Source of the DNA: Lachnospiraceae bacterium V9D3004
Lineage (GTDB): Bacteria; Bacillota; Clostridia; Lachnospirales; Lachnospiraceae
Direction of reading: 5' to 3'
Assembly (NCBI GenBank): GCA_000621985.1
Contig: JHWW01000001.1
Location: forward strand, 434,001 to 498,000
DNA length: 64,000 bases
Every line of letters begins with the position of its first letter. The stretch's first letter is position 1. The notes beneath the pieces are model-generated. The model had not been told where the DNA came from and did no database searches. It saw only the letters and a program-made list of their open reading frames with translations. This document shows positions 1 to 64,000 of this stretch, piece by piece. The translations under genes were made by a program, and so were the position numbers.

Positions 1-1
1 C

Positions 2-193
2 AGACAGGATGTGCAGATGCGGACGGAACCCGGTGATATTGTACTTTATTCAGGAAATCAGATGGTAGTATTTTATGGATCGAATACATGGGCATATACA
101 AGACTTGGAAAGATTCAGGGCTTGACAAGCGAAGAACTTAAAAATCTGCTTGGAACCGGAAATGTAACGATAACGATATTTGCACATTCTTAA
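2..193 (+). CDS. Cyclophilin-like fold protein, C-terminal end (start outside window)
   Basis: The reading frame is open from the first bases of the window and stops at 191-193, so only the C-terminal 63 residues are present. The stretch EPGDIVLYSGNQMVVFYGS followed by TWAYTRLGKI resembles the end of the small cyclophilin-like domain often found in lipoproteins beside flavodoxins in Clostridia. The protein carries no catalytic motif that I can name. It sits directly upstream of a lipoprotein remnant and a flavodoxin on the same strand, which matches the usual neighbourhood of this family. The methionine at 17-19 is internal and is not taken as the start. Confidence 0.6.
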   Translation, partial: RQDVQMRTEPGDIVLYSGNQMVVFYGSNTWAYTRLGKIQGLTSEELKNLLGTGNVTITIFAHS

Positions 194-207
194 AGGGGGA
201 TAGATGC

Positions 208-502
208 ATGTTAAAAAAGATTCTTTCATTCTTTACAATTACTATCTTGTGTTTCGGTATGGCAGGGTGTGGCTCAGAGGGAAATACTTCAAAAGAAAAC
301 AATACCGGCACATCTTCAAAACAAAGCAGGAGAGCAGCCCGGAGGAAATAAGATGTTAGATAAGAGCGGCCATTTTGTTTATTTTCCGGGACCGGAATGT
401 GACCCGATGGATCAGGCATATGCATGTCTATATCTTGCATCCAAAATGGGAGTACATGTCAAAGGGCAGGTGCTGCAGGTTTGTAATGGAGCATTTCTAT
501 AA
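208..502 (+). pseudogene. Frameshifted remnant of a small lipoprotein gene
   Basis: A good ribosome-binding site (AAGGGGGA, 193-200) precedes ATG 208. The frame opens with a lipoprotein signal peptide: MLKKILSFFTITILCFG, then the lipobox MAGC with Cys21. After about 20 Ser/Asn/Lys-rich residues it runs into an arginine-rich tail and stops at 351. A second frame (269-502) continues without a start of its own and contains DKSGHFVYFPGPECDPMDQA, so the two pieces look like one gene broken by a frameshift near 340. I do not recognise the parent family. Its position between a cyclophilin-like gene and a flavodoxin suggests it was a secreted partner of those redox proteins. Confidence 0.45.
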
Positions 503-564
503 TTGTAGTCATTCACGGCAAATCAGAACTGTTCATTGATAAGACCGGAGGAGGGGAAAACATC

Positions 565-1272
565 ATGAAAAGAGCAATTTTTATTTGTATAATCAGTATA
601 TTTATGGTCGTCATATCTTCATGTGGTAAAGAAAATGCAGTAATAGAGAACGGTGTAACAGACAGTGTTCAGAATGAGAGTGAAAAGAAAAGTTCTGTCC
701 AGGAGAAAGCGGGAAAGGTACTTGTTGCGTATTTTACCAGAAACGGTAATACGGATAATGGATTTCCGGAGGGTGTGGATGCTGTAGCCAGTGCAAGCAT
801 TCAGACGGATGGCGGAAAAATGGCTGGAAATGCGGAACGCATAGCAGGATGGATCGCAGAGAAGACAGGTGGAACAATCCATGCTATAACAACAGAAGAA
901 AAATATCCGTCTGATTATGATAAAATGGTGGAACAGGCAAAGGAAGAACAAAGTAAGGGGACACATCCTGACTTAGTATCTGAAGTAGAAGATTTTGATT
1001 CCTTTCAAACATTGGTTTTGGTGTTCCCCAATTGGTGGGCAGATTTACCAATGCCGGTTTATAGCTTTTTTGAGGAATATGATTTTGCAGGGAAAAATAT
1101 TGTGGTATTTTGTACACATGGCGGCAGTGGGTTTTCGGACACGATAAGAACCATACAGGAGTTAGAACCTGATGCAGCCGTTACAGAGGGGCTTGCAATA
1201 TATCATAATGATGTCGCAGAAGCGGAGGATGAGGTAGTGGAAAAACTCGGAGAATTAGGTATTGGAAAATAG
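565..1272 (+). CDS. Lipoprotein flavodoxin
   Basis: This encodes a 235-residue protein with a lipoprotein signal peptide (MKRAIFICIISIFMVVISSC, lipid Cys near residue 20), a short charged linker, and a flavodoxin domain from about residue 50. VLVAYFTRNGNT is the N-terminal beta strand plus the FMN phosphate-binding loop, VFPNWWADLPMPV is the 50s-loop region, and FCTHGGSGFSDTI is the third flavin-contact loop. It should be a membrane-anchored extracytoplasmic FMN electron carrier. A strong GGAGGAGG site precedes the ATG. It is the only intact redox protein of a cluster whose neighbours on both sides are broken, so it may be a survivor of decay. The partner enzyme is unknown. Confidence 0.85.
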   Translation: MKRAIFICIISIFMVVISSCGKENAVIENGVTDSVQNESEKKSSVQEKAGKVLVAYFTRNGNTDNGFPEGVDAVASASIQTDGGKMAGNAERIAGWIAEKTGGTIHAITTEEKYPSDYDKMVEQAKEEQSKGTHPDLVSEVEDFDSFQTLVLVFPNWWADLPMPVYSFFEEYDFAGKNIVVFCTHGGSGFSDTIRTIQELEPDAAVTEGLAIYHNDVAEAEDEVVEKLGELGIGK

Positions 1273-1370
1273 AAGGCTTTGTTTTGAAAAGAATATTAGG
1301 GAAGTGTCGGGATGAAGCAGAAGGAAACAGAAATAATACAAAATTTGAGGGATGCAGATTGGGAGGTAAT

Positions 1371-2038
1371 ATGGAGTATAGGATTAACAAAAATAATGGT
1401 GATAAGATCAGTCTGATCGGAATGGGCTCCGGTGCTGTCTGTATGCACGGAAAAACAGAAGGAGCAGAACTTCTCCGGACAGCCTACGAGAACGGGATAA
1501 ACTATTTTGACATGGCAACAAGTGTGGCAGAAGTTTTTGAAGTGTTTGGCGAGGCATTGTCAGATGTTCGAAAGCAGAAAAAATAATGGATACGGTTCCT
1601 ATAAGCATGCTTATGTTCAGCATCAATCCGGCATATGATTATCATAAGGGTTCTTTTGCAAATGGCAGTGTAGATGAAAGGAATCGTCTGTACAAGCGAT
1701 GCGAAAAAGAAAAAATCGGCATTTCTGTGATGAAACCGTATGCCGGAGGTCAGCTTTTAGATGAAAGACAGAGTGTTTTTCGGATGGCTCTGACACCGAT
1801 ACAATGTCTGCAGTATGCGTTAGATAAGCCGGGAGTGATTACTGTCCTGCCGGGAGCCGGGAGTACAGAGGAGCTTAAAGATGTATTAGGACTATTATCT
1901 GCGACAAAGCAGGAGAAAGACTATTCTTCCATATCTGCTGTTACACCGGAGGATGCAATGGGAAATTATCTACGATTGTCCCTATATACGACAATTCCTA
2001 TTGACATACTAGTTAAAAGGATGGTAATATATCTCTAA
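1371..2038 (+). pseudogene. Aldo/keto reductase, internally deleted and frameshifted
   Basis: ATG 1371 is preceded by GGGAGG. The first frame gives an aldo/keto reductase N-terminus (KISLIGMGSGAVCMHG, then AELLRTAYENGINYFDMATS) and stops at 1584-1586. A second frame resumes at once (1586-2038) with the C-terminal half: ISMLMFSINPAYDY, EKIGISVMKPYAGGQLL, then PGVITVLPGAGSTEELKD. The middle of the barrel, including the catalytic Lys/His region, is missing, and so is the C-terminal iron-sulfur segment common in clostridial members. The gene therefore combines an internal deletion, a frame change and loss of the 3' end, and cannot make a working enzyme. It lies between the lipoprotein flavodoxin and a LysR gene. 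Confidence 0.7.
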
Positions 2039-2075
2039 CTTTGCCAATAAATACAGAATCTACGAGGTGGCTGTA

Positions 2076-2984
2076 ATGAATATTACTCAGATAAAATATG
2101 TGCTTGAAGCTGCCAGGGCATCATCAATGCGGGAAGCATCAACAAGATTATATGTTTCACAGCCGGCACTGTCCTCAAGTATAAGAGACTTGGAAAATGA
2201 ACTAGGTATATTGATATTTGAAAGAACCAACAAAGGAATCCTGCTTACGGAAGAAGGCAGGGAATTCATTATGTATGCCAAAAAAGTTGTCGGACAATAT
2301 GAGATTCTTGAGGACAGATATATGTCTGTAGACAGCGATAAGGAGAGGTTTGCTGTATCTACACAACATTATAATTTTTCAATTCATGCGTTCGCTGAAA
2401 CGGTCAGAAAAGCTTCCGCTGATAAATATGTATTTTCAATATATGAGACTAAGACAAAGATAGTACTTGAAGACGTAAAATCTCTTAAGAGTGAGGTTGG
2501 AATCGTATCATTTTCTAATTCCAATGAGGCTGTGATCAAAAAACTCATTAGAGAATATCAGCTTACTTTTGTTCCATTAATGACGCGTGAGGCGTATATA
2601 TATGTATGGAAAGAGCATGAGCTGGCTGACAGAAGTGAAGTTTCCATGGAAGATCTGAAGGAATATCCATGTATAACATTTGACCAAAGCGATGACAGCA
2701 ATGTATATCTGACTGAGGAGGCAATGGCTGATCACACATTTGATAAGATGATCAAATCAGATGACCGTGCTTCTTCTATCGAATTAATAGCTACACTTGG
2801 AGGTTATTCAATTGGTTCCGGAATGTTGTCGGAAGAAAATGCGCTGCTTCAGGGACTTGTATCTATTAAGCTGAAGGAAAAAGATACTATTGTTATCGGA
2901 TATGTGGTAAGAGATGAAAGCAACTTATCGGTATATGGCAGGTTATATATTGAGGAACTGCTAAAGTACCGGGAAATTATGTAA
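2076..2984 (+). CDS. LysR-family transcriptional regulator
   Basis: This is a full-length LysR regulator of about 302 residues. The N-terminal winged helix-turn-helix is clear (MNITQIKYVLEAARASSMRE, then YVSQPALSSSIRDLENEL and LTEEGREF). A periplasmic-binding-like effector domain follows from about residue 90. I chose ATG 2076 because GAGGTGG lies 5 bases upstream; an earlier in-frame GTG at 2067 falls inside that site. The gene points toward the sulfur island that begins about 300 bp downstream, but terminators separate them, so it is transcribed on its own. LysR proteins such as CysB commonly control sulfur genes, so it could regulate the island or the decayed flavodoxin/reductase cluster upstream. 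The effector is unknown. Confidence 0.88.
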   Translation: MNITQIKYVLEAARASSMREASTRLYVSQPALSSSIRDLENELGILIFERTNKGILLTEEGREFIMYAKKVVGQYEILEDRYMSVDSDKERFAVSTQHYNFSIHAFAETVRKASADKYVFSIYETKTKIVLEDVKSLKSEVGIVSFSNSNEAVIKKLIREYQLTFVPLMTREAYIYVWKEHELADRSEVSMEDLKEYPCITFDQSDDSNVYLTEEAMADHTFDKMIKSDDRASSIELIATLGGYSIGSGMLSEENALLQGLVSIKLKEKDTIVIGYVVRDESNLSVYGRLYIEELLKYREIM

Positions 2985-3010
2985 GATAATATTTGAATGA
3001 TAGAGCTAGT

Positions 3011-3036
3011 ACGCATCCTTAGCGGAGCGTTTTTAT
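3011..3036 (+). terminator. Short hairpin with T-run after the LysR gene
   Basis: ACGC and TCC pair with GGA and GCGT across a TTAGC loop (one bulged AT), followed by TTTTT. It is a weak intrinsic terminator just downstream of the LysR stop. Confidence 0.45.
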
Positions 3037-3070
3037 TACATAGGAGATGCATAGCAAATTCCTGCGTAAA

Positions 3071-3120
3071 AAAAGTCATGATACCTGACAATAATACGGG
3101 TATTGTGACTTTTTTTATTT
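3071..3120 (+). terminator. Intrinsic terminator before the sulfur island
   Basis: The arm AGTCATGATACC pairs with GGTATTGTGACT around a 13-base loop, and seven T's follow. A close relative with compensatory changes lies at 14213-14260, at the far end of the island. Confidence 0.85.
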
Positions 3121-3260
3121 CATATGATCGATTGTCATCATATATTTTTCTCTTATCATACAGAAGAAGAAAATAAAGACAGTTATGTTGTCAAGAACTT
3201 CAATCTGAAAGTAAAAAAAGTCTTGAGAATCGCCATGTATGGTTCTTGCGATAAATAAAA

Positions 3261-3295
3261 GTTATCACTAATGATAAAAAGGATATAATTTACAT
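3261..3295 (+). promoter_or_regulatory. Promoter/operator region of the sulfite-reductase operon
   Basis: A TATAAT box lies at 3284-3289 with a possible -35 (TTATCA, 3262-3267) 16 bases upstream. GTTATCAC at 3261 and TAATTTACAT at 3286 recur with identical spacing upstream of metK (7780-7814). The shared outer blocks and the different interior suggest a common regulator or promoter class for both halves of the island. The rest of the gap 3121-3318 is AT-rich and I see nothing else in it. Confidence 0.5.
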
Positions 3296-3318
3296 ATGAA
3301 GCTCTAATCATTAGAATT

Positions 3319-3609
3319 TTCTTTGATATCAAATCCGTTAATGATATCATACACGAAGAATACACCGGTGTTAGCGGAGTGAAGATCAGAGAGAACTTTG
3401 AGGTGTTGTGCAGGTCATATCCAGATAAGAAGATAGTTGTAAGAACTCCGGTCATACCGGGATTCAATGATTCGGAAGAAGAACTTGATGCAATTGAGAG
3501 ATTTATCCTGCAATTTGCTAATGTAAGATGGAAGAAGCTTCCTTATCACAGATTTGGAGTCGGAAAATATGAGATGCTGGGAAGAACCTATATGTATCAC
3601 GAAGAATGA
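3319..3609 (+). pseudogene. 5'-truncated glycyl-radical-enzyme activase (radical SAM) remnant
   Basis: The frame is open from about 3301. From 3319 it encodes the C-terminal third of a pyruvate-formate-lyase-activating-type radical SAM enzyme: FFDIKSVND, EEYTGVSGVKIRENF, VVRTPVIPGFNDSEEEL and LPYHRFGVGKYEMLGRTY. These match the conserved C-terminal motifs of glycyl-radical activases. The N-terminal part with the CX3CX2C cluster is absent, and no start codon or ribosome-binding site sits at the beginning of the homology; GTG 3379 is internal to it. It lies inside the leader of the sulfite-reductase operon. This could be a leftover of an earlier glycyl-radical sulfo-lyase system. Confidence 0.7.
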
Positions 3610-3645
3610 CATATTGATATGAACAGGAAAGAAAGAGGTATTATT

Positions 3646-4512
3646 ATGGCAACGGATTACGCTACATTAAAAAAAGGCGGTTTCATGCGACAGAAACAGA
3701 AAGATCATTTCTCTCTTCGTATTGCAAGTGTGGGCGGACAGATTAATGCTGAACAGCTTGAAGCTATAACCAAAGTGGCAAGAGAGTATGGCCATGGCTA
3801 TATACATCTTACATCAAGACAGGGAATAGAGATTCCGTTCATTAAGCTTGAGGATATTGATGAAGTAAAAGCAGCGCTTGCAGAAGGCGGAGCTGTTCCG
3901 GGTGTATGTGGTCCACGTGTAAGAACCATTACAGCTTGTCAGGGTTCTGAAGTCTGCCCGAACGGATGTATAGAGACAGAGAACCTTGCAAAAGAATTAA
4001 GTGAACGGTATTTTGGAAAAGAGCTTCCTCATAAATTCAAGCTCGGCGTTACAGGTTGTCACAATAACTGTCTGAAAGCAGAGGAGAATGATATCGGAAT
4101 CAAGGGTGCTGTTAAGGTTAGTTGGAAACAGGATGCCTGTATAGACTGTGGAATATGTAAGAAAGTATGTAAACCGGGTGCGATCAAAATCGAAGACGGC
4201 AAGATTACAGTGGATCAGGAAAAATGTGATTACTGTGGTAAGTGTGCGTTTAGTTGTCCGACTGATGCATATGATACCAGGCCTGGGTATGAGATAAGTT
4301 TTGGAGGGCTGTTCGGTAACAATATCAATAAAGGTGAAAGCATTGTGCCTTTTGTTGAAGATAAAGAAACTTTGTTTCGCATATGTGACGCGGCTATCGA
4401 ATTCTTCAGCGAACATGCAAAACCGGGCGAAAGATTTAAATTTACAATAGACAGAATTGGAAAGGATAAACTGGATGAAAAAATCTGGAAAGCATATAAC
4501 AATGAAGAATAA
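3646..4512 (+). CDS. Siroheme sulfite/nitrite reductase-like protein with 2x[4Fe-4S] ferredoxin domain
   Basis: This 288-residue protein has three parts. The ferredoxin-like half-domain of sulfite/nitrite reductases comes first (about 15-80: HFSLRIASVGGQINAEQLEA, YIHLTSRQGIEIPF). A siroheme/[4Fe-4S] segment follows, with Cys in ACQGSEVCPNGC and in GCHNNC. An inserted bacterial ferredoxin pair completes it (CIDCGICKKVC and CDYCGKCAFSC). It belongs with the small single-subunit reductases of anaerobes, related to AsrC and Fsr, and should reduce sulfite to sulfide in the cytoplasm. ATG 3646 follows GAAAGAGG; the upstream ATG 3619 lies before that site. The stop overlaps the next gene. Downstream precorrin-2 dehydrogenase supplies the siroheme branch, which supports the role. 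Nitrite as substrate cannot be excluded. Confidence 0.85.
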   Translation: MATDYATLKKGGFMRQKQKDHFSLRIASVGGQINAEQLEAITKVAREYGHGYIHLTSRQGIEIPFIKLEDIDEVKAALAEGGAVPGVCGPRVRTITACQGSEVCPNGCIETENLAKELSERYFGKELPHKFKLGVTGCHNNCLKAEENDIGIKGAVKVSWKQDACIDCGICKKVCKPGAIKIEDGKITVDQEKCDYCGKCAFSCPTDAYDTRPGYEISFGGLFGNNINKGESIVPFVEDKETLFRICDAAIEFFSEHAKPGERFKFTIDRIGKDKLDEKIWKAYNNEE

Positions 4513-5449
4513 AAGCATTAAAAGATTATTATTTGGAGTGGTTATGTCTGCATTGCTTCTTTCGGCATGCAGTAAATCGGATAAAGCGACTGATGATACC
4601 CAAAACGTCGCAGCGAATAAAGTGACAGAAGAAGATTCAAAGGAAGCAGAAGGTAAAAGTGACGGAAAGATTGAAAAAGTAGTTGCGATCTCAAAATCAA
4701 ATGCAGAGTTGTGGCTTCTTGCAGGTGGAGAACTTGTGGCTACAACAGATGATGCGATGGAACTTGAAGGTTTATCGTCTGATACCCAGTCACTTGGTGA
4801 TATGACAAAGGTAAGTCTTGAGGCTGTAGTCGCATTGGAGCCGGATCTTATAATATGCTTCTCGACAGAACCGTCACAGAAAGCGTTGGGTGAGGCTGCA
4901 GAGGAAGCCGGTATTAAGGTTTTCTACACCGATATAGACGATTTTGCGGACTATGACAAAGCATTGAAGGAACTGACAGAACTGACGGGACGCGAGGATT
5001 TGTACAATAAAAATTCAGGAGATGTTAAGAAAGATATAGACGATATAATTGCAAAAGTGCCTGAAAAGAATACAGGAAAGAAATATCTTCTTCTTCATGT
5101 ATCTGCAACAAAGAGCAAGGTTGAGAAAAATGATTATTTTGCAAGTGAGATATTAAATAATCTGGGACTTGAGAATGCAGCCGGAGATGACAGTGCATTT
5201 AACGAATTATCTCTTGAAGCGGTTGTTGCCGAAGATCCGGATTACATATTTGTCGTGGTTCGCGGTGATGAAGACAAGGCTTTAAGCAGTTTTGATGAAC
5301 TATTCACCGGAAAAGCGGCATGGGAATCATTGTCAGCTGTTAAAAACGGCAATTATTATATTTTGGATAAGGATCTTTTCGGACTGAAGCCGAATGCTCG
5401 CTGGGCAGAAAGCTATAAGCAGGCATACGATCTTTTATACGGTAAATGA
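4502..5449 (+). CDS. ABC transporter substrate-binding lipoprotein (FecB/BtuF type)
   Basis: The protein has a lipoprotein signal peptide (MKNKSIKRLLFGVVMSALLLSAC, lipid Cys about residue 23), an acidic linker, and a Peripla_BP_2-type fold. EKVVAISKSNAELWLLAGG opens the first lobe, KVSLEAVVALEPDLIICF is the typical lobe motif, and SLEAVVAEDPDYIFVVV is its counterpart in the second lobe. This family binds iron chelates, heme or corrinoids outside the membrane. ATG 4502 was chosen so that the signal peptide starts correctly; it overlaps the previous stop by 11 bases. It forms a tight unit with the permease and ATPase that follow. Linkage to siroheme genes suggests iron or a tetrapyrrole as ligand, but the sequence does not decide. 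Confidence 0.85.
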   Translation: MKNKSIKRLLFGVVMSALLLSACSKSDKATDDTQNVAANKVTEEDSKEAEGKSDGKIEKVVAISKSNAELWLLAGGELVATTDDAMELEGLSSDTQSLGDMTKVSLEAVVALEPDLIICFSTEPSQKALGEAAEEAGIKVFYTDIDDFADYDKALKELTELTGREDLYNKNSGDVKKDIDDIIAKVPEKNTGKKYLLLHVSATKSKVEKNDYFASEILNNLGLENAAGDDSAFNELSLEAVVAEDPDYIFVVVRGDEDKALSSFDELFTGKAAWESLSAVKNGNYYILDKDLFGLKPNARWAESYKQAYDLLYGK

Positions 5450-6441
5450 TGAAAAAAATAATGACAAACAGTAAAACATTTGGAATAATATTTCTTCTTC
5501 TCGTAGTGATATTCGCACTGTTGGCAGGCAACGGTGCGATATCTACTGCAAAAATATTTGAGGTGTTGTCCGGAGGCGGAACAGAAAGCGAAAGAATCAT
5601 TATATATCAGGTGCGTATACCGAGGATAATTGCTGCAACGGCAGCAGGAGCAGCGCTTTCTGTATCAGGTTATCTGTTGCAGGGAGCATTGGATAACAGA
5701 ATTGCTTCTCCGGGAATACTTGGAATCAACAACGGTGCAGGTTTATTTGTATTATTAGCGGCACTGTTTTTTCCATATCAGTCGGCAATAAAATGTCTGT
5801 TTGCATTTATGGGGGCGATTCTTGTAACCGCACTTGTAAGTCTTCTGTCGGTTCGAACCGGCATGTCAAAGACATCTGTAATATTATCAGGAGTTGCGGT
5901 ATCCGCAGCGTGTGTATCGGTTATTGATATGATAATATCGGTCAAGCCGGAATCTGTTGCCGATAAGGTGGCATTCCAGCTGGGAGGGTTTGCGACGGTT
6001 CAGACTTCGGTAGTAATGTATTCGGTTCCAATGATAATGACCGGACTGATTATTGCTGTTGCTGTTGCACCGGGAATGGATATACTTGCACTTGGAGATG
6101 AGACGGCTCACGGACTGGGACTTAACGTGAAAAGATACAGATGGATATATGTATTATGCTCTGCTTTTCTTGCAGGTGCGTCAATAAGCATGTGTGGACT
6201 TATCGGTTTTGTAGGCCTGATAGTCCCTAACTGTATACGAATGATTCATTCAGGTAAAAGCAGGGAAAGTCTGGTATTGTGTGCGATATACGGTGCGGCA
6301 TTTCTGCTGGTGTGTGATACGATAGCAAGACTTTTGTTCTATCCTTATGAAATGCCCTGCGGACTTATATTAAGCCTTATAGGGGCGCCATTTTTAATAC
6401 ATATTCTTGTTAAGAAGAGAAAGAGGCTTGGAGTGGAATGA
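5446..6441 (+). CDS. ABC transporter permease, FecCD/BtuC family
   Basis: A 331-residue polytopic membrane protein with about 9-10 hydrophobic segments. Family signatures include YQVRIPRIIAATAAGAALSV, GALDNRIASPGILGINNGAG, LSGVAVSAAC and GLIGFVGLIVPN (the coupling region for the ATPase). It forms the membrane channel for the substrate delivered by the preceding lipoprotein. Its start overlaps the previous stop as ATGA, and its own stop overlaps the ATPase start in the same way, so the three importer genes are translationally coupled. Confidence 0.9.
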   Translation: MMKKIMTNSKTFGIIFLLLVVIFALLAGNGAISTAKIFEVLSGGGTESERIIIYQVRIPRIIAATAAGAALSVSGYLLQGALDNRIASPGILGINNGAGLFVLLAALFFPYQSAIKCLFAFMGAILVTALVSLLSVRTGMSKTSVILSGVAVSAACVSVIDMIISVKPESVADKVAFQLGGFATVQTSVVMYSVPMIMTGLIIAVAVAPGMDILALGDETAHGLGLNVKRYRWIYVLCSAFLAGASISMCGLIGFVGLIVPNCIRMIHSGKSRESLVLCAIYGAAFLLVCDTIARLLFYPYEMPCGLILSLIGAPFLIHILVKKRKRLGVE

Positions 6442-7199
6442 TAGAGATTATTGACATGAAAACAGCATATTCATACGGTGAAGAATTCTGCATACCAAAG
6501 CTTACATTCGCAAAAGGTGAGATAACATCGATCATCGGTAAGAACGGAAGCGGTAAGACTACACTTCTAAGAACTGTTGCCGGTTTTCTTCCGTATGAGG
6601 GAATTATCAGAATCAAAGGAAAAGAATGCAGGGAACTCGGAGCCAGGGAAAGAGCTCTTATGATAGCATATCTGCCACAGATGGTCAAGCCTGTCAATCT
6701 GTCTGTCGAGATGCTTGTGTGTCATGGCAGATATCCTTATCTTGGCAATTACAGAAGAATGTCGGAGCATGATAAAGAAATTGTAAGATATGCTCTCGAC
6801 ATTACCTGCATGACATCTTTCAGGAAAAGATTACTAAATGAGATATCGGGAGGAGAACTCAAACGTGCCTATCTAGCGATGGTCATAGCACAGAATACCG
6901 ACATGATCCTTCTTGATGAACCTGCGGCGTACATGGATGTTGAAAATCGGAATTTGTATTACAGTATCATAAAGCAGCTTACATTGGATGGCAGGGGTAT
7001 AATACAGAACTGCCATGACATTGAACAGGGTTTCTCATACAGCGACAGAATTGTGTTAATGTCAGAAAGAACTATTGCTGCATCGGGCACGACTGAAGAG
7101 CTGGCTGCAAAAGAAAAAATGTTAAGGGATACTATAGGAGTGTATATTAAGAAAACTGCAGATATGGAACTTTTATATCCGTATGTGCTGGTTAAGTGA
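6438..7199 (+). CDS. ABC transporter ATPase, FecE/BtuD type
   Basis: This is a 253-residue nucleotide-binding subunit. Walker A is GKNGSGKTTL, the Q-loop lies in YLPQMVKPVN, the signature motif is ISGGELKRA, Walker B is MILLDEPAAYMD, and the switch histidine is in NCHDIEQG. The family usually has LSGGE, so ISGGE is a mild variant. It powers import through the upstream FecCD-type permease, to which it is coupled by an ATGA overlap. It is the last gene of the importer; precorrin-2 dehydrogenase follows after 13 bases. Confidence 0.9.
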   Translation: MIEIIDMKTAYSYGEEFCIPKLTFAKGEITSIIGKNGSGKTTLLRTVAGFLPYEGIIRIKGKECRELGARERALMIAYLPQMVKPVNLSVEMLVCHGRYPYLGNYRRMSEHDKEIVRYALDITCMTSFRKRLLNEISGGELKRAYLAMVIAQNTDMILLDEPAAYMDVENRNLYYSIIKQLTLDGRGIIQNCHDIEQGFSYSDRIVLMSERTIAASGTTEELAAKEKMLRDTIGVYIKKTADMELLYPYVLVK

Positions 7200-7212
7200 G
7201 GTGTAATGTTAT

Positions 7213-7773
7213 ATGTCATATTTTCCAATGATGGTGGATCTGGAAGGCAGGGATGTACTAGTGATTGGTGGTGGTGATGAAGGAGAGAAGAAAGTAGATA
7301 TCCTTCATCAGTTCGGAGCTATTATTACACTTGTTGCCCCCAAAGTTACTGAGAAGGCCGAGTTGTTAGCTTTTGATTATCACAAAAGAGAATTTAAAGA
7401 TTCTGATATTCTTAATGGAGAATATACAGTTGTTGTAGCAGCAACAAATGACAGAAATCTGAATAAGAGAATAAGCAGACTTGCATATGAAAAAAAGATT
7501 CCTGTTAATATTGTTGATGATGCCGATTTGTGCAGTTTTATATTTCCGGCGATTGTTAAGGAGAGGGACGTCGTATGTGCTGTATCAAGCGGTGGAAAGA
7601 GTCCGTACATAACACAACATATCAAGAAAATAATAAAGAATAATCTTCCTGAAAAAATCGGAATCATAAATGATATTATGGGAGAATACAGAATAAAAGC
7701 AAAAAGAGAGATTGCCGATGTGAACGAGCGACGGATATTTTTGAAGAAGAAGCTAAAAGAAATGTTGCGATAG
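7213..7773 (+). CDS. Precorrin-2 dehydrogenase (siroheme branch, CysG N-terminal/Met8p-like)
   Basis: A 186-residue protein with an N-terminal Rossmann fold (MMVDLEGRDVLVIGGGDEGE) and the conserved middle IPVNIVDDADLCSFIFPAIV, then AVSSGGKSP. It oxidises precorrin-2 to sirohydrochlorin with NAD; the family may also insert iron. The C-terminal methyltransferase domain of CysG is missing, so uroporphyrinogen methylation must come from elsewhere. It is the last gene of the first half of the sulfur island and supplies the cofactor of the siroheme reductase at the front of the same operon. The start follows AGGTGTAATGTTAT with a weak site. Confidence 0.85.
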   Translation: MSYFPMMVDLEGRDVLVIGGGDEGEKKVDILHQFGAIITLVAPKVTEKAELLAFDYHKREFKDSDILNGEYTVVVAATNDRNLNKRISRLAYEKKIPVNIVDDADLCSFIFPAIVKERDVVCAVSSGGKSPYITQHIKKIIKNNLPEKIGIINDIMGEYRIKAKREIADVNERRIFLKKKLKEMLR

Positions 7774-7779
7774 AATTTT

Positions 7780-7820
7780 GTTATCACCCACTATAAATTT
7801 ATAGTAATTTACATGATAGA
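7780..7820 (+). promoter_or_regulatory. Promoter/operator region before metK with perfect 16-bp palindrome
   Basis: ACTATAAATTTATAGT at 7790-7805 is a perfect palindrome and contains a -10-like TATAGT. The flanking blocks GTTATCAC (7780) and TAATTTACAT (7805) match the region upstream of the sulfite-reductase operon at the same distance. The 126-bp gap between the two half-operons shows no recognisable SAM riboswitch, although metK follows. Confidence 0.5.
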
Positions 7821-7899
7821 AGTCCAATGATACCATGCATATAACTTCCAAAAAGTATACTTACGAAGGTCAAAAACAATAAAAAGGGAGGAATATGAC

Positions 7900-9081
7900 A
7901 TGGGAAAATTATTTACATCAGAATCAGTAACGGAAGGACATCCTGATAAGATCGCAGACCAGATATCGGATGCGATTCTGGATGAACTTATCAGACAGGA
8001 TCCTTATTCAAGGGTCGCTGCAGAGACAACGGTTGCAACAGGAATTGCACTTGTTGTTGGAGAGATAACAACCAATGCATATGCTGATATTGCTCAGATA
8101 GCAAGGGATACCATCAGGGAGATAGGATATGAGAATAACGTTGATGGTTATAATGCCAATTCGATTGCAGTACTCACATCTATAGATGAGCAGTCGGCGG
8201 ATATTGCACTTGGCGTTGACAAAGCCTATGAATCAAAACAGGAGGGCGCTAACGAAGATTATGGAACAGGAGCAGGTGATCAGGGAATCATATTCGGATA
8301 TGCAACCAATGAGACACCTGAATATCTTCCGCCGGCAATAACATATGCTCACAGAATCACAAGGCAACTTGCAAAAGTCAGAAAAGAAGGAACTCTGGAT
8401 TATCTTAGACCGGACGGTAAAGCGCAGGTAACTGTGGAATTCGCCGAAGATGGTCAGTCTGTAAAAAGAATTCATACAATAGTTGTTTCAACACAACACA
8501 GAGAAGACATCACACTTGAGCAGATCAGGGATGACATAATAAAATACGTGATCAAACCGGTTATACCTGAAGAATTGATTGATGATGATACGATATATTT
8601 TATTAATCCTACAGGCAGGTTCGTGATCGGAGGGCCTCAGGGAGATGCAGGACTTACCGGCAGAAAAATAATCGTAGATACATATGGAGGAACAGGTCGT
8701 CACGGCGGTGGTGCATTCTCAGGAAAAGATCCGACAAAAGTTGACAGATCGGCCGCATACGCGGCAAGATGGGTTGCCAAGAATCTTGTTGCTGCCGGGG
8801 TTGCGGACAGAATAGAGATTGAACTTGCATATGCAATCGGTGTTGCAAAACCAGTATCAATATCTGTTGAAACATTTGGAACAGGAAAATATTCCGATGA
8901 AAAAATCGTAGACATCATTGAAAAAATATTCGATCTCAGACCGGTTGCAATCATAGAGAATCTTGACCTCAGGAGGCCTATATATAAAAAGACTGCAGCA
9001 TACGGTCATTTTGGAAGGACAGACATTGATCTTCCGTGGGAACATCTTGACAAGGTTGATGAGATTAAGAAACTTATATAA
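7900..9081 (+). CDS. metK: S-adenosylmethionine synthetase
   Basis: Full-length MetK of 393 residues. The motifs are [20 protein letters not shown] (ATP/methionine binding), [12 protein letters not shown], and [19 protein letters not shown] (the glycine-rich phosphate loop). It makes SAM from methionine and ATP in the cytoplasm. A strong AAAGGGAGG precedes ATG 7900. It heads the second half of the sulfur island, in line with an importer, a radical-SAM enzyme and a nucleosidase. MetK is normally a stand-alone housekeeping gene, so placement here suggests extra SAM for the radical-SAM step and for siroheme methylation. Whether another metK exists elsewhere cannot be seen from this window. Confidence 0.95.
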
Positions 9082-9105
9082 AGGATGCAAAGGAGAACAA
9101 AAGCA

Positions 9106-9876
9106 ATGAAAAAGAATGACAGATCTGATATATATGCGGTTGTTGATAAAATACTTCTGATCGGTGTTCCGGTTCTCCTGGTGATTCTGTGGGAAGTGCT
9201 GAGCGTTGCGGGTGTTCTTTCGGATTCTACAATGCCTGCACCGTCAGTGATATTTGAAAGCATAATAAAAAAAATACAGGATGGTTCTTTGCAGATTGAT
9301 ATTGCCGTCAGTATGAAGAGAGTATTTGAAGGATTCATTATCGGAACAGTCCTTGCGATTATTATTGGCATCTTGATCAGTCTGGTGCGTCTTTTTGACA
9401 GGGCAACCGCAGTTCTCGTGGCAGTTTTAAGACCTATTCCAATCATTGCTTTACTTCCTTTATTCATTCTCTGGTTTGGAATAGATGAGGAATCCAAGAT
9501 CGCGGTTATAGCACTCGGTTCTTTCTGGCCGGTACTTGTCAATACGATTCAGGGAATAAGACAGGTTGACAAGAAACTGATTGAAGTCGCTCAGGTACTC
9601 AAATATTCGAGAGTGCAGATAATCTTAAAGATAATTATACCGTATGCATTCTCATATATATTCACCGGAATCAGACTTGGAATAGGAACATCGCTTGCAT
9701 GCGTAGTTACAGCCGAGATGGTTGCCGCATCGGAAGGCCTAGGTTACATGATAATGTATGCCCGTATGATGTCTCATCCTGATATTGTATTTGCCGGAAT
9801 ATTCATACTCGGAATAATAGGATTGATCATAGAACTGGGTATGTTAAAACTACAGGAGAATCTGTTCAGGTACTAG
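9106..9876 (+). CDS. ABC transporter permease, SsuC/TauC family
   Basis: About 256 residues with six or so membrane helices. The family hallmarks are PSVIFESIIKKI near the N-terminus and the EAA-loop region VLKYSRVQIILKIIIPYAFS, followed by GIRLGIGTSLACVVTAEMVA. Relatives import aliphatic sulfonates, taurine, nitrate or thiamine precursors. ATG 9106 is preferred because AAAGGAG lies 10 bases upstream; ATG 9085 is only a few bases past the metK stop and lacks a site. It works with the ATPase at 9891 and the binding protein at 11156. The sulfite reductase in the island argues for a sulfonate-type substrate. Confidence 0.88.
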   Translation: MKKNDRSDIYAVVDKILLIGVPVLLVILWEVLSVAGVLSDSTMPAPSVIFESIIKKIQDGSLQIDIAVSMKRVFEGFIIGTVLAIIIGILISLVRLFDRATAVLVAVLRPIPIIALLPLFILWFGIDEESKIAVIALGSFWPVLVNTIQGIRQVDKKLIEVAQVLKYSRVQIILKIIIPYAFSYIFTGIRLGIGTSLACVVTAEMVAASEGLGYMIMYARMMSHPDIVFAGIFILGIIGLIIELGMLKLQENLFRY

Positions 9877-9890
9877 AAGGAGGAATTCAT

Positions 9891-10643
9891 GTGTTGAAAC
9901 TTAATCACATAAAAAAAGATTACATTATAGACAAAGAGACGGTTCATATTCTTGAAGACGTTAATCTTAATATAAATGAAGGTGAATTCGTCAGTATACT
10001 CGGAACCAGCGGTTGCGGAAAGAGTACTCTTCTTAAAATTATAATAGGACTTGAACGGGCTACAGACGGATATATCTCTTTTGAAAACAATGATAACAAC
10101 AGGATCGGAATGATATTTCAGGAGGCGAGACTGATTCCGTGGAAAAACGTTGAGGAGAATATTGAATTCGGTGTGGATACCGGTATTGATAAAAAAAGAA
10201 AGAAGGCTATAGTCAGAGAACAGCTTAATATTGTCGGACTTGCTGATTATGCCAGAGCAAAGCCATCACAATTATCGGGAGGTATGCAGCAAAGGGTAAG
10301 TATAGCCCGTGCGCTGGCCGGAGAACCTAAGGTATTGCTGCTTGATGAACCATTTGGTGCTCTTGATGCATTCACAAGAATCAGTATGCAAAAAGAAGTT
10401 TTGAGATTATGGGAGACACAGAAGAAGACAATGATTCTTGTTACGCATGATATCGACGAGGCAATATTCTTAAGTGATAGAATAATAATTTTGTCGGACC
10501 ATCCCGGAGTTATCAAGAGAGAGATAAAAGTTGATCTGTCAAGACCCAGAGACCGGAGCAGTTACGATTTTACAGTGATCAGAAAAGAGATATACAGAGA
10601 ATTTTTTGAAGAATCCGATATTAATATCGAGTATTACATATAA
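9891..10643 (+). CDS. ABC transporter ATPase, SsuB/TauB type
   Basis: A 250-residue ATPase with Walker A LGTSGCGKSTLLK, Q-loop GMIFQEARLIPWKNV, signature LSGGMQQRVSIARAL, Walker B VLLLDEPFGALDAFT and switch His in LVTHDIDEA. The EARLIPW element is characteristic of the sulfonate/nitrate/taurine importers. The start is GTG 9891 (or TTG 9894), with AAGGAGG 6 bases upstream; the ATG just before is out of frame. It energises the permease 14 bp upstream. Confidence 0.9.
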   Translation: MLKLNHIKKDYIIDKETVHILEDVNLNINEGEFVSILGTSGCGKSTLLKIIIGLERATDGYISFENNDNNRIGMIFQEARLIPWKNVEENIEFGVDTGIDKKRKKAIVREQLNIVGLADYARAKPSQLSGGMQQRVSIARALAGEPKVLLLDEPFGALDAFTRISMQKEVLRLWETQKKTMILVTHDIDEAIFLSDRIIILSDHPGVIKREIKVDLSRPRDRSSYDFTVIRKEIYREFFEESDINIEYYI

Positions 10644-10659
10644 TGAAGGAGGATTGAAT

Positions 10660-11127
10660 ATGTCTAATATTATTAGCGAAAATATCAAAAAAATATTTAA
10701 TGATAAGAATACAAAAAAAGCATTGGCAACTGTTGATAAAAATGGTGAGGTTCATGTTGTATTTAAAGGTTCTCCGGTTATAAATGATGACGGGAATATT
10801 GAACTGTTGGAACTTATTGAAACATCGGCAACCAATCGTAATCTGACTAATGCAATATGGTTTCACAAGAAAGTTGCATTCAATATTCTAAATGAGGAAG
10901 GTAAAAGCTTTGAGATCAAGGGATACCCGTACAGATATATTATCGAAGGAGAATATTTTGAACAGAAATATAGAGAAGTAAGAGCGCGTAACGAAAAAGC
11001 AGATCTCGCGGGAGTATGGATAATTGAACCTGTTGCGGTAAAAGAAGAGACATATAGTGAGAGATTAAAAGAGGACGCTGAAAAATATCCTACGGTAGGA
11101 CATTTGGATAGAGATATCCTGAAATAA
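10660..11127 (+). CDS. FMN-binding split-barrel (PNPOx-like) protein
   Basis: A 155-residue protein. The segment KKALATVDKNGEVHVVFKGS is the typical first strands of the pyridoxamine-5'-phosphate-oxidase-like flavin barrel, and KKVAFNILNEEGKSFEIKGY and GVWIIEPVAV fit later strands. A strong AAGGAGG precedes ATG 10660. Nothing shows the substrate. It sits between the transporter ATPase and its binding protein, so it probably works on the imported compound or in electron transfer to the radical-SAM enzyme or sulfite reductase; FMN proteins of this fold accompany several oxidative or reductive desulfonation routes. That role is inference; the fold is a moderately firm call. Confidence 0.65.
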   Translation: MSNIISENIKKIFNDKNTKKALATVDKNGEVHVVFKGSPVINDDGNIELLELIETSATNRNLTNAIWFHKKVAFNILNEEGKSFEIKGYPYRYIIEGEYFEQKYREVRARNEKADLAGVWIIEPVAVKEETYSERLKEDAEKYPTVGHLDRDILK

Positions 11128-11155
11128 AAAATGAATGAAAGAGAGGTAGATAATT

Positions 11156-12190
11156 ATGAAAAAGAACGTATTGAAGAAAATGGTAGCAATATTGGTAATG
11201 GGACTTGGTGTGGTATCAATGACAGCCTGTGGTGGTGCAAGTAAAGCCCAGACAGATAAGGAAGAAGGCAGTAGTGAAAGTGTAAAAACTGAAGAAAAAA
11301 CAACTGTTAAGATAGCTGATTTTAAGATATATCCAGCATCATGCCAGATCATTATTGCTGATAAAAAAGGGTTCTTTAAGCAGGAATTTGATAAAGTCGG
11401 TGCAGATTACAGCATAACAAAATTCCTTAACGGACCGGCTATTAATGAGGCATTCGCATCAAAGGATGTTGATTTTTCCGCAATCGGTGCACTTCCGGGA
11501 TATACCGGTATCAACAATACGAAGAATCAGATATTTATAGGTAATGATCTTACCAATTTTGGAGAAGCTGTTATTACCTATGATGGAAGTGGAATAGAAT
11601 CTGTCGGTGACTTGAAAGGTAAAAAGGTAGGATTTGCAGTCGGAACTGCAGATCAGACAATTTTAGAAGAGATTCTGTTGGATTACAGTCTGTCGATAAA
11701 TGATATAACTCCGGTCAATGTTGCTGAAGAGGCAAAAAGGGAGAATTCTATAATATCTAAAAATGTAGATGCAATTCTTATATATGAACCTTATCTTACA
11801 AGTATTCTGAGCACCGAAAGTGATCTTAAGGTAATAGAGACTAATGAAAAACATGGTTCAGTTGTTCCTCTGGTCGCCAGAGCTGATTTCGTCGAAGAAC
11901 ATCCGGATATTGCGGAAGCATTTGTAAGGGCAATTCAGGATGCCAATGATTGGCTTCTTGCTAATAAGGATGAGACAATTAAGATTGTATCCGAAGAGAC
12001 AGGCGTTGATGAGACTAGTATCAAAGCCACTATTGAGAAGAATAAATATGCAACAGCATTTACTGATGAGGATATAACTGAGCTTCATTCTGTTGTTGAC
12101 TATCTTAAGAAAGAAGGCAATATAGACAACGATTTTGATGCCGACAAGTATATTAATAAAACTTTTTATGAAAAAATAAATTCTAAATAA
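11156..12190 (+). CDS. ABC transporter substrate-binding lipoprotein, SsuA/TauA-like
   Basis: 344 residues with a lipoprotein signal peptide (MVAILVMGLGVVSMTACGG, lipid Cys near residue 24) and a periplasmic-binding fold of the NMT1/SsuA type. TVKIADFKIYPASCQIIIAD begins lobe one, and then come FASKDVDFSAIGALPGYTGI and ESVGDLKGKKVGFAVGTADQ, the usual hinge and motif region. It should capture the island's sulfur substrate outside the membrane and pass it to the permease at 9106. The C-terminal EKNKYATAFTDEDITELHS is typical of the family. The ligand class cannot be read from sequence. Confidence 0.87.
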   Translation: MKKNVLKKMVAILVMGLGVVSMTACGGASKAQTDKEEGSSESVKTEEKTTVKIADFKIYPASCQIIIADKKGFFKQEFDKVGADYSITKFLNGPAINEAFASKDVDFSAIGALPGYTGINNTKNQIFIGNDLTNFGEAVITYDGSGIESVGDLKGKKVGFAVGTADQTILEEILLDYSLSINDITPVNVAEEAKRENSIISKNVDAILIYEPYLTSILSTESDLKVIETNEKHGSVVPLVARADFVEEHPDIAEAFVRAIQDANDWLLANKDETIKIVSEETGVDETSIKATIEKNKYATAFTDEDITELHSVVDYLKKEGNIDNDFDADKYINKTFYEKINSK

Positions 12191-12209
12191 ATCGAGGAGC
12201 GTGAATATA

Positions 12210-13466
12210 ATGGCAACTAAAATTGATAACTGGAGAAAAAAAGAGCTTAGTCTGGAAGAAGTAACAGCAAAATATTCAGACGTATCACCTTTCGTTATAC
12301 TAAAAAGTGATGTTCAAAGAAGAGGATATCTTCTGACAGATGCTGCCAGAGCTTTGCTGGATCCGAAAAAGCATCAGGTAAAAGCGCGCAATATATTCCT
12401 CAACAGAGATGAAGTGAATCCGGTAGGACTTATGTTAAGAGACGGAACTTCAATCGTCGGTAGTTACGCTGAGGAAACCAATTACGGAATAAGAGATCCG
12501 TATTTAATTGATGTGATAGACGGAAAACTCCGTATCACTGATGAAGGAAGAGTATATGAAGAAGTCACATACTGGGCTAAGCCGGATTTTTATGACAAGA
12601 AGACAAGTAAGGGAACCGATATGTGGCAGGTACTTGGTGTCCGTCCCCAGAGACTGGATCTTAATCTTAATCATCACTGCCATTTTTGGGATGAACCCGG
12701 AGGGGGGTGCAAATATTGCATAATCGGATCTTTGTCTGCAGAAGAGAGAAAGAATCATATATCACATCTTCTTGATATCGACGACGTGAAGGAATCACTT
12801 GAAGAGGCACTAAAACAGGAAGGAAGATATACAAGTATATGCGCAACATCCGGCTCGATCATCACCGGCGATGAGCCTTTTGATGATGAGATAGATCTAT
12901 ATGTTAATGCATTATCAAAGCTTCGCCCGTTATTTAAGGACGGATTGATCAAGCTTCAGCTGGTTGCAACTGCTTATTCAAAAAAACAGTTGCAGAGATT
13001 ATATGATGAAGCAGGTATCAGAACATATACAAGTGATCTTGAAGTGCTTGACAAGAATCTCTTTGAATGGATATGCCCCGGTAAAACCAAGTATGTAGGT
13101 TATGAGAAATGGAAGAACAGCTTATACGATGCCGTCGAAGTGTTCGGTAAAGGAAATGTCAACAGCGGTATTGTAGGTGGCGTCGAACTTGCAACACCTA
13201 ACGGATTCAAGACAGAAGCGGAAGCACTCAGTGCAACGCTTAAAGAAGCTGAAGAGCTTGCAAAGCACGGTGTCAGTGTTGTTAACTGCATATGGAATGT
13301 TGGTGAAAAAACAATGTTTAACGGACAGGTGCCTGCTTCGTTGGAATATTACATCGCCCTTGCAAAAGGACTTAATGATATTAGAGAAGCACATGGGATA
13401 GATGTATATTTTGACGACTACAGAAGGTGTGGCAACCATCCGGGATCTGATCTTGCAAGAATCTGA
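12210..13466 (+). CDS. Radical SAM enzyme with atypical CX9CX2C cluster motif
   Basis: A 418-residue protein. An N-terminal domain of about 145 residues precedes a radical-SAM-like barrel. The likely cluster ligands are Cys157, Cys167 and Cys170 in CHFWDEPGGGCKYCIIG, a CX9CX2C spacing rather than the canonical CX3CX2C. CATSGSIITGDEP resembles the SAM-binding GGE-type region, and TYTSDLEVLDKNLFEWICPG and VNSGIVGGVELATP fit later barrel strands. The start ATG 12210 follows GAGGAG by 10 bases. Clustering with metK, an SsuABC-type importer, a siroheme reductase and a nucleosidase that can remove 5'-deoxyadenosine suggests it cleaves or rearranges the imported organosulfur compound. The exact reaction is unknown. 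Confidence 0.75.
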   Translation: MATKIDNWRKKELSLEEVTAKYSDVSPFVILKSDVQRRGYLLTDAARALLDPKKHQVKARNIFLNRDEVNPVGLMLRDGTSIVGSYAEETNYGIRDPYLIDVIDGKLRITDEGRVYEEVTYWAKPDFYDKKTSKGTDMWQVLGVRPQRLDLNLNHHCHFWDEPGGGCKYCIIGSLSAEERKNHISHLLDIDDVKESLEEALKQEGRYTSICATSGSIITGDEPFDDEIDLYVNALSKLRPLFKDGLIKLQLVATAYSKKQLQRLYDEAGIRTYTSDLEVLDKNLFEWICPGKTKYVGYEKWKNSLYDAVEVFGKGNVNSGIVGGVELATPNGFKTEAEALSATLKEAEELAKHGVSVVNCIWNVGEKTMFNGQVPASLEYYIALAKGLNDIREAHGIDVYFDDYRRCGNHPGSDLARI

Positions 13467-13502
13467 CGATAAAGAAGAATAATATACGGAGATGCAGTCA
13501 AC

Positions 13503-14201
13503 ATGAAAAAATATAACAGAATCGGTTTAGTCAGTGCGATGGAACAGGAACTGGAATATCTTGATGAATATCTGACATCCAAACCAGAATGGAGAAAATA
13601 TGACGACAATGAGTATTATAACAACAGTTCGGATATTCATCTGTATTCACAGGTAATAGGTGCCGGAAAGGTTAATGCGGCATATCAGTCTGCGTTGCAT
13701 ATAGAACGCAAAGGTCTGGATCTTTTGATCAATGTCGGATTTGCCGGAGGAATAGGAGATAATCTTGAATACGGTGATATAATCATCGGAACGGAATATG
13801 ATCAGGTGGATTTTATCCCGTTAAATGATACTGGTCAATTAGGGAATCTTGTTACACCGTCTGAACTGTCGTACAGATTAAAGTCACTTGCAGATTTGCT
13901 TGGATTCAGAAATGAACGTGGAAGAATCGTTACCGGAGATTTCTTTCTTCATGACTCTGAGACCAGATGTAGTATAAAAGACAGATATGCTCCGCTTGCA
14001 TTCGACATGGAATCTGCCGCCATATCACAGGTGGCAGCGGGAATGAATGTTGATTTTGAGTCAGTCAGAGTACTGTCTGATCTCGCTGATGAGAGTGCAC
14101 AAAATGCATTTAAGGATGGCAGAAGCGTATCCCGGGGAGAGGCTGTTCCTATTGAACACAGACCGATAATACTCGTTGAAGAATTCTTAAGAAAAATATA
14201 A
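13503..14201 (+). CDS. mtnN: 5'-methylthioadenosine/S-adenosylhomocysteine nucleosidase family
   Basis: 232 residues of the PNP/UDP phosphorylase superfamily. The MTA/SAH nucleosidase residues are visible: the Glu of SAMEQELEYL, VGFAGGIGD in the core, the Glu of FDMESAAISQVA that binds the ribose, and the Asp of LSDLADES that acts as general acid. The enzyme hydrolyses MTA, SAH and also 5'-deoxyadenosine, the by-product and inhibitor of radical-SAM enzymes. Next to metK and the radical-SAM gene, this last activity is the likely reason for its presence. It is the final gene of the island and is followed by a strong terminator. Confidence 0.85.
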   Translation: MKKYNRIGLVSAMEQELEYLDEYLTSKPEWRKYDDNEYYNNSSDIHLYSQVIGAGKVNAAYQSALHIERKGLDLLINVGFAGGIGDNLEYGDIIIGTEYDQVDFIPLNDTGQLGNLVTPSELSYRLKSLADLLGFRNERGRIVTGDFFLHDSETRCSIKDRYAPLAFDMESAAISQVAAGMNVDFESVRVLSDLADESAQNAFKDGRSVSRGEAVPIEHRPIILVEEFLRKI

Positions 14202-14212
14202 TTAAAATCACT

Positions 14213-14260
14213 AAAAGCCATGATACCTGGCAGTAATCCGGGTATTGTGGCTTTTTTTCA
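14213..14260 (+). terminator. Intrinsic terminator closing the sulfur island
   Basis: AGCCATGATACC pairs with GGTATTGTGGCT around a 13-base loop and is followed by seven T's. It is a sibling of the terminator at 3071-3120; differences in the stem are compensatory (T-A in one, C-G in the other). Confidence 0.9.
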
Positions 14261-14278
14261 TAGCCCCTCCCGGGCTGT

Positions 14279-14292
14279 AAAAGTGCACTTTT
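14279..14292. promoter_or_regulatory. Perfect 14-bp palindrome, possible operator
   Basis: AAAAGTGCACTTTT is a perfect palindrome between the island terminator and the AlbA-type regulator gene. It may be an operator for that gene, but it is short enough to occur by chance. Confidence 0.25.
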
Positions 14293-14379
14293 CTTGTAAA
14301 TATGTATATGGAGTGTTATCATTTAAGTGCAGTCGATAAACTCACCAAATTATGCTACTATTATGTAGCGGTGATTGTT

Positions 14380-16053
14380 TTGATATATACAGACGCTGAA
14401 CTAAAAGAAAAAATCTATGAGATGCTAAAGGACTTTGAAACAGAGGTCGTTGAGTTTAAGGAAGCGAACAGCAGTTATTCGTTCAAGGATATTGGTAAAT
14501 ACTTCTCTGCGCTTGGTAATGAAGCCAATATCAGAGGAAAGAATGAAGCTTGGTTGATTTTTGGAATTACCAATCAGGGCGAGTTTAAGGGATCTGATTA
14601 TCGAAAAAGTGGTAATCTACAGTCATTGAAGAAAGAAATTGCCAATAATACAAATGAACGGTTGACATTCCTTGATATTTACGAACTGTCGCTGGAGAAA
14701 TGCAGGATCGTTGCGTTTCAGATTCCACCGGCTATACCGGGGATTCCAACAACATGGAATGGAGCTGCATGGGCGAGAGAAAATGAATCTTTGGCACCAC
14801 TCCCTATGAATAAGGTGGACCTGATACGTAGTCAGGTCGGGCTGGATTGGTCAAAGGAAATTGTGAAGGAAGCAACGATAGATGATTTGGATTCTGAAGC
14901 TGTCGCTTATGCAAGGAAGATGTTCTCTCAAAAGCAGGAGGACAGGAAACTTGCAAAAGATATTCTTTCAGGTTTATCTGATATAGATGTACTGAATAAG
15001 GCTGGAATCTGTTTCAAGGGCATGATTACCAGGACGGCTCTTCTGCTTTTGGGGAAGAAGGAATCTGCATTTTATTTTGATGGATTTACACCGCGAATAA
15101 CCTGGACACTTTATAATGCTGATAAGACCGTCAAGGCATATGAGCATTTTGATATGCCGTTCCTTCTTGCTGTAGACAAGGTTTATGCAAAGATCAGAAA
15201 CGAGAAGTACAGGTATATTGCTGAACAGCAGACACTATTTCCAGAAGAAGTACAGCAATATGACGCTGATCTTGTCAAAGAAATTGTCAACAACTGCATT
15301 GCTCATTCGGATTACAGACGGCATGGGAAGATTAATGTCGAGGAATTTGAAGATCATCTTGTTTTCATAAATGAGGGAGCATTCATTCCAGAGACCATAG
15401 AGAAGGCGCTGGAGCCGGGCTATAAACCACCATATTATCGAAATGCTTTCCTTTGCAATGCTATGGTAAACATGTATATGATTGATACGAATTCAATGGG
15501 GATTCCGATGATCTACAATATTCAGAAGGCAAGATGTTTCCCGCTTCCTTCATATGATCTGAATGTAGTGAACAGAGTGAGTGTTACGGTTTATGGAAAG
15601 GTTCTTGATAAGAATTATACAAGATTGCTTCACTCCAACGTAGACTTGGATTTGAAGACAGTATTTTTGCTTGATCAGGTTCAGAAGAGGAATACTATTT
15701 CAAAGGATGATTATAAGCTGCTTAGAAAAAGCGGACTGGTTGAGGGAAGGTATCCGGCATTATATGTCTCAGATAAGATAGCAGAAGCTGTTGGAGATAA
15801 GGCTGGTTATGTTAGAAACAAGGGGTTGGATGAGAAAATAGTGAAAGAGCTTATTATTTCTGCATTGAAAAATGGACCTTTAAAGAAGGCTGATATTTAT
15901 GAAGCGGTAAAATATGCGTTTCCTGATGCTTTAACTGAAGAGAAACAGTATAAGAAACTTTCCAATCTCCTTCAAAAGATGAAAAAAGAAGGAATGGTCG
16001 TTGTACGCGGTAGTGCAGTCCACGCGGAATGGTTTCTTGCGGAGTACGTTTAG
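14380..16053 (+). CDS. ATP-binding regulator with AlbA/Schlafen-type DNA-binding domain
   Basis: About 557 residues. The N-terminal AlbA_2 domain is recognisable (KDFETEVVEFKEANSSYSF, ALGNEANIRG, AWLIFGITNQG). A GHKL-type ATPase half-domain lies near the middle with VKEIVNNCIAHSDYR (N box) and HLVFINEGAF. The C-terminal 110 residues look like one or two winged helices (DEKIVKELIISALKNGPLKK). Such proteins act as DNA-binding regulators and sometimes belong to defence or stress loci. The frame is open from ATG 14302, but those first 26 residues look non-conserved and lack a ribosome site; family members begin near IYTDAELKEKIYEML, so TTG 14380 is my choice, with modest confidence. Confidence 0.75.
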   Translation: MIYTDAELKEKIYEMLKDFETEVVEFKEANSSYSFKDIGKYFSALGNEANIRGKNEAWLIFGITNQGEFKGSDYRKSGNLQSLKKEIANNTNERLTFLDIYELSLEKCRIVAFQIPPAIPGIPTTWNGAAWARENESLAPLPMNKVDLIRSQVGLDWSKEIVKEATIDDLDSEAVAYARKMFSQKQEDRKLAKDILSGLSDIDVLNKAGICFKGMITRTALLLLGKKESAFYFDGFTPRITWTLYNADKTVKAYEHFDMPFLLAVDKVYAKIRNEKYRYIAEQQTLFPEEVQQYDADLVKEIVNNCIAHSDYRRHGKINVEEFEDHLVFINEGAFIPETIEKALEPGYKPPYYRNAFLCNAMVNMYMIDTNSMGIPMIYNIQKARCFPLPSYDLNVVNRVSVTVYGKVLDKNYTRLLHSNVDLDLKTVFLLDQVQKRNTISKDDYKLLRKSGLVEGRYPALYVSDKIAEAVGDKAGYVRNKGLDEKIVKELIISALKNGPLKKADIYEAVKYAFPDALTEEKQYKKLSNLLQKMKKEGMVVVRGSAVHAEWFLAEYV

Positions 16054-16183
16054 TCAAGAAAGTCGGTTTTTAGTCAAGGAAATAGTCAAAGAAAATGCTT
16101 ATATAGTCAAGGAGGATCCCGGAAAGCTTGTATTTCAGGAATCTTTCTTGACTAAATCCAAATTATGAATCTTGACTTTAGTC
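16052..16183. repeat. Cluster of TAGTCAA heptamers, direct and inverted
   Basis: TAGTCAA occurs at about 16051, 16071, 16083 and 16104, and the inverse TTGACTA at 16148, with a further TTGACT..AGTC at 16172-16183. The first copy includes the stop codon of the AlbA-type regulator. It may be a protein-binding array. The following 16184-16434 is AT-rich with nothing I can name. Confidence 0.5.
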
Positions 16184-16434
16184 GAAAGAAGATAGATATT
16201 ATGCAGAGAGAAAAGGTTGGCAAGATATGTCCATAGTGGAAATAATGGTTACTTCAGAGAATCTGTCAACAATTGTTGTTTTTTTTTGAATAATGATGGT
16301 CGGGAATAACAAAATACAAAAATAATCTGAAAGAAACTGTTGGGTGATTGTGTTTCGTACCTGATTCGTATTCAGTAAAGATGTAAAGGTGTCGCACGCG
16401 ATAAGAATGCGTGTAGGGACAACGCGCGCGAAAT

Positions 16435-16813
16435 GAACCCGTGGGTTTGGGGCTTCCACAGGAAGCCAAAAAAATTGATGTTCCGCGGAAGATGGGGTGA
16501 GGCGGAACCAGAAAAAGGTCCGGTGGACCTTTTTCCCGCCGAACCGACCGAGCCGGCTCGCGTATGCGAGACCGGCGAGACCTTGAACCCGTGGATTTGG
16601 GGCTTCCGCAGGAAGCCAAAAAACAGAAACGTGCTGCGAAAACAGCGGAAGATGGGGCGCACGAGGTCCGGGGGACCTCGGTTTTGCGCCGACCGGAGCG
16701 AAGCGGAGACCTTGAACCCGTGGGTTTGGGGCTTCCGCAGGAAGCCAAAAAGAGCCGAATGGCTTATGCCATTCGACTCTTTTTTTCTCCCTGCGGAAGA
16801 TGGGACTTGAACC
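16435..16813 (+). repeat. Three tandem 100-150 bp units with hairpins, ending at attL
   Basis: Units start at 16435, 16585 and 16714 with GAACCCGTGG(G/A)TTTGGGG, then the hairpin CTTCC..GGAAG and an A-run. Each then contains the 12-mer GCGGAAGATGGG (16485, 16645, 16793) and, in variable positions, a second hairpin such as GGTCC..GGACC with T's. The third unit has a strong hairpin with a seven-T tail (about 16750-16787). The 12-mer is the start of the tRNA-Leu 3'-end repeat that forms attL, so the units may be relics of repeated integration. The units are visibly GC-rich compared with flanking DNA. I do not consider them protein-coding. Confidence 0.7.
16792..16813. other. attL: 22-bp copy of the tRNA-Leu 3' end
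   Basis: Positions 16792-16813 are identical to 38275-38296, the 3' end and T-arm of the tRNA-Leu gene (begins TGCGGAAGATGGGACTTG). The rest of the tRNA is absent here. This is the expected left scar of an element integrated into the 3' end of that tRNA. Confidence 0.85.
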
Positions 16814-16868
16814 AATTTCCGCCCCAATAAAATACTGATAAAAAGGAGGTTTGCAGTACCAGCTATCT

Positions 16869-16892
16869 GTGGGTAAACCAGTGGGTAAACCA
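16869..16892. repeat. Left arm-type integrase sites
   Basis: GTGGGTAAACCA occurs twice back to back (16869-16880 and 16881-16892). Related repeats occur at the right end (38187-38208), so these are likely integrase arm-binding sites. Confidence 0.6.
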
Positions 16893-16934
16893 TTCGGTCG
16901 AATTGATAGGTTATGCGAACTTCCTTTTTATTAA

Positions 16935-17387
16935 TTATTCAAGTAATATTTTATTCGCCTGTACCACAGTTGAATCAAATAAATCATCAAGGCTTTCTAT
17001 ACACTGTAACAATAATTCGGTATTAAAGTCTGTATCTAACATAACATCTTTCGGAAAATAATCTATCATTGTCTGCATAACACGTTGGCTTATTAGTTGC
17101 AGCATTTTATTCCATGGTGCCAGCAATTCTAACTCATCATCTGATATATTGAAAAGTTCTTTAATAACAAGGGCTCCCATACAGATGTTTACCGGTGTAT
17201 TGGGTCTTGAGGCTTTATCGCTGTAAAGACATGCAAATTTATTTTCATCAATACGTGGGAAGATATTCTCAGCAAAATATATTGCCCAAGATTTATCAAA
17301 CATACGTTTTTCCTTAGCAGTCAAGTTCCACATTGGATCATCCAATTTAAGCTGTTGATAATCATTGACTTTAAAAGACATAGACAT
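16935..17387 (-). pseudogene. IS1182-like transposase, N-terminal fragment with internal deletion
   Basis: The 150-residue product begins like IS1182/DUF772 transposases: a short helix, then FAENIFPRIDENKFACLYSD, then SRPNTPVNICMGALVIKELFNISDDEL. After that conserved block the sequence jumps to a shorter tail (LLAPWNKMLQLISQRVMQTM) and stops, so the rest of the N-terminal domain and the whole DDE catalytic core are missing. It is a dead remnant lying just inside the left end of the integrative element. Confidence 0.7.
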
Positions 17388-17541
17388 GTTCCTTTCTCAA
17401 TAAACTATCTACATTATAACATGTTTGCCTTCTATAGTCTCTGAAAATATGAAATTATCAATGTACAAGTGTATATATATTGTCAAAGGGTAAGATACCT
17501 TTTGACGCTCATATCGTTATATAGGATTATAATATTATATG

Positions 17542-17570
17542 TTGACGGCAAAAAGTTAGATTATTATAAT
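17542..17570 (+). promoter_or_regulatory. Strong sigma-A promoter
   Basis: TTGACG at 17542-17547 and TATAAT at 17565-17570 are separated by exactly 17 bases. It points at the membrane protein gene starting at 17617. Confidence 0.75.
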
Positions 17571-17616
17571 CAATCAGTGAAGTGCAGAGCACAAAATAAT
17601 AGAGAGAAGGTTTGAT

Positions 17617-18354
17617 ATGGCAAATAGCAAGTCAAAAGAAAAGAGGAAATTTAAAAACGGTACATCGTTCATACGGGAGTATAAATGGTGGTTTATTATC
17701 TCTGCTGTTATTCTCGTCGTGGCATATGTTCTAATCTATGTATGTTTCCTCGGAAGTGGTGTTTTCCCAGTTGGAGAAGAATTGGAAAAGAAAGATTGGT
17801 TGGCATTTCTTAGCGCATATCTTAGTTTTGCGGGTACGTCAATTATCAGCTTAATCGCAATTCTTCAGAGTAAATATTATAGTAAGATGGAAAAAGAGCG
17901 TATTGATGATGAGCGCAGGAGAGCCGTACAACCTATCCTATCAATAAGTATTATGGGGAACAGTTCACAAATAACTGGAGTAGTGGATGTGGTTAGCACA
18001 GGAAGGTCAGATACTCTTCCACAATATAGTAATGCCACAATAGAAATCGAGAATGTTGGACAATATCCTATTTGCAATGTGTTTGTGTTTGATATATACC
18101 TATGGCAGACGCTAAAGCCAAACGAAAAAAAGCAAATACAAGTTGCATATCCAGATTCGCCAAGCATTGAGTGTGGTAAAAAGAACATAATAGAAATATT
18201 TGAAAGCGAGTTTGGACGAACAGAAACAAGTATACCGGAATGGTTCAATGTCAACTATGATGATGCAGATGGGAATGCAATGTTTCAAACATTCGAACTG
18301 ATTAAATCCGAAGGAACAATGTATTATTCTCTTGAAGGAACTCACAATAGTTAA
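17617..18354 (+). CDS. Membrane protein of unknown function
   Basis: A 245-residue protein with two hydrophobic segments: one at about 25-47 (WWFIISAVILVVAYVLIYVC), the other at about 65-85 (LAFLSAYLSFAGTSIISLIA). A short charged helix (YYSKMEKERIDDERRRAVQP) and a C-terminal beta-rich domain follow, with ATIEIENVGQYPICNVFVF resembling an Ig-like or CARDB-type strand pattern. It is monocistronic behind a consensus promoter and an AGAGAGAAGG site. I do not recognise the family; similar two-helix proteins with a soluble tail are common cargo of integrative elements, sometimes as phage-defence effectors, but nothing here proves that. Confidence 0.7.
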   Translation: MANSKSKEKRKFKNGTSFIREYKWWFIISAVILVVAYVLIYVCFLGSGVFPVGEELEKKDWLAFLSAYLSFAGTSIISLIAILQSKYYSKMEKERIDDERRRAVQPILSISIMGNSSQITGVVDVVSTGRSDTLPQYSNATIEIENVGQYPICNVFVFDIYLWQTLKPNEKKQIQVAYPDSPSIECGKKNIIEIFESEFGRTETSIPEWFNVNYDDADGNAMFQTFELIKSEGTMYYSLEGTHNS

Positions 18355-18549
18355 GTATAAACAGTCGTCATTTTCTAATAAAATTAGAAAATGGGCATAT
18401 TTCATTAGAAAGCATACTCTGTGATAACAGTTCCGAATTAGAAAAAAGAGCATTTCACATCAAAATCATACGCCTAATCCACCATCATAATAAGTAAAAA
18501 AATATAAGCCATTTCCAACAACAAAATGCTTGAAAATGGCTTGTTTTCA

Positions 18550-18592
18550 GCGTTCCCTGCGAGAATCGAACTCACAACTAGCGCTTAGGAGG
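18550..18592 (-). pseudogene. 3' half of a tRNA-Arg(CCT): old attachment site
   Basis: On the minus strand the sequence runs from an anticodon loop with CCT, through a variable loop and a T-arm (GAGTTCGATTCTC), to an acceptor-like end. The 5' half is absent. Integrases that target tRNA-Arg(CCU) leave such halves, so this is likely a relic att site. Confidence 0.55.
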
Positions 18593-18755
18593 CGTCTGTT
18601 GCATTTTTTACCTATTGTTGTATAACGTCATAAAGTGCCGTAGAATACCGTAGAATATTGCATTGGCAGTTGTTTTGAGTGTTATTTGCTGTTATGTGAT
18701 AACTGGTAATATTGTGTAGATTTGCGGAGTGTTATTAGCAGAATATTAGCAGAAT
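18587..18755. repeat. Diverged 170-bp direct repeat, copy 1
   Basis: This segment begins at the TTAGGAG anticodon core of the tRNA-Arg half and is repeated at 19863-20033. Shared blocks include TTTTTTACCTATT, CCGTAGAATA, TGTTATGTGATA and TTATTAGCAGAATATTAGC. It looks like the terminal sequence of an integrative element. Confidence 0.7.
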
Positions 18756-18867
18756 GACATATTTTTACAGTGAAGTTGAAGAGATATAAAATAGGACTTA
18801 CCAATGTGGCAGGTCCTATTTTGAGCTAATTATTTTGTTTCGTTCTTACGGATGTAATGTGTTAATG

Positions 18868-19737
18868 TCATACTGGTTGAAGATTAGCAAGCTTCTCTAT
18901 CTCGCTAACTGGAAGTTTTGTACATCTGGCAATATCTTCGTATGACATTGTACCGAGTTCTAACATGTTCTTTGCAATATCTTCAGATTTTTTCTTTTCA
19001 GCATTACGCTGAATCTCTAAATGATACCTTCTGGCAATCTCCTCTTCATCAAATAATGCGGTCATAATATCCATAACTTCCACCTTCCTTTCGTTTAGAT
19101 ACTCTGTTAATACATCTTTATCAAGGCTTATACGAATCGTTTCCTCTACTGCCTTCTTGGTTCTGCCGTACTTCTTCATCTGCTCATTGACTATTCTTGT
19201 AAATGTTACGTACTGGTTGATTATATCACCAGGCTGTCCGTCATATATGATCTTGACTTTGGCATCTACTGAAATGTCCTGACCATCAAAGAATTCATCA
19301 CGTAAAGTAATATATTCAGGATGTTCCTTTCTGTCTCCGGTGAATATTACATAGAGTTCAGGACGGGGCAGTTCAACCTTAGTGCTGCTGTATAAGTTCA
19401 GCCCTTTTGAAGTACAGTAATCATTGTAAGTCTGCATCAGATATATCAGAATTCTTATAATAATATTTGGCGACCATGTTGATTGTGCCTCCATCAGTAA
19501 AAGGACTGTGTTACCAATTCTGAAACCCAGATCATTATATTCTGAATCAGTAAGTACGTTATTAAGTGTGACATCCGATATATCTTCCTCAGTTGTGGTT
19601 TCGTCTTCCGGGTGGATTGCCTTATATAACTTCATAAGGTATTTCGGCATACCAAATAAGTCTGTAAAGACACTATCTTTGATTGTACGTTTCATTGTTG
19701 GTTCTTTAGTTGTGATCTGTGTGTTGTTATCTTCCAA
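18868..19737 (-). CDS. Rpn-family PD-(D/E)XK nuclease/putative transposase
   Basis: About 289 residues. DSVFTDLFGMPKYLMKLYKA opens the family domain, and GNTVLLLMEAQSTWSPN carries the E-x-Q part of the PD-(D/E)XK nuclease site. RILIYLMQTYNDYC and LPRPELYVIFTGDRKE are further family motifs, and the C-terminal third is charged and helical. Rpn proteins promote recombination and are also implicated in phage defence. The start is uncertain: TTG 19737 lies 6 bases after GAGGTG, and the GTG at 19746 overlaps that site. The gene is framed by the two 170-bp repeats, so it probably arrived with an older element. Confidence 0.8.
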   Translation of the reverse strand: MEDNNTQITTKEPTMKRTIKDSVFTDLFGMPKYLMKLYKAIHPEDETTTEEDISDVTLNNVLTDSEYNDLGFRIGNTVLLLMEAQSTWSPNIIIRILIYLMQTYNDYCTSKGLNLYSSTKVELPRPELYVIFTGDRKEHPEYITLRDEFFDGQDISVDAKVKIIYDGQPGDIINQYVTFTRIVNEQMKKYGRTKKAVEETIRISLDKDVLTEYLNERKVEVMDIMTALFDEEEIARRYHLEIQRNAEKKKSEDIAKNMLELGTMSYEDIARCTKLPVSEIEKLANLQPV

Positions 19738-19862
19738 TAGAATCACCTCGATTCGCTGTTATAGCGTTAGCTATAAGATGCTCTGCTATTATCTATACTA
19801 TACAAGATAGGTTATTTTTTTTCAATAATTAATTCATGAGAAGAACCGAACTCGTAACGTGC

Positions 19863-20033
19863 CGTTAGGAGGGGCTAAGGACTTTTTTTACCTATTACGG
19901 TATAACACCACCAAGTACCATAGCATGCCGTAGAATACTGGACTTAAACATAATATGAGTGTTATCTCATGTTATGTGATACCGGGTAATTAAGGGTAAG
20001 TTTACGGAGTCTTATTAGCAGAATATTAGCAGA
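19863..20033. repeat. Diverged 170-bp direct repeat, copy 2, next to a second tRNA-like half
   Basis: This is copy 2 of the element-end repeat described at 18587-18755. Just to its left (about 19838-19868) lies another minus-strand tRNA-like 3' half with a CGAGTTCGGTTC T-arm and the TTAGGAG core. The gap 19747-20110 otherwise holds nothing coding. Confidence 0.65.
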
Positions 20034-20110
20034 TTAATATTATTTTACATAGTTAATGTGTATCACGAATTATTATAAGCTACAGTATTTTTTCAAAACC
20101 TCTGTTCGGA

Positions 20111-20139
20111 TTGACATAATTTTTATTATATTTTATAAT
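20111..20139 (+). promoter_or_regulatory. Consensus sigma-A promoter of the MBG surface-protein gene
   Basis: TTGACA at 20111-20116 and TATAAT at 20134-20139 are separated by 17 bases, a perfect consensus. Transcription would start near 20146 and run through the AGAGC array and a structured leader into the gene at 20461. Confidence 0.8.
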
Positions 20140-20145
20140 TGTTTT

Positions 20146-20460
20146 ATAATTCTTAACTGAAAGGGGCTTGACAGCCATGCGGAATAGAACTACGCTCCTT
20201 AGAGCAGAGCAGAGCAGAGCAGAGCAGAGCAGAGCAGAGCAGAGCAGAGCAGAGCAGAGCAGAGCAGAGCACAGGCTAACTGCGCCCTTTTTGCGTCTTG
20301 CAAGACGCATGGAACTGAATACCGCATTCGTGATGGATAACCGTCGGATTTTGACGGGGTAAGTATACCCTTTGTCAAGTTCGGCGGTTTTTTGCGTTGT
20401 ACAACATGGTAATGCGGCGGCCATAACAGCTGCGAATAAAGCATAAAGGAGAAACAGCTT
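20146..20460 (+). promoter_or_regulatory. Structured 5' leader with possible leader peptide
   Basis: The 315-base leader holds the AGAGC array, a perfect 16-bp palindrome GCGTCTTGCAAGACGC (20293-20308), the hairpin CCGTC/GACGG (20341-20357) and a GGGGTA..TATACCC pair (from 20356). A small frame from ATG 20177 to 20362 reads through the array as repeated AEQSR units; whether it is translated is unclear (AAGGGG lies upstream). The leader is GC-rich like the first half of the gene. No known riboswitch class is recognised. Confidence 0.45.
20201..20270 (+). repeat. Pentanucleotide microsatellite, (AGAGC) x 14
   Basis: Fourteen perfect copies of AGAGC occupy 20201-20270. As a 5-base unit it changes reading frame with each gain or loss, and it sits between a consensus promoter and a surface-protein gene. 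Copy-number change could alter leader structure, leader-peptide frame or spacing. Confidence 0.95.
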
Positions 20461-23421
20461 ATGAGAATGAAGATGAAAAGATTTTTAGGCATCCTGCTCA
20501 GCCTGACGCTGATGCTGGGGCTGATGCCGGGGATGAGCCTGACGGCGTATGCGAAAACCTATGATTCGCTGACTGTCGGAATGGTACTTCATCTGGGCGA
20601 TACCATCAATACGAGTACCGATTATAAGCTTAGCACGGGTATAGGTAACTGGCTCACTGCAAATACATGGACATTGGTAAGAGGAAATATCACTAGTGAG
20701 CCTCCTTTTGGTAATGAATCAGATTCTGGTGCTTACTACTTATTAAAGAATAGCGATGGTTCTGTCTATGTTGATTTTAAAATGGGTCAAGGGGGTTTCG
20801 AAGGCTGTTGGCCAGTAAGTGACACTTCCAACGGCATCTATGTGGCATCACTCAACGGTGACAGCGTAACATTTGCTGTGCATGAAGCATCGGCCAAACA
20901 GACACAGATAATCACCGCGTCTGACGTGACCGCGACCTACGGCGACACAGGCAAGAAAATCGAGGCCAGCACCACTGGCGACGGCGGGCTTAGCTACGCG
21001 GTCAAGAGCGGCGATGCCGTGACTGTGGATGCCTCCGGCAACCTCACCATCGTAAAGGCAGGTAGCGCGGTCATCACTGTCACCGCAGCGGAGACCGATA
21101 CTTACGCACAGGCGATTAAAGACGTGAATGTGACCGTCAACACCAAGGCCATGACCGTCAGCGCGGCGGACGTCACGGCAACCGTTGACGGACAGTCCCA
21201 CGGCGTCACCGTGAACGTGACTGACCCGGCGACAGGCTATACCGTGAAGTATGGCACGGAGGCGGGCAGCTATACCCTTGACGCCAGCCCGACGCAGACC
21301 GAAGCGGGTACGAAGACCGTCTACTATCAGGTGACGGCGGACAACTACACTACATACACCGGCAGTGCGAAAGTGACGGTTAGCGCCAAGCAGGCACAGA
21401 CGATCACCGCTGAAAACGTAACCGCGAACTACGGCGATACGGACAAGAAAGTAACTGCCACAACTGACGGCAACGGCGAGATCAGCTATGCGGTCAAGAG
21501 CGGCGATGCCGTGACTGTGGATGCCTCCGGCAACCTCACCATCGTAAAGGCAGGTAGCGCGGTCATCACTGTCACCGCAGCGGAGACCGATACTTACGCA
21601 CAGGCCACCAAGGATGTGAACGTGACGGTGAACACCAAGGCCATGACCGTCAGCGCAGAGGACGTCAATGTGACTGTTGACGGACAGGCTCACGGCATCA
21701 CAGTGACCGTCACCGACCCCGCATCCGGTGCAACCGTGAAGTACGGCACAGAGGCAGGCAGCTACACCCTCGATGCCAGCCCGACCCAGACCGAAGTTGG
21801 AGAAAAGACCGTCTATTACCAGGTGACGGCAGACAACTATACCACATACACTGGCAGCGCGAAAGTGACGGTCAGCGCCAAGCAGACACAGACGATTACT
21901 GCTGAAAACGTGACCGCCGCCTACGGTGACACTGGCAAGAACATCGAGGCCAGCACCTCAGGCGATGGAACACTGAGCTACGCGGTCAAGAGCGGCGACG
22001 CTGTGACCGTGAATGAAACCACAGGCGCACTGACCATCGTCAAAGCAGGCAGTGCGGTCATCACCGTAACCGCCTCCGAGACTGCAACCTACGCGCAGGC
22101 GACCAAAGACGTGACCGTAACCATCAACAAGGCAAACGCAGTAGCGGCAATCGTCACCGCAAACAACAGCACCTATGACGGGACGGAGAAACCGCTTGTG
22201 ACCGTGACCGGCACACCGACCGGCGGCACGATGCAGTACGCTCTCGGCACCGCAACCGAAGCAACACAACCTTATACCACATCCATCCCGTCAAAAACCG
22301 ATGCGGGAACTTATTATGTATGGTACAAGGTTATAGGTGATGGTAATCATAACAATACAGACCCAGTATGTGTCACTGTTACCGTTAATCCAAAGGAACT
22401 TACAGTAACAGCAGAAGCAAAAGAAAAGACCGAAGGCGAATCAGATCCGGTGCTTACATACACCGTAACCGGATTAGCCTTAAATGATAAGAAAGAAGAT
22501 GTAATATCCGGCAAGCTTACAAGAAAGACAGGCGAGACAGCCGGAACATACGCTATAGAGCAGGGAACCCTTGCAGTATCAGAGGCATACGCAAAACTCT
22601 ACACGATTAAATATACCGGTGCGGACTTCAAAATTAAAGCTAAACCTGCTACACCGATACCAACGGCAGAACCGACACAGAAACCGACAGAAGCACCTAC
22701 AACAGCACCGACACAAAAACCGACAGAAGTGCCTACAACAGCACCGACACAAAAACCGACAGAAGTGCCTACAACAGCACCGACAACAACTCCGACAGTA
22801 ACTCCAACAGTCGAAGAACAGCAGAAAGCTGATACGCTTGCACTCAATGCCGGTTTCAAGGTAAGCCAGACCGGGTCCAAGATTAAGATAAAATGGAGCA
22901 AAATTGATTCGGCTGTCAAATATGATGTATATGTTGCATACTGTGGTAATAAGTTCAGCAAAAAACCAGTTAAGAGCACTACCGGCAACGTAGTAACAAT
23001 AACCAAACTTAACGGCAAAAAGATAAATCTTAAGAAGAACTTCAAGGTATATGTTGTCGCAAGAGGCGAGGAAGACGATCTTGCCAAGACTATTGTAGGA
23101 CATATAGTTGGAAGAAAGAACAGGTCATACACTAATGCAAAATCAATTACGCTTACTACCGAGACTATAAGTGTAGGTGTTGGAAAGACGGGAACGATAA
23201 AAGCAAAGACCGTCCTTGTAAGCAGCAAAAAGAAACAGCTCGGCGATGCTCATGCAACGGAATTCCGTTATGCAAGCTCCGATGAAAGCATTGCAAAAGT
23301 TAATTCGCAGGGTGTAGTAACCGGTGTTGGTACAGGAACCGATAATACTGCTACATGCTATGTGTATGTATATGCAAGGAACGGCTATGCAAAGAAAGTC
23401 AAGGTAACTGTCAAGAAATAA
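20461..23421 (+). CDS. Secreted MBG-repeat surface protein, mosaic gene
   Basis: 986 residues. A signal peptide (KRFLGILLSLTLMLGLMPG, cleavage near AYA) precedes about 110 unique residues. Three long repeats of some 160 residues follow, each with a YGDTGKK-type start, SYAVKSGDAVTV and a second half YTVKYGTEAGSYTLDASPTQ; they are Ig-like units of the Big/MBG style. One or two MBG modules come next (ANNSTYDGTEKPLVTVTG, KELTVTAEAKEKTEGESDP), then a PTEAPTTAPTQKP linker, a fibronectin-like region and a C-terminal Big_2-type domain. No LPXTG motif is seen. DNA up to about 22280 is GC-rich and the rest AT-rich, so the gene is a chimera. 20998-21113 and 21490-21605 are identical in DNA. It is likely an adhesin. 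Confidence 0.85.
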   Translation: MRMKMKRFLGILLSLTLMLGLMPGMSLTAYAKTYDSLTVGMVLHLGDTINTSTDYKLSTGIGNWLTANTWTLVRGNITSEPPFGNESDSGAYYLLKNSDGSVYVDFKMGQGGFEGCWPVSDTSNGIYVASLNGDSVTFAVHEASAKQTQIITASDVTATYGDTGKKIEASTTGDGGLSYAVKSGDAVTVDASGNLTIVKAGSAVITVTAAETDTYAQAIKDVNVTVNTKAMTVSAADVTATVDGQSHGVTVNVTDPATGYTVKYGTEAGSYTLDASPTQTEAGTKTVYYQVTADNYTTYTGSAKVTVSAKQAQTITAENVTANYGDTDKKVTATTDGNGEISYAVKSGDAVTVDASGNLTIVKAGSAVITVTAAETDTYAQATKDVNVTVNTKAMTVSAEDVNVTVDGQAHGITVTVTDPASGATVKYGTEAGSYTLDASPTQTEVGEKTVYYQVTADNYTTYTGSAKVTVSAKQTQTITAENVTAAYGDTGKNIEASTSGDGTLSYAVKSGDAVTVNETTGALTIVKAGSAVITVTASETATYAQATKDVTVTINKANAVAAIVTANNSTYDGTEKPLVTVTGTPTGGTMQYALGTATEATQPYTTSIPSKTDAGTYYVWYKVIGDGNHNNTDPVCVTVTVNPKELTVTAEAKEKTEGESDPVLTYTVTGLALNDKKEDVISGKLTRKTGETAGTYAIEQGTLAVSEAYAKLYTIKYTGADFKIKAKPATPIPTAEPTQKPTEAPTTAPTQKPTEVPTTAPTQKPTEVPTTAPTTTPTVTPTVEEQQKADTLALNAGFKVSQTGSKIKIKWSKIDSAVKYDVYVAYCGNKFSKKPVKSTTGNVVTITKLNGKKINLKKNFKVYVVARGEEDDLAKTIVGHIVGRKNRSYTNAKSITLTTETISVGVGKTGTIKAKTVLVSSKKKQLGDAHATEFRYASSDESIAKVNSQGVVTGVGTGTDNTATCYVYVYARNGYAKKVKVTVKK

Positions 23422-23512
23422 AAATATCCGGTGAATAAACATTCGCTGGTACAGTAAAAAGAAATACGGTAAAGGGTTAGATAGAACCAAAAAAATCTCT
23501 CCCCTTTTGAAA

Positions 23513-23548
23513 TTCGGCATCAGTCAATGCAGACTGATGCCGGATTTG
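23513..23548. terminator. Strong hairpin, probably bidirectional terminator
   Basis: CGGCATCAGT (23515-23524) pairs perfectly with ACTGATGCCG (23533-23542) between the converging MBG gene and the BRCT gene. Confidence 0.75.
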
Positions 23549-23551
23549 TGA

Positions 23552-23764
23552 TTACAACCATTTTTTGAGAAGTTTCTTAAGGAGTTCCTTGGCGCAGTAG
23601 GGACACATTAGAAAGTCGGTTTTTCCGGTTACAGAAGAGCCTGCCTTTGCTCCAAGCGACGTGATTTTTTCATTAATTCCGTTTCTTGTATAGTTCATGA
23701 ACTTACCGGTTGCTACAATCGTCTTTCCTGTAAATATATTTTCCTGAATAATATTTGTCATCAT
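23552..23764 (-). pseudogene. BRCT-domain protein, C-terminally replaced copy
   Basis: 70 residues. MTNIIQENIFTGKTIVATGK and INEKITSLGAKAGSSVTGKT are the first two-thirds of a DNA-ligase-type BRCT domain, very close to the protein at 30778-31023. Where the paralogue continues DYLVVGDKPGNKLAKAREC, this copy switches to MCPYCAKELLKKLLKKWL and stops, so the last BRCT helix is lost. GGAGG lies 8 bases before the start used. It may be a decayed duplicate or a variant with a new tail. Confidence 0.55.
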
Positions 23765-23793
23765 TACATTGTCCTCCATAATAATTTGATCTT

Positions 23794-24069
23794 CTACTCC
23801 AAAAAGCAGAAATCTTTCCTATCAAGATATACGGTATCTCCATCATCTGGTATAAAAGGCTTGTCACATATTATCGTTCCGAAGAAATTAACCAGAATGC
23901 CCGGTCGCATTCTGCAGGGGATTCCATCACTATCGCCATCTGCCAGTTCATAAATATATTTGCCCTTTGGAATAGTTGCTCTGTCAATCCTCATATCATT
24001 AAACAAACAATTAGTATCTTTGACTAATACCCTTTGCCAGTGTTCATCATTGTAATTAAGCCTGCGCAT
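23794..24069 (-). CDS. Small protein, possibly LPD28-domain
   Basis: 91 residues from ATG 24069, which follows GAGGAGG by 6 bases; a longer frame to 24090 has no site. The sequence MRIDRATIPKGKYIYELADG, then CRMRPGILVNFFGTIICDKP resembles the LPD28 domain seen in large polyvalent proteins and small proteins of conjugative elements and phages. Its function is unknown. It lies between the BRCT fragment and the toxin-antitoxin pair on the same strand. Confidence 0.6.
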   Translation of the reverse strand: MRRLNYNDEHWQRVLVKDTNCLFNDMRIDRATIPKGKYIYELADGDSDGIPCRMRPGILVNFFGTIICDKPFIPDDGDTVYLDRKDFCFLE

Positions 24070-24141
24070 ATGAACCTCCTCAAAGTGCAAAATATTAAAC
24101 AGAATATTTTATATCTCCATTCCGCACAGAACAATAAAATG

Positions 24142-24170
24142 GCGGAGATAGAAACTTAGTCTATCTCCGC
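24142..24170 (-). terminator. Hairpin downstream of the toxin-antitoxin operon
   Basis: GCGGAGATAGA (24142-24152) pairs perfectly with TCTATCTCCGC (24160-24170); on the minus strand a T-rich stretch follows. The remainder of 24091-24381 is AT-rich with no gene seen. Confidence 0.6.
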
Positions 24171-24381
24171 TATCTTGATATACTTATAGATAGAAGTCCT
24201 TGAACGTAAGCACTCTTTTTTGCTGCATATCTTTTTTTGTACATGTACATTCCCTTTGGAGCCAGCAATGCCAACTCAACGTGGGATGTTCTATGTGTTA
24301 AATTAGCTGACTTATCTTTGATTATTGACAGTGTTGTCTGTCCTTATATATCGCCTGTATCATATATGTGAATCCAATCAT

Positions 24382-24729
24382 CTACTCACCCCAGTAGTCA
24401 ATAGATTCCTGCGTTCTACCGGAAACACCAAATATCTGTAGCATAAAATCCTCGCGCTCATGGAACATCTGAACTACAATAATGCTATCAGAAGTGATTC
24501 TGTAGATAAGATACTGATGGTTGGTGAACAGATACCAGTATTCGGTATCTATGTCATACATATCTGCAATATTAACACCTGTACTATCAAATTGGGCTAA
24601 TCTATCGGCATCATCTGTTATATTTTTAATTATTCTATGGGCATGTTCTTTACCATAGTTATCTGTTAGCAAGCTTTTCAAATTCTTGAGCTTTCTGATG
24701 ACCAAAGGTGAATATTCAAGTTTTTTCAT
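24382..24729 (-). CDS. RelE/ParE-family toxin
   Basis: 115 residues. MKKLEYSPLVIRKLKNLKSL is the N-terminal strand and helix of the ParE/RelE fold, and YWYLFTNHQYLIYRITSDSI with VVQMFHEREDFMLQIFG matches the late strands. Toxins of this fold cleave mRNA at the ribosome or poison gyrase; the residues here do not decide which. Its ATG overlaps the antitoxin stop by one base (TAATG), the usual layout. It probably stabilises the integrative element. Confidence 0.85.
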   Translation of the reverse strand: MKKLEYSPLVIRKLKNLKSLLTDNYGKEHAHRIIKNITDDADRLAQFDSTGVNIADMYDIDTEYWYLFTNHQYLIYRITSDSIIVVQMFHEREDFMLQIFGVSGRTQESIDYWGE

Positions 24730-24986
24730 TAGATTAATCCAAGCTCCTTTTTAGCATCTTCTGATGATACGGTTCCCTCTTCGATTATCGATCTTTCGCC
24801 TTTTTCCATTTCAAGTTTGAAGCGATACAGGGCAAGCTCTTTCTCCATATCATCAAGCTCTTGCATGTTGATCAATGCGATATGACCATGCCCATTCTTG
24901 GTAAGATATACACGATTGCCGTATCTTACTTCATTTATTACTTTGGTATAGTTTCTTAATTCTGATATAGGTTTTATATTTGGCAT
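24729..24986 (-). CDS. Phd/YefM-family antitoxin
   Basis: 85 residues from ATG 24986. MPNIKPISELRNYTKVINEV is the typical Phd/YefM N-terminus that binds DNA, YLTKNGHGHIALINMQELDD is the core, and the acidic C-terminus (SIIEEGTVSSEDAKKELGL) would wrap the toxin. GGGAGATGG lies upstream. The frame is open further upstream to 25100, but that part is not family-like. As in other such pairs it likely represses its own operon. Confidence 0.85.
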   Translation of the reverse strand: MPNIKPISELRNYTKVINEVRYGNRVYLTKNGHGHIALINMQELDDMEKELALYRFKLEMEKGERSIIEEGTVSSEDAKKELGLI

Positions 24987-25096
24987 ATTACCATCTCCCG
25001 AAATGAATACGTATTTATTCCCTTGCATAATATGATAGTATATTTTGGTTACTTTTGCAACAATATTTACATGCAAATTATACAGCATAAGTCGTT

Positions 25097-25291
25097 TCAC
25101 GCATACACACTATTCTTAATGTAATCACACAAGGCTTCCCTCGTCACCCTGTAATTTCCTCCGATTGTGAATGATTCAATCTCTCTATCCCTAAGCATTT
25201 TCAAGGCTGTGGGCTTCGATATTCTTAAGATCTCACACATCTCTTTTCTTGTCATTATACATGGTATTTCATTATAATTCATATTTTTCAT
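25097..25291 (-). CDS. Excisionase-like helix-turn-helix protein
   Basis: 64 residues with a MerR/excisionase-type winged helix: MTRKEMCEILRISKPTALKM, then IESFTIGGNYRVTREALCDY. AAAGGAG lies before ATG 25291. It could be the recombination directionality factor of the element or a repressor of the adjacent toxin-antitoxin genes, which follow on the same strand after about 110 bases. Confidence 0.75.
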   Translation of the reverse strand: MKNMNYNEIPCIMTRKEMCEILRISKPTALKMLRDREIESFTIGGNYRVTREALCDYIKNSVYA

Positions 25292-25535
25292 AACACTGGC
25301 TCCTTTCTTATTATGTCGTAATTATCGTAAAAGAACGGACAACTACGCATAATATCGTTTAATTAAATCATTGTTCTGCTTTATCTGATCATGTAACTGA
25401 ATTATTAACCAGTCTTTATCTTCTGAACTTCCTTCTGACTGCAGTACTGCAGTACTCATAGAAACAAACGTAAAACTGATAATGATATTTATACAACATC
25501 TATATGTAACACTATATTTCTTATGGAAGGAGGAC

Positions 25536-25634
25536 ATGCCTATGGCGAAGATCAAGGAAAAATTATCCGCAGTATTGGATGCAGTTGTTGTTGCAGTAGA
25601 GATATTTATCGTATTCAGAAAGAAAGGAAAGTGA
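25536..25634 (+). CDS. Small hydrophobic peptide (32 aa)
   Basis: MPMAKIKEKLSAVLDAVVVA begins the peptide, followed by VEIFIVFRKKGK. A basic start, a single hydrophobic helix of about 15 residues and a basic end are typical of membrane micropeptides. A strong GGAAGGAGG precedes ATG 25536. It is the first of two such genes leading into the recombination module. It could be a toxin-like or phage-type membrane peptide; its role is unknown. Confidence 0.55.
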   Translation: MPMAKIKEKLSAVLDAVVVAVEIFIVFRKKGK

Positions 25635-25644
25635 GGAGATCGTT

Positions 25645-25764
25645 ATGAAAGTATTACCAAAAATGTTATTGAAAGCAGCTAAGACGGTGGCTGAAGTAGT
25701 AGTATCAGGTATTGTTGGAATAGGACTGTTAGTTGAAGCAACGAAGAAAAAATGCAATGAATAG
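25645..25764 (+). CDS. Small hydrophobic peptide (39 aa)
   Basis: MKVLPKMLLKAAKTVAEVVV continues SGIVGIGLLVEATKKKCNE. It has the same layout as the peptide 10 bases upstream: basic ends around a hydrophobic helix. GAGGAG lies upstream, and the stop is 12 bases before the DUF932 gene, so all are likely co-transcribed. The pair resembles a duplicated micropeptide gene. Confidence 0.55.
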   Translation: MKVLPKMLLKAAKTVAEVVVSGIVGIGLLVEATKKKCNE

Positions 25765-25776
25765 GAGGAAATAAGT

Positions 25777-26712
25777 ATGGCAGCAAATGTTGAATCAATG
25801 TTTTTTGTAGGAAGAGAGAGACCATGGCATGGACTTGGTACGCAGGTGGATGAAGCACCGGACTCAAGGGAAGCTCTTATACTTGCTGGCTTGGATTGGG
25901 ATGTTACACAGAGACCTATCTATACGCAAGATGGTGTGATGATCAATGGTTATAAGGCTAATGTGAGACTTCAGGATCATTCTGTTCTTGGGGTTGTAAC
26001 TGACCGATATAAGGTAGTTCAGAATAGGGATGCGTTTGAATTCACCGATGAACTGCTTGGCAAAGGAGTAAGATATGAGACAGCAGGAAGTCTGATGGGT
26101 GGACGTAAAGTATGGCTCCTTGCGAAATTACCAACACGATATATCATTCAGGGCGAAGATATTATACCTTATCTTGTGTTCTCAAATACACATGATGGCT
26201 CTGGTGCTATTAAGATAGCAATGACCCCTATCAGGGTTGTATGTAACAACACACTGAACCTTGCCCTTGATAGTGCCAAGAGGATATGGTCATTTAATCA
26301 CGTGGGCAATATTGAGAACAAGCTCTACGAAGCCAAAGAGACTCTGTTCATGGCTGAGAATTACATGAGTGAGCTTGGCAGGGCATTTGAAAAGCTTAAT
26401 AGAATCAGGGTGTCAGATGCTGCGGCAGATGAATATATCAAGGTGGTTCTTCCCATTGACGATGACGCTTCATCCATTACAGAGAAAAATATCATGAAGC
26501 AGCGTGAGGATCTGAAAAGGCGATATATGTATGCTCCTGACCTGAAGACTGTTGGTAAGAATGGCTACAGATTCATCAATGCTGTATCGGACTTCGCAAC
26601 ACATGCAAGACCTATACGTGAGACCAAGAAATATAAGGAAACGCTGTTCAACAAGACGATGGAAGGCAATCCATTAACTGATAAGGCTTACAGGCTTCTT
26701 ATGACGGCATAG
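25777..26712 (+). CDS. DUF932 (phage/plasmid-like) protein
   Basis: 311 residues, the usual family length. Characteristic parts are MFFVGRERPWHGLGTQVDEA at the N-terminus, SVLGVVTDRYKVVQNRDAFE in the middle, and TPIRVVCNNTLNLAL. These proteins occur in phages and mobile elements beside recombination genes. Their molecular role is not established; a part in DNA metabolism is likely. AGGAGG precedes ATG 25777. It heads the module DUF932, DUF5688, exonuclease, SSB, annealing protein. Confidence 0.88.
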   Translation: MAANVESMFFVGRERPWHGLGTQVDEAPDSREALILAGLDWDVTQRPIYTQDGVMINGYKANVRLQDHSVLGVVTDRYKVVQNRDAFEFTDELLGKGVRYETAGSLMGGRKVWLLAKLPTRYIIQGEDIIPYLVFSNTHDGSGAIKIAMTPIRVVCNNTLNLALDSAKRIWSFNHVGNIENKLYEAKETLFMAENYMSELGRAFEKLNRIRVSDAAADEYIKVVLPIDDDASSITEKNIMKQREDLKRRYMYAPDLKTVGKNGYRFINAVSDFATHARPIRETKKYKETLFNKTMEGNPLTDKAYRLLMTA

Positions 26713-26736
26713 AATTATGAAAGGAGAACAGAAACT

Positions 26737-27654
26737 ATGGATAAAGAATCATTTTGCAATGCTATTATGGATCAGCTTAATTCACATTATCGTAATTCAG
26801 GAAAATTCAAAATACAGGTTACATCTAAGAATAATGGAGTCTCCCGTATCGGCATAACCATTGAAGAACGTAACAACTGTAATCCTATAGTCTATGTTGA
26901 TACCTTGTATGATGACTATGAGAAAGGAAGGGATATTGAATCTATTGTGAAGATGGTTGCTGATACCTTTAAGAATATAAAGATTAATAAACTTGGATAT
27001 AAGCCTGAGGTAATAGAGAATTGGGAAGCAGCCAGACAAATGCTTGATCTGAGGATAATATCCATAGCCAAGAACGAGAGGCTTCTTGAAAATATCATCT
27101 GGATTGAACATCTTGATCTTGCAGTATATCCGATAATCAAGATTGATAATTCCAATGGTTACGAAAGCAGCTTGAAGTTACCTAAACAATTCACCGAACT
27201 CTGGGGAGTGTCGGAGGAAGAAATAATAAAGAATGCCCTGTATAATTTACGTAGCAAAAACCAGTATATCATCAGGGATCTGTTCGATATGCTCAGGAAA
27301 CATTATAGCCTTGATCAAATTGAAGCATTTGAGCAAATGCAGGAAGAAATTCCTACGCAATATGTATTAAGTAATACTGAATATTTTTATGGCTCTGCCG
27401 CCATTCTTGATGATTTCTTTATGAAGGATGTATATGAAAGAATTGGCAGTCCGTTCTATATTCTGCCTTCTTCAATACATGAGTGCATTGCCGTTGAAGT
27501 TAAAGAAAGAAAGCTGGATGACCTTGCTTATATGGTTAATCTGGTTAAGGAAATCAACAATAACTATCTGGATAAAGAAGAAATCTTATCTTACAGCGTT
27601 TACTTGTATGATGGTAACGAATTATCTATAGCAAAGAAGGGGGAGTGGTCCTGA
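26737..27654 (+). CDS. DUF5688-like protein
   Basis: 305 residues, mostly mixed alpha/beta without membrane segments. The order of motifs (KNNGVSRIGITIEERNNCNP, then IVYVDTLYDDYEKGRDIESI, and later SSIHECIAVEVKERKLDDL) fits the DUF5688 family found in Lachnospiraceae mobile elements. No function is established. It ends in TGA overlapping the ATG of the exonuclease gene, so the two are coupled. Confidence 0.7.
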   Translation: MDKESFCNAIMDQLNSHYRNSGKFKIQVTSKNNGVSRIGITIEERNNCNPIVYVDTLYDDYEKGRDIESIVKMVADTFKNIKINKLGYKPEVIENWEAARQMLDLRIISIAKNERLLENIIWIEHLDLAVYPIIKIDNSNGYESSLKLPKQFTELWGVSEEEIIKNALYNLRSKNQYIIRDLFDMLRKHYSLDQIEAFEQMQEEIPTQYVLSNTEYFYGSAAILDDFFMKDVYERIGSPFYILPSSIHECIAVEVKERKLDDLAYMVNLVKEINNNYLDKEEILSYSVYLYDGNELSIAKKGEWS

Positions 27655-28592
27655 TGGCAGCTTATAACATACTTGCTCACACCAGGGATATGACAAGGGA
27701 TGATTGGCTTAAGTTAAGAACACAGGGTATCGGAGGCTCTGATGTCAGCATCATTGCCGGCATCAACAAATACAGATCAGCTTACCAGCTCTGGTTAGAA
27801 AAAACCGGGCAGATCGAACCAGAAGAAGTTGATAATGACTATGTTCACTTTGGGACAATACTTGAGCCGATAGTTCGTAAGGAATTCATGGAGCGTACAG
27901 GCATCAAGGTTCGGCAAAAGCACATGATCTTACAGTCTGTTGAATATCCCTTCATGACAGCTAACCTTGATGGAGTAATTAATGAGAATGGCGATACTGC
28001 CATATTCGAAGCAAAGACTGCATCTGCATTCAAGGAAGACGTATGGACTGAAGAAGTACCTGCAGAATACATGTTGCAGATTCAACATTACATGTTCGTG
28101 ACAGGTGCAAAGAGGGCTTATATAGCAGCCCTTGTCGGTGGCAATCACTTCTACTACCACAAAGTCGAGCGTGATGATGACATGATAGCCAAGATTGTAA
28201 CGATGGAGAAATGCTTCTGGGAACAGAATGTTATTGCTGGGGTTGAACCAACACCCGACGGCTCAGAGGCAACAACCAATTACCTCAACGAGAGGTTCGG
28301 GGCATCTAATGGTGAGACAATTGTACTGCCTGATGACGCACAGTATATATGTAGCGAATATGAGGAAGTATCACGTCAGATCAAGGAGCTTGAAAAGAAG
28401 AAATCTGAAGCTGCCAACAAGTTAAAGTTCTATCTTAAAGAAGCTGAAACAGGCACAGTGGGCAATTGGGAAGTCAGTTGGAAGACCATCCTGAAGTCTT
28501 CGTTTGATAGTACAAGGCTTAAGATGGAACAGCCTGAGTTATACAACAGTTATATGAAAGATTCTAGTTACAGAAGGCTGTCGGTTGCTTAA
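27654..28592 (+). CDS. YqaJ/lambda-type recombination exonuclease
   Basis: About 312 residues. WLKLRTQGIGGSDVSIIAGI is the YqaJ start, VHFGTILEPIVRKEFMERTG follows, and the PD-(D/E)XK site is visible as FMTANLDGVINENG, AIFEAKTA and EYMLQIQHYM. It digests double-stranded ends 5'-3' to give single strands for annealing. ATG 27654 was chosen for its overlap with the previous stop and the GGGGGAG site. It pairs functionally with the Rad52-like protein and SSB downstream. Confidence 0.88.
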   Translation: MAAYNILAHTRDMTRDDWLKLRTQGIGGSDVSIIAGINKYRSAYQLWLEKTGQIEPEEVDNDYVHFGTILEPIVRKEFMERTGIKVRQKHMILQSVEYPFMTANLDGVINENGDTAIFEAKTASAFKEDVWTEEVPAEYMLQIQHYMFVTGAKRAYIAALVGGNHFYYHKVERDDDMIAKIVTMEKCFWEQNVIAGVEPTPDGSEATTNYLNERFGASNGETIVLPDDAQYICSEYEEVSRQIKELEKKKSEAANKLKFYLKEAETGTVGNWEVSWKTILKSSFDSTRLKMEQPELYNSYMKDSSYRRLSVA

Positions 28593-28605
28593 GGGGGGTA
28601 TTCAG

Positions 28606-29073
28606 ATGAACAAGATAATACTTATGGGAAGGCTCACCAAAGATCCTGAAGTAAGATACTCGCAGTCCGCCAATCCAATATCAATAGCAAGGTTCTCAAT
28701 AGCTGTTGACAAGAGAAAAGCAAGGACAGATGGTACTACTGCCGACTTCTTTAGTATCGTTGCATTTGGCAGGCTCAGTGAATTTGCTGAGAAGTATCTC
28801 CGCAGGGGAACCAAGATACTGCTTACTGGTTCTGTTAATATAGGTCATTACGATAAGAACGGTATTTCAATGCCGTTCTTTGAAGTGAACGCTGAAGATA
28901 TTGAGTTTGCCGAGAGTAAAAAGGCATCCGAAGCATATAATACAGGTGTTGCTGCAGGTTCAGCAGTTCCTGTTACAGAGGCAGCTGCAGTTAAGAATTA
29001 TGCTGTCACTCAGGCAGATGATGGATTTATAAATGTGTCTGACGAAATAATCGAGGATCTGCCATTCAATTAA
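28606..29073 (+). CDS. ssb: Single-stranded DNA-binding protein
   Basis: 155 residues. The OB fold begins MNKIILMGRLTKDPEVRYSQ, and PISIARFSIAVDKRK and FFSIVAFGRLSEFAEKYLRR are canonical. The tail ends DLPFN, close to the DDDIPF-type acidic tip that recruits partners. ATG 28606 follows GGGGGG with good spacing. It is the mobile-element copy, working with the exonuclease and annealing protein on either side. Confidence 0.93.
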   Translation: MNKIILMGRLTKDPEVRYSQSANPISIARFSIAVDKRKARTDGTTADFFSIVAFGRLSEFAEKYLRRGTKILLTGSVNIGHYDKNGISMPFFEVNAEDIEFAESKKASEAYNTGVAAGSAVPVTEAAAVKNYAVTQADDGFINVSDEIIEDLPFN

Positions 29074-29101
29074 TCATATGCAAAAAGGAGTGTGGAGATA
29101 A

Positions 29102-29917
29102 ATGAGTAAAAAAGATGAACCTATAAGACTTCTAAATCCCGAAGAGATTGAGTGCCGTATTGGAACCATATCGGAAAAAGGGTTATCCCTATTGCTTTAC
29201 AAAGATGCAAGAGCAGACATGAAGATACTCGATGAGCATTTCGGACCGATGGACTGGCAGAGGAAACATGAACTTATCGGTGGCAATCTGTACTGCACTG
29301 TCAGCGTGTGGGACGATGAAAAGAATCAGTGGATAAGTAAATCAGACGTTGGAACAGAAAGCAACACAGAGAAAGAGAAAGGTCAGGCTTCTGACAGTTT
29401 CAAAAGAGCGTGTGTATCTCTTGGAATAGGACGTGAACTGTATACAGCCCCATTCATCTGGATTCCAGCAGCTAAAGTCAAGTTGGAACAACGCAATGGC
29501 AAGCTTACAACATATGATAAGTTCAAGGTAACTCATATCGCTTATAATGATAACCGCGAAATATGCGAACTTACGATACTTAATCAAAACAATGTATGTG
29601 TGTACTCTCTCATTGCAAGGCAGATGGATACTGCTGGTCTGAATAGCAGGAAGTCAGGTGGCAACCATGTCAATAACAATTCTGATGATAATAGTGTTGC
29701 CAATAATATCAATACCAGCAGTCCTGACGCAAAGAACACCAATGATGCGGATATTACGGCACGTAAGGAGGCTGTAAACCGTGAACTTAAGCGTACAGGT
29801 GTTGCTCTTGATACAGTCCTTAAGCGATATGGTGTTAATAGCCTTGAAGAAATGTCAGACGTGACTTATCAGAAAGCAATGATCAGCTTGAAGAAAACTG
29901 AAAGCAGGGTTGCATAA
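29102..29917 (+). CDS. Rad52-like single-strand annealing protein
   Basis: 271 residues. The N-terminal 150 residues match phage Rad52/22-type annealing proteins: IGTISEKGLSLLLYKDARAD, LDEHFGPMDWQRKHELIGGN, and KGQASDSFKRACVSLGIGRE. An Asn/Asp-rich linker (about 190-220) leads to a small C-terminal helical domain. It would anneal strands made by the YqaJ exonuclease. The terminator hairpin at 29997 ends this transcription unit. Confidence 0.85.
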   Translation: MSKKDEPIRLLNPEEIECRIGTISEKGLSLLLYKDARADMKILDEHFGPMDWQRKHELIGGNLYCTVSVWDDEKNQWISKSDVGTESNTEKEKGQASDSFKRACVSLGIGRELYTAPFIWIPAAKVKLEQRNGKLTTYDKFKVTHIAYNDNREICELTILNQNNVCVYSLIARQMDTAGLNSRKSGGNHVNNNSDDNSVANNINTSSPDAKNTNDADITARKEAVNRELKRTGVALDTVLKRYGVNSLEEMSDVTYQKAMISLKKTESRVA

Positions 29918-29996
29918 GGTTCTGATATTGAGATATGCTCAATTGTCTCATATATAATCATGCCGACTATCGTATTGCGGGCTGATATTCATAATT

Positions 29997-30041
29997 ATAA
30001 GTGTCCACAAAAACATCTGCTTTCGTGGACACTTATTTTGC
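29997..30041 (+). terminator. Intrinsic terminator after the recombination module
   Basis: ATAAGTGTCCAC (29997-30008) pairs perfectly with GTGGACACTTAT (30025-30036), followed by TTTTG. Confidence 0.85.
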
Positions 30042-30119
30042 AGTCAATATTACAGGGAAAAGTGATGAATTCTGTTAAAGAAATTCAGCACACCCTTTCT
30101 TTGACAGGAGGCTTGTCAT

Positions 30120-30719
30120 ATGACATATGGATATGCACGATGTTCAACCAATGAAGATCGTCAGGACATTAATAGACAAAAGAGGGAATTACATGCTCTC
30201 GGTGTAAAAGAGGACAGCCATATATACTGGGAATATGAATCAGGAACAAAAGATGATCGTGCAGAACTAACGAAACTGTTTAATACAGCCGCAAGTGGGG
30301 ATACAATTGTGACTACTGAAGTATCTCGTCTGACAAGATCAACAAGACATCTGTGCGAGATACTTCAGACAGTCAAAGACAAAAAGCTTATCCTTGATAT
30401 TGGGGGATCGTTTCGTGTGGATTGTTCTGGTGGCGAGATGGATCCAATGACTGAGGGCATGGTCAAGATGTGGGGAGTATTTGCCGAGATGGAACGTAAC
30501 ATCATATCGCAGCGTGTAAAATCCGGGATGAGAAACGCTGCAGCCAAAGGAAGGCAGATAGGAAGACCTGAGACCACAAAAGATAGCATGCCAGATAAAT
30601 TCTGGAAATACTATAAGATGTACTGTGACGATCAGCTTAATGTATCTGAGTTTGCACGAATAATGAACTGTTCGAGAACCTCGATATATAAGTACATCAA
30701 TATTGCAGAGAATGAATGA
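30120..30719 (+). CDS. Serine resolvase/invertase
   Basis: 199 residues. MTYGYARCSTNEDRQDINRQ contains the nucleophile Ser9, VTTEVSRLTRSTRHLCEIL carries the conserved SRLxR arginine motif, and GVFAEMERNIISQRVKSGM is the dimer helix. A C-terminal helix-turn-helix (LNVSEFARIMNCSRTSIYKY) binds the site. It is the size of small resolvases such as Tn3-type, and could resolve dimers of the excised circle or invert a segment. GGAGG lies 8 bases upstream. Confidence 0.9.
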   Translation: MTYGYARCSTNEDRQDINRQKRELHALGVKEDSHIYWEYESGTKDDRAELTKLFNTAASGDTIVTTEVSRLTRSTRHLCEILQTVKDKKLILDIGGSFRVDCSGGEMDPMTEGMVKMWGVFAEMERNIISQRVKSGMRNAAAKGRQIGRPETTKDSMPDKFWKYYKMYCDDQLNVSEFARIMNCSRTSIYKYINIAENE

Positions 30720-30777
30720 GTTGTTCTGGTCTTAAACGTTCTATTACAAAATATTATAAAGGCAGGTGAAATCGACA

Positions 30778-31023
30778 ATGACGAATATACGATCGACAAT
30801 ATTTGAAGGAAAGACAATTGTTGCTACAGGTAAGTTCTCGCATCGAACAAGAACCGATTTTAATAATCTGATAAGATCGCTTGGAGCCCGGGCTGGAACT
30901 TCTGTTACACGCAATACAGATTATCTCGTTGTAGGGGATAAGCCTGGAAATAAACTTGCTAAGGCAAGAGAATGTGGAGTAACTATTCTTTCAGAATCAG
31001 AGTTTGAATCTCTGATCGCATAA
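30778..31023 (+). CDS. Stand-alone BRCT-domain protein
   Basis: 81 residues consisting of a single complete BRCT domain of the DNA-ligase/RFC type: IFEGKTIVATGKFSHRTRTD, then IRSLGARAGTSVTRNTDYLV, VGDKPGNKLAKARECGVTIL, and SESEFESLI. In NAD-dependent ligase the domain helps hold DNA. As a separate gene it may bind DNA ends or a partner of the recombination module. A strong terminator follows. A damaged paralogue lies at 23552-23764. Confidence 0.85.
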   Translation: MTNIRSTIFEGKTIVATGKFSHRTRTDFNNLIRSLGARAGTSVTRNTDYLVVGDKPGNKLAKARECGVTILSESEFESLIA

Positions 31024-31044
31024 TAATAAGCAAATAATCCTGTT

Positions 31045-31090
31045 AAGGGACAGACCGGTAATTTAGGTCTGTCCCTCCCTATTTTTTTAT
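31045..31090 (+). terminator. Intrinsic terminator after the BRCT gene
   Basis: GGGACAGACC (31047-31056) pairs perfectly with GGTCTGTCCC (31066-31075), followed by TCCCTA and seven T's. Confidence 0.88.
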
Positions 31091-31170
31091 CTTATCAGCC
31101 GTTATAATTCCTGGAAATTATACAAATAAATGTTTGGTCGTATTGCAACATATTGGTATGAGTAGTAATA

Positions 31171-31698
31171 TTACATAATATCCAAAGCAATTTGTTTTAC
31201 ATTGTTAAGAAATATATCTCTCTCTTTTTTACTTGCATGGTATTGCTTGCCTGTAAAGAAGTTTCTGGCATTGTATATAAAGTGAATATGACAATATTCA
31301 GTATCTTCATGGACAGCATATATATTCTGATGCCCCATTTCAAATATATATTCAGATATTTTGTCGCCAGCAATCTGTGCCAGATTAGGATCAAACTCCT
31401 TATCATTAAACCTTAGGAAGAAATGGTATATTTTACGCGTTGCTCCGTTGTTCTTTGAGGACATCTTGGATACTGTTTTGAATTGAAGAACAGCATTATC
31501 AATATCGGTGAAGTCGACACCATGTCCGCCTCTGTAACGTACTCGTTTGTTTTCATCGGAGAATCCCAAAACGTATTTCAGTACCTTGCGATAACAGTTC
31601 TTGTCTTTGTAGCTCTTCTCTTTTTTAGTGCGTTTGTCGAAAGCAAATGCACAGAATAATGACTTCTCTTTATTTACAATTTTTGACACTTTTGCCAT
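31171..31698 (-). CDS. Short relaxase (MobA/VirD2-like nuclease domain)
   Basis: 175 residues. The metal-binding relaxase motif is clear in EDTEYCHIHFIYNARNFFTG (the HxH..N type). CYRKVLKYVLGFSDENKRVR near the N-terminus fits the motif with the catalytic tyrosine, and the segment GGHGVDFTDIDNAVLQF has the usual spacing. Most relaxases are 300 residues or more with a C-terminal domain; this one is only the nuclease core. It would nick the element's oriT. GGAGG lies 9 bases upstream, inside the end of the preceding gene, so the two are coupled. Confidence 0.8.
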   Translation of the reverse strand: MAKVSKIVNKEKSLFCAFAFDKRTKKEKSYKDKNCYRKVLKYVLGFSDENKRVRYRGGHGVDFTDIDNAVLQFKTVSKMSSKNNGATRKIYHFFLRFNDKEFDPNLAQIAGDKISEYIFEMGHQNIYAVHEDTEYCHIHFIYNARNFFTGKQYHASKKERDIFLNNVKQIALDIM

Positions 31699-32285
31699 AA
31701 TTTCTGAACCTCCAATCTGATCCTGTTTGATTCCCAGTCATGATACTTGACATTAATGAATGTGGTAACATTCTGAAGTTGAACCATGCGTTCTGTTGGC
31801 AGTTTGTTATCAGTGTATCTAGTATCTAAGTACTCAACAATGAAAGATATTACATCACCTGGAGTTCTCATACCAAGTGTCTCCTGAAGTTTTATAATGC
31901 TATTAATAGTACGCTTAGTAAATCTGAACGCACGCTTCTTTTTTTCAGAATGAAGAAAATCAGAGTTAATAATATACCTGTTCTCAATATAACAAGGAAC
32001 ATCACTGGCAAGTTCGATCACGTCTTCGTTATCATAATATTTTTCAGTTATCTCATCTAATAGTAAGTCAATAGACATATTTATCTCATTTATCTTTTTC
32101 ATTTTGTTGCTATACCTATTGGCCTGTTTTATCTGATCGGTCACATACTCTGTGAAGGTAGTATCATTATTTCTAGTATAACGCTTAATGAGCTTTATAC
32201 TAGAAGAAGTTAATCTATATGTGACATGATACTTCTTAATACGAGATTCTTTTATATAAGGCATAGTCTTAAGGTGTCTCTTCAT
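31674..32285 (-). CDS. Relaxosome-type accessory protein with two ribbon-helix-helix motifs
   Basis: 203 residues. Two segments share the ribbon-helix-helix pattern of one strand then two helices: VTYRLTSSSIKLIKRYTRNN with TFTEYVTDQI (about 20-55), and RAFRFTKRTINSIIKLQETL with TPGDVISFIVEYL (about 118-155). MobC-like accessory proteins of mobilizable elements often use this fold to bind oriT and recruit the relaxase, whose gene overlaps its 3' end by 25 bases. GAGAGGAG precedes the start. I infer the role from layout and fold. Confidence 0.6.
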   Translation of the reverse strand: MKRHLKTMPYIKESRIKKYHVTYRLTSSSIKLIKRYTRNNDTTFTEYVTDQIKQANRYSNKMKKINEINMSIDLLLDEITEKYYDNEDVIELASDVPCYIENRYIINSDFLHSEKKKRAFRFTKRTINSIIKLQETLGMRTPGDVISFIVEYLDTRYTDNKLPTERMVQLQNVTTFINVKYHDWESNRIRLEVQKLWQKCQKL

Positions 32286-32592
32286 AGTTTATCACTCCTC
32301 TCATAAGTATCTCAATAATATAAATGTGTAAAGAATAAATAACATATTATACATAGTATACCGCGTCGCATAATTAGGTGATTCTTATAATATTTCAATA
32401 TCGCTAGAAGTGTACCTAGCGTCAAATGATATAACACCAGATTTTTTTGGAACACATATTTTTTATAATATTGTTGGTGTGAAATAGAAAATAATAACAC
32501 ACTAAGGTAAGTAATGGATGATAATGTCGCTATATAATTCATTATGGTTTTGTTAACATATACATAAAATATTAAAAGGGAGCGTGAATATC
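32286..32592. other. AT-rich divergent promoter region; candidate oriT zone
   Basis: This intergenic stretch lies between the divergent relaxase operon and the HTH gene at 32593. It is strongly AT-rich, with a small imperfect hairpin near GCTAGAAGTGTACCTAGC (about 32403-32420). Promoters for both directions are expected, and a transfer origin is plausible because oriT often lies beside relaxase genes, but I see no nic-site motif I can name. Confidence 0.35.
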
Positions 32593-32766
32593 ATGACAGA
32601 ATTAATGTGCTTCAACGACTATATTAAATATCTACATATTGGTAAGAGCAAAGGATATATGTTGCTTAAGGAGGGGGAGATCAGGGGGATAAAGATTGGA
32701 AAAAAATGGGTGATACCCACAAGGAGTATTGCAGAATACTTAGAAAAAAATACACGAATATTATAA
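32593..32766 (+). CDS. Excisionase-like helix-turn-helix protein
   Basis: 57 residues: FNDYIKYLHIGKSKGYMLLK and IRGIKIGKKWVIPTRSIAEY form the compact winged helix of excisionase/MerR-type DNA-binding proteins. AAAAGGGA lies 11 bases before ATG 32593; the in-frame GTG 32584 is too close to that site. It may direct excision by the tyrosine integrase. Confidence 0.75.
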   Translation: MTELMCFNDYIKYLHIGKSKGYMLLKEGEIRGIKIGKKWVIPTRSIAEYLEKNTRIL

Positions 32767-32883
32767 AGATAAGATTATTAAAAGATTTGTGAAGTAAAAC
32801 GTGATACGTTGGTAGAACATACTCTCCAGAGTTCTGAACAGATCGAAGAGCTCAAAGCGAAATGCAAGATGTGATCAATTACT

Positions 32884-32952
32884 ACCCATATTTAACACAT
32901 GGGAACATGGGAAAAAGGTTGATTCCCATGTACCCATGTATAATATATGGGT
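32884..32952. repeat. Nested palindrome built on ACATGGG repeats
   Basis: The inner arms 32897-32913 and 32923-32939 are complementary over 17 positions with one mismatch and contain two ACATGGG copies each. The outer arms ACCCATAT (32884) and ATATGGGT (32945) pair perfectly. It lies between a plus-strand HTH gene and the 3' end of a minus-strand gene. It could be a terminator, a replication origin or iteron-type binding site. Confidence 0.75.
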
Positions 32953-32958
32953 AAAATG

Positions 32959-34584
32959 TTAAAATTCAAATAGATGCTTTAAACCATATCTCATAAGCTC
33001 ACCTGGAGAGACCTGGTCGAATATATATTTGTCAGAATTGAAAAGAATTTCATTTTCGTATAATTTTTCAAAGATATATATGTTTGCTTCAGAAAATCCT
33101 GTGATCGTGTTCGAGAAGTCACTTGGATGGTAATCATTTTTAATAGAAGCGATTTTAGTTAAAATATATTTACTGTTGATGATTTCGTCTTCTACTATAC
33201 TTGATATATCTTCAGGATTCTTGTGTATTTTTGTTAGTATGGTGTAAAATAATGATGATATCAATATACCATTATAGGTGCAAGCTTTTACGAACTCATC
33301 TTTAGATTTATCGATTGAATCATCTAAGGACATATTTGAGGGAGAAAAGACATCACTAACTAATTGTAATGTACTTTCGTTGGCAAAAAGATTTTTGCTA
33401 AAGACAAAATCGTAGCTTGCAAATTGTGATAATACTTCAAGCATTTTTTTATACGTATCTACGCATGAATCAAATGATGACATCAACGGTGATATTATAG
33501 TGTTGTGATCGCATTTGTTCTCGCATGCTGTACTTAATGGATCTACAAAAGATGACAGTATATCATAGGTCTTTACAAGATTTTTGTTGGCGGCAATTCT
33601 CATATTATAACTGAGCGAAAACATTCTTTCTGATAAGTAAATCAGGGTGATATAATCAATGTTAAGCTGAGGTTTCTCAGTGTTAAATTGGTTAGTGTAA
33701 TTATTGAGATTTTTGCAGTAGGATGATAATCTATCGCTAATCTCTTTAAAATTATGGTTCTCATAATATAATTGGTCAAATATCACTGAGCCTATGTTTG
33801 ATTCATCAACAACATGATAGTTAAATCTGGGTCGTTCCTTGTTATCTGGCAGAGCACTTGAAAAAACAATGGGTTCCATTATGTGATCTCCATTGTGATT
33901 ATTAGCGTCTTCTGACCATTCGTAGTCATAGTCATCGTAATCAAGACGGATCAATGCATCTTTTCTTGTATCTATCAATGCATGTTGGAATTCCTGGAAA
34001 CAAGGTTTGAACATCTTAAGTTTTTTATTTTCATTATGTTGATTCACTCCTAATATATATGCGTACGGATGTTTTTCGTAGAACGACTCTTTTGTAAGAA
34101 TTGTACTAAAATGTTTCGGATTACTTATTTTTTTACCTGACTTCACGAACTCCTTGATCGTACAAGGGGGAGTTGTTGTCCATTTGTGATGTATATACAT
34201 ATTAAGAAGTACGTCTGAATAATACGCTTCTAGTCGTTCTATGTCATCTTGATCGTCGTCCTGATCGCCATTTTGATTATCGTTCTGCTCGTCGTCCTGA
34301 TCGCCATCTTGATTATCGTTCTGATCATCGTCCTGATTTAAATCTTTATTGTCGTTCTGATCGCCTTCTTGATTGTCATCCTGATCGTTGTCTTGATTGT
34401 CGAGCTGATTATTAGAAATATAATTGGGGTGACTTGCTTCATATACATACTTACAGCATTCTTCGAATAATTCTCTCAGGGTCATGTCAGACAAAGAATT
34501 AGAATTATGCTCCTGCATAAAAGCAGAATAGATATATTCTGACAAATCGCTATTCAGTAGCTTGGTACATGGGAAATAGTTCAT
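32959..34584 (-). CDS. Large protein of unknown function with Asp/Asn/Gln repeat tract
   Basis: 541 residues from ATG 34584, which follows AGGAGG. There is no signal peptide or membrane segment. Residues about 60-110 form a low-complexity tract of NDNQ/DQDD-type repeats. After it, IKEFVKSGKKISNPKHFSTI and PYAYILGVNQHNENKKLKMF look like an ordered domain, and the C-terminal half is helical. I do not recognise the family. The gene has its own transcription unit between the HTH gene and the replication ATPase module, on the opposite strand. Confidence 0.75.
   Translation of the reverse strand: MNYFPCTKLLNSDLSEYIYSAFMQEHNSNSLSDMTLRELFEECCKYVYEASHPNYISNNQLDNQDNDQDDNQEGDQNDNKDLNQDDDQNDNQDGDQDDEQNDNQNGDQDDDQDDIERLEAYYSDVLLNMYIHHKWTTTPPCTIKEFVKSGKKISNPKHFSTILTKESFYEKHPYAYILGVNQHNENKKLKMFKPCFQEFQHALIDTRKDALIRLDYDDYDYEWSEDANNHNGDHIMEPIVFSSALPDNKERPRFNYHVVDESNIGSVIFDQLYYENHNFKEISDRLSSYCKNLNNYTNQFNTEKPQLNIDYITLIYLSERMFSLSYNMRIAANKNLVKTYDILSSFVDPLSTACENKCDHNTIISPLMSSFDSCVDTYKKMLEVLSQFASYDFVFSKNLFANESTLQLVSDVFSPSNMSLDDSIDKSKDEFVKACTYNGILISSLFYTILTKIHKNPEDISSIVEDEIINSKYILTKIASIKNDYHPSDFSNTITGFSEANIYIFEKLYENEILFNSDKYIFDQVSPGELMRYGLKHLFEF
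34245..34405. repeat. Low-complexity repeat encoding the DQN tract
   Basis: Short repeats such as GATCGCCATTTTGATTATCG and GATCGTCGTCCTGATC alternate here in multiples of three bases, encoding the acidic/amide tract of the minus-strand protein. Slippage would change tract length without breaking the frame. Confidence 0.8.
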
Positions 34585-34786
34585 ATTATGCCTCCTAAAC
34601 ATTAAATTTTTCTAAAAATATTGTCTTACAATAATTGCGATAGCACTATGTATTGCATATATTCTGAATGATAGAATATTGTCTAAAATATAAGTTAGCA
34701 CAAAACTCGCTATATGTCAATAATGAAAAGGAATAACAAACCAAAATATAACACTAATAGAAATTTTAACTTTATAAGGAGTTTAT

Positions 34787-34873
34787 ATGGTATATCGTAG
34801 CGTGTTTCGAGCACCATTGCAACTAACCAAAATCCGTGCTATTATGTTTGCGAAAGGAGTTGATGAATTATGA
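34787..34873 (+). CDS. Micro-ORF (28 aa), coupled to the next
   Basis: MVYRSVFRAPLQLTKIRAIM then FAKGVDEL. AAGGAG ends 5 bases before ATG 34787, and the stop overlaps the start of the next small frame (ATGA). The peptide resembles nothing I know. It may be a leader that couples translation to downstream genes. Confidence 0.35.
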   Translation: MVYRSVFRAPLQLTKIRAIMFAKGVDEL

Positions 34874-35028
34874 TTTTTAGATATGAAAAACCGAAGTTGG
34901 AACGACGAGACCTCAGTTATCTCTTCAGGAGTTCGGATTTCTACGGTTCATGGACATTAATAAGGAAGGAGAAAAAATATGAAAATATTAAGAAAAGAAA
35001 AAAATCAAGAAAACTGGAAGAGAATTAA
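34870..35028 (+). CDS. Micro-ORF (52 aa) overlapping the replication ATPase start
   Basis: A very basic peptide: MIFRYEKPKLERRDLSYLFR at the N-terminus and KKRKKSRKLEEN at the C-terminus. AAAGGAG lies 10 bases upstream. Its end overlaps the first 50 bases of the ATPase gene in another frame. It could be real and translationally coupled, or a chance frame. Confidence 0.3.
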   Translation: MIFRYEKPKLERRDLSYLFRSSDFYGSWTLIRKEKKYENIKKRKKSRKLEEN

Positions 35029-36769
35029 AGAAGATGCAATGAGAGGACTGTTGGAGTCAGAAAACGCTAATAATGAGGCCATAGCTTTTAGTGATTCTGG
35101 CATTCTGTTCGAAGGGAAAAAAATCTGTAATTTTTTGGTGAATTGTTCGCGCGTAATACATGTAACGGACATCTATAGTGATGTAAAGCATTATTTAGTT
35201 GAACTAGAAATATTGCTATGCGATGAAACAGAAGTCATTGTATGCGAGATTGGCTACGATGAGCTAGCAACTATTGACTATCAGGGAGATATAGATTACC
35301 ACCTTTGTATTGATTATTCGCTGAAATCTCGTGACAGCAGAAGCAAGATTGCAAAACATATTAAGAGAATGATGCCTCGGCTTGAAACTAGTTATCGTGT
35401 TGTGGTGAGCAAGTTAGGGTGGTTTACGTATAAAGGGAAACATATGTATGCTGCTGGGAACCGCATAATAGGTCAATGTGATGAAGTGGAGGTTACGACA
35501 TCGGATGAGCTCCAATCGTTTGTACTAGAATATCCTGATTGTGCGCCAAATGATGTAAATCGTGTTATTTCCGAGCTTCTTAAACAGTACATAGAACTAT
35601 ATCCTGGCAAGAGTGTAATACTACTATTGAATTTGATTGTTGGGATTTTTCGTACGTTATATTTGGAGGCTGGTGTTCCTATAAGGTTTTGTCTCTTCAT
35701 CGTTGGCGAGAATCAGACTTACAAGACAACTATTGCTAGTTATGGGAGTTCGATTTACAATCGCTTATCTGATGTCGAGGCACACCTACATAACTTTACC
35801 AGTACATCAGTGAGATTGCTGAATGAATTGGATATTGAGAAAGACATGGTCAGTATCGTTGACGACCTCAACAAATCGGATTCAGCAGTCACTGAGCGTA
35901 AACAGACTGAAATTATTAGCATGCTGATCCGCGTAGGGGCGAATAATGTATCAAGGAAAACGATGGCTGGATGCAGTGAAGTAAAGGGTCAGACATTATT
36001 CTGTGGTGAATATAATCTTAAGAATGCGTCTACAAATAATAGACTTATTTTGTTAAATTTTTTAAAGAAGGATATAGATAAAACTAAACTTACCAATTTT
36101 GAGAAACAGTCGGACTATTTGGGACTGTTTGTTGAGCGACTAATCATCTGGGCATCCGAAAATTATAACAAAATAATAGCTCGTTTACAATACGAACATG
36201 AGCTTTATGATAGAGAGCGTGGAAAGACTGAAACATATCAGGAGCGTATGAATTACAATTTCTTTGTCTTAGGTACAGCGTATGATATTCTACGAATGTT
36301 TTTAACGGATCAGGGTTTCTCGTTGGATTTTTTGTGTTCTGAATCTGACGTTGAGGCATGGCTAGGGAATGTCTTTGAGACACAGGTTCGATTGTTGGAA
36401 TTAGATGGACGAAAAGAGATCGATTATGTGGCTGATACATACGAAATGTTAGAATATTTTTATGAGGACGCTGTGACACATAAAAAACCTAAAGATGTAT
36501 GGAAAAAGAAAGTGTATCATGACGAAGATGCGGGTTTGATCTATATTCTAGGGGATTTCTTGGTGGAACTTGTTGAAAGAAAACGCGGAAAGGTTGTTTC
36601 TGTTTATCAGATTGCAAATCAGTTTGATGCATTGGGGTTGCTTGTAAAACACAAAGACAAAAATGGCAGCAGGACCATAGCAATCGCTAAAAAGCGAGCT
36701 TATTGCATTAAGTATGGCGCTTGGGCAGATTATGTGCGTGAGAACTATGCTTCTGATTCTTACGATTAA
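34979..36769 (+). CDS. DUF927-like P-loop ATPase, probable element replication/helicase protein
   Basis: 596 residues. The N-terminal 190 residues are mixed alpha/beta (RVVVSKLGWFTYKGKHMYAA). The ATPase has Walker A FIVGENQTYKTTIASYG at about 240-257 and Walker B-like DMVSIVDDLNKSD at about 298, then VKGQTLFCGEYNL and NRLILLNFLKKD. This order resembles DUF927/superfamily-3-like helicases of mobile elements. A C-terminal winged helix is likely (VSVYQIANQFDALGLLVKHK). AAGGAAGGAG precedes the ATG. It lies immediately before the integrase, and may allow replication of the excised circle. Confidence 0.72.
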   Translation: MKILRKEKNQENWKRIKEDAMRGLLESENANNEAIAFSDSGILFEGKKICNFLVNCSRVIHVTDIYSDVKHYLVELEILLCDETEVIVCEIGYDELATIDYQGDIDYHLCIDYSLKSRDSRSKIAKHIKRMMPRLETSYRVVVSKLGWFTYKGKHMYAAGNRIIGQCDEVEVTTSDELQSFVLEYPDCAPNDVNRVISELLKQYIELYPGKSVILLLNLIVGIFRTLYLEAGVPIRFCLFIVGENQTYKTTIASYGSSIYNRLSDVEAHLHNFTSTSVRLLNELDIEKDMVSIVDDLNKSDSAVTERKQTEIISMLIRVGANNVSRKTMAGCSEVKGQTLFCGEYNLKNASTNNRLILLNFLKKDIDKTKLTNFEKQSDYLGLFVERLIIWASENYNKIIARLQYEHELYDRERGKTETYQERMNYNFFVLGTAYDILRMFLTDQGFSLDFLCSESDVEAWLGNVFETQVRLLELDGRKEIDYVADTYEMLEYFYEDAVTHKKPKDVWKKKVYHDEDAGLIYILGDFLVELVERKRGKVVSVYQIANQFDALGLLVKHKDKNGSRTIAIAKKRAYCIKYGAWADYVRENYASDSYD

Positions 36770-36821
36770 TAAAGTATATTTAAATGATTTGATGTAATGC
36801 ATTAAGAGGGGAGGTGATTTC

Positions 36822-38234
36822 GTGGCAGTTCCATTGCTCAAACAAATATCTATAACAGACATACAGGAGCAGATTCTGGAGCTGTCACGTCAGATCTCCT
36901 CCTTGGAAAAACAGACGGTTAATGGTACAATATCATCAGCTGGTACTGCATATTATGAAGTTATGCAAAAGGAGCGATTCAAATTAATAGAAGAACTTGT
37001 GCTGTCCGTACATACTAATGCTATTCAGAATGGCACAATAACCAAGAATGGTAAGGAAAAAGTATACTATCAAACCAGGGTCAGGGGATTAAAAACTCCG
37101 CCAAGATGCTATTCTTATGAGAAATTGATCATTAAGCTGTATGAGCACTACTTCGATAATGCCGCTTTAACAGATTATTCTTTTAAGGCAGTATTTGAGA
37201 CTGCGCTTAATGAGAAGATCAGGACAGAAGCACCTAAAGAGAAGACCATCAGGGATTACAATAGCTCATACAAGGCATTTATAGAGCCTTCATTTGGTGA
37301 ACGTGACATTAGATTCATAACAGCATCTGAACTAAAGGAATATATCCAGATCACCACGAGAGTACATAATCTTACAAAAAAACGCTTCTATAAGTTCAAA
37401 GGAGTGCTTAACCTTGTATTCAACTATGCGACAAATCCTGAACACATGATTATTTCACATAATATTATGCCTGTTGATAATGCGATTTTCAGGAAGAATA
37501 TCCATGCATCTGTATATAAACCTGAAGATAAGGCATTCACTAATGAAGACATTAAGTGTATTCGAGAGTATCTATGGGAGCGTGTATCGAAGCTCAGGTA
37601 TGATGTGAATGGATATGCTATCCTTTTCTCATCTCATACTGGAGTCAGGCAGGGAGAGATCCCTTCCCTAAAATGGTCGGATGTGGACTTGGATGATGGA
37701 CTGATTCACATTCATTCGCAGCAGAATGACGAGATACGTAATGGTGAGAAATATTATTACTATAATCCGACTACCAAGAACGAGAAGGGTGAAGGCAAGG
37801 ATGGTCGTTATATCCCACTAACCAATGAAGTCAGGCATATCTTAAATGAACTGAAATCGAAGCAGGAGTTGTTAGGCATTGACTCTGAATGGGTGTTCGC
37901 AAAGGAGGACGGGGATTGGATCACAACGGTTGGTTATTATGAGAGCTTATACAGACTATGTACAGAAAAGCTTCACCTGAACCTCAGCAATAACCATGCT
38001 TTTAGGATTGCGCTTAATTCTTACGTTCTTATACCGATGGGTCTTGAAGCCCCTGAAAGAGCACGTATACTCGGTCACTCCGTAGAGACTAATCTGAAGT
38101 ACTACACATTCTCCCGAGAGAAGGAATACCTTCACGAGATTGGCAGTATGTGGGACAGATTTAACGATGATAATAACAGTCTTGCAGGGGTAAACCGGGG
38201 TCAACCACTTGCAATACAAAAAACAAACCCCTGA
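36822..38234 (+). CDS. Tyrosine-type site-specific integrase
   Basis: 470 residues. The N-terminal coiled region (IQEQILELSRQISSLEKQTV) is followed by an arm and core-binding domain (about 120-210). The catalytic domain shows Arg in SSHTGVRQGEIPSLKWSDVD, HAFR as the HxxR pair, then His in ILGHSVETNLKYYTFSR with the nucleophile Tyr. It catalyses integration and excision at tRNA-Leu. The start is GTG 36822 with GGGGAGGTG upstream. Its 3' end carries the right arm-type repeats, only 40 bp from the attR core. Confidence 0.92.
   Translation: MAVPLLKQISITDIQEQILELSRQISSLEKQTVNGTISSAGTAYYEVMQKERFKLIEELVLSVHTNAIQNGTITKNGKEKVYYQTRVRGLKTPPRCYSYEKLIIKLYEHYFDNAALTDYSFKAVFETALNEKIRTEAPKEKTIRDYNSSYKAFIEPSFGERDIRFITASELKEYIQITTRVHNLTKKRFYKFKGVLNLVFNYATNPEHMIISHNIMPVDNAIFRKNIHASVYKPEDKAFTNEDIKCIREYLWERVSKLRYDVNGYAILFSSHTGVRQGEIPSLKWSDVDLDDGLIHIHSQQNDEIRNGEKYYYYNPTTKNEKGEGKDGRYIPLTNEVRHILNELKSKQELLGIDSEWVFAKEDGDWITTVGYYESLYRLCTEKLHLNLSNNHAFRIALNSYVLIPMGLEAPERARILGHSVETNLKYYTFSREKEYLHEIGSMWDRFNDDNNSLAGVNRGQPLAIQKTNP
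38187..38208. repeat. Right arm-type integrase sites
   Basis: GGGGTAAACC (38187-38196) and GGGGTCAACCAC (38197-38208) mirror the two GTGGGTAAACCA copies at the left end. They lie inside the last codons of the integrase gene. Confidence 0.55.
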
Positions 38235-38262
38235 GAACCGCTAATTCTCAAGGGTTTAAGCA
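38226..38262 (+). terminator. Intrinsic terminator of the integrase gene
   Basis: AACCCCTGAGAA pairs with TTCTCAAGGGTT with one mismatch, followed by a loose T-run. Confidence 0.7.
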
Positions 38263-38274
38263 TTTTTCTATCAA

Positions 38275-38296
38275 TGCGGAAGATGGGACTTGAACC
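38275..38296. other. attR: 22-bp core at the 3' end of tRNA-Leu
   Basis: Identical to 16792-16813. Here the core is part of the intact tRNA-Leu gene, so integration restored the tRNA. Confidence 0.85.
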
Positions 38297-38359
38297 CACA
38301 CGAGCTAACCGCCCACAAGATCCTTAGTCTTGCTCGTCTACCAGTTCCGACACTTCCGC
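38275..38359 (-). tRNA. tRNA-Leu(AAG)
   Basis: 85 bases on the minus strand. The acceptor GCGGAAG pairs with CTTCCGC, the anticodon stem is CAAGA/TCTTG with loop CTAAGGA (anticodon AAG), a long class II variable arm follows, and the T-arm contains GGGTTCAAGTCCC. CCA is not encoded. It is the integration target of the element to its left. Confidence 0.92.
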
Positions 38360-38475
38360 GAACCGCGTCAAAATCTCAACGCAAGTGATATTATAGCAAA
38401 GCATTTCATGCTTGTCAACATAAAATTTGTTTATTTTCTCTTAATATAGTTAAGATAAAATTTAGGTTTGGAAAC

Positions 38476-38504
38476 TGTGAAAATTCTGTGAATTGCTGTA
38501 TAAT
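38476..38504 (+). promoter_or_regulatory. Possible promoter of the sensor operon
   Basis: TATAAT lies at 38499-38504, 46 bases before the first sensor gene; the -35 (around CTGTGA) is poor. Two CTGTGAA-like repeats lie just upstream (38475 and 38486). Confidence 0.35.
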
Positions 38505-38549
38505 AAAACAGTATACACCCTTTAGAAATAATGGAAGTACGGAGATAAT

Positions 38550-39884
38550 ATGAACAGATTAAAACCCGGAAAAAGGAATATTGCAATATATGTTTCGGTG
38601 GTAACAGTGATTCTTATATTACTGATCGCCAACTTCTATGCAATGTACAGCAATACATGGAAGAATCTCGTCGATACAAGACAGACTCTTGTATCGAAAG
38701 AAGCGGAAGAAGTTAATAATCTGCTTACCGAGAGCTTTGATTCCGTGCGCATTGCCGCTTACGAGATCGGAATTATGCAGGAAGAAGGACAGAGTAATGA
38801 CGAGATACTTAAGTATCTGGAACGTCATACGGAAGTATACGAGAAGGCTGTAGACCACTCGTACGAGGGATTGTATGGGGTATTTGACGGGGAATATCTT
38901 GATGGTATCGGATGGGAACCGGAGCCGGGATATGTACCCGAGAACAGACCCTGGTATACTACCGCACTCAAAGCTGACGGCAAGGTGGTCATGGTAAGGC
39001 CTTATGTGGACTCGATGACCAACACGATAAGAATGTCCATAAGTGCGCTTTTGGCAGATAAAAAGAGCGTTGTTGCTCTTGATGTCACGATGGATGCGAT
39101 CCAGAGTCTGGTTGAAGATAATACTGTAAAGAACGGATGGAGATACATGATGATACTCGATGACGAGGGTAATGTTGTAGCTCACTCCGATGAAGAAGAG
39201 ATCGGCAAAGCCTACAGTGATGATAATAATAAATTAGGTAATGAGATATTCAGTAAGATGAAGAGTGATGATGTATTTGAAGTAAAGTATGATCGTCAGA
39301 CATTCATAGCATTTGCCGGTAATATTGAAAATGATATGCATATCGTATCGCTGATCGAAAAGGGAGAGATGAGGCTTCTCCTTAACAGGATAGTGATATT
39401 GTTTGTATTAACATTGCTGCTTGTATTCGGTATCATATTTGTATTATTCAGGATACTGAAGAAAGGAAAAGTGGAGACGGTCAATCTTGAACATCAGATC
39501 AATGCCATATCCCAGATATACGTTTCAATGTATATATTTAATATAAAAAATGATACATTCAGGGTAATATCGAATTCGATTGACGGTTATAAACAGGCTT
39601 TTGAGATCAACGCTGAGAATGCGAATGCACAGTATCTGTTAAGAAAAGTAATGGATAATATTACTAATGATAGATTTAAAAGAAGTATGTATGAATTTAT
39701 CGAATTATCGACACTTGAAGAGAGAATCAAAGAAAAGAAACTTTTGACCAAAGAATTCATGAATTACAAGAATGTCAAGTGTCTTGCACGTTTTGTCCCG
39801 GTTGAGTGGGATGAGAACGGCGATCTGGAATCCGTAATGTGGATGGTAGAGATAACCGATGAAAGGAATGACGGAGCAAAATGA
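38550..39884 (+). CDS. Membrane sensor with dCache-type extracellular domain and PAS-like C-terminus, no output domain
   Basis: 444 residues. A transmembrane helix at about 11-32 (IYVSVVTVILILLIANFY), an extracellular dCache region (NRPWYTTALKADGKVVMVRP, then TNTIRMSISALL), and a second helix at about 272-295 (RIVILFVLTLLLVFGIIFVL) lead to a cytoplasmic PAS-like domain (SQIYVSMYIFNIKNDTFRVI). It ends where a GGDEF domain normally follows. The stop overlaps the start of the next gene (ATGA), which is also a cache protein, so the two may act as partners. Ligand unknown. Confidence 0.78.
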   Translation: MNRLKPGKRNIAIYVSVVTVILILLIANFYAMYSNTWKNLVDTRQTLVSKEAEEVNNLLTESFDSVRIAAYEIGIMQEEGQSNDEILKYLERHTEVYEKAVDHSYEGLYGVFDGEYLDGIGWEPEPGYVPENRPWYTTALKADGKVVMVRPYVDSMTNTIRMSISALLADKKSVVALDVTMDAIQSLVEDNTVKNGWRYMMILDDEGNVVAHSDEEEIGKAYSDDNNKLGNEIFSKMKSDDVFEVKYDRQTFIAFAGNIENDMHIVSLIEKGEMRLLLNRIVILFVLTLLLVFGIIFVLFRILKKGKVETVNLEHQINAISQIYVSMYIFNIKNDTFRVISNSIDGYKQAFEINAENANAQYLLRKVMDNITNDRFKRSMYEFIELSTLEERIKEKKLLTKEFMNYKNVKCLARFVPVEWDENGDLESVMWMVEITDERNDGAK

Positions 39885-41257
39885 AGCATAAGAGAATGAT
39901 AATGGTTCTTGTAATGCTGGTGTTGCTGTATGGAATATCGACGGTAGTGCATTATATTATCACAGAAAAAAACGGTTCTGCCGAAGAGGCATTCAATATT
40001 ATGCTTACCGATAGGATACATGATGCAATAGAAGCAAAACTTGAGGGCCCTGTGATGGTTGCAAAGGAGATGTCCGGCAATGTATTTGTACGTGAACTGA
40101 TCGATAAAGAGAGCACCATGAGCCAAGAAGAGATGACAAGGAGCATGAGATCATATCTTGCAGGCGTTAAAGGGGATACAGGCTGCGACACTGCGTATTT
40201 TATATCTGATAAGACAAAGAAGTATTACACTAATAAGGGGCTTAATAAAGTGATCAATACCGAGAAAGATCCTCATGACATATGGTACCGCATATTCGTT
40301 GGTAACGGACTTCAATACGGACTGGATGTTGATATTGACGAAGACGGGAATGATGAATGGACTGTATTTGTTAATGTCAGAATGGAAGATGAACATGACA
40401 GGTTTCTTGGTGTGTGCGGCGTGGGAATCAGAATATCAGAGATCCAGAACCTGCTCAGAAAATATGAAAATGATTATGGCATCAGAATAAAACTTGTCAA
40501 TCCGGACGGACTTGTACAGGTTGATACCAACACTACCAATATTGAGACAACATATTATGCCAATATCACAATGTCCGATACTGAAGATTACGTATATTTC
40601 GGATATTCTGAAGGCGGATTCGAGATCACAAAATACGTAAAAGAACTTGACTGGTTTCTTGTAGTGCAGAGCGAACAGGAGTTAAACGGTACCGGTGGTT
40701 TTGATCCTGCATTTCTGGTTGTGGGATTAATACTCTTTGTTATCGCTTCGGTATTTGTTGTGATAATACTCAGAAAAGTTGACCGCTATGCAGGTTATGA
40801 TTACGCTGATGATACGCAGACAGACGAAGTGACCGGACTTCATAACAGGAATTATTATAAAGCCGTTTACGGAGAACAGAAGTATTTTAATACTACCAGA
40901 TACAAGTCTGTTGCGATAATAGATATAGACAGTTTCAGTAATGCCAGAAAGAAGATGGATGGAGATGTGATACTTCAGTCTGTAACTGAATGCGCAAAAC
41001 GTGTCTTGGGAGAGGATTGCGAGATATTCAGATGGCGTGAAGATGAGTTTACGGTCTTTATGGACTGGTCAATAGAATTTGCCTATAACATATGCAACGA
41101 ATTCTGCAGGGAAGTTGAGAATGACGGCTATGTTACGGTATCTGTCGGAGTAACGGAAGTTGTTCTTTCGGATGCGATAATGAAGAATTATTATCGTGCC
41201 GCACAGGGATGCTTTCTTGTAAAAGAAATGGGAGGAAACGGCGTTAAACGTAAATAG
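39881..41257 (+). CDS. Cache-sensor protein with degenerate GGDEF domain
   Basis: 458 residues: a transmembrane helix at about 6-24, an extracellular cache domain (DTAYFISDKTKKYYTNKGLN, DIWYRIFVGNGLQYGLDVDI), a second helix at about 279-300, then a GGDEF-type domain. The active-site loop reads RWREDEFTVFM, so GGDEF has become REDEF, and the metal-site strand IDIDSFSNARKK is also altered. Diguanylate cyclase activity is therefore unlikely. It may bind GTP or act as a regulator of the intact cyclase that follows 13 bases downstream. Confidence 0.8.
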   Translation: MKHKRMIMVLVMLVLLYGISTVVHYIITEKNGSAEEAFNIMLTDRIHDAIEAKLEGPVMVAKEMSGNVFVRELIDKESTMSQEEMTRSMRSYLAGVKGDTGCDTAYFISDKTKKYYTNKGLNKVINTEKDPHDIWYRIFVGNGLQYGLDVDIDEDGNDEWTVFVNVRMEDEHDRFLGVCGVGIRISEIQNLLRKYENDYGIRIKLVNPDGLVQVDTNTTNIETTYYANITMSDTEDYVYFGYSEGGFEITKYVKELDWFLVVQSEQELNGTGGFDPAFLVVGLILFVIASVFVVIILRKVDRYAGYDYADDTQTDEVTGLHNRNYYKAVYGEQKYFNTTRYKSVAIIDIDSFSNARKKMDGDVILQSVTECAKRVLGEDCEIFRWREDEFTVFMDWSIEFAYNICNEFCREVENDGYVTVSVGVTEVVLSDAIMKNYYRAAQGCFLVKEMGGNGVKRK

Positions 41258-41270
41258 GGGGGACATTATT

Positions 41271-42947
41271 ATGCATTCGATCAGAACTATACTAATAATG
41301 TTAATATGTTTTTTAGTCATCGGAATGTACGTTGTTCTGACCGGCAACAGCATGTATTATCTTGATGATATAATTGAGATTAATTCCAGGGAGACGATGG
41401 ATTCACTTGCAAAAGAGAAAGCAATGGAGCTTAATACCCATTTTGAGGGTGTTGAGCGTGCTGTCGGAGTGCTTGGCAACTATATAAAAGATACTGTTGA
41501 TAAAGAAAAGGACAGTCATGAAAAGCTTAAGATAGACAGAGCATATTCAGACAGTTTTTTGAAGGATATAAGGACAAGACTTGAAGAATCTTCCAAGGTT
41601 TTGGGTAATGTGGCAACAGTATACTTCAGAATGAATCCGAATGAGTACAGCAGTACTTCGGGATTGTTTTTGACAGAGGACGGATACGGGGATTATATCA
41701 GTACGGTTCCGACTGACATTCTGAAATATGATGAGAATGACAGGGAACATGTCGGCTGGTATTACGAGCCTGTTGAGAGCGGCCATGCCTTGTGGATGTC
41801 GCCGTATGTCAACAGGAATATAAATGTTTACATGATATCATATGTGGCACCGATCTATGTTGAAGGCAGATTATTCGGTGTCATCGGAATGGACATTAAG
41901 ATGTCGGGGATACATAACGTTGTCGATTCGGTTGATTTTAACGGCGGAACGGGATTTCTTGCCGACGATAGGGGTAATCTTGTGTATCACAAAGATTTTC
42001 CGAACGGACTTAAGGCTGTTAAGTTCAATGATGAACTTCGTGAAGTCGGTAAGTATCTGACTAATGAACAGGCTGAGTCCGGCGATATAATCAAGATCAA
42101 ATGGAACGGGGTAAGGCATAGGATGGCGCTTGCCAATCTCTCCAACGGAATGATACTCGCAATATCAGTTCCGTATTCGGAATTGATCCGTCCAATTGAA
42201 GGAATGCGTAAGAATCTTATAGCAATATCGATAATAGTTGCGCTTATGCTGATCATAATAATATGGAGAATACAGGTCAGAATAGTCAATCCTATCAGGG
42301 GGCTTACAATAGCTTCTTCTAGAATTGCGAAAGGCGAGATGAATGTCCCGATCGAGTATTATTCAAAGGATGAGATCGGAATACTTGCCGGCAGTATCAG
42401 GTCAATGCGTAAGGAGCTTCAACAATATTTTTCTTATATTCATAAGCAGGCATATATGGATGTCATGACAGGTGTTGGTAACAAGACGGCATATTTTGAA
42501 CTGATCCATCTGATGGACAGGAAGATAAATGAAGGAATGGCCGACTTTGCGATTGCTATCTTCGATATAAACGGACTCAAAAATATTAACGATAATTTTG
42601 GACACGAAACAGGTGATCTCTTTATTACGGATGCAGCAGATGCATTGAAGAGAGTGTTCGGAGCCGAACATATATACCGTATAGGCGGTGATGAATTCAT
42701 TATCGTTCTTGAACACATCAATAAAGAAGTAATAGCCGAATATTTTATATGGTATGAAGCAGCTCTTGCCGAGATCAACAGTGAGGAAAGACCTTATAAG
42801 ACAACTCTGTCAGTCTCCAAGGGCTATGCGTTCTATGATCCCGAACAGGATAAAGAATATAAACAGGTATTCAAACGTGCGGATGCAAGCATGTATAAGG
42901 ATAAAGAAGCATATTACAAAGGTCGTAATGACAGGAGAAAAAGATAA
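41271..42947 (+). CDS. Membrane diguanylate cyclase with dCache, HAMP and GGDEF domains
   Basis: 558 residues. The first helix is at about 5-24 and the dCache domain contains VGWYYEPVESGHALWMSPYV and SYVAPIYVEGRLFGVIGMDI. The second helix is at about 312-332, followed by HAMP (VNPIRGLTIASSRIAKGEMN) and a GGDEF domain with AIAIFDINGLKNINDNFGHE and the intact active site RIGGDEFIIVL. It should make c-di-GMP in response to an extracellular ligand. A strong GGGGGG site precedes it, and its stop overlaps the sigma-factor start by one base. Confidence 0.9.
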   Translation: MHSIRTILIMLICFLVIGMYVVLTGNSMYYLDDIIEINSRETMDSLAKEKAMELNTHFEGVERAVGVLGNYIKDTVDKEKDSHEKLKIDRAYSDSFLKDIRTRLEESSKVLGNVATVYFRMNPNEYSSTSGLFLTEDGYGDYISTVPTDILKYDENDREHVGWYYEPVESGHALWMSPYVNRNINVYMISYVAPIYVEGRLFGVIGMDIKMSGIHNVVDSVDFNGGTGFLADDRGNLVYHKDFPNGLKAVKFNDELREVGKYLTNEQAESGDIIKIKWNGVRHRMALANLSNGMILAISVPYSELIRPIEGMRKNLIAISIIVALMLIIIIWRIQVRIVNPIRGLTIASSRIAKGEMNVPIEYYSKDEIGILAGSIRSMRKELQQYFSYIHKQAYMDVMTGVGNKTAYFELIHLMDRKINEGMADFAIAIFDINGLKNINDNFGHETGDLFITDAADALKRVFGAEHIYRIGGDEFIIVLEHINKEVIAEYFIWYEAALAEINSEERPYKTTLSVSKGYAFYDPEQDKEYKQVFKRADASMYKDKEAYYKGRNDRRKR

Positions 42948-43456
42948 TGACATCAGATAGCCGGGATAATATTCCTTTTGAAGAAGTATATGAGCAGTAT
43001 TATGACAGGTTGTTCAATATGATCTATATGAAGTTGATGCACAGAGAAGACACCGAGGATGTGGTGGAAGACACTTTTATTAAAGCGATGAAAGCCTATT
43101 CGGGTTATGACAGCAGCAAGGCTTCGGTCGGAACATGGCTTTATCGTATTGCAAATAACTGTATGCTCGACCATATACGAAAGGAAAAAAGAAGGGTTAC
43201 CGAGCCGCTTGAAGTTATCGGGGAATTTGGACTTACGGATCCCGAACTTGATGCGCTTACAGAAGGGTATAATATCACAACTATCAGAATATTGAGTAAA
43301 CTAAAGGACAGCGACAAAGAGATGCTCATGCAGCGATACGGAATGGGACTCGACAATTCCGAGATCGCAGATATTCTCGGTATCAGCTCCAAGACGGTCA
43401 GTAAGAGGTTTGAGAGACTTCTTGATAAATGCCGCAAGATAGCGGACGGGTTGTAA
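42947..43456 (+). CDS. ECF-type sigma-70 family RNA polymerase sigma factor
   Basis: 169 residues with region 2 (FEEVYEQYYDRLFNMIYMKL, then DVVEDTFIKAMKAYSGYDSS and WLYRIANNCMLDHIRKEKRR) and region 4 (LKDSDKEMLMQRYGMGLDNS, IADILGISSKTVSKRFERLL). There is no region 1 or 3, as in ECF factors. It is translationally coupled to a diguanylate cyclase and precedes a small double-glycine peptide, a secreted protease and a giant secreted protein, which are candidate regulon members. No classical anti-sigma gene is next to it. Confidence 0.9.
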   Translation: MTSDSRDNIPFEEVYEQYYDRLFNMIYMKLMHREDTEDVVEDTFIKAMKAYSGYDSSKASVGTWLYRIANNCMLDHIRKEKRRVTEPLEVIGEFGLTDPELDALTEGYNITTIRILSKLKDSDKEMLMQRYGMGLDNSEIADILGISSKTVSKRFERLLDKCRKIADGL

Positions 43457-43612
43457 ATGATCGTGATCATGCGGTTTTGTATTAGGCACTATTTAGTATG
43501 AAATAATTGTCGATAATCGGAGATATGAAACGTATATAATAATAGGGAATTGGTAACAGGGGAAGTTGACTGACTTGACAGGATCGATTGTATAAAGGGA
43601 GGAATCTGGTAT
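43457..43612. other. Gap between sigma factor and peptide gene
   Basis: A TATAAT-like box at 43535-43540 lacks a good -35. The region may hold an ECF-type promoter recognised by the upstream sigma factor, but I cannot define one. Confidence 0.25.
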
Positions 43613-43861
43613 ATGCCGGATGTAGAAAAAATTTTGAACCGCGCTGATTTTACAGCCGGAAGTGATCATAAGAACAGACTTCGAAAGAAGTTATTTCATA
43701 ATGATAATAATGATACCGTATCGGAAATGCCTCTTTCGGTTTCCGGTGGCGGTTCTGATAAAGTTGCCGGAAAAAACAGAATATCGATAGATGATCTGGA
43801 TATGGTTGCGGGAGGAATCAGCGATCATACCAATAACAAAAAAAATATCGATATAGAATAA
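43613..43861 (+). CDS. Small double-glycine-leader-like peptide 1
   Basis: 82 residues with a strong GGGAGG site. The N-terminal half (ILNRADFTAGSDHKNRLRKK) is basic and helical. The middle is a Ser/Gly linker, and ISIDDLDMVAGG at 58-68 is a classic double-glycine leader motif of the kind cleaved by C39-type peptidase transporters. The 14 residues after GG (ISDHTNNKKNIDIE) are hydrophilic with no Cys. The N-terminal helix is unlike ordinary bacteriocin leaders; it may bind the sigma factor encoded just upstream. It could be an exported signal, a RiPP-like precursor or an anti-sigma-like regulator. No C39 transporter gene is in this window. Confidence 0.7.
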   Translation: MPDVEKILNRADFTAGSDHKNRLRKKLFHNDNNDTVSEMPLSVSGGGSDKVAGKNRISIDDLDMVAGGISDHTNNKKNIDIE

Positions 43862-43894
43862 ATGACGGTAAATTGATCGGATGTGTAAAGCGGT

Positions 43895-45739
43895 ATGAAA
43901 AGAAATAATGTGAGACGGACAGCATTGATCATGACCTTAATTATTTTAACTGTATATATGCTGTTTTCGAATATATATTGCAGAAATGATATAGTTACAC
44001 AAAGTGAAACGCTTCATTATGATGAAGTCGCATCGCTGCAGAGTGAATCGGAAGACGATGACAGTTTGACGATCTCAAAAGATCAGACTGATGGCGATCA
44101 GTCGGGAAATGCCGGTTCATGGGCATGGCATAACGACGGGACATTCTGTTATGAGGATAATGCGGGATCGGCTTTTGGCGATCCGGAGACAGTATGCGCC
44201 GTTGAAGGAACAGATATCAATGTAGAGGGACTTAAGAACCGAAATCTTGGTATATCAAAAGATATAATTGTTGCGGTGATCGATACGGGAATAGATATCG
44301 ATCATGAAGACTTAAAGGACATGTTGTGGAAGAATACCGGTGAGATACCGGGCGACGGAATTGATAATGACGACAATGGTTTTGTTGATGATGTAAACGG
44401 CTGGAATTTTTACGGTAATAATTCAAAGATGTATAACACCGGGAATTATTCCGAAGATGCCCACGGAACCCATATCGCGGGTATAATTAACAGAACGGTA
44501 AAAGAAGTGTTCGATATGCCGGCATCGGGACCGAAGATAAGTATCATGCCGGTCAAATCAGTGGGAGGACCGGATAACACTGGGACAGTATCTTCGATAA
44601 TCAAAGGAATACAATATGCAAAAGCCAATGGAGCTGATATATGCAACATAAGTCTTTCATTTAAAAAATGGAATGATAATCTGTACAATACTATCAAGGA
44701 TTCGGGCATGTTATTCGTTGTTGCAGCGGGAAACGGTGAAAGTGATACAGTCGGTACGGGATTTGAACTATATGATACAAAAAGATATCCGGCCTGCTAC
44801 GGTCTTGATAATGTTATAGTTGCAGCCAACATGCGCTGCGACGGAAAGCTTCATTACAGTTCCAATTACAGTAAAAAATTCGTAGATATCGCAGCACCGG
44901 GAACGAAGATATGGAGTACCAGTACTGTAAGAGCCGGTTATGAATACATGACGGGAACATCAATGGCAGCGCCGTTTATAGCGGGGGCAGTAGCATGCGT
45001 AAGCGCTGTTCATGGTGATTGGGATATATATGATATAAAAGACAGCATATGTAATACGGCACGAAAACTTCCTGATCTTGAGGATTACATAAGAACAGGC
45101 GGAATGCTTGATCTGACAGCGGCTGTTGATTATGATCCGACAGTTACACAGGCACCGACTTCGACACCGGCAGAAACCACATCACCCGCACCGACGACAG
45201 GCGTGACACCAACTGAAGTGCCGCAGACAACCACATCCCCGGACGATCCGGAAACAGCAACTAAAGAGCCGGAGATTACCGTGACACCGACAGCAGGCGT
45301 GACACCAACTGAAGTGCCGCAGACAACCACATCCCCGGACGATCCGGAAACAGCAACTAAAGAACCGGTGATTACCGTGACACCGACAGTGACAGCGACA
45401 CCGGAGAACACATTGACAACAATGACAACCGCACAGCCGGACGGCTCCGGATCGACTACGAAAGAGTCTTCAACCTCATCACCTTCAAAGGCTGTCAAGG
45501 TTGAAAAAGGAGCAATATACACCGCCGGTAAAGGACAGACCAAAGCAAGATATCTTGTTAAAAATGTTAAGAAAAGGCGGGTATATTATTACAGATGTCT
45601 TGTCGGTAAGAAGGTTAAAACCGCAATTGTCCCGAAGAAGATCCGTCTTAGGGATGGAAAGTTTTATAAGATCACCGGGATTGACAAGAAAGCATTCAAG
45701 GGTTTGAAGATTAAGCGAAAAATAAAAGCAAAGATATGA
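43895..45739 (+). CDS. Secreted subtilisin-like serine protease (S8) with basic C-terminal domain
   Basis: 614 residues. An N-terminal membrane or signal helix (about 8-27) and an acidic linker lead to the S8 domain with Asp130 in IVAVIDTGIDIDHEDL, His190 in EDAHGTHIAG, Asn280 in VVAAGNGE and Ser356 in GTSMAAPFIAGA. A Pro/Thr linker follows, then a basic tail (VEKGAIYTAGKGQTKARYLV .. KIKRKIKAKI) that resembles the ends of the giant proteins. The linker contains a perfect 32-residue repeat. It probably acts at the cell surface, possibly processing the adjacent peptides or giant proteins. Confidence 0.9.
   Translation: MKRNNVRRTALIMTLIILTVYMLFSNIYCRNDIVTQSETLHYDEVASLQSESEDDDSLTISKDQTDGDQSGNAGSWAWHNDGTFCYEDNAGSAFGDPETVCAVEGTDINVEGLKNRNLGISKDIIVAVIDTGIDIDHEDLKDMLWKNTGEIPGDGIDNDDNGFVDDVNGWNFYGNNSKMYNTGNYSEDAHGTHIAGIINRTVKEVFDMPASGPKISIMPVKSVGGPDNTGTVSSIIKGIQYAKANGADICNISLSFKKWNDNLYNTIKDSGMLFVVAAGNGESDTVGTGFELYDTKRYPACYGLDNVIVAANMRCDGKLHYSSNYSKKFVDIAAPGTKIWSTSTVRAGYEYMTGTSMAAPFIAGAVACVSAVHGDWDIYDIKDSICNTARKLPDLEDYIRTGGMLDLTAAVDYDPTVTQAPTSTPAETTSPAPTTGVTPTEVPQTTTSPDDPETATKEPEITVTPTAGVTPTEVPQTTTSPDDPETATKEPVITVTPTVTATPENTLTTMTTAQPDGSGSTTKESSTSSPSKAVKVEKGAIYTAGKGQTKARYLVKNVKKRRVYYYRCLVGKKVKTAIVPKKIRLRDGKFYKITGIDKKAFKGLKIKRKIKAKI
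45199..45390 (+). repeat. Tandem 96-bp repeat in the protease linker
   Basis: Two copies, 45199-45294 and 45295-45390, are nearly identical and encode a 32-residue unit (GVTPTEVPQTTTSPDDPETA..). Slippage or unequal crossing would change linker length in frame. Confidence 0.85.
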
Positions 45740-45762
45740 CCGACCTTGGGAAACAGAATATT

Positions 45763-45795
45763 ACTGCATTACGAAAAATATAAACGTAATACAGT
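45763..45795. promoter_or_regulatory. Inverted repeat upstream of giant protein 1
   Basis: ACTGCATTACG (45763-45773) and CGTAATACAGT (45785-45795) are complementary with one mismatch around an 11-base AT loop. It may end the protease transcript or serve as an operator for the giant gene. Confidence 0.4.
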
Positions 45796-45832
45796 TTTAT
45801 TATAAAAAATCTAAAAGGAGGAAGTAGAAAGA

Positions 45833-48800
45833 ATGCGTAAATTTAAACAAAATGCAAAGAGAATTTTGTCTGTAGCGCTTTCCGCAGCATTGATTGTTGA
45901 GATGGGCGGATATGCACCGCAGACGCAAGCAGCCGCAGAGAGTGGATATCAATATCTTGAAGCTGCTACGATGCCGGAAGAGATTCAGAATGCAGATAGT
46001 TTTTACGTAGGAACTACATCCGCAGATCTTAAGGAAGATGCCGCAGGACCATATCTGTTAAAGATCGGTCGTGGCGGAAGCGCGACAGAGCCTGCAAGTG
46101 TTACAGTTAAGATCGCAGATGCAACTGCAAGTTACGGTAAAGACTACAATGTCTATGAATTTGTTTCAGGGGAAGAAGGAAAAGAGGCTTATTCACCTGA
46201 GGATAACAGATCATTACTTGATATTATAGAGGATAATGATGTTATCGAAGAAGAGCTGACAGGCACTGATGATGCCGATTCTGCAAAAGAAGCAGAAGAA
46301 AAAAGCGCGGTGGATTATTATGAAAAGGTAATGGATGATAAGGAAAAAAATGAAGCCGATAATAATCCTTTGGAAAAAGCCGTTGCAAAAGAAGAACCGG
46401 GTGATTATGCAACCAATCCGCTTGCACAGGCAAAAGAGAAGATGACAGGCGACAAGTCAGACCGTGAAGTAATGACAAGTGCAAAGCAGGATATGGTGGA
46501 TTACCTCTCTGATGTGGGTAATTATATAACAGAGATGGTTCCGGGTGCTGCACTCAAGCTTGATTTTGCAAAAGGCGAGACCGAGAAATATGTTGCAATA
46601 GCTCCAGTTGACAATGATGAGAAAGATGGAAAGAGAACGTTCTATATGGTATTATCCGATCCTTCTGAAGGAATGACCAATAGTACAGTATCCGAATCAA
46701 TCTTTACAATTGTTGATGATGAGCCTTCGGAGAATGCTTCCATATCATTCTCTGCTGCATCATACACGGCTAAAGACGGTCAGGTAGAGATAAAGCTTTT
46801 AAGAACAGGCAATATGTCAGAGACTGTTCAGGTAAAGATGGAATCATCTGCGGGAACGGCTGTATCCGGAAGAGATTTCTCTCCTGTTAATGCAGAAGTA
46901 ACATTCCCGTTTGGAATTAAGGAACGTACACTTAAGATCGGTATAGATAACCAGTATCTGTACAAAGACGCTGATTTTACACTCAAATTAAAGAAGAGTG
47001 CAGGCGCAGCACCGGGAGAAACTGCTAAAGCAGTTGTAACAATTCCTGCGCCTAAGAAGAACACGGAAGAGTCTTTGGATGACGAAGATGAGTGCACTGT
47101 TGTATCAACATCAAGTTTGTACGATGATTATGTTCGTGCGGGCGATATCATGAATGACAGTTCTCACGTTAAGGTGCGTGGTGACGGAAGTTCATGGATG
47201 GCAGGCGGTAATCTTCATCAGAAAGTTGATGATACATGGGTTGATGACAAATTCTATCTTTCAGGAACCAACCGCAATGAGCGTATGTGGATATATGACG
47301 GCTTCAGATTAAGCTGGACCAAGAGTTCCGGAAAATCAAGCTGGAGTAGTTCCAACATATCTTATTATTGTACCTCTGGTGATTATGACAGAAAGATATT
47401 CATTGATACAGGCGACGAACCTCGTTTCAACTGGCGTGAAACTTCGGATTACTTCTTCGGAGATACAGACGCTGCCGCAGTTAAGATATATTCCAAAAAC
47501 TGGGGAGGAAAGCAGAATGAAACGGAAGTTGACTGGATAACCCCTATTAAGAGAGTATTCCTTGTAACCCAGAAAGCTCCGGACACACTGTCATTCTTTA
47601 ACGGAACTTCAACCAAACAGGCTGACGGCAATGCTGCAAAAGCATCACTTGTCAATCAGGTAAGCGGACAAGACTATGCTATCAAGCACAGTGATGAGAA
47701 GATTGTTCTCCAGTCTAATGTCTGCAATGGTAAAGGAAGACTTACAGGTGCGAAGATCTGGGATTCTTCAAAGAAGAATTCAAGAGATATTGATACCAGA
47801 TTCCTTAACGGTTTCAAAGCCGGTGACCAGGCTATACAGATAACTCTCAACAATGATTTCTGTAACACATACAGAGATTATATTAAGTATGACGAGTATT
47901 CAAGCAATAGAGGAACAAGAATTAAAGGTAATATCATTGTTCAGCCGGTGTTCGGTTATAACGATGCTACGGTACGCTTTGAAGAAAGAAGTGCAGACTT
48001 TACAGGTGGTGTTAAAGTTAATGCAACCGTAAAGATTAACGGAAGCAATATTAATTATGCGAAGAATTATACATATCATAAGGGTGATGTTCTTACCATG
48101 AGCGCAACTTCATCCAATAATCAGTATGAATGTCTTGGTATGGAATATTACTATTATGATGAAAATCTTCGCAGAGATATGCATGATAAGAGATATTTTG
48201 ATAAGGGACAGCTTGTGTTCACAATAGATACGTCTAAGAACTACAAGTTTGTACCTATCATAGTGAAGAAAGAGAATAAGATCACAGTACGTGTGCCTGC
48301 TGCCGATAAGAACAAATTCATGGCAGAGGGTATGTTCGATCCTACATTCTTTAATTCACACAGCACATTGTCAGTCGATAAAAATTATTATGATATCACA
48401 GTGGCTGATGATAATATGACGGTTCAGGGACAGACATATACACTTGCGGCAGAGACTTCAAGTTCGTCATATGTTCCTGTATGGCTTGACAGTAATTCAT
48501 CAAAATATTTCGTGGGAAGTTCACATCAGTTCAAAGCTCAGGATGTAAAAGAGAATAATATTATCCGTCTTTATGCCGGAACTGCAAGTTCCAATTATGT
48601 GGCATTTAAAGGAAAATTATATTATCAGAACTTCTCGATATTGTCCAAGGTAAAGAATAATGGCGTTGGAGATCCTATTCTTCCTGCAGAGGGTGGATTT
48701 GTAAGTGTTGGAGGACAGCTTAGTATCGCAGAAGGTGACGGTGGTTTCCAGACCAATGCATTCCGTTATGTGAGATCCATCACCAATGAGGCGAAAAAAA

Positions 48801-51800
48801 CTGTTACATTTGAACCTAACAGTGGTAGCGGTCAGCCGTTATATTTCCAGGCACAGTTGGGAGCTTCGGGTGCTTCTGAAGTAAAAGAGATAGCTTATAC
48901 GCCGAAGACAGGATCGAAAGCAACAGTATCCGACGGAACGAATAATGTATCAAGTTACATATGCGACATGAGTAATGTGACTATCCGTACCAATGATGCG
49001 AGTCAGGGTTCACCGGTATTCACCAATATATATACTTCTACAAAGAACACTTCAGCGACTGAAGGCGTATATATGAGTGGTGAGATGACAACCATCACTG
49101 TTACCGTACCGGATACAAGCACAGAACATGTTAAGTCAGTTAAATTCTATATATATGACAGCAAAACAAATGAGATCAAGTGTACTATGCCGGCATCAAA
49201 AGTTGCCGGGCAGACGGGTAACTGGTCGGCATCAAAGATATTTGAAGCTGCCGGTTCGGATGAATATGCGGAATCTGACAGGATATATGTTCAGATGATA
49301 ACCGACAAGGCGCCTGAGTTAATAGAGACTGTCGATACCAAGAACATGTCGCAGTCAGCTAAGGATGCAATAAAGCAGACTATATATGCTCCTGTTAATA
49401 CAGGATATACTCTTATCCGTGCATTTGAGTATGCAGATCCTACAACTCAGAAGGTTAATATCGGTACTATGGAAGGTATGGGAGGACTTCCGCTTCTCAA
49501 TAACTTCAACGGTAATATGAATCTTGGTCCTGTACAGCTTGGAATCGAGAATCTGTATGATGACAAGGGCAATGTGGTAGGAACAAGGATCAAAGTAGGT
49601 GCCGCACTCGATTTTGAGAAGACCAGCTTTGCAAGATCTGATGGATATGAAACAGCAGATGATGGTGTTGACTACGGTTCAAAGATTCATATACTGGATA
49701 ATCTCAAGTCCAGTTACAAAACAGCTTTTAAGAACGCTTTGAAGGGAGACAAATCAAGAAATATGTCTTCATTTGGAGGCAGTAATTGGGGCGTTTATCC
49801 GATAATCGGATTCTACATGGATTTTGCTATCAAGACGAAAACAAACGGTGCAGGCGAAGTGCTTGATCAGCATCTTGAAGTACAGGGTGGCGGAATCTAC
49901 GTTGGTGCAGCTGCAAATTACAGTATTGCGTGGTATGCATTGATACCAGTTGTATTCATTCCATGTTACTTCGGTGTATCGGGAAGCCTTAAGATAACTC
50001 TTCAGGCGGGAGCAACGACCAATGTAAAAGAAGAGACAAAAGAAGAGCAGATGGATGAATTCATCGGAGTTTCACATAACCTGACAGAGGAACTTAATTT
50101 CGACTTCCAGCTCAGTGTTATGGCAACCATTCAGGTATACTGTGGTGTAGGTGTATGCGGAACACTCGGAGTGAGAGGCGGTATGCAGGTAGATGCTAAT
50201 TTCCTGTGGTATCCGACACTTGCAGCTCATAATTCATACTTTGATCCGGTTGGACTTACAATAGGAGTATCTTTCAAATTATGGGTTGACCTGTTGTTAT
50301 TCACAATTCCTATCCCTGTATATACACTTAAAGATTTTAACTGGGGTCTGAATGAGCAGTATGAGGAATTGAAGGATAAGAACAAGGACGACCTTAAGGA
50401 ATTACTCGAGAAGTACGAGAAGAAGGATAATAAACCTAAGAATGCAGCGGATACTCCTGATAATAAGGACGAAGGAGAAAACGAGATCAAATATGAGGTT
50501 AAGCCTATGAATCATAAACCTTCCGAATGGGCAGGTAATGTAGGCTATACTTCTCCGGATGAAGTTAAGACCATGGCAACCTACAAAGAGAAGAATAACA
50601 AAGTTATTCAGGCTGACGGTTATGATGATCCGGCTGCAAAGCTTATGGATATGGGCGAATACGGAACACTTCTTGTATTCCTCCAGAAAGATTATTCAAG
50701 AACAGCCGAGGAACAGACAGCCATAAGCTACAGTGTATATAAGAATGGTATGTACAGCGATCCTGTCATTATCCAGACAGATGGCACTGCCGACTTCCAG
50801 CCTAATATATGCGAAGCAGGAAATGACATGATAATCACATGGATATCCAGTGATCCGGATATTGATAAGGGGGATCCTTCCAATGATGATTATCAGAAAA
50901 AATATGTCACATTACAGGAAGTATATTCGGTAAAAGTACCTAAAGCAGACCTTGCAGAAGGAAAGCATATAGAGCAGGATTCTATCAGTAAGCTGACTAA
51001 TGACAGATGGTATGATTCTTATCCGTTTGCGATATACGATAATGTCACCGGCGATTATAACGTATACTATGTTGCTTCAGCAGAAGCTACCGAAGGTGGG
51101 GCCGAGGCAGTTGATTTTGCCAATCCGATGAGTACATCGAAAAAGACTTATTCTGCTATCTGCTACAGAGTATATAACAATGCGTTAAGCGATTGGGATG
51201 TAACATCATTTGCCAAAGATGAGAAGCCGTCTAAAACTACGGATGAAGAATATATGGAGCAGCTTGAAGAATATGGCGGACAGAGATTCTTATCCTCACC
51301 GATTAAAGATGAAGATGTGGATATGGAAGATCCGCTTATTGCCGATCTGACCGGAATCGCTTATAACGGAACGGGAATATACGCATACACAATTGATAAG
51401 GATAACAGTGCAGATACCGATGAAGACAGAGATCTCTTCGTGCAGTTCTACAGATTCGGTTCCAGAAAGACTTATGTTCCCGTAAGGATCACAGATGATG
51501 ATGTGGCTGACAGTATGCCGCAGATCATCCGAAAAGGCGGCGAGACAGGCGGAACAACTTATCTGTTCTGGAAGAGCGGAGATACACTGAAGTATATTGA
51601 TCTTACGAGACTAGTAAAATATGGTATTGATAATAACGGTAAGATAAAAGCGTCAGCATTGGCTGAAGGTTCAACGGAAGCTGTACAGCAGGGAGAGCAT
51701 GATGAATTTGACAGTTCTTTAACCGAAACACAGCAGGAGGCTCAGGACTACAAGTTCACTATTGAACAGGTTGAACCATATGGCGCTGAGGATAATCAGT

Positions 51801-54142
51801 ATGCATCTTTCAGCCAGTATCAGGTAGCAGTTGATAAGAAGGATAACTTGTATGTAGTATATGTTGATAACGGAAGCGATGTTGAAAAGGGAGAGAGTGC
51901 TACTCAGGATATCTTTGCAACGGCATTGATCGATACAGAGGTTGCGAATTCGGCAATAGATAACAGTGAGGATACTGAGATTATTAATGATGATCCTTCA
52001 TTTGATATCCCTGAAACAAGAGAAGACAGAGTCAAGAAATGGTCAATGTCCAATCAGCTCACTGACAGTGGAGAGTATTGTGACCATCCTGCAGTTGCCA
52101 TAAGTTCTGACGGCAATATGATAATGGTATATAACTCATATGACCTGATCACTGAGAAGACCGGTAAGATCGACGGAGAGGGAAATGAAGAACAGAAAGT
52201 AGAACTCACAGATCTTAAGTTCATGGCAGGTACATTGGAGCCATACGGTGCAGTGGAAGCTACAGAGATCGAGCTTTCGGACAAGACGCCTGTTGACGAA
52301 GAAGAAGTTACTGCCAAAGTAACATTCAAGAATACCGGACTTACTGCAGCAACTGATGGATTTACTGCAAAAGTAGTTCTAAAAGATGCTAAAGGCGGTA
52401 CCAAAGATATTGATACATATACGTATGAAGGAAGCCTTGTACCGGCAGATTACGTGAATGTAGAATTCTCATTCGTTGCAGATGAGAATATGACAGGCAG
52501 CTGTATCGAGGTTAAGACAACCGAAACCAACCTTCAGGGAACATGTATCAATGAAAGCGAATCATTTGTTAAGAAAGCAGAATATGAAGTTGTAAGCAAT
52601 AACAGTTATCAGGGTGCCGATTCTAAGTTCTATTCGGAAGTAGAAGTAAAGAATGTCGGTAACGATTCCACGGCAGAAGGCGATAAGATTCGTATTGATT
52701 TTGCAGGACCGTATGCTGAAGCTTCGGCATTCGGAATTGAGGAATCCGTGCTTGCTTCCGATGACATCTCGCTTGAACCGGGAGAGACCAAATCATATAC
52801 ATTCGAACTAAATGTTCCGGCAAGCGCATTCAATTACTATGGAAGAATCCGTACCAAAGCAGTTGCTGTTGATAAGGACGGCAAGGAGTATGACGATGTG
52901 TCCGAGGATGATCTGTATATGTATCTTCCTGCTGAGCTTTCACTGAATGGCGGCAATACTATAAACATGAAGCAGGATGAGACAAAAGAGCTTAAGGCGC
53001 TTGAGTTCGTATATACAACAATTGATAATCTCAGTGAGATCACTCCGAAATACATGTCAGATGATACATCTGTAGTAATGATCGATGACGGAAAGCTTAT
53101 TGCAGTCGGAGAAGGTACAGCTAATGTAACAGCATATGCTTATCCTTATGATTCATCGGCAACAATAAGTGTTGTTGTTGAAGGCAAGGAGATTGAATTC
53201 GATCCGGATCCGACAAATGTTCCGACACCGCAACCTACAGAAGTACCGAAACCGACCGCAGATCTTTCGGGAACCAAAGTATTATATGGTGAAGGAACCG
53301 TGTATTATGATGAGATCACGGGAACGGTAACGGGTACGAATGTTAAGGGACTTCTTATTCCTCTTGGAGTTACAGTACCGAGAGGAGCACCTGTAGACAT
53401 AACCGTATCGGGAAGTGCATCGACAAGTATGAGAGGCTGGTTGTCGGATGGCGCCGAACAGAGAATGTCGGAAATTACCGATTCGTTCAAATTCAATCAG
53501 AAGTACACTCTCGTAGCAGAACCTTTTGAGAGCGGTGATACAGCCGATCATCTTCAGATCAAAGGACCGTCATATGATTCTACATTCAGCAGTATAACTA
53601 TCTCTAAGGTAGTGGTAGAATATGATCCGTCCAAAGCTCCGACACCTTCACCGGAACCTACTGCAAAACCGAGTAAGCCACCGACTGCAACACCGAAGGT
53701 AACGGATGCACCGACTGCAACACCGAATGTGACAGATACACCGGTTGTTACGGCAGATCCGAATGCAAACTTATCTCCGGGAACTAGTACAACTGCAACG
53801 ACATCTGCTGCTACGGCTACAGCAGCTCCGGGAACGGTGACGCCTACTGATTCGGGTACTCCTGTAGGTACAGGCACAGCCAAGAAAACAACCAAGAAGG
53901 GAAAAGATAAGATTAACGGTAAGAATAAGGTTAAGGTAGGTAAGTTCATTAAGCTGACAGCCAAGTTTGTCACCGCAAAAGGAATAGTTAAATGGAAAGT
54001 TAATAAAAGTAAACTTGCCTATTATGTGCGTACCAAGAAGAGTGCAGTCATCAAGCTCTATGGTAAGAAAGCCGGTAAGGTGACTGTTACGGCTTCGATC
54101 GGAAAGACCAAGATCAAGCGTAAGATTACTGTAATAAAGTAA
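45833..54142 (+). CDS. Giant secreted multidomain protein 1 (2769 aa)
   Basis: A signal peptide (about 1-34, cleavage near QTQAAA) is followed by a Calx-beta domain interrupted by a helical acidic insertion (about 130-215). A second Calx-beta lies at about 300-405 (ETVQVKMESSAGTAVSGRDF). Next come long beta-rich regions, and a conserved core of about 1220-1500 with NLGPVQLGIENLYDD and QVYCGVGVCGTLGVRGGMQV. Propeller-like repeats (about 1600-2100), two CARDB-like domains (2136-2365), a Big_2-type domain (2370-2455), a carbohydrate-binding-like domain (2477-2597), a Pro/Thr linker and a basic C-terminal Ig-type domain follow. No LPXTG motif is present; the basic end may attach to the wall. It is a probable surface or adhesion protein, function unproved. 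Confidence 0.85.
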   Translation: MRKFKQNAKRILSVALSAALIVEMGGYAPQTQAAAESGYQYLEAATMPEEIQNADSFYVGTTSADLKEDAAGPYLLKIGRGGSATEPASVTVKIADATASYGKDYNVYEFVSGEEGKEAYSPEDNRSLLDIIEDNDVIEEELTGTDDADSAKEAEEKSAVDYYEKVMDDKEKNEADNNPLEKAVAKEEPGDYATNPLAQAKEKMTGDKSDREVMTSAKQDMVDYLSDVGNYITEMVPGAALKLDFAKGETEKYVAIAPVDNDEKDGKRTFYMVLSDPSEGMTNSTVSESIFTIVDDEPSENASISFSAASYTAKDGQVEIKLLRTGNMSETVQVKMESSAGTAVSGRDFSPVNAEVTFPFGIKERTLKIGIDNQYLYKDADFTLKLKKSAGAAPGETAKAVVTIPAPKKNTEESLDDEDECTVVSTSSLYDDYVRAGDIMNDSSHVKVRGDGSSWMAGGNLHQKVDDTWVDDKFYLSGTNRNERMWIYDGFRLSWTKSSGKSSWSSSNISYYCTSGDYDRKIFIDTGDEPRFNWRETSDYFFGDTDAAAVKIYSKNWGGKQNETEVDWITPIKRVFLVTQKAPDTLSFFNGTSTKQADGNAAKASLVNQVSGQDYAIKHSDEKIVLQSNVCNGKGRLTGAKIWDSSKKNSRDIDTRFLNGFKAGDQAIQITLNNDFCNTYRDYIKYDEYSSNRGTRIKGNIIVQPVFGYNDATVRFEERSADFTGGVKVNATVKINGSNINYAKNYTYHKGDVLTMSATSSNNQYECLGMEYYYYDENLRRDMHDKRYFDKGQLVFTIDTSKNYKFVPIIVKKENKITVRVPAADKNKFMAEGMFDPTFFNSHSTLSVDKNYYDITVADDNMTVQGQTYTLAAETSSSSYVPVWLDSNSSKYFVGSSHQFKAQDVKENNIIRLYAGTASSNYVAFKGKLYYQNFSILSKVKNNGVGDPILPAEGGFVSVGGQLSIAEGDGGFQTNAFRYVRSITNEAKKTVTFEPNSGSGQPLYFQAQLGASGASEVKEIAYTPKTGSKATVSDGTNNVSSYICDMSNVTIRTNDASQGSPVFTNIYTSTKNTSATEGVYMSGEMTTITVTVPDTSTEHVKSVKFYIYDSKTNEIKCTMPASKVAGQTGNWSASKIFEAAGSDEYAESDRIYVQMITDKAPELIETVDTKNMSQSAKDAIKQTIYAPVNTGYTLIRAFEYADPTTQKVNIGTMEGMGGLPLLNNFNGNMNLGPVQLGIENLYDDKGNVVGTRIKVGAALDFEKTSFARSDGYETADDGVDYGSKIHILDNLKSSYKTAFKNALKGDKSRNMSSFGGSNWGVYPIIGFYMDFAIKTKTNGAGEVLDQHLEVQGGGIYVGAAANYSIAWYALIPVVFIPCYFGVSGSLKITLQAGATTNVKEETKEEQMDEFIGVSHNLTEELNFDFQLSVMATIQVYCGVGVCGTLGVRGGMQVDANFLWYPTLAAHNSYFDPVGLTIGVSFKLWVDLLLFTIPIPVYTLKDFNWGLNEQYEELKDKNKDDLKELLEKYEKKDNKPKNAADTPDNKDEGENEIKYEVKPMNHKPSEWAGNVGYTSPDEVKTMATYKEKNNKVIQADGYDDPAAKLMDMGEYGTLLVFLQKDYSRTAEEQTAISYSVYKNGMYSDPVIIQTDGTADFQPNICEAGNDMIITWISSDPDIDKGDPSNDDYQKKYVTLQEVYSVKVPKADLAEGKHIEQDSISKLTNDRWYDSYPFAIYDNVTGDYNVYYVASAEATEGGAEAVDFANPMSTSKKTYSAICYRVYNNALSDWDVTSFAKDEKPSKTTDEEYMEQLEEYGGQRFLSSPIKDEDVDMEDPLIADLTGIAYNGTGIYAYTIDKDNSADTDEDRDLFVQFYRFGSRKTYVPVRITDDDVADSMPQIIRKGGETGGTTYLFWKSGDTLKYIDLTRLVKYGIDNNGKIKASALAEGSTEAVQQGEHDEFDSSLTETQQEAQDYKFTIEQVEPYGAEDNQYASFSQYQVAVDKKDNLYVVYVDNGSDVEKGESATQDIFATALIDTEVANSAIDNSEDTEIINDDPSFDIPETREDRVKKWSMSNQLTDSGEYCDHPAVAISSDGNMIMVYNSYDLITEKTGKIDGEGNEEQKVELTDLKFMAGTLEPYGAVEATEIELSDKTPVDEEEVTAKVTFKNTGLTAATDGFTAKVVLKDAKGGTKDIDTYTYEGSLVPADYVNVEFSFVADENMTGSCIEVKTTETNLQGTCINESESFVKKAEYEVVSNNSYQGADSKFYSEVEVKNVGNDSTAEGDKIRIDFAGPYAEASAFGIEESVLASDDISLEPGETKSYTFELNVPASAFNYYGRIRTKAVAVDKDGKEYDDVSEDDLYMYLPAELSLNGGNTINMKQDETKELKALEFVYTTIDNLSEITPKYMSDDTSVVMIDDGKLIAVGEGTANVTAYAYPYDSSATISVVVEGKEIEFDPDPTNVPTPQPTEVPKPTADLSGTKVLYGEGTVYYDEITGTVTGTNVKGLLIPLGVTVPRGAPVDITVSGSASTSMRGWLSDGAEQRMSEITDSFKFNQKYTLVAEPFESGDTADHLQIKGPSYDSTFSSITISKVVVEYDPSKAPTPSPEPTAKPSKPPTATPKVTDAPTATPNVTDTPVVTADPNANLSPGTSTTATTSAATATAAPGTVTPTDSGTPVGTGTAKKTTKKGKDKINGKNKVKVGKFIKLTAKFVTAKGIVKWKVNKSKLAYYVRTKKSAVIKLYGKKAGKVTVTASIGKTKIKRKITVIK

Positions 54143-54182
54143 AATAAATGTAACTTTTATAGATAAAAAAGGAGGGTTTATC

Positions 54183-54335
54183 ATGGCAGAGGAAAAAGAA
54201 AAAGTTGAAGAAAAGAAACGTGAAATGCTTGATCTCGACGATATGGATAGTGTAGCAGGCGGAGCTAATCCATTTGCCGCATTAAAGAGAGTAGAGAACC
54301 ATCTTATCGATGATGAACTGAAAAAGAATATTTAA
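54183..54335 (+). CDS. Small double-glycine-leader-like peptide 2
   Basis: 50 residues with AGGAGGG upstream. A charged helix (MAEEKEKVEEKKREMLDLDD) leads to MDSVAGG at 21-27, then a 23-residue tail (ANPFAALKRVENHLIDDELK..). Leader position, LDDMD spacing and GG match peptide 1 at 43613, but the N-terminal extension of that peptide is absent. It sits between giant protein 1 and a metallopeptidase-like protein, and ends at a strong terminator. It may be an exported signal or RiPP-like peptide. Confidence 0.65.
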   Translation: MAEEKEKVEEKKREMLDLDDMDSVAGGANPFAALKRVENHLIDDELKKNI

Positions 54336-54375
54336 GATCACGCCGGTTGCTATTCACAGGCATCCACGCCGGCTG

Positions 54376-54412
54376 GCCGGGCTGCAGTTTTTGCAGCCCG
54401 GTTTTTCTTTTA
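54376..54412 (+). terminator. Strong intrinsic terminator after peptide 2
   Basis: CCGGGCTGCA (54377-54386) pairs perfectly with TGCAGCCCGG (54392-54401), followed by TTTTTCTTTT. Confidence 0.92.
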
Positions 54413-54499
54413 AAATCCTCATTATGTGGTATTATTAAAGTGATGGTAGCTGTTCGACCGGTTACATATGATAAAAAATCAAAAAAGGGGTGAAGACCG

Positions 54500-55453
54500 G
54501 TGGTGAACGAACAATATGGAAAACAGGTAATTGAGACACTTGCACAGATATATTCGCAGTTGTTCATAAAACCCGGACCTGACAGTGAAGAAGTATACAG
54601 GGATGTAGTCGGTAATGGAAAGATAGTTGAAGACGGAGATCTGTCTCATTTTACATGCAGTGAGAATGACAGTCTTTCATACGTAGAAACTCCTGCAGGA
54701 GATGTATGCGTGATCACGCTTAATGAAAGAGAAGACTTCGAGACATTTATAAGGATCATGGCAAAAAAATGCAGGATGGATGATATACCCGCAAACCAGG
54801 GAGCTTACATACTTGACGGCGTTATTAATTGGAGGAAGATATACGCACATCAAGCGGAATTCCTTGCCCAATCGTACAAAGAAGGAACTACAGAACCCGA
54901 CTGGGATGCTGAATTCGAACGATTCACATCAGACAGGAATAATTATAAGGATGTTCTCATAGTATTGTCCGCGGGACCGTACAGCAATATCCCTGCTTCA
55001 AAGTTAGGCTTTGAGGAAGAGGCATGGTTGGATCATTCGTATATCATCAGAAAATATCATGAATGTACTCATTTTATATGCAGAAAAAAGTACCCCGATA
55101 AGATAGATGCAATATGGGACGAGCTCGTTGCGGACGCTGTAGGAATATATGCGGCATTCGGAGAATATGACGCAGATATGGAGAAGGTATTCCTGGGAAT
55201 CGGTGATGACGGATATATCGGCGGAAGACTTGAGAATTACGTAAACGATAATTCAGTAGTTGTCCGTGCGGCAGGGCTTTTGCCGGAGAGTGAATTGGTG
55301 GGAGAAGCAGAGAAAAAAGAACGCCTTGATAAACTTTCATACAAGATAAATGACATGCTGGAAGAAATTACCAATATTGCCCGTGATAATACCGGAATCC
55401 CACCTTTTGAATTCGCCCTGTTATTGGAAGAACAATATGATAGATTAACATGA
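54500..55453 (+). CDS. Metallopeptidase-like protein with HExxH motif
   Basis: 317 residues with no signal peptide. IIRKYHECTHFICRKKYPDK places HECTH at 187-191, the zinc-binding HExxH pattern, and AIWDELVADAVGIYAAFGEY supplies Glu208, 17 residues on, as a likely third ligand. A hydrophobic strand (YKDVLIVLSAGPYSN) lies just before. The start is GTG 54500 or 54503 after AAAAGGGG. It belongs to an uncharacterised family as far as I can tell. Its place between a double-glycine peptide and two giant proteins suggests peptide or protein processing in the cytoplasm, but the neighbourhood is the only evidence. Confidence 0.7.
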   Translation: MVNEQYGKQVIETLAQIYSQLFIKPGPDSEEVYRDVVGNGKIVEDGDLSHFTCSENDSLSYVETPAGDVCVITLNEREDFETFIRIMAKKCRMDDIPANQGAYILDGVINWRKIYAHQAEFLAQSYKEGTTEPDWDAEFERFTSDRNNYKDVLIVLSAGPYSNIPASKLGFEEEAWLDHSYIIRKYHECTHFICRKKYPDKIDAIWDELVADAVGIYAAFGEYDADMEKVFLGIGDDGYIGGRLENYVNDNSVVVRAAGLLPESELVGEAEKKERLDKLSYKINDMLEEITNIARDNTGIPPFEFALLLEEQYDRLT

Positions 55454-55478
55454 ATCAATTGTTAAACAACTCTTAAGC

Positions 55479-55522
55479 ACCCCAATGTTCATTGATGCGA
55501 TACGCAGATGAATATTGGGGTA
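55479..55522 (+). terminator. Hairpin after the metallopeptidase-like gene
   Basis: ACCCCAATGTTCAT and ATGAATATTGGGGT pair imperfectly around a 15-base loop; the T-run is weak (TATTGTTATAG). Confidence 0.6.
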
Positions 55523-55654
55523 TTGTTATAGTTACATATTACTAAATTATGCCATATATGGGAAAAATGCATTAAATAAAAATAACCACAATAAAGAGAA
55601 TGTAAAAAAACTATATAAAATCAGTATTGTGTCGATTTTTTGTAAATATTAACG

Positions 55655-55702
55655 TATAATGTTATAAAAGATTCGTTACTATACACAGGCTGTGTATAGT
55701 AA
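55655..55702. promoter_or_regulatory. -10 box and perfect palindrome upstream of giant protein 2
   Basis: TATAAT lies at 55655-55660. Sixteen bases later, TTACTATACACAG (55676-55688) and CTGTGTATAGTAA (55690-55702) form perfect 13-bp arms around a single G. It could be an operator just after the transcription start, or an RNA hairpin. The -35 is unclear. The rest of 55523-55793 is AT-rich leader. Confidence 0.6.
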
Positions 55703-55793
55703 ACACATCCTATGATGATTTTGAAGGGGTAATAAAAGCTATATTGACATTCATATAATATAAATAACAAACCAAAAAGGAGGAATGAATGAA

Positions 55794-58700
55794 ATGCGAA
55801 ACATGAAAAAGTACACCAAGAAGATCATGGCCGTAGCATTGGCAGCTGCAATGGTAATCCAGCAGGGCGCCTATGCCGCACCGCAGACAAGCGCTGCTTC
55901 GAAGAAGACAGGCTATACTTATCTTCAGGCTGCAACAATGCCAAAAGAGATCATGGCAGCAGACAGTTTCTATGTTGGAACAACATCTGCAGATCTTGAT
56001 GAGGCATCTGATGATCATTATCTTCTTAAGATCGGACGTGGAGGAAAAGCAGAGGACGCAGCAAGCGTTACGTTGAAGCTATCCGATGCAACATCTAACT
56101 ATGGTAAAGATTACCAGGTATTTGTTCATGACAAAGGGCCGTTCGGAGGAGAAGCGATTTCACCTGACGATAATAGATCATTACTTGATATTATCAAGGA
56201 TAATGACGTTATTGATGAAGAATTGACAGGTCCTACCGATGCTGATTCATCAAAGAAGGCAGCAGAGGCTCAGGCAGAAGATTATTACAAGAATGCCGAG
56301 GCACAGGCAGAGGATAATGATGACAGTGCTGATGCAAATAAGGAAGAAGGAGATTACGGAACCAATCCTTTGGCACAAGCCAAAGAGAACCTGACAGGCG
56401 TAAAGTCAGACCGTGAAGTTATGACAAGTTCAAAACAGAGCATGGTTGATTATATGTCGGATGTCAGCAATTACATAACCGAGATGGTTCCGGGAGCTTC
56501 TTTAAAAGTTGATTTTGCTAAGGGCGAGACAGAAAAATATGTCGAGATCGTACCTATCGACAATGATGAGAAAGACGGCAATCGTGTATTCTATCTGACA
56601 TTATCGGATCCTTCGGAAGGATATACAAACAGTTCCGTATCAGAGTCAATGTTCACGATCGTTGATGATGAGCCGGAAGAAGCTGCTGAGGTTTCATTCT
56701 CATCCGCAACCTATAATGCAAGTTCCAACCTTGTTAAGGTTAAGCTTTTAAGAACCGGTAATCTGGCTGAGACAGTTCAGGTAGACATGGTATCAGTTGC
56801 GGGAAGTGCGGTATCAGGTAAGGATTTCTCACCGGTTAACGCATCTGTAGTATTTCCGTTTGGCGTGACAGAGCGTACTCTTGAGATCGCTGTTGATAAT
56901 AAGGATCTTAAGAAGGAAGCTGATTTTACACTGAAGCTTAAGAAAGGATCGGGTGCTGTTCCCGGCAAGACCGGATCTGCGACCGTAACCATCCCTGCTT
57001 TTGATAAGTCTAAAGAAGAGGCAGAGATGAAAGAAGTTGCCGAAGGTAAGGGTGACGATCCCGAAGATGAGATCGCATCATTGCAGGCAGCAAGCCTGAG
57101 TGATGTCGTATGGGGTCCGGATCTTGTATATCCGCAGTATCAGGAATCCTGTGGCGGTGGCGGATCAAGAGAATGGTCTGGCGGACATTTAAAGCAGACA
57201 GTAGATGACAGTTCCGCTTGGGATCGCTTCTATATGTCACAGTCAAAGAGTAACATTGATATGTACATCTATGACGGATTCAAGGTTAAATGGAGCAAGG
57301 ATTCGAAGATATCCAGCTGGTCAAAAACTGAGATCGAATGGCGTGACAGATCAGGAAACGGTAAGATAGTATGTGAAACAGGCGATAAGCCTCGTTTTGA
57401 TACGGAAACACGAGGAACCTACTGGTTTACACAGAGGAATGCTTCGGAAGTAAGAGTATGGGTTAACAACTGGAAAGGTAAGAAGAATGTTCTTGAGACA
57501 CACAGAATAGATCTTTCCAAGAGACCGTTCAAGGTTTCGCTTCAGAAAGCAGATACTTTGTCTTATGTTCTTGAAAACGGTCAGAAAGCCGAGAATAAGA
57601 ATGCTACAGGCGCTGAACTGTACGATGTGGCTTCAGGCAAGGATTATGCCATAAAATATGCGGGCGATTATATGGTTATAAGACCTACAAACACTACCGG
57701 AATAAGCAGACTTGTCGGTGCCGTTGTATATAATCCAAAGAATAAGAAGCAGAGTAATCTTATAAGCAGCAAATATATCGGCAACTATGCTAATAACAGC
57801 AATGCTTTGCAGATCGCACTCAATAACGATTTCTGCAGGGATTATAATGACTATATTAACTACGAAGCTAACGGCGATGGTGGAAGACTTTGCGGTAGTA
57901 TCGTTATCAAACCGGTATTCGATTATATCAATTCAGAGATCACCGTTAACAGAAACGAAGAGATAATGGCAAACGGCCAGTTGCTCAATGCTTCGATCCA
58001 GATCAACGGTCAGAATGTTAATTACGGACAGACTTATACATATCATTTTGGAGATTCTCTTGTATTCACTTCCAAGGTAGATGGAAATGAATATACAGCT
58101 GCGGGATTCCGTGTAAGATCAAGGGTTCCAAAAGTTGATCAGGAATATTCGGATATATGGTTTTATGAGAATAATAAGAGAAAAGTAGTGGTTGACAGAT
58201 CAAAATATACGATCGTACCTTACTTTACTGAGAATAATAACAGAATAGTAGTCCGTGTAAATGAAAGTGACTTATCCAAATTCAAGAAGACGGGTATGTT
58301 CGATAACAGTTACTTTAATAAGAATTCGGAAAAAGGTAACGGATATTATGATGTTATAGTAGTAGCTTCCGGAGTATATTCCGGACAGCAGATAACACTT
58401 GCCGCAGAGACGAATGACGAATATATGCCTATATGGAAGGAAGTCAATAATTCCAAGTATTACATGGGCAATTCATTCGAATATAAGGCAAAAGACAGAA
58501 GAACAGCCAATATCGTATATCTCTACGCAGGCAGCTCGGGAGGTAACCATACATTCATAAAGGGAAGAATGTTCTTTGAGAATAATTCCATTAAGGACAG
58601 AATGAATGGTATAGATGCTGCGGGAACCCCGGTTGTACCGGCACCGGGCGGATATATCGGAGCAGGCGAAGTGTCTGCTGTAGCTGATGAGAACGGTAAT

Positions 58701-61700
58701 TTTGCTACTGACGGATTCGTTATTCCAAAGTCAATTGTTGTCGGAGGAAGTACAGTAACATTTGATGACAACAGCAGACCTTTATATATACGCGCAACAT
58801 TGGGTGCTGCAGGAGCTACCGAGACAAAGGATATTAAGCTTAAGACCCAGGGTAAAAAGGTTGTAAAGAAGATCTGTGGTTTCAATTTTACGAGTTATGA
58901 AGCCGACAGTTTTACAACAGATCTTGGTAATGTGACTATAAGAACCAATAATTCAGACGCAGATAATCCGGTGTTTGAACAGATATACGTAACTAACAAG
59001 GGTCAGACGACCGAAACCGTATATATGAACGGTGAATCGACTGATATTACGGTTGTTGCTCCGGATAAGACCAGTGAGAAAGTTAAGAAAGTATCATTCC
59101 TTATATATGATAAGGATACCAATGCGGTAAAGAAGGAACTGAAGGCAAGACAGATGGGCTCAAACTGGACTGCTACTTATTCATTTGAAGGAGCAGGCAG
59201 TGATGAATATGCCCAGAATGATAAGATCTTCGTACAGATGACTACCGATAAGGCAGCCAAGTTAAAGGATGATCCGAGTACCAAGAATATGTCACAGGAT
59301 GCAAAGAATCAATTGAATCAGACGATATATGCTCCTGTATTCACCGGACTTACGCTTGTTCGTACCAAGGAATATGACGAGCCTACAGTACAGAAGGCTG
59401 ACATGGGTACGTTGCAGGGTATGGACGGACTTCCGTTAGTTAACAACTTCAACGGTAACATGAATCTTGGACCGGTTCAGCTTGGAATTGAGAATCTCTA
59501 CGATGATCAGCAGAACATATGCGGTACAAGAATTAAAGTCGGTATGGGACTTGATTTTGATAAAACAAGTCTTAAGAGTGATGGAAGTAATCTTGATGAT
59601 GCCGGCAATGATTACGGCGGATTCCTTAAGAAGGTCGGTGATCTTAAGGGTTCATTCTCCAAAGCATTAGACAGTGTCAAGGGAGATAAGACAAGGAATG
59701 TATCTTCTCTCGGCGGTAAAAACTGGGGAATCTATCCGATCATAGGATTCTACATGGACTTTGCACTTAAGACAACATATGACGCAGCAGGACAGGCTAT
59801 AGGAACCAAGCTTGAAGTACAGGGCGGCGGTATATACTTCGGAGGTACCGGTAAGTTCAGCGTTGCATGGTATGCATTGATCCCGGTTGTATTCATTCCG
59901 TGTTATTTCGGTATATCCGGTGAACTTACAATTCTCCTTCAGGCAGGAGGAACCACTAAGGTAACCAATACGGAAGAAGAGGTTCAGGTTGAAGACTTCA
60001 CGGAAACATCGCATAACATATCGGAAGAACTTGTATTCGACTTCCAGTTGAGCGCAGCAGCTACCGTTCAGGTATACTGTGGTGTCGGAATATGCGGAAC
60101 GCTCGGCGTAAGAGGTGGTTTGGAACTCAACGCTAACTTCATATGGTATCCGACACTTGCCGCACACAATACATATTTCAATCCTGTAGGCGCAACTCTT
60201 ACCGTAGGCTTCAAGATGTGGGTTGACTTACTGCTGTTCACGATCCCGATCCCTGTATATACACTCGCAGACTATGATTGGGGACTTAATAAGCAGTATA
60301 AGGAACTTAAGGATAAGAACGCAGACGACCTGAAGAAATTACTTGAGAAGACCGAGGTTAAGAATAATAATAACAATAATGCGGATAATTCTGCAGAAGA
60401 TGCATTCGGAGCCTCAGAAGCCGAGCTTATAGTAAAAGACAAAGGTCATAAGCCGTCAGAGTGGGCAGGGGATGTAGGTTATACATCACCGGATGAAGTT
60501 AAGACAATGGCAACATTTAAGGAGAAGAATAATATTCCGCTCCTTTCGGACGGATATGACAACCCTGATGCAAAACTGCTTGATATGGGCGATAATGGAA
60601 CTCTTCTTGTATTCCTTAGTAAGGATATGAGCAGACAAGCTACAGAGATCACTTCACTAACCTACAGTGTATATAAGGATGGTGTATACAGTGAGCCCGT
60701 AGCGATCCAGAAGGATTCAACTGCAGACTTCCAGCCTAATGTATGTGAGGCAGGAGATGATGTGATCATTACATGGATATCAAGCGATCCTAATAAAAAT
60801 ATAGGTGAGCCGGAAGATGGTAATTATCAGAAGAATTATCTGAAGGCCCAGGAAGTATATTCCGTAAAAGTATCAAAGCAGGATCTCGCAGATCATAAGG
60901 TTATTGATCAGACAAAGATCGCACGGTTAACTGATGATGATTGGTATAATTCCAATCCGTTCGCAATATATAATAGCGGCAATGGCGATTATAATGTATA
61001 TTATGTGGCCACTGCTGAAGATACTGCAGGAAGTGCAAGTGCAGTTGATCTTGCTAATCCGATGAACACAGACGGAAAAGCATATTCGGTTATTGGTTAC
61101 AGAGTATACAGTGAATTCGGTGGAAGATGGGAAGTAGAGCATTTTCTCGATGCTGAAAAGCCGGCAGGCATGGACGATACAGATTATGAAAACCAACTTA
61201 AAGCTTATAACGGACAGAGATTCTTAAGTTCACCGATCAAGGATCAGGATGTTGATATGGAGGATCCGCTTATAGCTGATCTTACCGGAATCTCTTATAA
61301 CGGAATCGGCGTTTACGCATTTACCGTTGATAAGGATAACAGCGCAGATACAGTTGATGACAGGGATCTGTTCGTACAGTTCTATAATTTCAATGACAGA
61401 AAGACATATGTTCCCGTAAGGATAACCAATGACAACCTGTCAGATACCAATCCGCAGATTGTTCGTAAGGGCGGTTCTGCAGACGGAACAACATATCTGT
61501 TCTGGAAGAGTGATAATACGCTTTCATATATCGATCTGTCAAGCCTGGTAAAATATGGAATAGATGAAAACGGAAAGATCAAAGACAGTGCACTTCATGA
61601 AACATTTGATGATCCGGAAGACTTCGGATACGGGGATCATGATCCTAATCAGACTCTTACCGAAGAAGAGCTGGCAGCCGCTAATTACAAGTTCGAGATA

Positions 61701-64000
61701 TTCGAAGTTGATCCGTATTATGAAGATGATAATCAGTTCTCGTCATTCAGCCAGTATAAGGTAGCTGTAGACAAGAAGGATAATCTGTATGTTATCTATG
61801 TTGATAACGGCAGTGATGTAAAGAACGGTGAAGAGGCAACTCAGGACATCTTCGCGACGGCAATGATCGACTCAAAGGTTAAACCGTCAAGAAAAGAGAT
61901 TGATGCTGATACGGAAGTATATAATGAAGACCCCGGTTTTGTGACTGATGACAATGACGATAATGTTAAGAAGTGGTCACAGGCCAACAGACTGACAGAT
62001 AACGGACAGTACAGTGACGGCCCGGCATTTGTGGTTAATTCAGACGGTAATATGGTATTGATCTACAATACATATGATCTTGATACTGTTGATACCGGTA
62101 AGGAAAATGAAGACGGTACTAAGGAACAGAGCGTAGAAGTAAGGAATATCAAGTTTATGTCCAGTATACTTGAACCTTACGGTTCCATAGAAGCCGAGAA
62201 GATCGAATTGTCCGATACAACTCCTGTTGAGGGAGAAGATGTAAGAGTTGATGTTACATTCAAGAATACAGGTCTTACCGCAACAGAAAAAGGATTTGAC
62301 GCAAAGGTATATCTTGAGTATAAGGACGGCACGAAGAAGGATATTGATACATTCTCTTATGAAGGCAGTCTTGCACCTGTTTCAATCGCAGCCAAAGACT
62401 TCACATTCACAGCTGATGATAAGATTGAAGGAGCTAAGGTAGTAGTTGAAACAACAGAAAAAGACCTGAACGGAACCAACATTAATAAGAGTAATGCATT
62501 CGAGAAGAAGGCAGAATATACTATAGTATCCAATAACAGTTATCAGGGTGCTGATTCTAAGTTCTACACAGAAGTAGAAGTAACAAATACCGGTAATGTT
62601 CCGGGAACCGAAGGGGATGTACTCAAAGTGTTGTTCGACGGACCATATGCCGATGCTTCTTCATTCGGACTTGATAATGATCTTCTTGCATCGGAAGGCA
62701 TCGCACTTGAACCGGGCGAGAGCAAGAGCTTAAGCTTCACACTTGATGTTCCTGCAAGTGCATTCAACTTCTATGGAAAGATCCGTACGAAGGCTCAGGT
62801 ATTTGATAAGGATGGCAAGGAATACAAAGATTTCCTCTGCGATGATCTGTTCATGTACCAGCCTGCAGAGCTTTCACTGAATCAGGGCAAAGAACTCAAG
62901 ATGAATGAGGAAGATACCAAGAATCTCAGTGATCTCGGATTCAAGTATTCGACAATCGATACATTAACAAAGATCGAGCCGATGTATGTAGTTGACGATC
63001 AGTCGGTAGTTACCGTTGAAGATGATAAGCTTGTTGCGGTAGGCGCAGGTACGACAACAGTAACGGCATATGCATCTCCGTACGGAACATCTGCAACAAT
63101 GACTGTAACGGTTGAAGGTAAGTATTCAAATGATGACGATGTGGTTAATCCGACAAAGGCTCCTTCGGGAATAGACCTTTCAGGAACCAAGGTATTGTAT
63201 GAAGAAGGAACCGTAGCATACGACGAAGCTACAGGAGCGGTAACAGGTACGAATGTTAAGGGACTTCTTATTCCTCTCGGAGTTACAGTTCCTCGTGGAG
63301 CGCCTGTAGACATTACCGTGTCAGGTACTGCATCAACAGGTATGAGAAGCTGGTTGTCGGATGGCAATGAACAGAGAATGTCAGATATCATGGATCCGGT
63401 CAACTTCGATAAGAAATATACACTCATAGCTGAACCTTATGAGAGCGGAGATACAGCAGATCATTTTCAGCTCAAAGGACCGTCATATGATTCTACATTC
63501 AGTAAGATAACTATCACTAAGGTAGTTGTAGATTATGATCCGTCCAAAGCACCGACTCCTTCACCGGAACCGACGGCAAGACCGACTAAGGCACCTACAG
63601 CTGAACCTAAGGTAACGGATGCTCCTGTGGTAACAGATGCACCTAAGACAACAGATGCTCCGAATCCAACAGCATCACCGGCTGCAACAACAGTACCGGC
63701 AGGTATAACTGCAAGTGCTGCACCGGGTGCAACAACAGCTCCAACCGATACAACTGCAACAGTCGATAAGGCTAAGATCAAGATCAAAGGTAAGAAGACT
63801 GTTAAGGTTGGAAAGACAATTAAGCTTACAGCTAAGCTTACAAATGTCAAAGGAAAAGTTAAATGGAGTATTAACAAAAAGAAACTTGCAACTATCAAGA
63901 AGACCAAGAAGAATACGGTTATTAAACTGCAGGCCAAGAAAACAGGTACAGTAACGGTAGTTGCAACGATCAAGAAAGTTAAAGGCAAAATTAAGATTAA
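55794..64000 (+). CDS. Giant secreted multidomain protein 2, paralogue of protein 1 (runs off the right edge)
   Basis: At least 2735 residues; the frame is still open at the window's end, and comparison with protein 1 suggests only a handful of residues are missing. The order matches protein 1: signal peptide (KKIMAVALAAAMVIQQGAYA), an interrupted Calx-beta (insertion with PLAQAKENLTGVKSDREVMT), and a second Calx-beta (ETVQVDMVSVAGSAVSGKDF). The conserved core follows (NLGPVQLGIENLYDD, QVYCGVGICGTLGVRGGLEL), then propeller-like repeats, CARDB-like domains, Big_2, carbohydrate-binding-like domain, Pro/Thr linker and basic end. ATG 55794 fits the AGGAGG site (10 bases); ATG 55785 is too close. 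Short stretches of near-identical DNA (about 53340 and 63245) suggest recent exchange between the copies. Confidence 0.85.
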   Translation, partial: MRNMKKYTKKIMAVALAAAMVIQQGAYAAPQTSAASKKTGYTYLQAATMPKEIMAADSFYVGTTSADLDEASDDHYLLKIGRGGKAEDAASVTLKLSDATSNYGKDYQVFVHDKGPFGGEAISPDDNRSLLDIIKDNDVIDEELTGPTDADSSKKAAEAQAEDYYKNAEAQAEDNDDSADANKEEGDYGTNPLAQAKENLTGVKSDREVMTSSKQSMVDYMSDVSNYITEMVPGASLKVDFAKGETEKYVEIVPIDNDEKDGNRVFYLTLSDPSEGYTNSSVSESMFTIVDDEPEEAAEVSFSSATYNASSNLVKVKLLRTGNLAETVQVDMVSVAGSAVSGKDFSPVNASVVFPFGVTERTLEIAVDNKDLKKEADFTLKLKKGSGAVPGKTGSATVTIPAFDKSKEEAEMKEVAEGKGDDPEDEIASLQAASLSDVVWGPDLVYPQYQESCGGGGSREWSGGHLKQTVDDSSAWDRFYMSQSKSNIDMYIYDGFKVKWSKDSKISSWSKTEIEWRDRSGNGKIVCETGDKPRFDTETRGTYWFTQRNASEVRVWVNNWKGKKNVLETHRIDLSKRPFKVSLQKADTLSYVLENGQKAENKNATGAELYDVASGKDYAIKYAGDYMVIRPTNTTGISRLVGAVVYNPKNKKQSNLISSKYIGNYANNSNALQIALNNDFCRDYNDYINYEANGDGGRLCGSIVIKPVFDYINSEITVNRNEEIMANGQLLNASIQINGQNVNYGQTYTYHFGDSLVFTSKVDGNEYTAAGFRVRSRVPKVDQEYSDIWFYENNKRKVVVDRSKYTIVPYFTENNNRIVVRVNESDLSKFKKTGMFDNSYFNKNSEKGNGYYDVIVVASGVYSGQQITLAAETNDEYMPIWKEVNNSKYYMGNSFEYKAKDRRTANIVYLYAGSSGGNHTFIKGRMFFENNSIKDRMNGIDAAGTPVVPAPGGYIGAGEVSAVADENGNFATDGFVIPKSIVVGGSTVTFDDNSRPLYIRATLGAAGATETKDIKLKTQGKKVVKKICGFNFTSYEADSFTTDLGNVTIRTNNSDADNPVFEQIYVTNKGQTTETVYMNGESTDITVVAPDKTSEKVKKVSFLIYDKDTNAVKKELKARQMGSNWTATYSFEGAGSDEYAQNDKIFVQMTTDKAAKLKDDPSTKNMSQDAKNQLNQTIYAPVFTGLTLVRTKEYDEPTVQKADMGTLQGMDGLPLVNNFNGNMNLGPVQLGIENLYDDQQNICGTRIKVGMGLDFDKTSLKSDGSNLDDAGNDYGGFLKKVGDLKGSFSKALDSVKGDKTRNVSSLGGKNWGIYPIIGFYMDFALKTTYDAAGQAIGTKLEVQGGGIYFGGTGKFSVAWYALIPVVFIPCYFGISGELTILLQAGGTTKVTNTEEEVQVEDFTETSHNISEELVFDFQLSAAATVQVYCGVGICGTLGVRGGLELNANFIWYPTLAAHNTYFNPVGATLTVGFKMWVDLLLFTIPIPVYTLADYDWGLNKQYKELKDKNADDLKKLLEKTEVKNNNNNNADNSAEDAFGASEAELIVKDKGHKPSEWAGDVGYTSPDEVKTMATFKEKNNIPLLSDGYDNPDAKLLDMGDNGTLLVFLSKDMSRQATEITSLTYSVYKDGVYSEPVAIQKDSTADFQPNVCEAGDDVIITWISSDPNKNIGEPEDGNYQKNYLKAQEVYSVKVSKQDLADHKVIDQTKIARLTDDDWYNSNPFAIYNSGNGDYNVYYVATAEDTAGSASAVDLANPMNTDGKAYSVIGYRVYSEFGGRWEVEHFLDAEKPAGMDDTDYENQLKAYNGQRFLSSPIKDQDVDMEDPLIADLTGISYNGIGVYAFTVDKDNSADTVDDRDLFVQFYNFNDRKTYVPVRITNDNLSDTNPQIVRKGGSADGTTYLFWKSDNTLSYIDLSSLVKYGIDENGKIKDSALHETFDDPEDFGYGDHDPNQTLTEEELAAANYKFEIFEVDPYYEDDNQFSSFSQYKVAVDKKDNLYVIYVDNGSDVKNGEEATQDIFATAMIDSKVKPSRKEIDADTEVYNEDPGFVTDDNDDNVKKWSQANRLTDNGQYSDGPAFVVNSDGNMVLIYNTYDLDTVDTGKENEDGTKEQSVEVRNIKFMSSILEPYGSIEAEKIELSDTTPVEGEDVRVDVTFKNTGLTATEKGFDAKVYLEYKDGTKKDIDTFSYEGSLAPVSIAAKDFTFTADDKIEGAKVVVETTEKDLNGTNINKSNAFEKKAEYTIVSNNSYQGADSKFYTEVEVTNTGNVPGTEGDVLKVLFDGPYADASSFGLDNDLLASEGIALEPGESKSLSFTLDVPASAFNFYGKIRTKAQVFDKDGKEYKDFLCDDLFMYQPAELSLNQGKELKMNEEDTKNLSDLGFKYSTIDTLTKIEPMYVVDDQSVVTVEDDKLVAVGAGTTTVTAYASPYGTSATMTVTVEGKYSNDDDVVNPTKAPSGIDLSGTKVLYEEGTVAYDEATGAVTGTNVKGLLIPLGVTVPRGAPVDITVSGTASTGMRSWLSDGNEQRMSDIMDPVNFDKKYTLIAEPYESGDTADHFQLKGPSYDSTFSKITITKVVVDYDPSKAPTPSPEPTARPTKAPTAEPKVTDAPVVTDAPKTTDAPNPTASPAATTVPAGITASAAPGATTAPTDTTATVDKAKIKIKGKKTVKVGKTIKLTAKLTNVKGKVKWSINKKKLATIKKTKKNTVIKLQAKKTGTVTVVATIKKVKGKIKI

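Follow-up and report, generated by a model that had tools for sequence, protein, structure and literature searches.

The window, by which we mean the whole stretch of 64,000 nucleotides analysed here, spans C1:434001-498000 of a 3.42 Mb genome, and its end cuts through a gene cluster. The original prediction gave the gene order as cyclase, ECF sigma factor, GG peptide 1, subtilisin, giant 1, GG peptide 2, HExxH protein and giant 2, and this order is borne out, with all genes on the + strand. A GGDEF protein with a dCache-like sensor part and, by eye, a degenerate REDEF motif (39881..41257, +; PF00990 at 31 bits, above the cut-off, PF02743 under it) is followed by a membrane diguanylate cyclase with dCache, HAMP and GGDEF domains (41271..42947, +; PF00990 at 94.6 bits). 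The stop codon of the latter overlaps the start of the gene for an ECF-type sigma factor (42947..43456, +; PF04542 at 63.6 bits, TIGR02937 at 93 bits with a cut-off of 42.9). Then come GG peptide 1, an 82-residue protein of sigma-linked type in which 14 residues follow the leader end IDDLDMVAGG (43613..43861, +), and a subtilase of family S8 with an N-terminus that appears hydrophobic by eye (43895..45739, +; PF00082 at 156.5 bits). Giant 1 (45833..54142, +; 2769 residues) is followed after 40 bases by GG peptide 2, of giant-linked type and 50 residues long, with the core ANPFAALKRVENHLIDDELKKNI (54183..54335, +). A DUF7005 protein with an HExxH motif (54500..55453, +; PF22541 at 185.8 bits, cut-off 27) precedes giant 2, which has 2742 residues in all and occupies 55785..64000 (+) and a further 13 bases past the window end. 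Both cleavage motifs named at the outset, DDLDMVAGG and DDMDSVAGG, are present in the window peptides.

Since a terminator-like hairpin with a 13-pair stem, a consensus match only, lies 3' of peptide 2 (54375..54403, +) and no such site was called in the gap from giant 1 to the peptide, the two probably share one transcript, as judged from a scan whose background is high (15 terminator-like sites where shuffles give 7.9, and 52 promoter-like sites where they give 33.7). The same scan places a weak promoter-like match (9 of 12) over the start codon of peptide 2, at 54156-54184.

The continuation of the cluster was read from the stretch covering the end of giant 2 onward (L002, C1:497001-517000). 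A third GG peptide (L002:1041-1199) starts 41 bases beyond the window end and 27 bases after the stop codon of giant 2. Behind it, at L002:1138-15208, lie in this order subtilase 2, a STAS protein, ATP-grasp, MATE, GH3, SpoIIE, an RsbW-like protein, a short HlyD-like protein, the NHLP-type transporter ABC1 with a C39 domain, and ABC2; a phosphopantetheinyl-transferase-like gene on the opposite strand comes after ABC2. The open frame of subtilase 2, a paralogue of the window subtilase with 51% identity, overlaps peptide 3, and the SpoIIE phosphatase, RsbW-like kinase and STAS protein form a partner-switching regulatory set in the same cluster. The requirement that the genome encode a C39 transporter is answered within the cluster itself: a single PF03412 match was found in the genome, and it lies 9.9 kb beyond the end of the window. 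The models for the peptidase-containing ABC exporter of NHLP/NHLM type are TIGR03796, TIGR03797 and TIGR03794 (Haft, Basu and Mitchell 2010, PMC2887384). By two of these three models the exporter here is of NHLP type, with ABC1 at 925.1 bits against the curated cut-off of 853.3 for TIGR03796 and ABC2 at 721 bits against 709.4 for TIGR03797. It differs in its adaptor, a HlyD-like protein of only 158 residues that matches positions 1-45 of the 421 in TIGR03794 at 26.4 bits, under the cut-off of 156.2, and in its substrates, which are short-leader, cysteine-free peptides encoded beside giants.

Peptides 2 and 3 are 82% identical, and RBS-like sequences lie upstream of peptides 1, 2 and 3, as they do, by a loose test, before 34 of 36 peptides of the named loci described below. 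The consensus of the 2/3 type consists of a leader ELDLDDLxxVxGG and a core xxFxNVPRVPxxxIDDxLRxKI. A degenerate DNA pattern of the leader end has exactly three matches in the 3.42 Mb genome, namely the three peptides of the cluster, and none for a backwards control; as the pattern was derived from these peptides, only its rarity is informative. In a rough comparison of the cores of peptides 2 and 3 over 23 codons dN is 0.08 and dS 1.65, and the last 15 leader codons give 0.18 and 0.30, respectively, values that are likewise rough given the short length, dS being undefined in several other pairs. Read from the sequence, peptides 1-3 carry the GG or GA end and the hydrophobic residues at -4, -7 and -12 expected of C39 substrates, and cleavage is predicted. 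The C39 protease LahT150 is described in PMC6363468 as needing GG at leader positions -1/-2 together with positions -4, -7 and -12, and in these positions (-12, -7, -4, -2, -1) the peptides agree with LahT and other Gram-positive C39/PCAT systems. The substrates described there are lanthipeptide and related precursors, whereas the window core looks unmodified and is paired with a surface giant.

PCAT-exported GG peptides are commonly classed as bacteriocins or pheromones. The peptides scanned have no match above the cut-off in Pfam, NCBIfam or PHROGs, and the leaders reach the ComC, BlpC, VP1 and bacteriocin models below threshold only (ComC 17.5 bits against 20.4, BlpC 16.1 against 70). A bacteriocin, whose core would kill relatives while the giant aids delivery or shields the producer, could explain the GG leader, the C39 exporter and these sub-threshold matches. 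It seems very improbable to us, for the 41 listed cores of 21-28 residues (some records entered twice) are generally not cationic, with net charges of -7 to +4, they are conserved across families, and no immunity gene was recognised among the ORFs of at least 100 residues listed at an isolated pair in Petroclostridium.

Might the core instead be altered by an enzyme before export, as in an NHLP-type RiPP, with the giant as a bystander? The exporter is of the fitting type, NHLP loci have been described with peptide-modifying enzymes (PMC2887384), and a peptide might still be a substrate of the ATP-grasp, GH3 and DUF7005 proteins encoded in the window cluster. However, peptides 1, 2 and 3 have no listed match to the NHLP precursor leader model TIGR03793, for which the best score elsewhere is 11.7 bits against 50.9 (L223), and by this model, with the precursor definition of PMC2887384 and PMC4289311, the peptides are not NHLP precursors. 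None of the 41 cores contains cysteine, which together with Ser and Thr would be abundant in the core of an NHLP RiPP precursor, no YcaO, LanM or radical-SAM domain appears among the Pfam matches of the scanned cluster genes, and it is the giant that is the constant neighbour. We regard a modified product as improbable. The viral contigs scanned with peptide 3 yielded no relative, and core-like stretches in long ORFs amounted to weak matches only (E 1.8 or worse). At L180:5028-6542 (+), in the genome G334, at least six short GG-ended ORFs follow one another, and their cores are dissimilar.

The two giants are paralogues with 56% identity (62% in the co-divergence comparison below). By eye their N-termini carry a signal-peptide-like stretch, of Sec type in giant 1, which points to secretion via Sec. 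Giant 1 contains Calx-beta (PF03160 at 71 bits, gathering score 27) and a predicted beta-propeller, the conserved segment of the giants; the modelled part (50555..52477, +) shows the propeller followed by an Ig-like part (AF2 pLDDT 82.3, pTM 0.85). In a Foldseek search of this segment against the PDB the best match is a sialidase (E 1.6e-8); the predicted likeness to sialidase-type propellers is one of fold class only, with 7-11% identity and low query TM values of 0.23-0.41 among the 50 matches shown. The search with giant 1 at E<=1e-10 found giants in five of 250 family genomes, its own included, which is a lower bound because giants later came to light in G029 and G240, which belong to that sample too. 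All five, as well as G029 and G240, are among the 28 of the 250 genomes with an NHLP ABC1 over the cut-off, and the probability that all five would be exporter-positive by chance is 1.3e-5; G029 was found via its exporter and G240 via its peptide, so neither is independent of this link. None of the nine other genomes of the genus showed a full-length giant, seven matching in part and mostly at the C-terminus; the system is therefore patchy. Residues 2454-2766 of giant 1, its C-terminal region, also have a 62% identical counterpart in a 3050-residue frame of the same genome (G000:C1:561905-562834), and weaker ones in relatives; this region is perhaps, as far as sequence can tell, a surface module held in common.

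Are the giant-type peptides tied to the giants? A 94-residue propeller segment aligned from five giants led to 50 named loci of Clostridia, some of which are records also carrying another label (L185 is G011, L212 is G233, L215 is G112, L221 is G029, L234 is G294). With a profile of seven peptides, 35 of the 50 loci are seen to have a peptide no more than 600 nt away from the giant, all distances being below 200 nt. Where more than 600 nt is available on both giant flanks, this holds for 30 of 36 loci, again at less than 200 nt, and for 28 of 34 after removal of the two loci that seeded the profile (L215, L221). There are 36 profile matches within 600 nt of a giant and four elsewhere, although these flanks make up only 51 of 828 kb. 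The peptide is 3' of the giant in 20 of the 35 loci and 5' in 15, which argues against a mere leader or attenuator. The giants lacking a peptide among the 36 are those of L195, L197, L200, L218 (a fragment), L230 and L232; by eye, L230 and L232 have a peptide with the same C-terminal end, and L197 and L200 each come from a genome that encodes a further giant which does have a peptide. G157 has a giant and no recognised peptide on its contig or in the seven-peptide search.

Because iterating the profile made it drift to leader-only matches, all counts use the seven-peptide profile or a 30-peptide alignment. At E<=1e-4 the latter finds a peptide in 44 of the genomes of the 50 loci, a figure that describes the pairing and is no test of detection, as 28 of the 30 rows come from those genomes. 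In the same genomes, with the weakest giant fragments left out and one of 94 bits kept, 50 of 58 peptide places lie less than 9 kb from a giant match on the same strand; of the eight unpaired ones, two (G424, G422) are on the contig of the exporter, within about 5 kb of it. Among strong giants, by our own cut those of 380 bits or more, 43 of 58 have a peptide on their contig and 15 have none, some of these at contig ends. Two strong giants occur together in 11 genomes, and in seven of these the number of peptides is two or more.

Searches that start from the peptide lead to the same association. Applied to 397 family genomes at E<=0.01, the seven-peptide profile has matches in 19, and the matching core is present at nine places, of which seven are profile rows; the other two, in G294 and G240, are new, and each adjoins a giant. 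Left out of this count are G339, G315 and weaker matches, several of which share the leader end only; the part after GG is unlike the core (by eye in G339, G315 and G334), and no giant was found in the stretch read for these three. The 30-peptide profile, applied to 391 genomes of the class at E<=1e-5, marks 12 places in eight genomes. All ten places outside the window's own genome have a giant on the same strand within 3.1 kb: less than 100 nt away in eight, 1.2 kb in L262, and 3.1 kb in L264, beyond a gene for 956 residues. Eight of the ten are not profile rows, the remaining two being rows from L187 and L204. Of the seven genomes concerned, five also figure among the 50, partly via other contigs, and G433 and G445 are new. 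Thus neighbourhood conservation, on which the original prediction had staked its refutation, holds for peptides of the 2/3 type across Clostridia, giant-first and peptide-first alike, and the pairing is well supported at the level of sequence. The paired system occurs in records named Lachnospiraceae, Oscillospiraceae, Ruminococcus, Monoglobus and Petroclostridium. At one place (L139:4936-12198, -, in G233:C138), itself a row of the seven-peptide profile, a giant-type GG peptide adjoins an unrelated secreted protein of 2354 residues with GIGGG repeats and an NHLP exporter.

NHLP ABC genes are present in 26 of the 50 giant loci, 23 of them among the 36 with two flanks. Of 20 records with no exporter in the locus (L189, L212, L227 and L234 having been left out of this search), 15 have TIGR03796 elsewhere at E<=1e-120, 11 of them over the cut-off; in the other five, all drafts, an exporter was not found, and three of these (L193, L202, L211) have a peptide. 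Petroclostridium sp. X23, whose chromosome is complete and carries no metagenome-assembly label, contains both partners and the exporter: two pairs lie at two places among other genes, without an exporter beside them, and two exporters lie elsewhere in the chromosome.

The main rival to a surface-partner role for the peptide is a pheromone, exported by the PCAT, accumulating and sensed, which would switch on the giant operon as its regulated output. GHKL kinases with LytTR regulators are the arrangement known from ComCDE/BlpRH, and such a pair is encoded in four of the 50 loci, with the regulator alone in one more (query sequences had come from two of the five records, L234 being one). The leader end is shared with ComC, BlpC and VP1, below threshold, and near-identical peptides stand beside divergent giants in one genome (L204/L256). 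We nevertheless consider a pheromone rather unlikely. No such regulator was found in 45 of the 50 loci within the available DNA, often a few kb on one side, and no GHKL/LytTR pair was recognised among the scanned cluster genes of the window locus. Typical pheromones are strain-specific, whereas these cores belong to no known family, are conserved across families and have a constant giant neighbour, and one peptide per giant is kept in several genomes.

Distances between giants correlate with those between peptides (rho 0.54, 44 pairs, none of 2000 permutations as high; L202 and loci with no usable propeller match left out), a correlation that could come from shared descent alone. In the L204/L256 record the giants are 43% and the peptides 92% identical, whereas in Petroclostridium the giants are 74% and the peptides 43% identical; therefore peptide and giant do not simply co-diverge. 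The window pairs stand at 62% for the giants and 82% for the peptides.

What could be the role of so small a partner? The pairing, the leader motif, the exporter genes and the gene layout are legible in the DNA itself. That a giant and a tiny peptide apparently built for export adjoin each other in a gut-type bacterium and in many relatives suggests joint action outside the cell. Our preferred reading, to which we assign a probability of roughly 0.4, is a two-part envelope system with a dedicated exporter, in which a peptide of about 22 residues acts with a Sec-exported beta-propeller giant at the surface. The giant would leave by Sec and remain at the cell surface; the NHLP/PCAT exporter would recognise the GG-leader peptide encoded beside it, and the C39 domain would cut after GG and release the free peptide outside, where it would act with the giant, most probably bound to it as a cap, a switch or a small subunit. 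Maturation of the giant may fall to proteases whose genes accompany some pairs: subtilase-like genes occur in nine of the 50 named loci (L215 supplied one query), in addition to the two of the window cluster and that of G240, and G011 has a papain-like protease gene 3' of the peptide. The functional unit would be the giant-peptide pair, with the exporter as the way out for the peptide, and the window holds two pairs inside a larger NHLP locus that also encodes the ECF sigma factor, GG peptide 1 and the SpoIIE/STAS/RsbW set. Only the giant, the peptide and the presence of an exporter at some place in the genome are nearly constant; other elements vary.

We place a surface partner first because of the pairing on either side, the several peptides with several giants, the conservation of the core and the example set by MAM. 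The points against it are the mixed co-divergence, the giants with no peptide, the five of 20 genomes in which no exporter was found, the peptide beside an unrelated secreted protein in G233:C138 and the joint AF2 model of the C-terminal 1138 residues of giant 2 with the read-through linker and peptide 3, which places the core without confidence (pLDDT 54-61). A broader proposal, which we advance only tentatively, is a system widespread in Clostridia in which each giant has a PCAT-exported partner of about 22 residues that joins it outside, export licensing the giant; in the window it would be under the ECF sigma factor, with peptide 1 perhaps its export-coupled regulator.

MAM of Faecalibacterium is, according to PMC12184118, a GG-leader protein found in the envelope and encoded adjacent to a PCAT, and shares both the GG leader and the PCAT with the giant-linked peptides. 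Its cargo spans residues 23-135 and self-assembles in models, in contrast to the window's approximately 22 residues and giant partner, and the leader motif MMMPAN given there is absent from peptides 1-3. Judged by titles and abstract openings, mostly in open-access journals, PCAT/GG peptides paired with Calx-beta giants were not found in the literature, and such a pairing was not seen in the accessible portion of PMC13289728 on rumen bacteriocins. We class the giant-peptide system with PCAT-GG peptide systems; a claim to more would be unproven. The cysteine-free conserved core and the near-constant giant neighbour point to another use of GG peptides, as partners of surface proteins, and provide a short testable motif, about xFxNVPRVPxxxIDDxLRxKI, for genes small enough for annotation to miss.

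Peptide 1 belongs to a separate family, and for it the expected co-occurrence with giants fails; it goes with the ECF sigma factor. It has look-alikes in G080 and G154, in which the giant 1 search of family genomes found no giant. For all three members of the alignment (window, G080, G154) the distance to an ECF sigma gene is 117-179 nt and the locus is one with an NHLP exporter, the link to the exporter being partly due to selection, as the members were chosen from such loci. Run against 250 family genomes, this alignment yielded no further strong member and one weak match (G241). Peptide 1 being of another family and sigma-linked, the two peptides noted in the window are therefore not one pair. 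Overall, the original prediction is supported in part.

Small GG- or AG-ended proteins of differing families adjoin or overlap ECF sigma genes in NHLP loci: at L260:7266-7942 (+) and L091:10036-10816 (-), with overlaps of 4 and 8 nt, respectively, and in the window at 42947-43861. Their position makes them candidates for export-coupled regulation of the sigma factor. L260 (G433:C32) encodes, in a row, STAS, HlyD-like, ABC1 and ABC2 proteins, a small AG-ended protein, the sigma factor, a subtilase, a giant-type peptide and a giant, a set that nearly matches that of the window, yet in another family. DUF7005 HExxH proteins like that at 54500-55453 recur in three other annotated NHLP-exporter loci (G104_C1, G154_C21, G179_C19). 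Upstream of the cluster the window contains phage-type integrase (36822-38234), DUF932 (25777-26712) and YqaJ recombinase (27645-28592) genes, perhaps leftovers of a mobile element, and at 14302-16053 a protein with a Schlafen AlbA_2 domain and a RecG-like C-terminal part.
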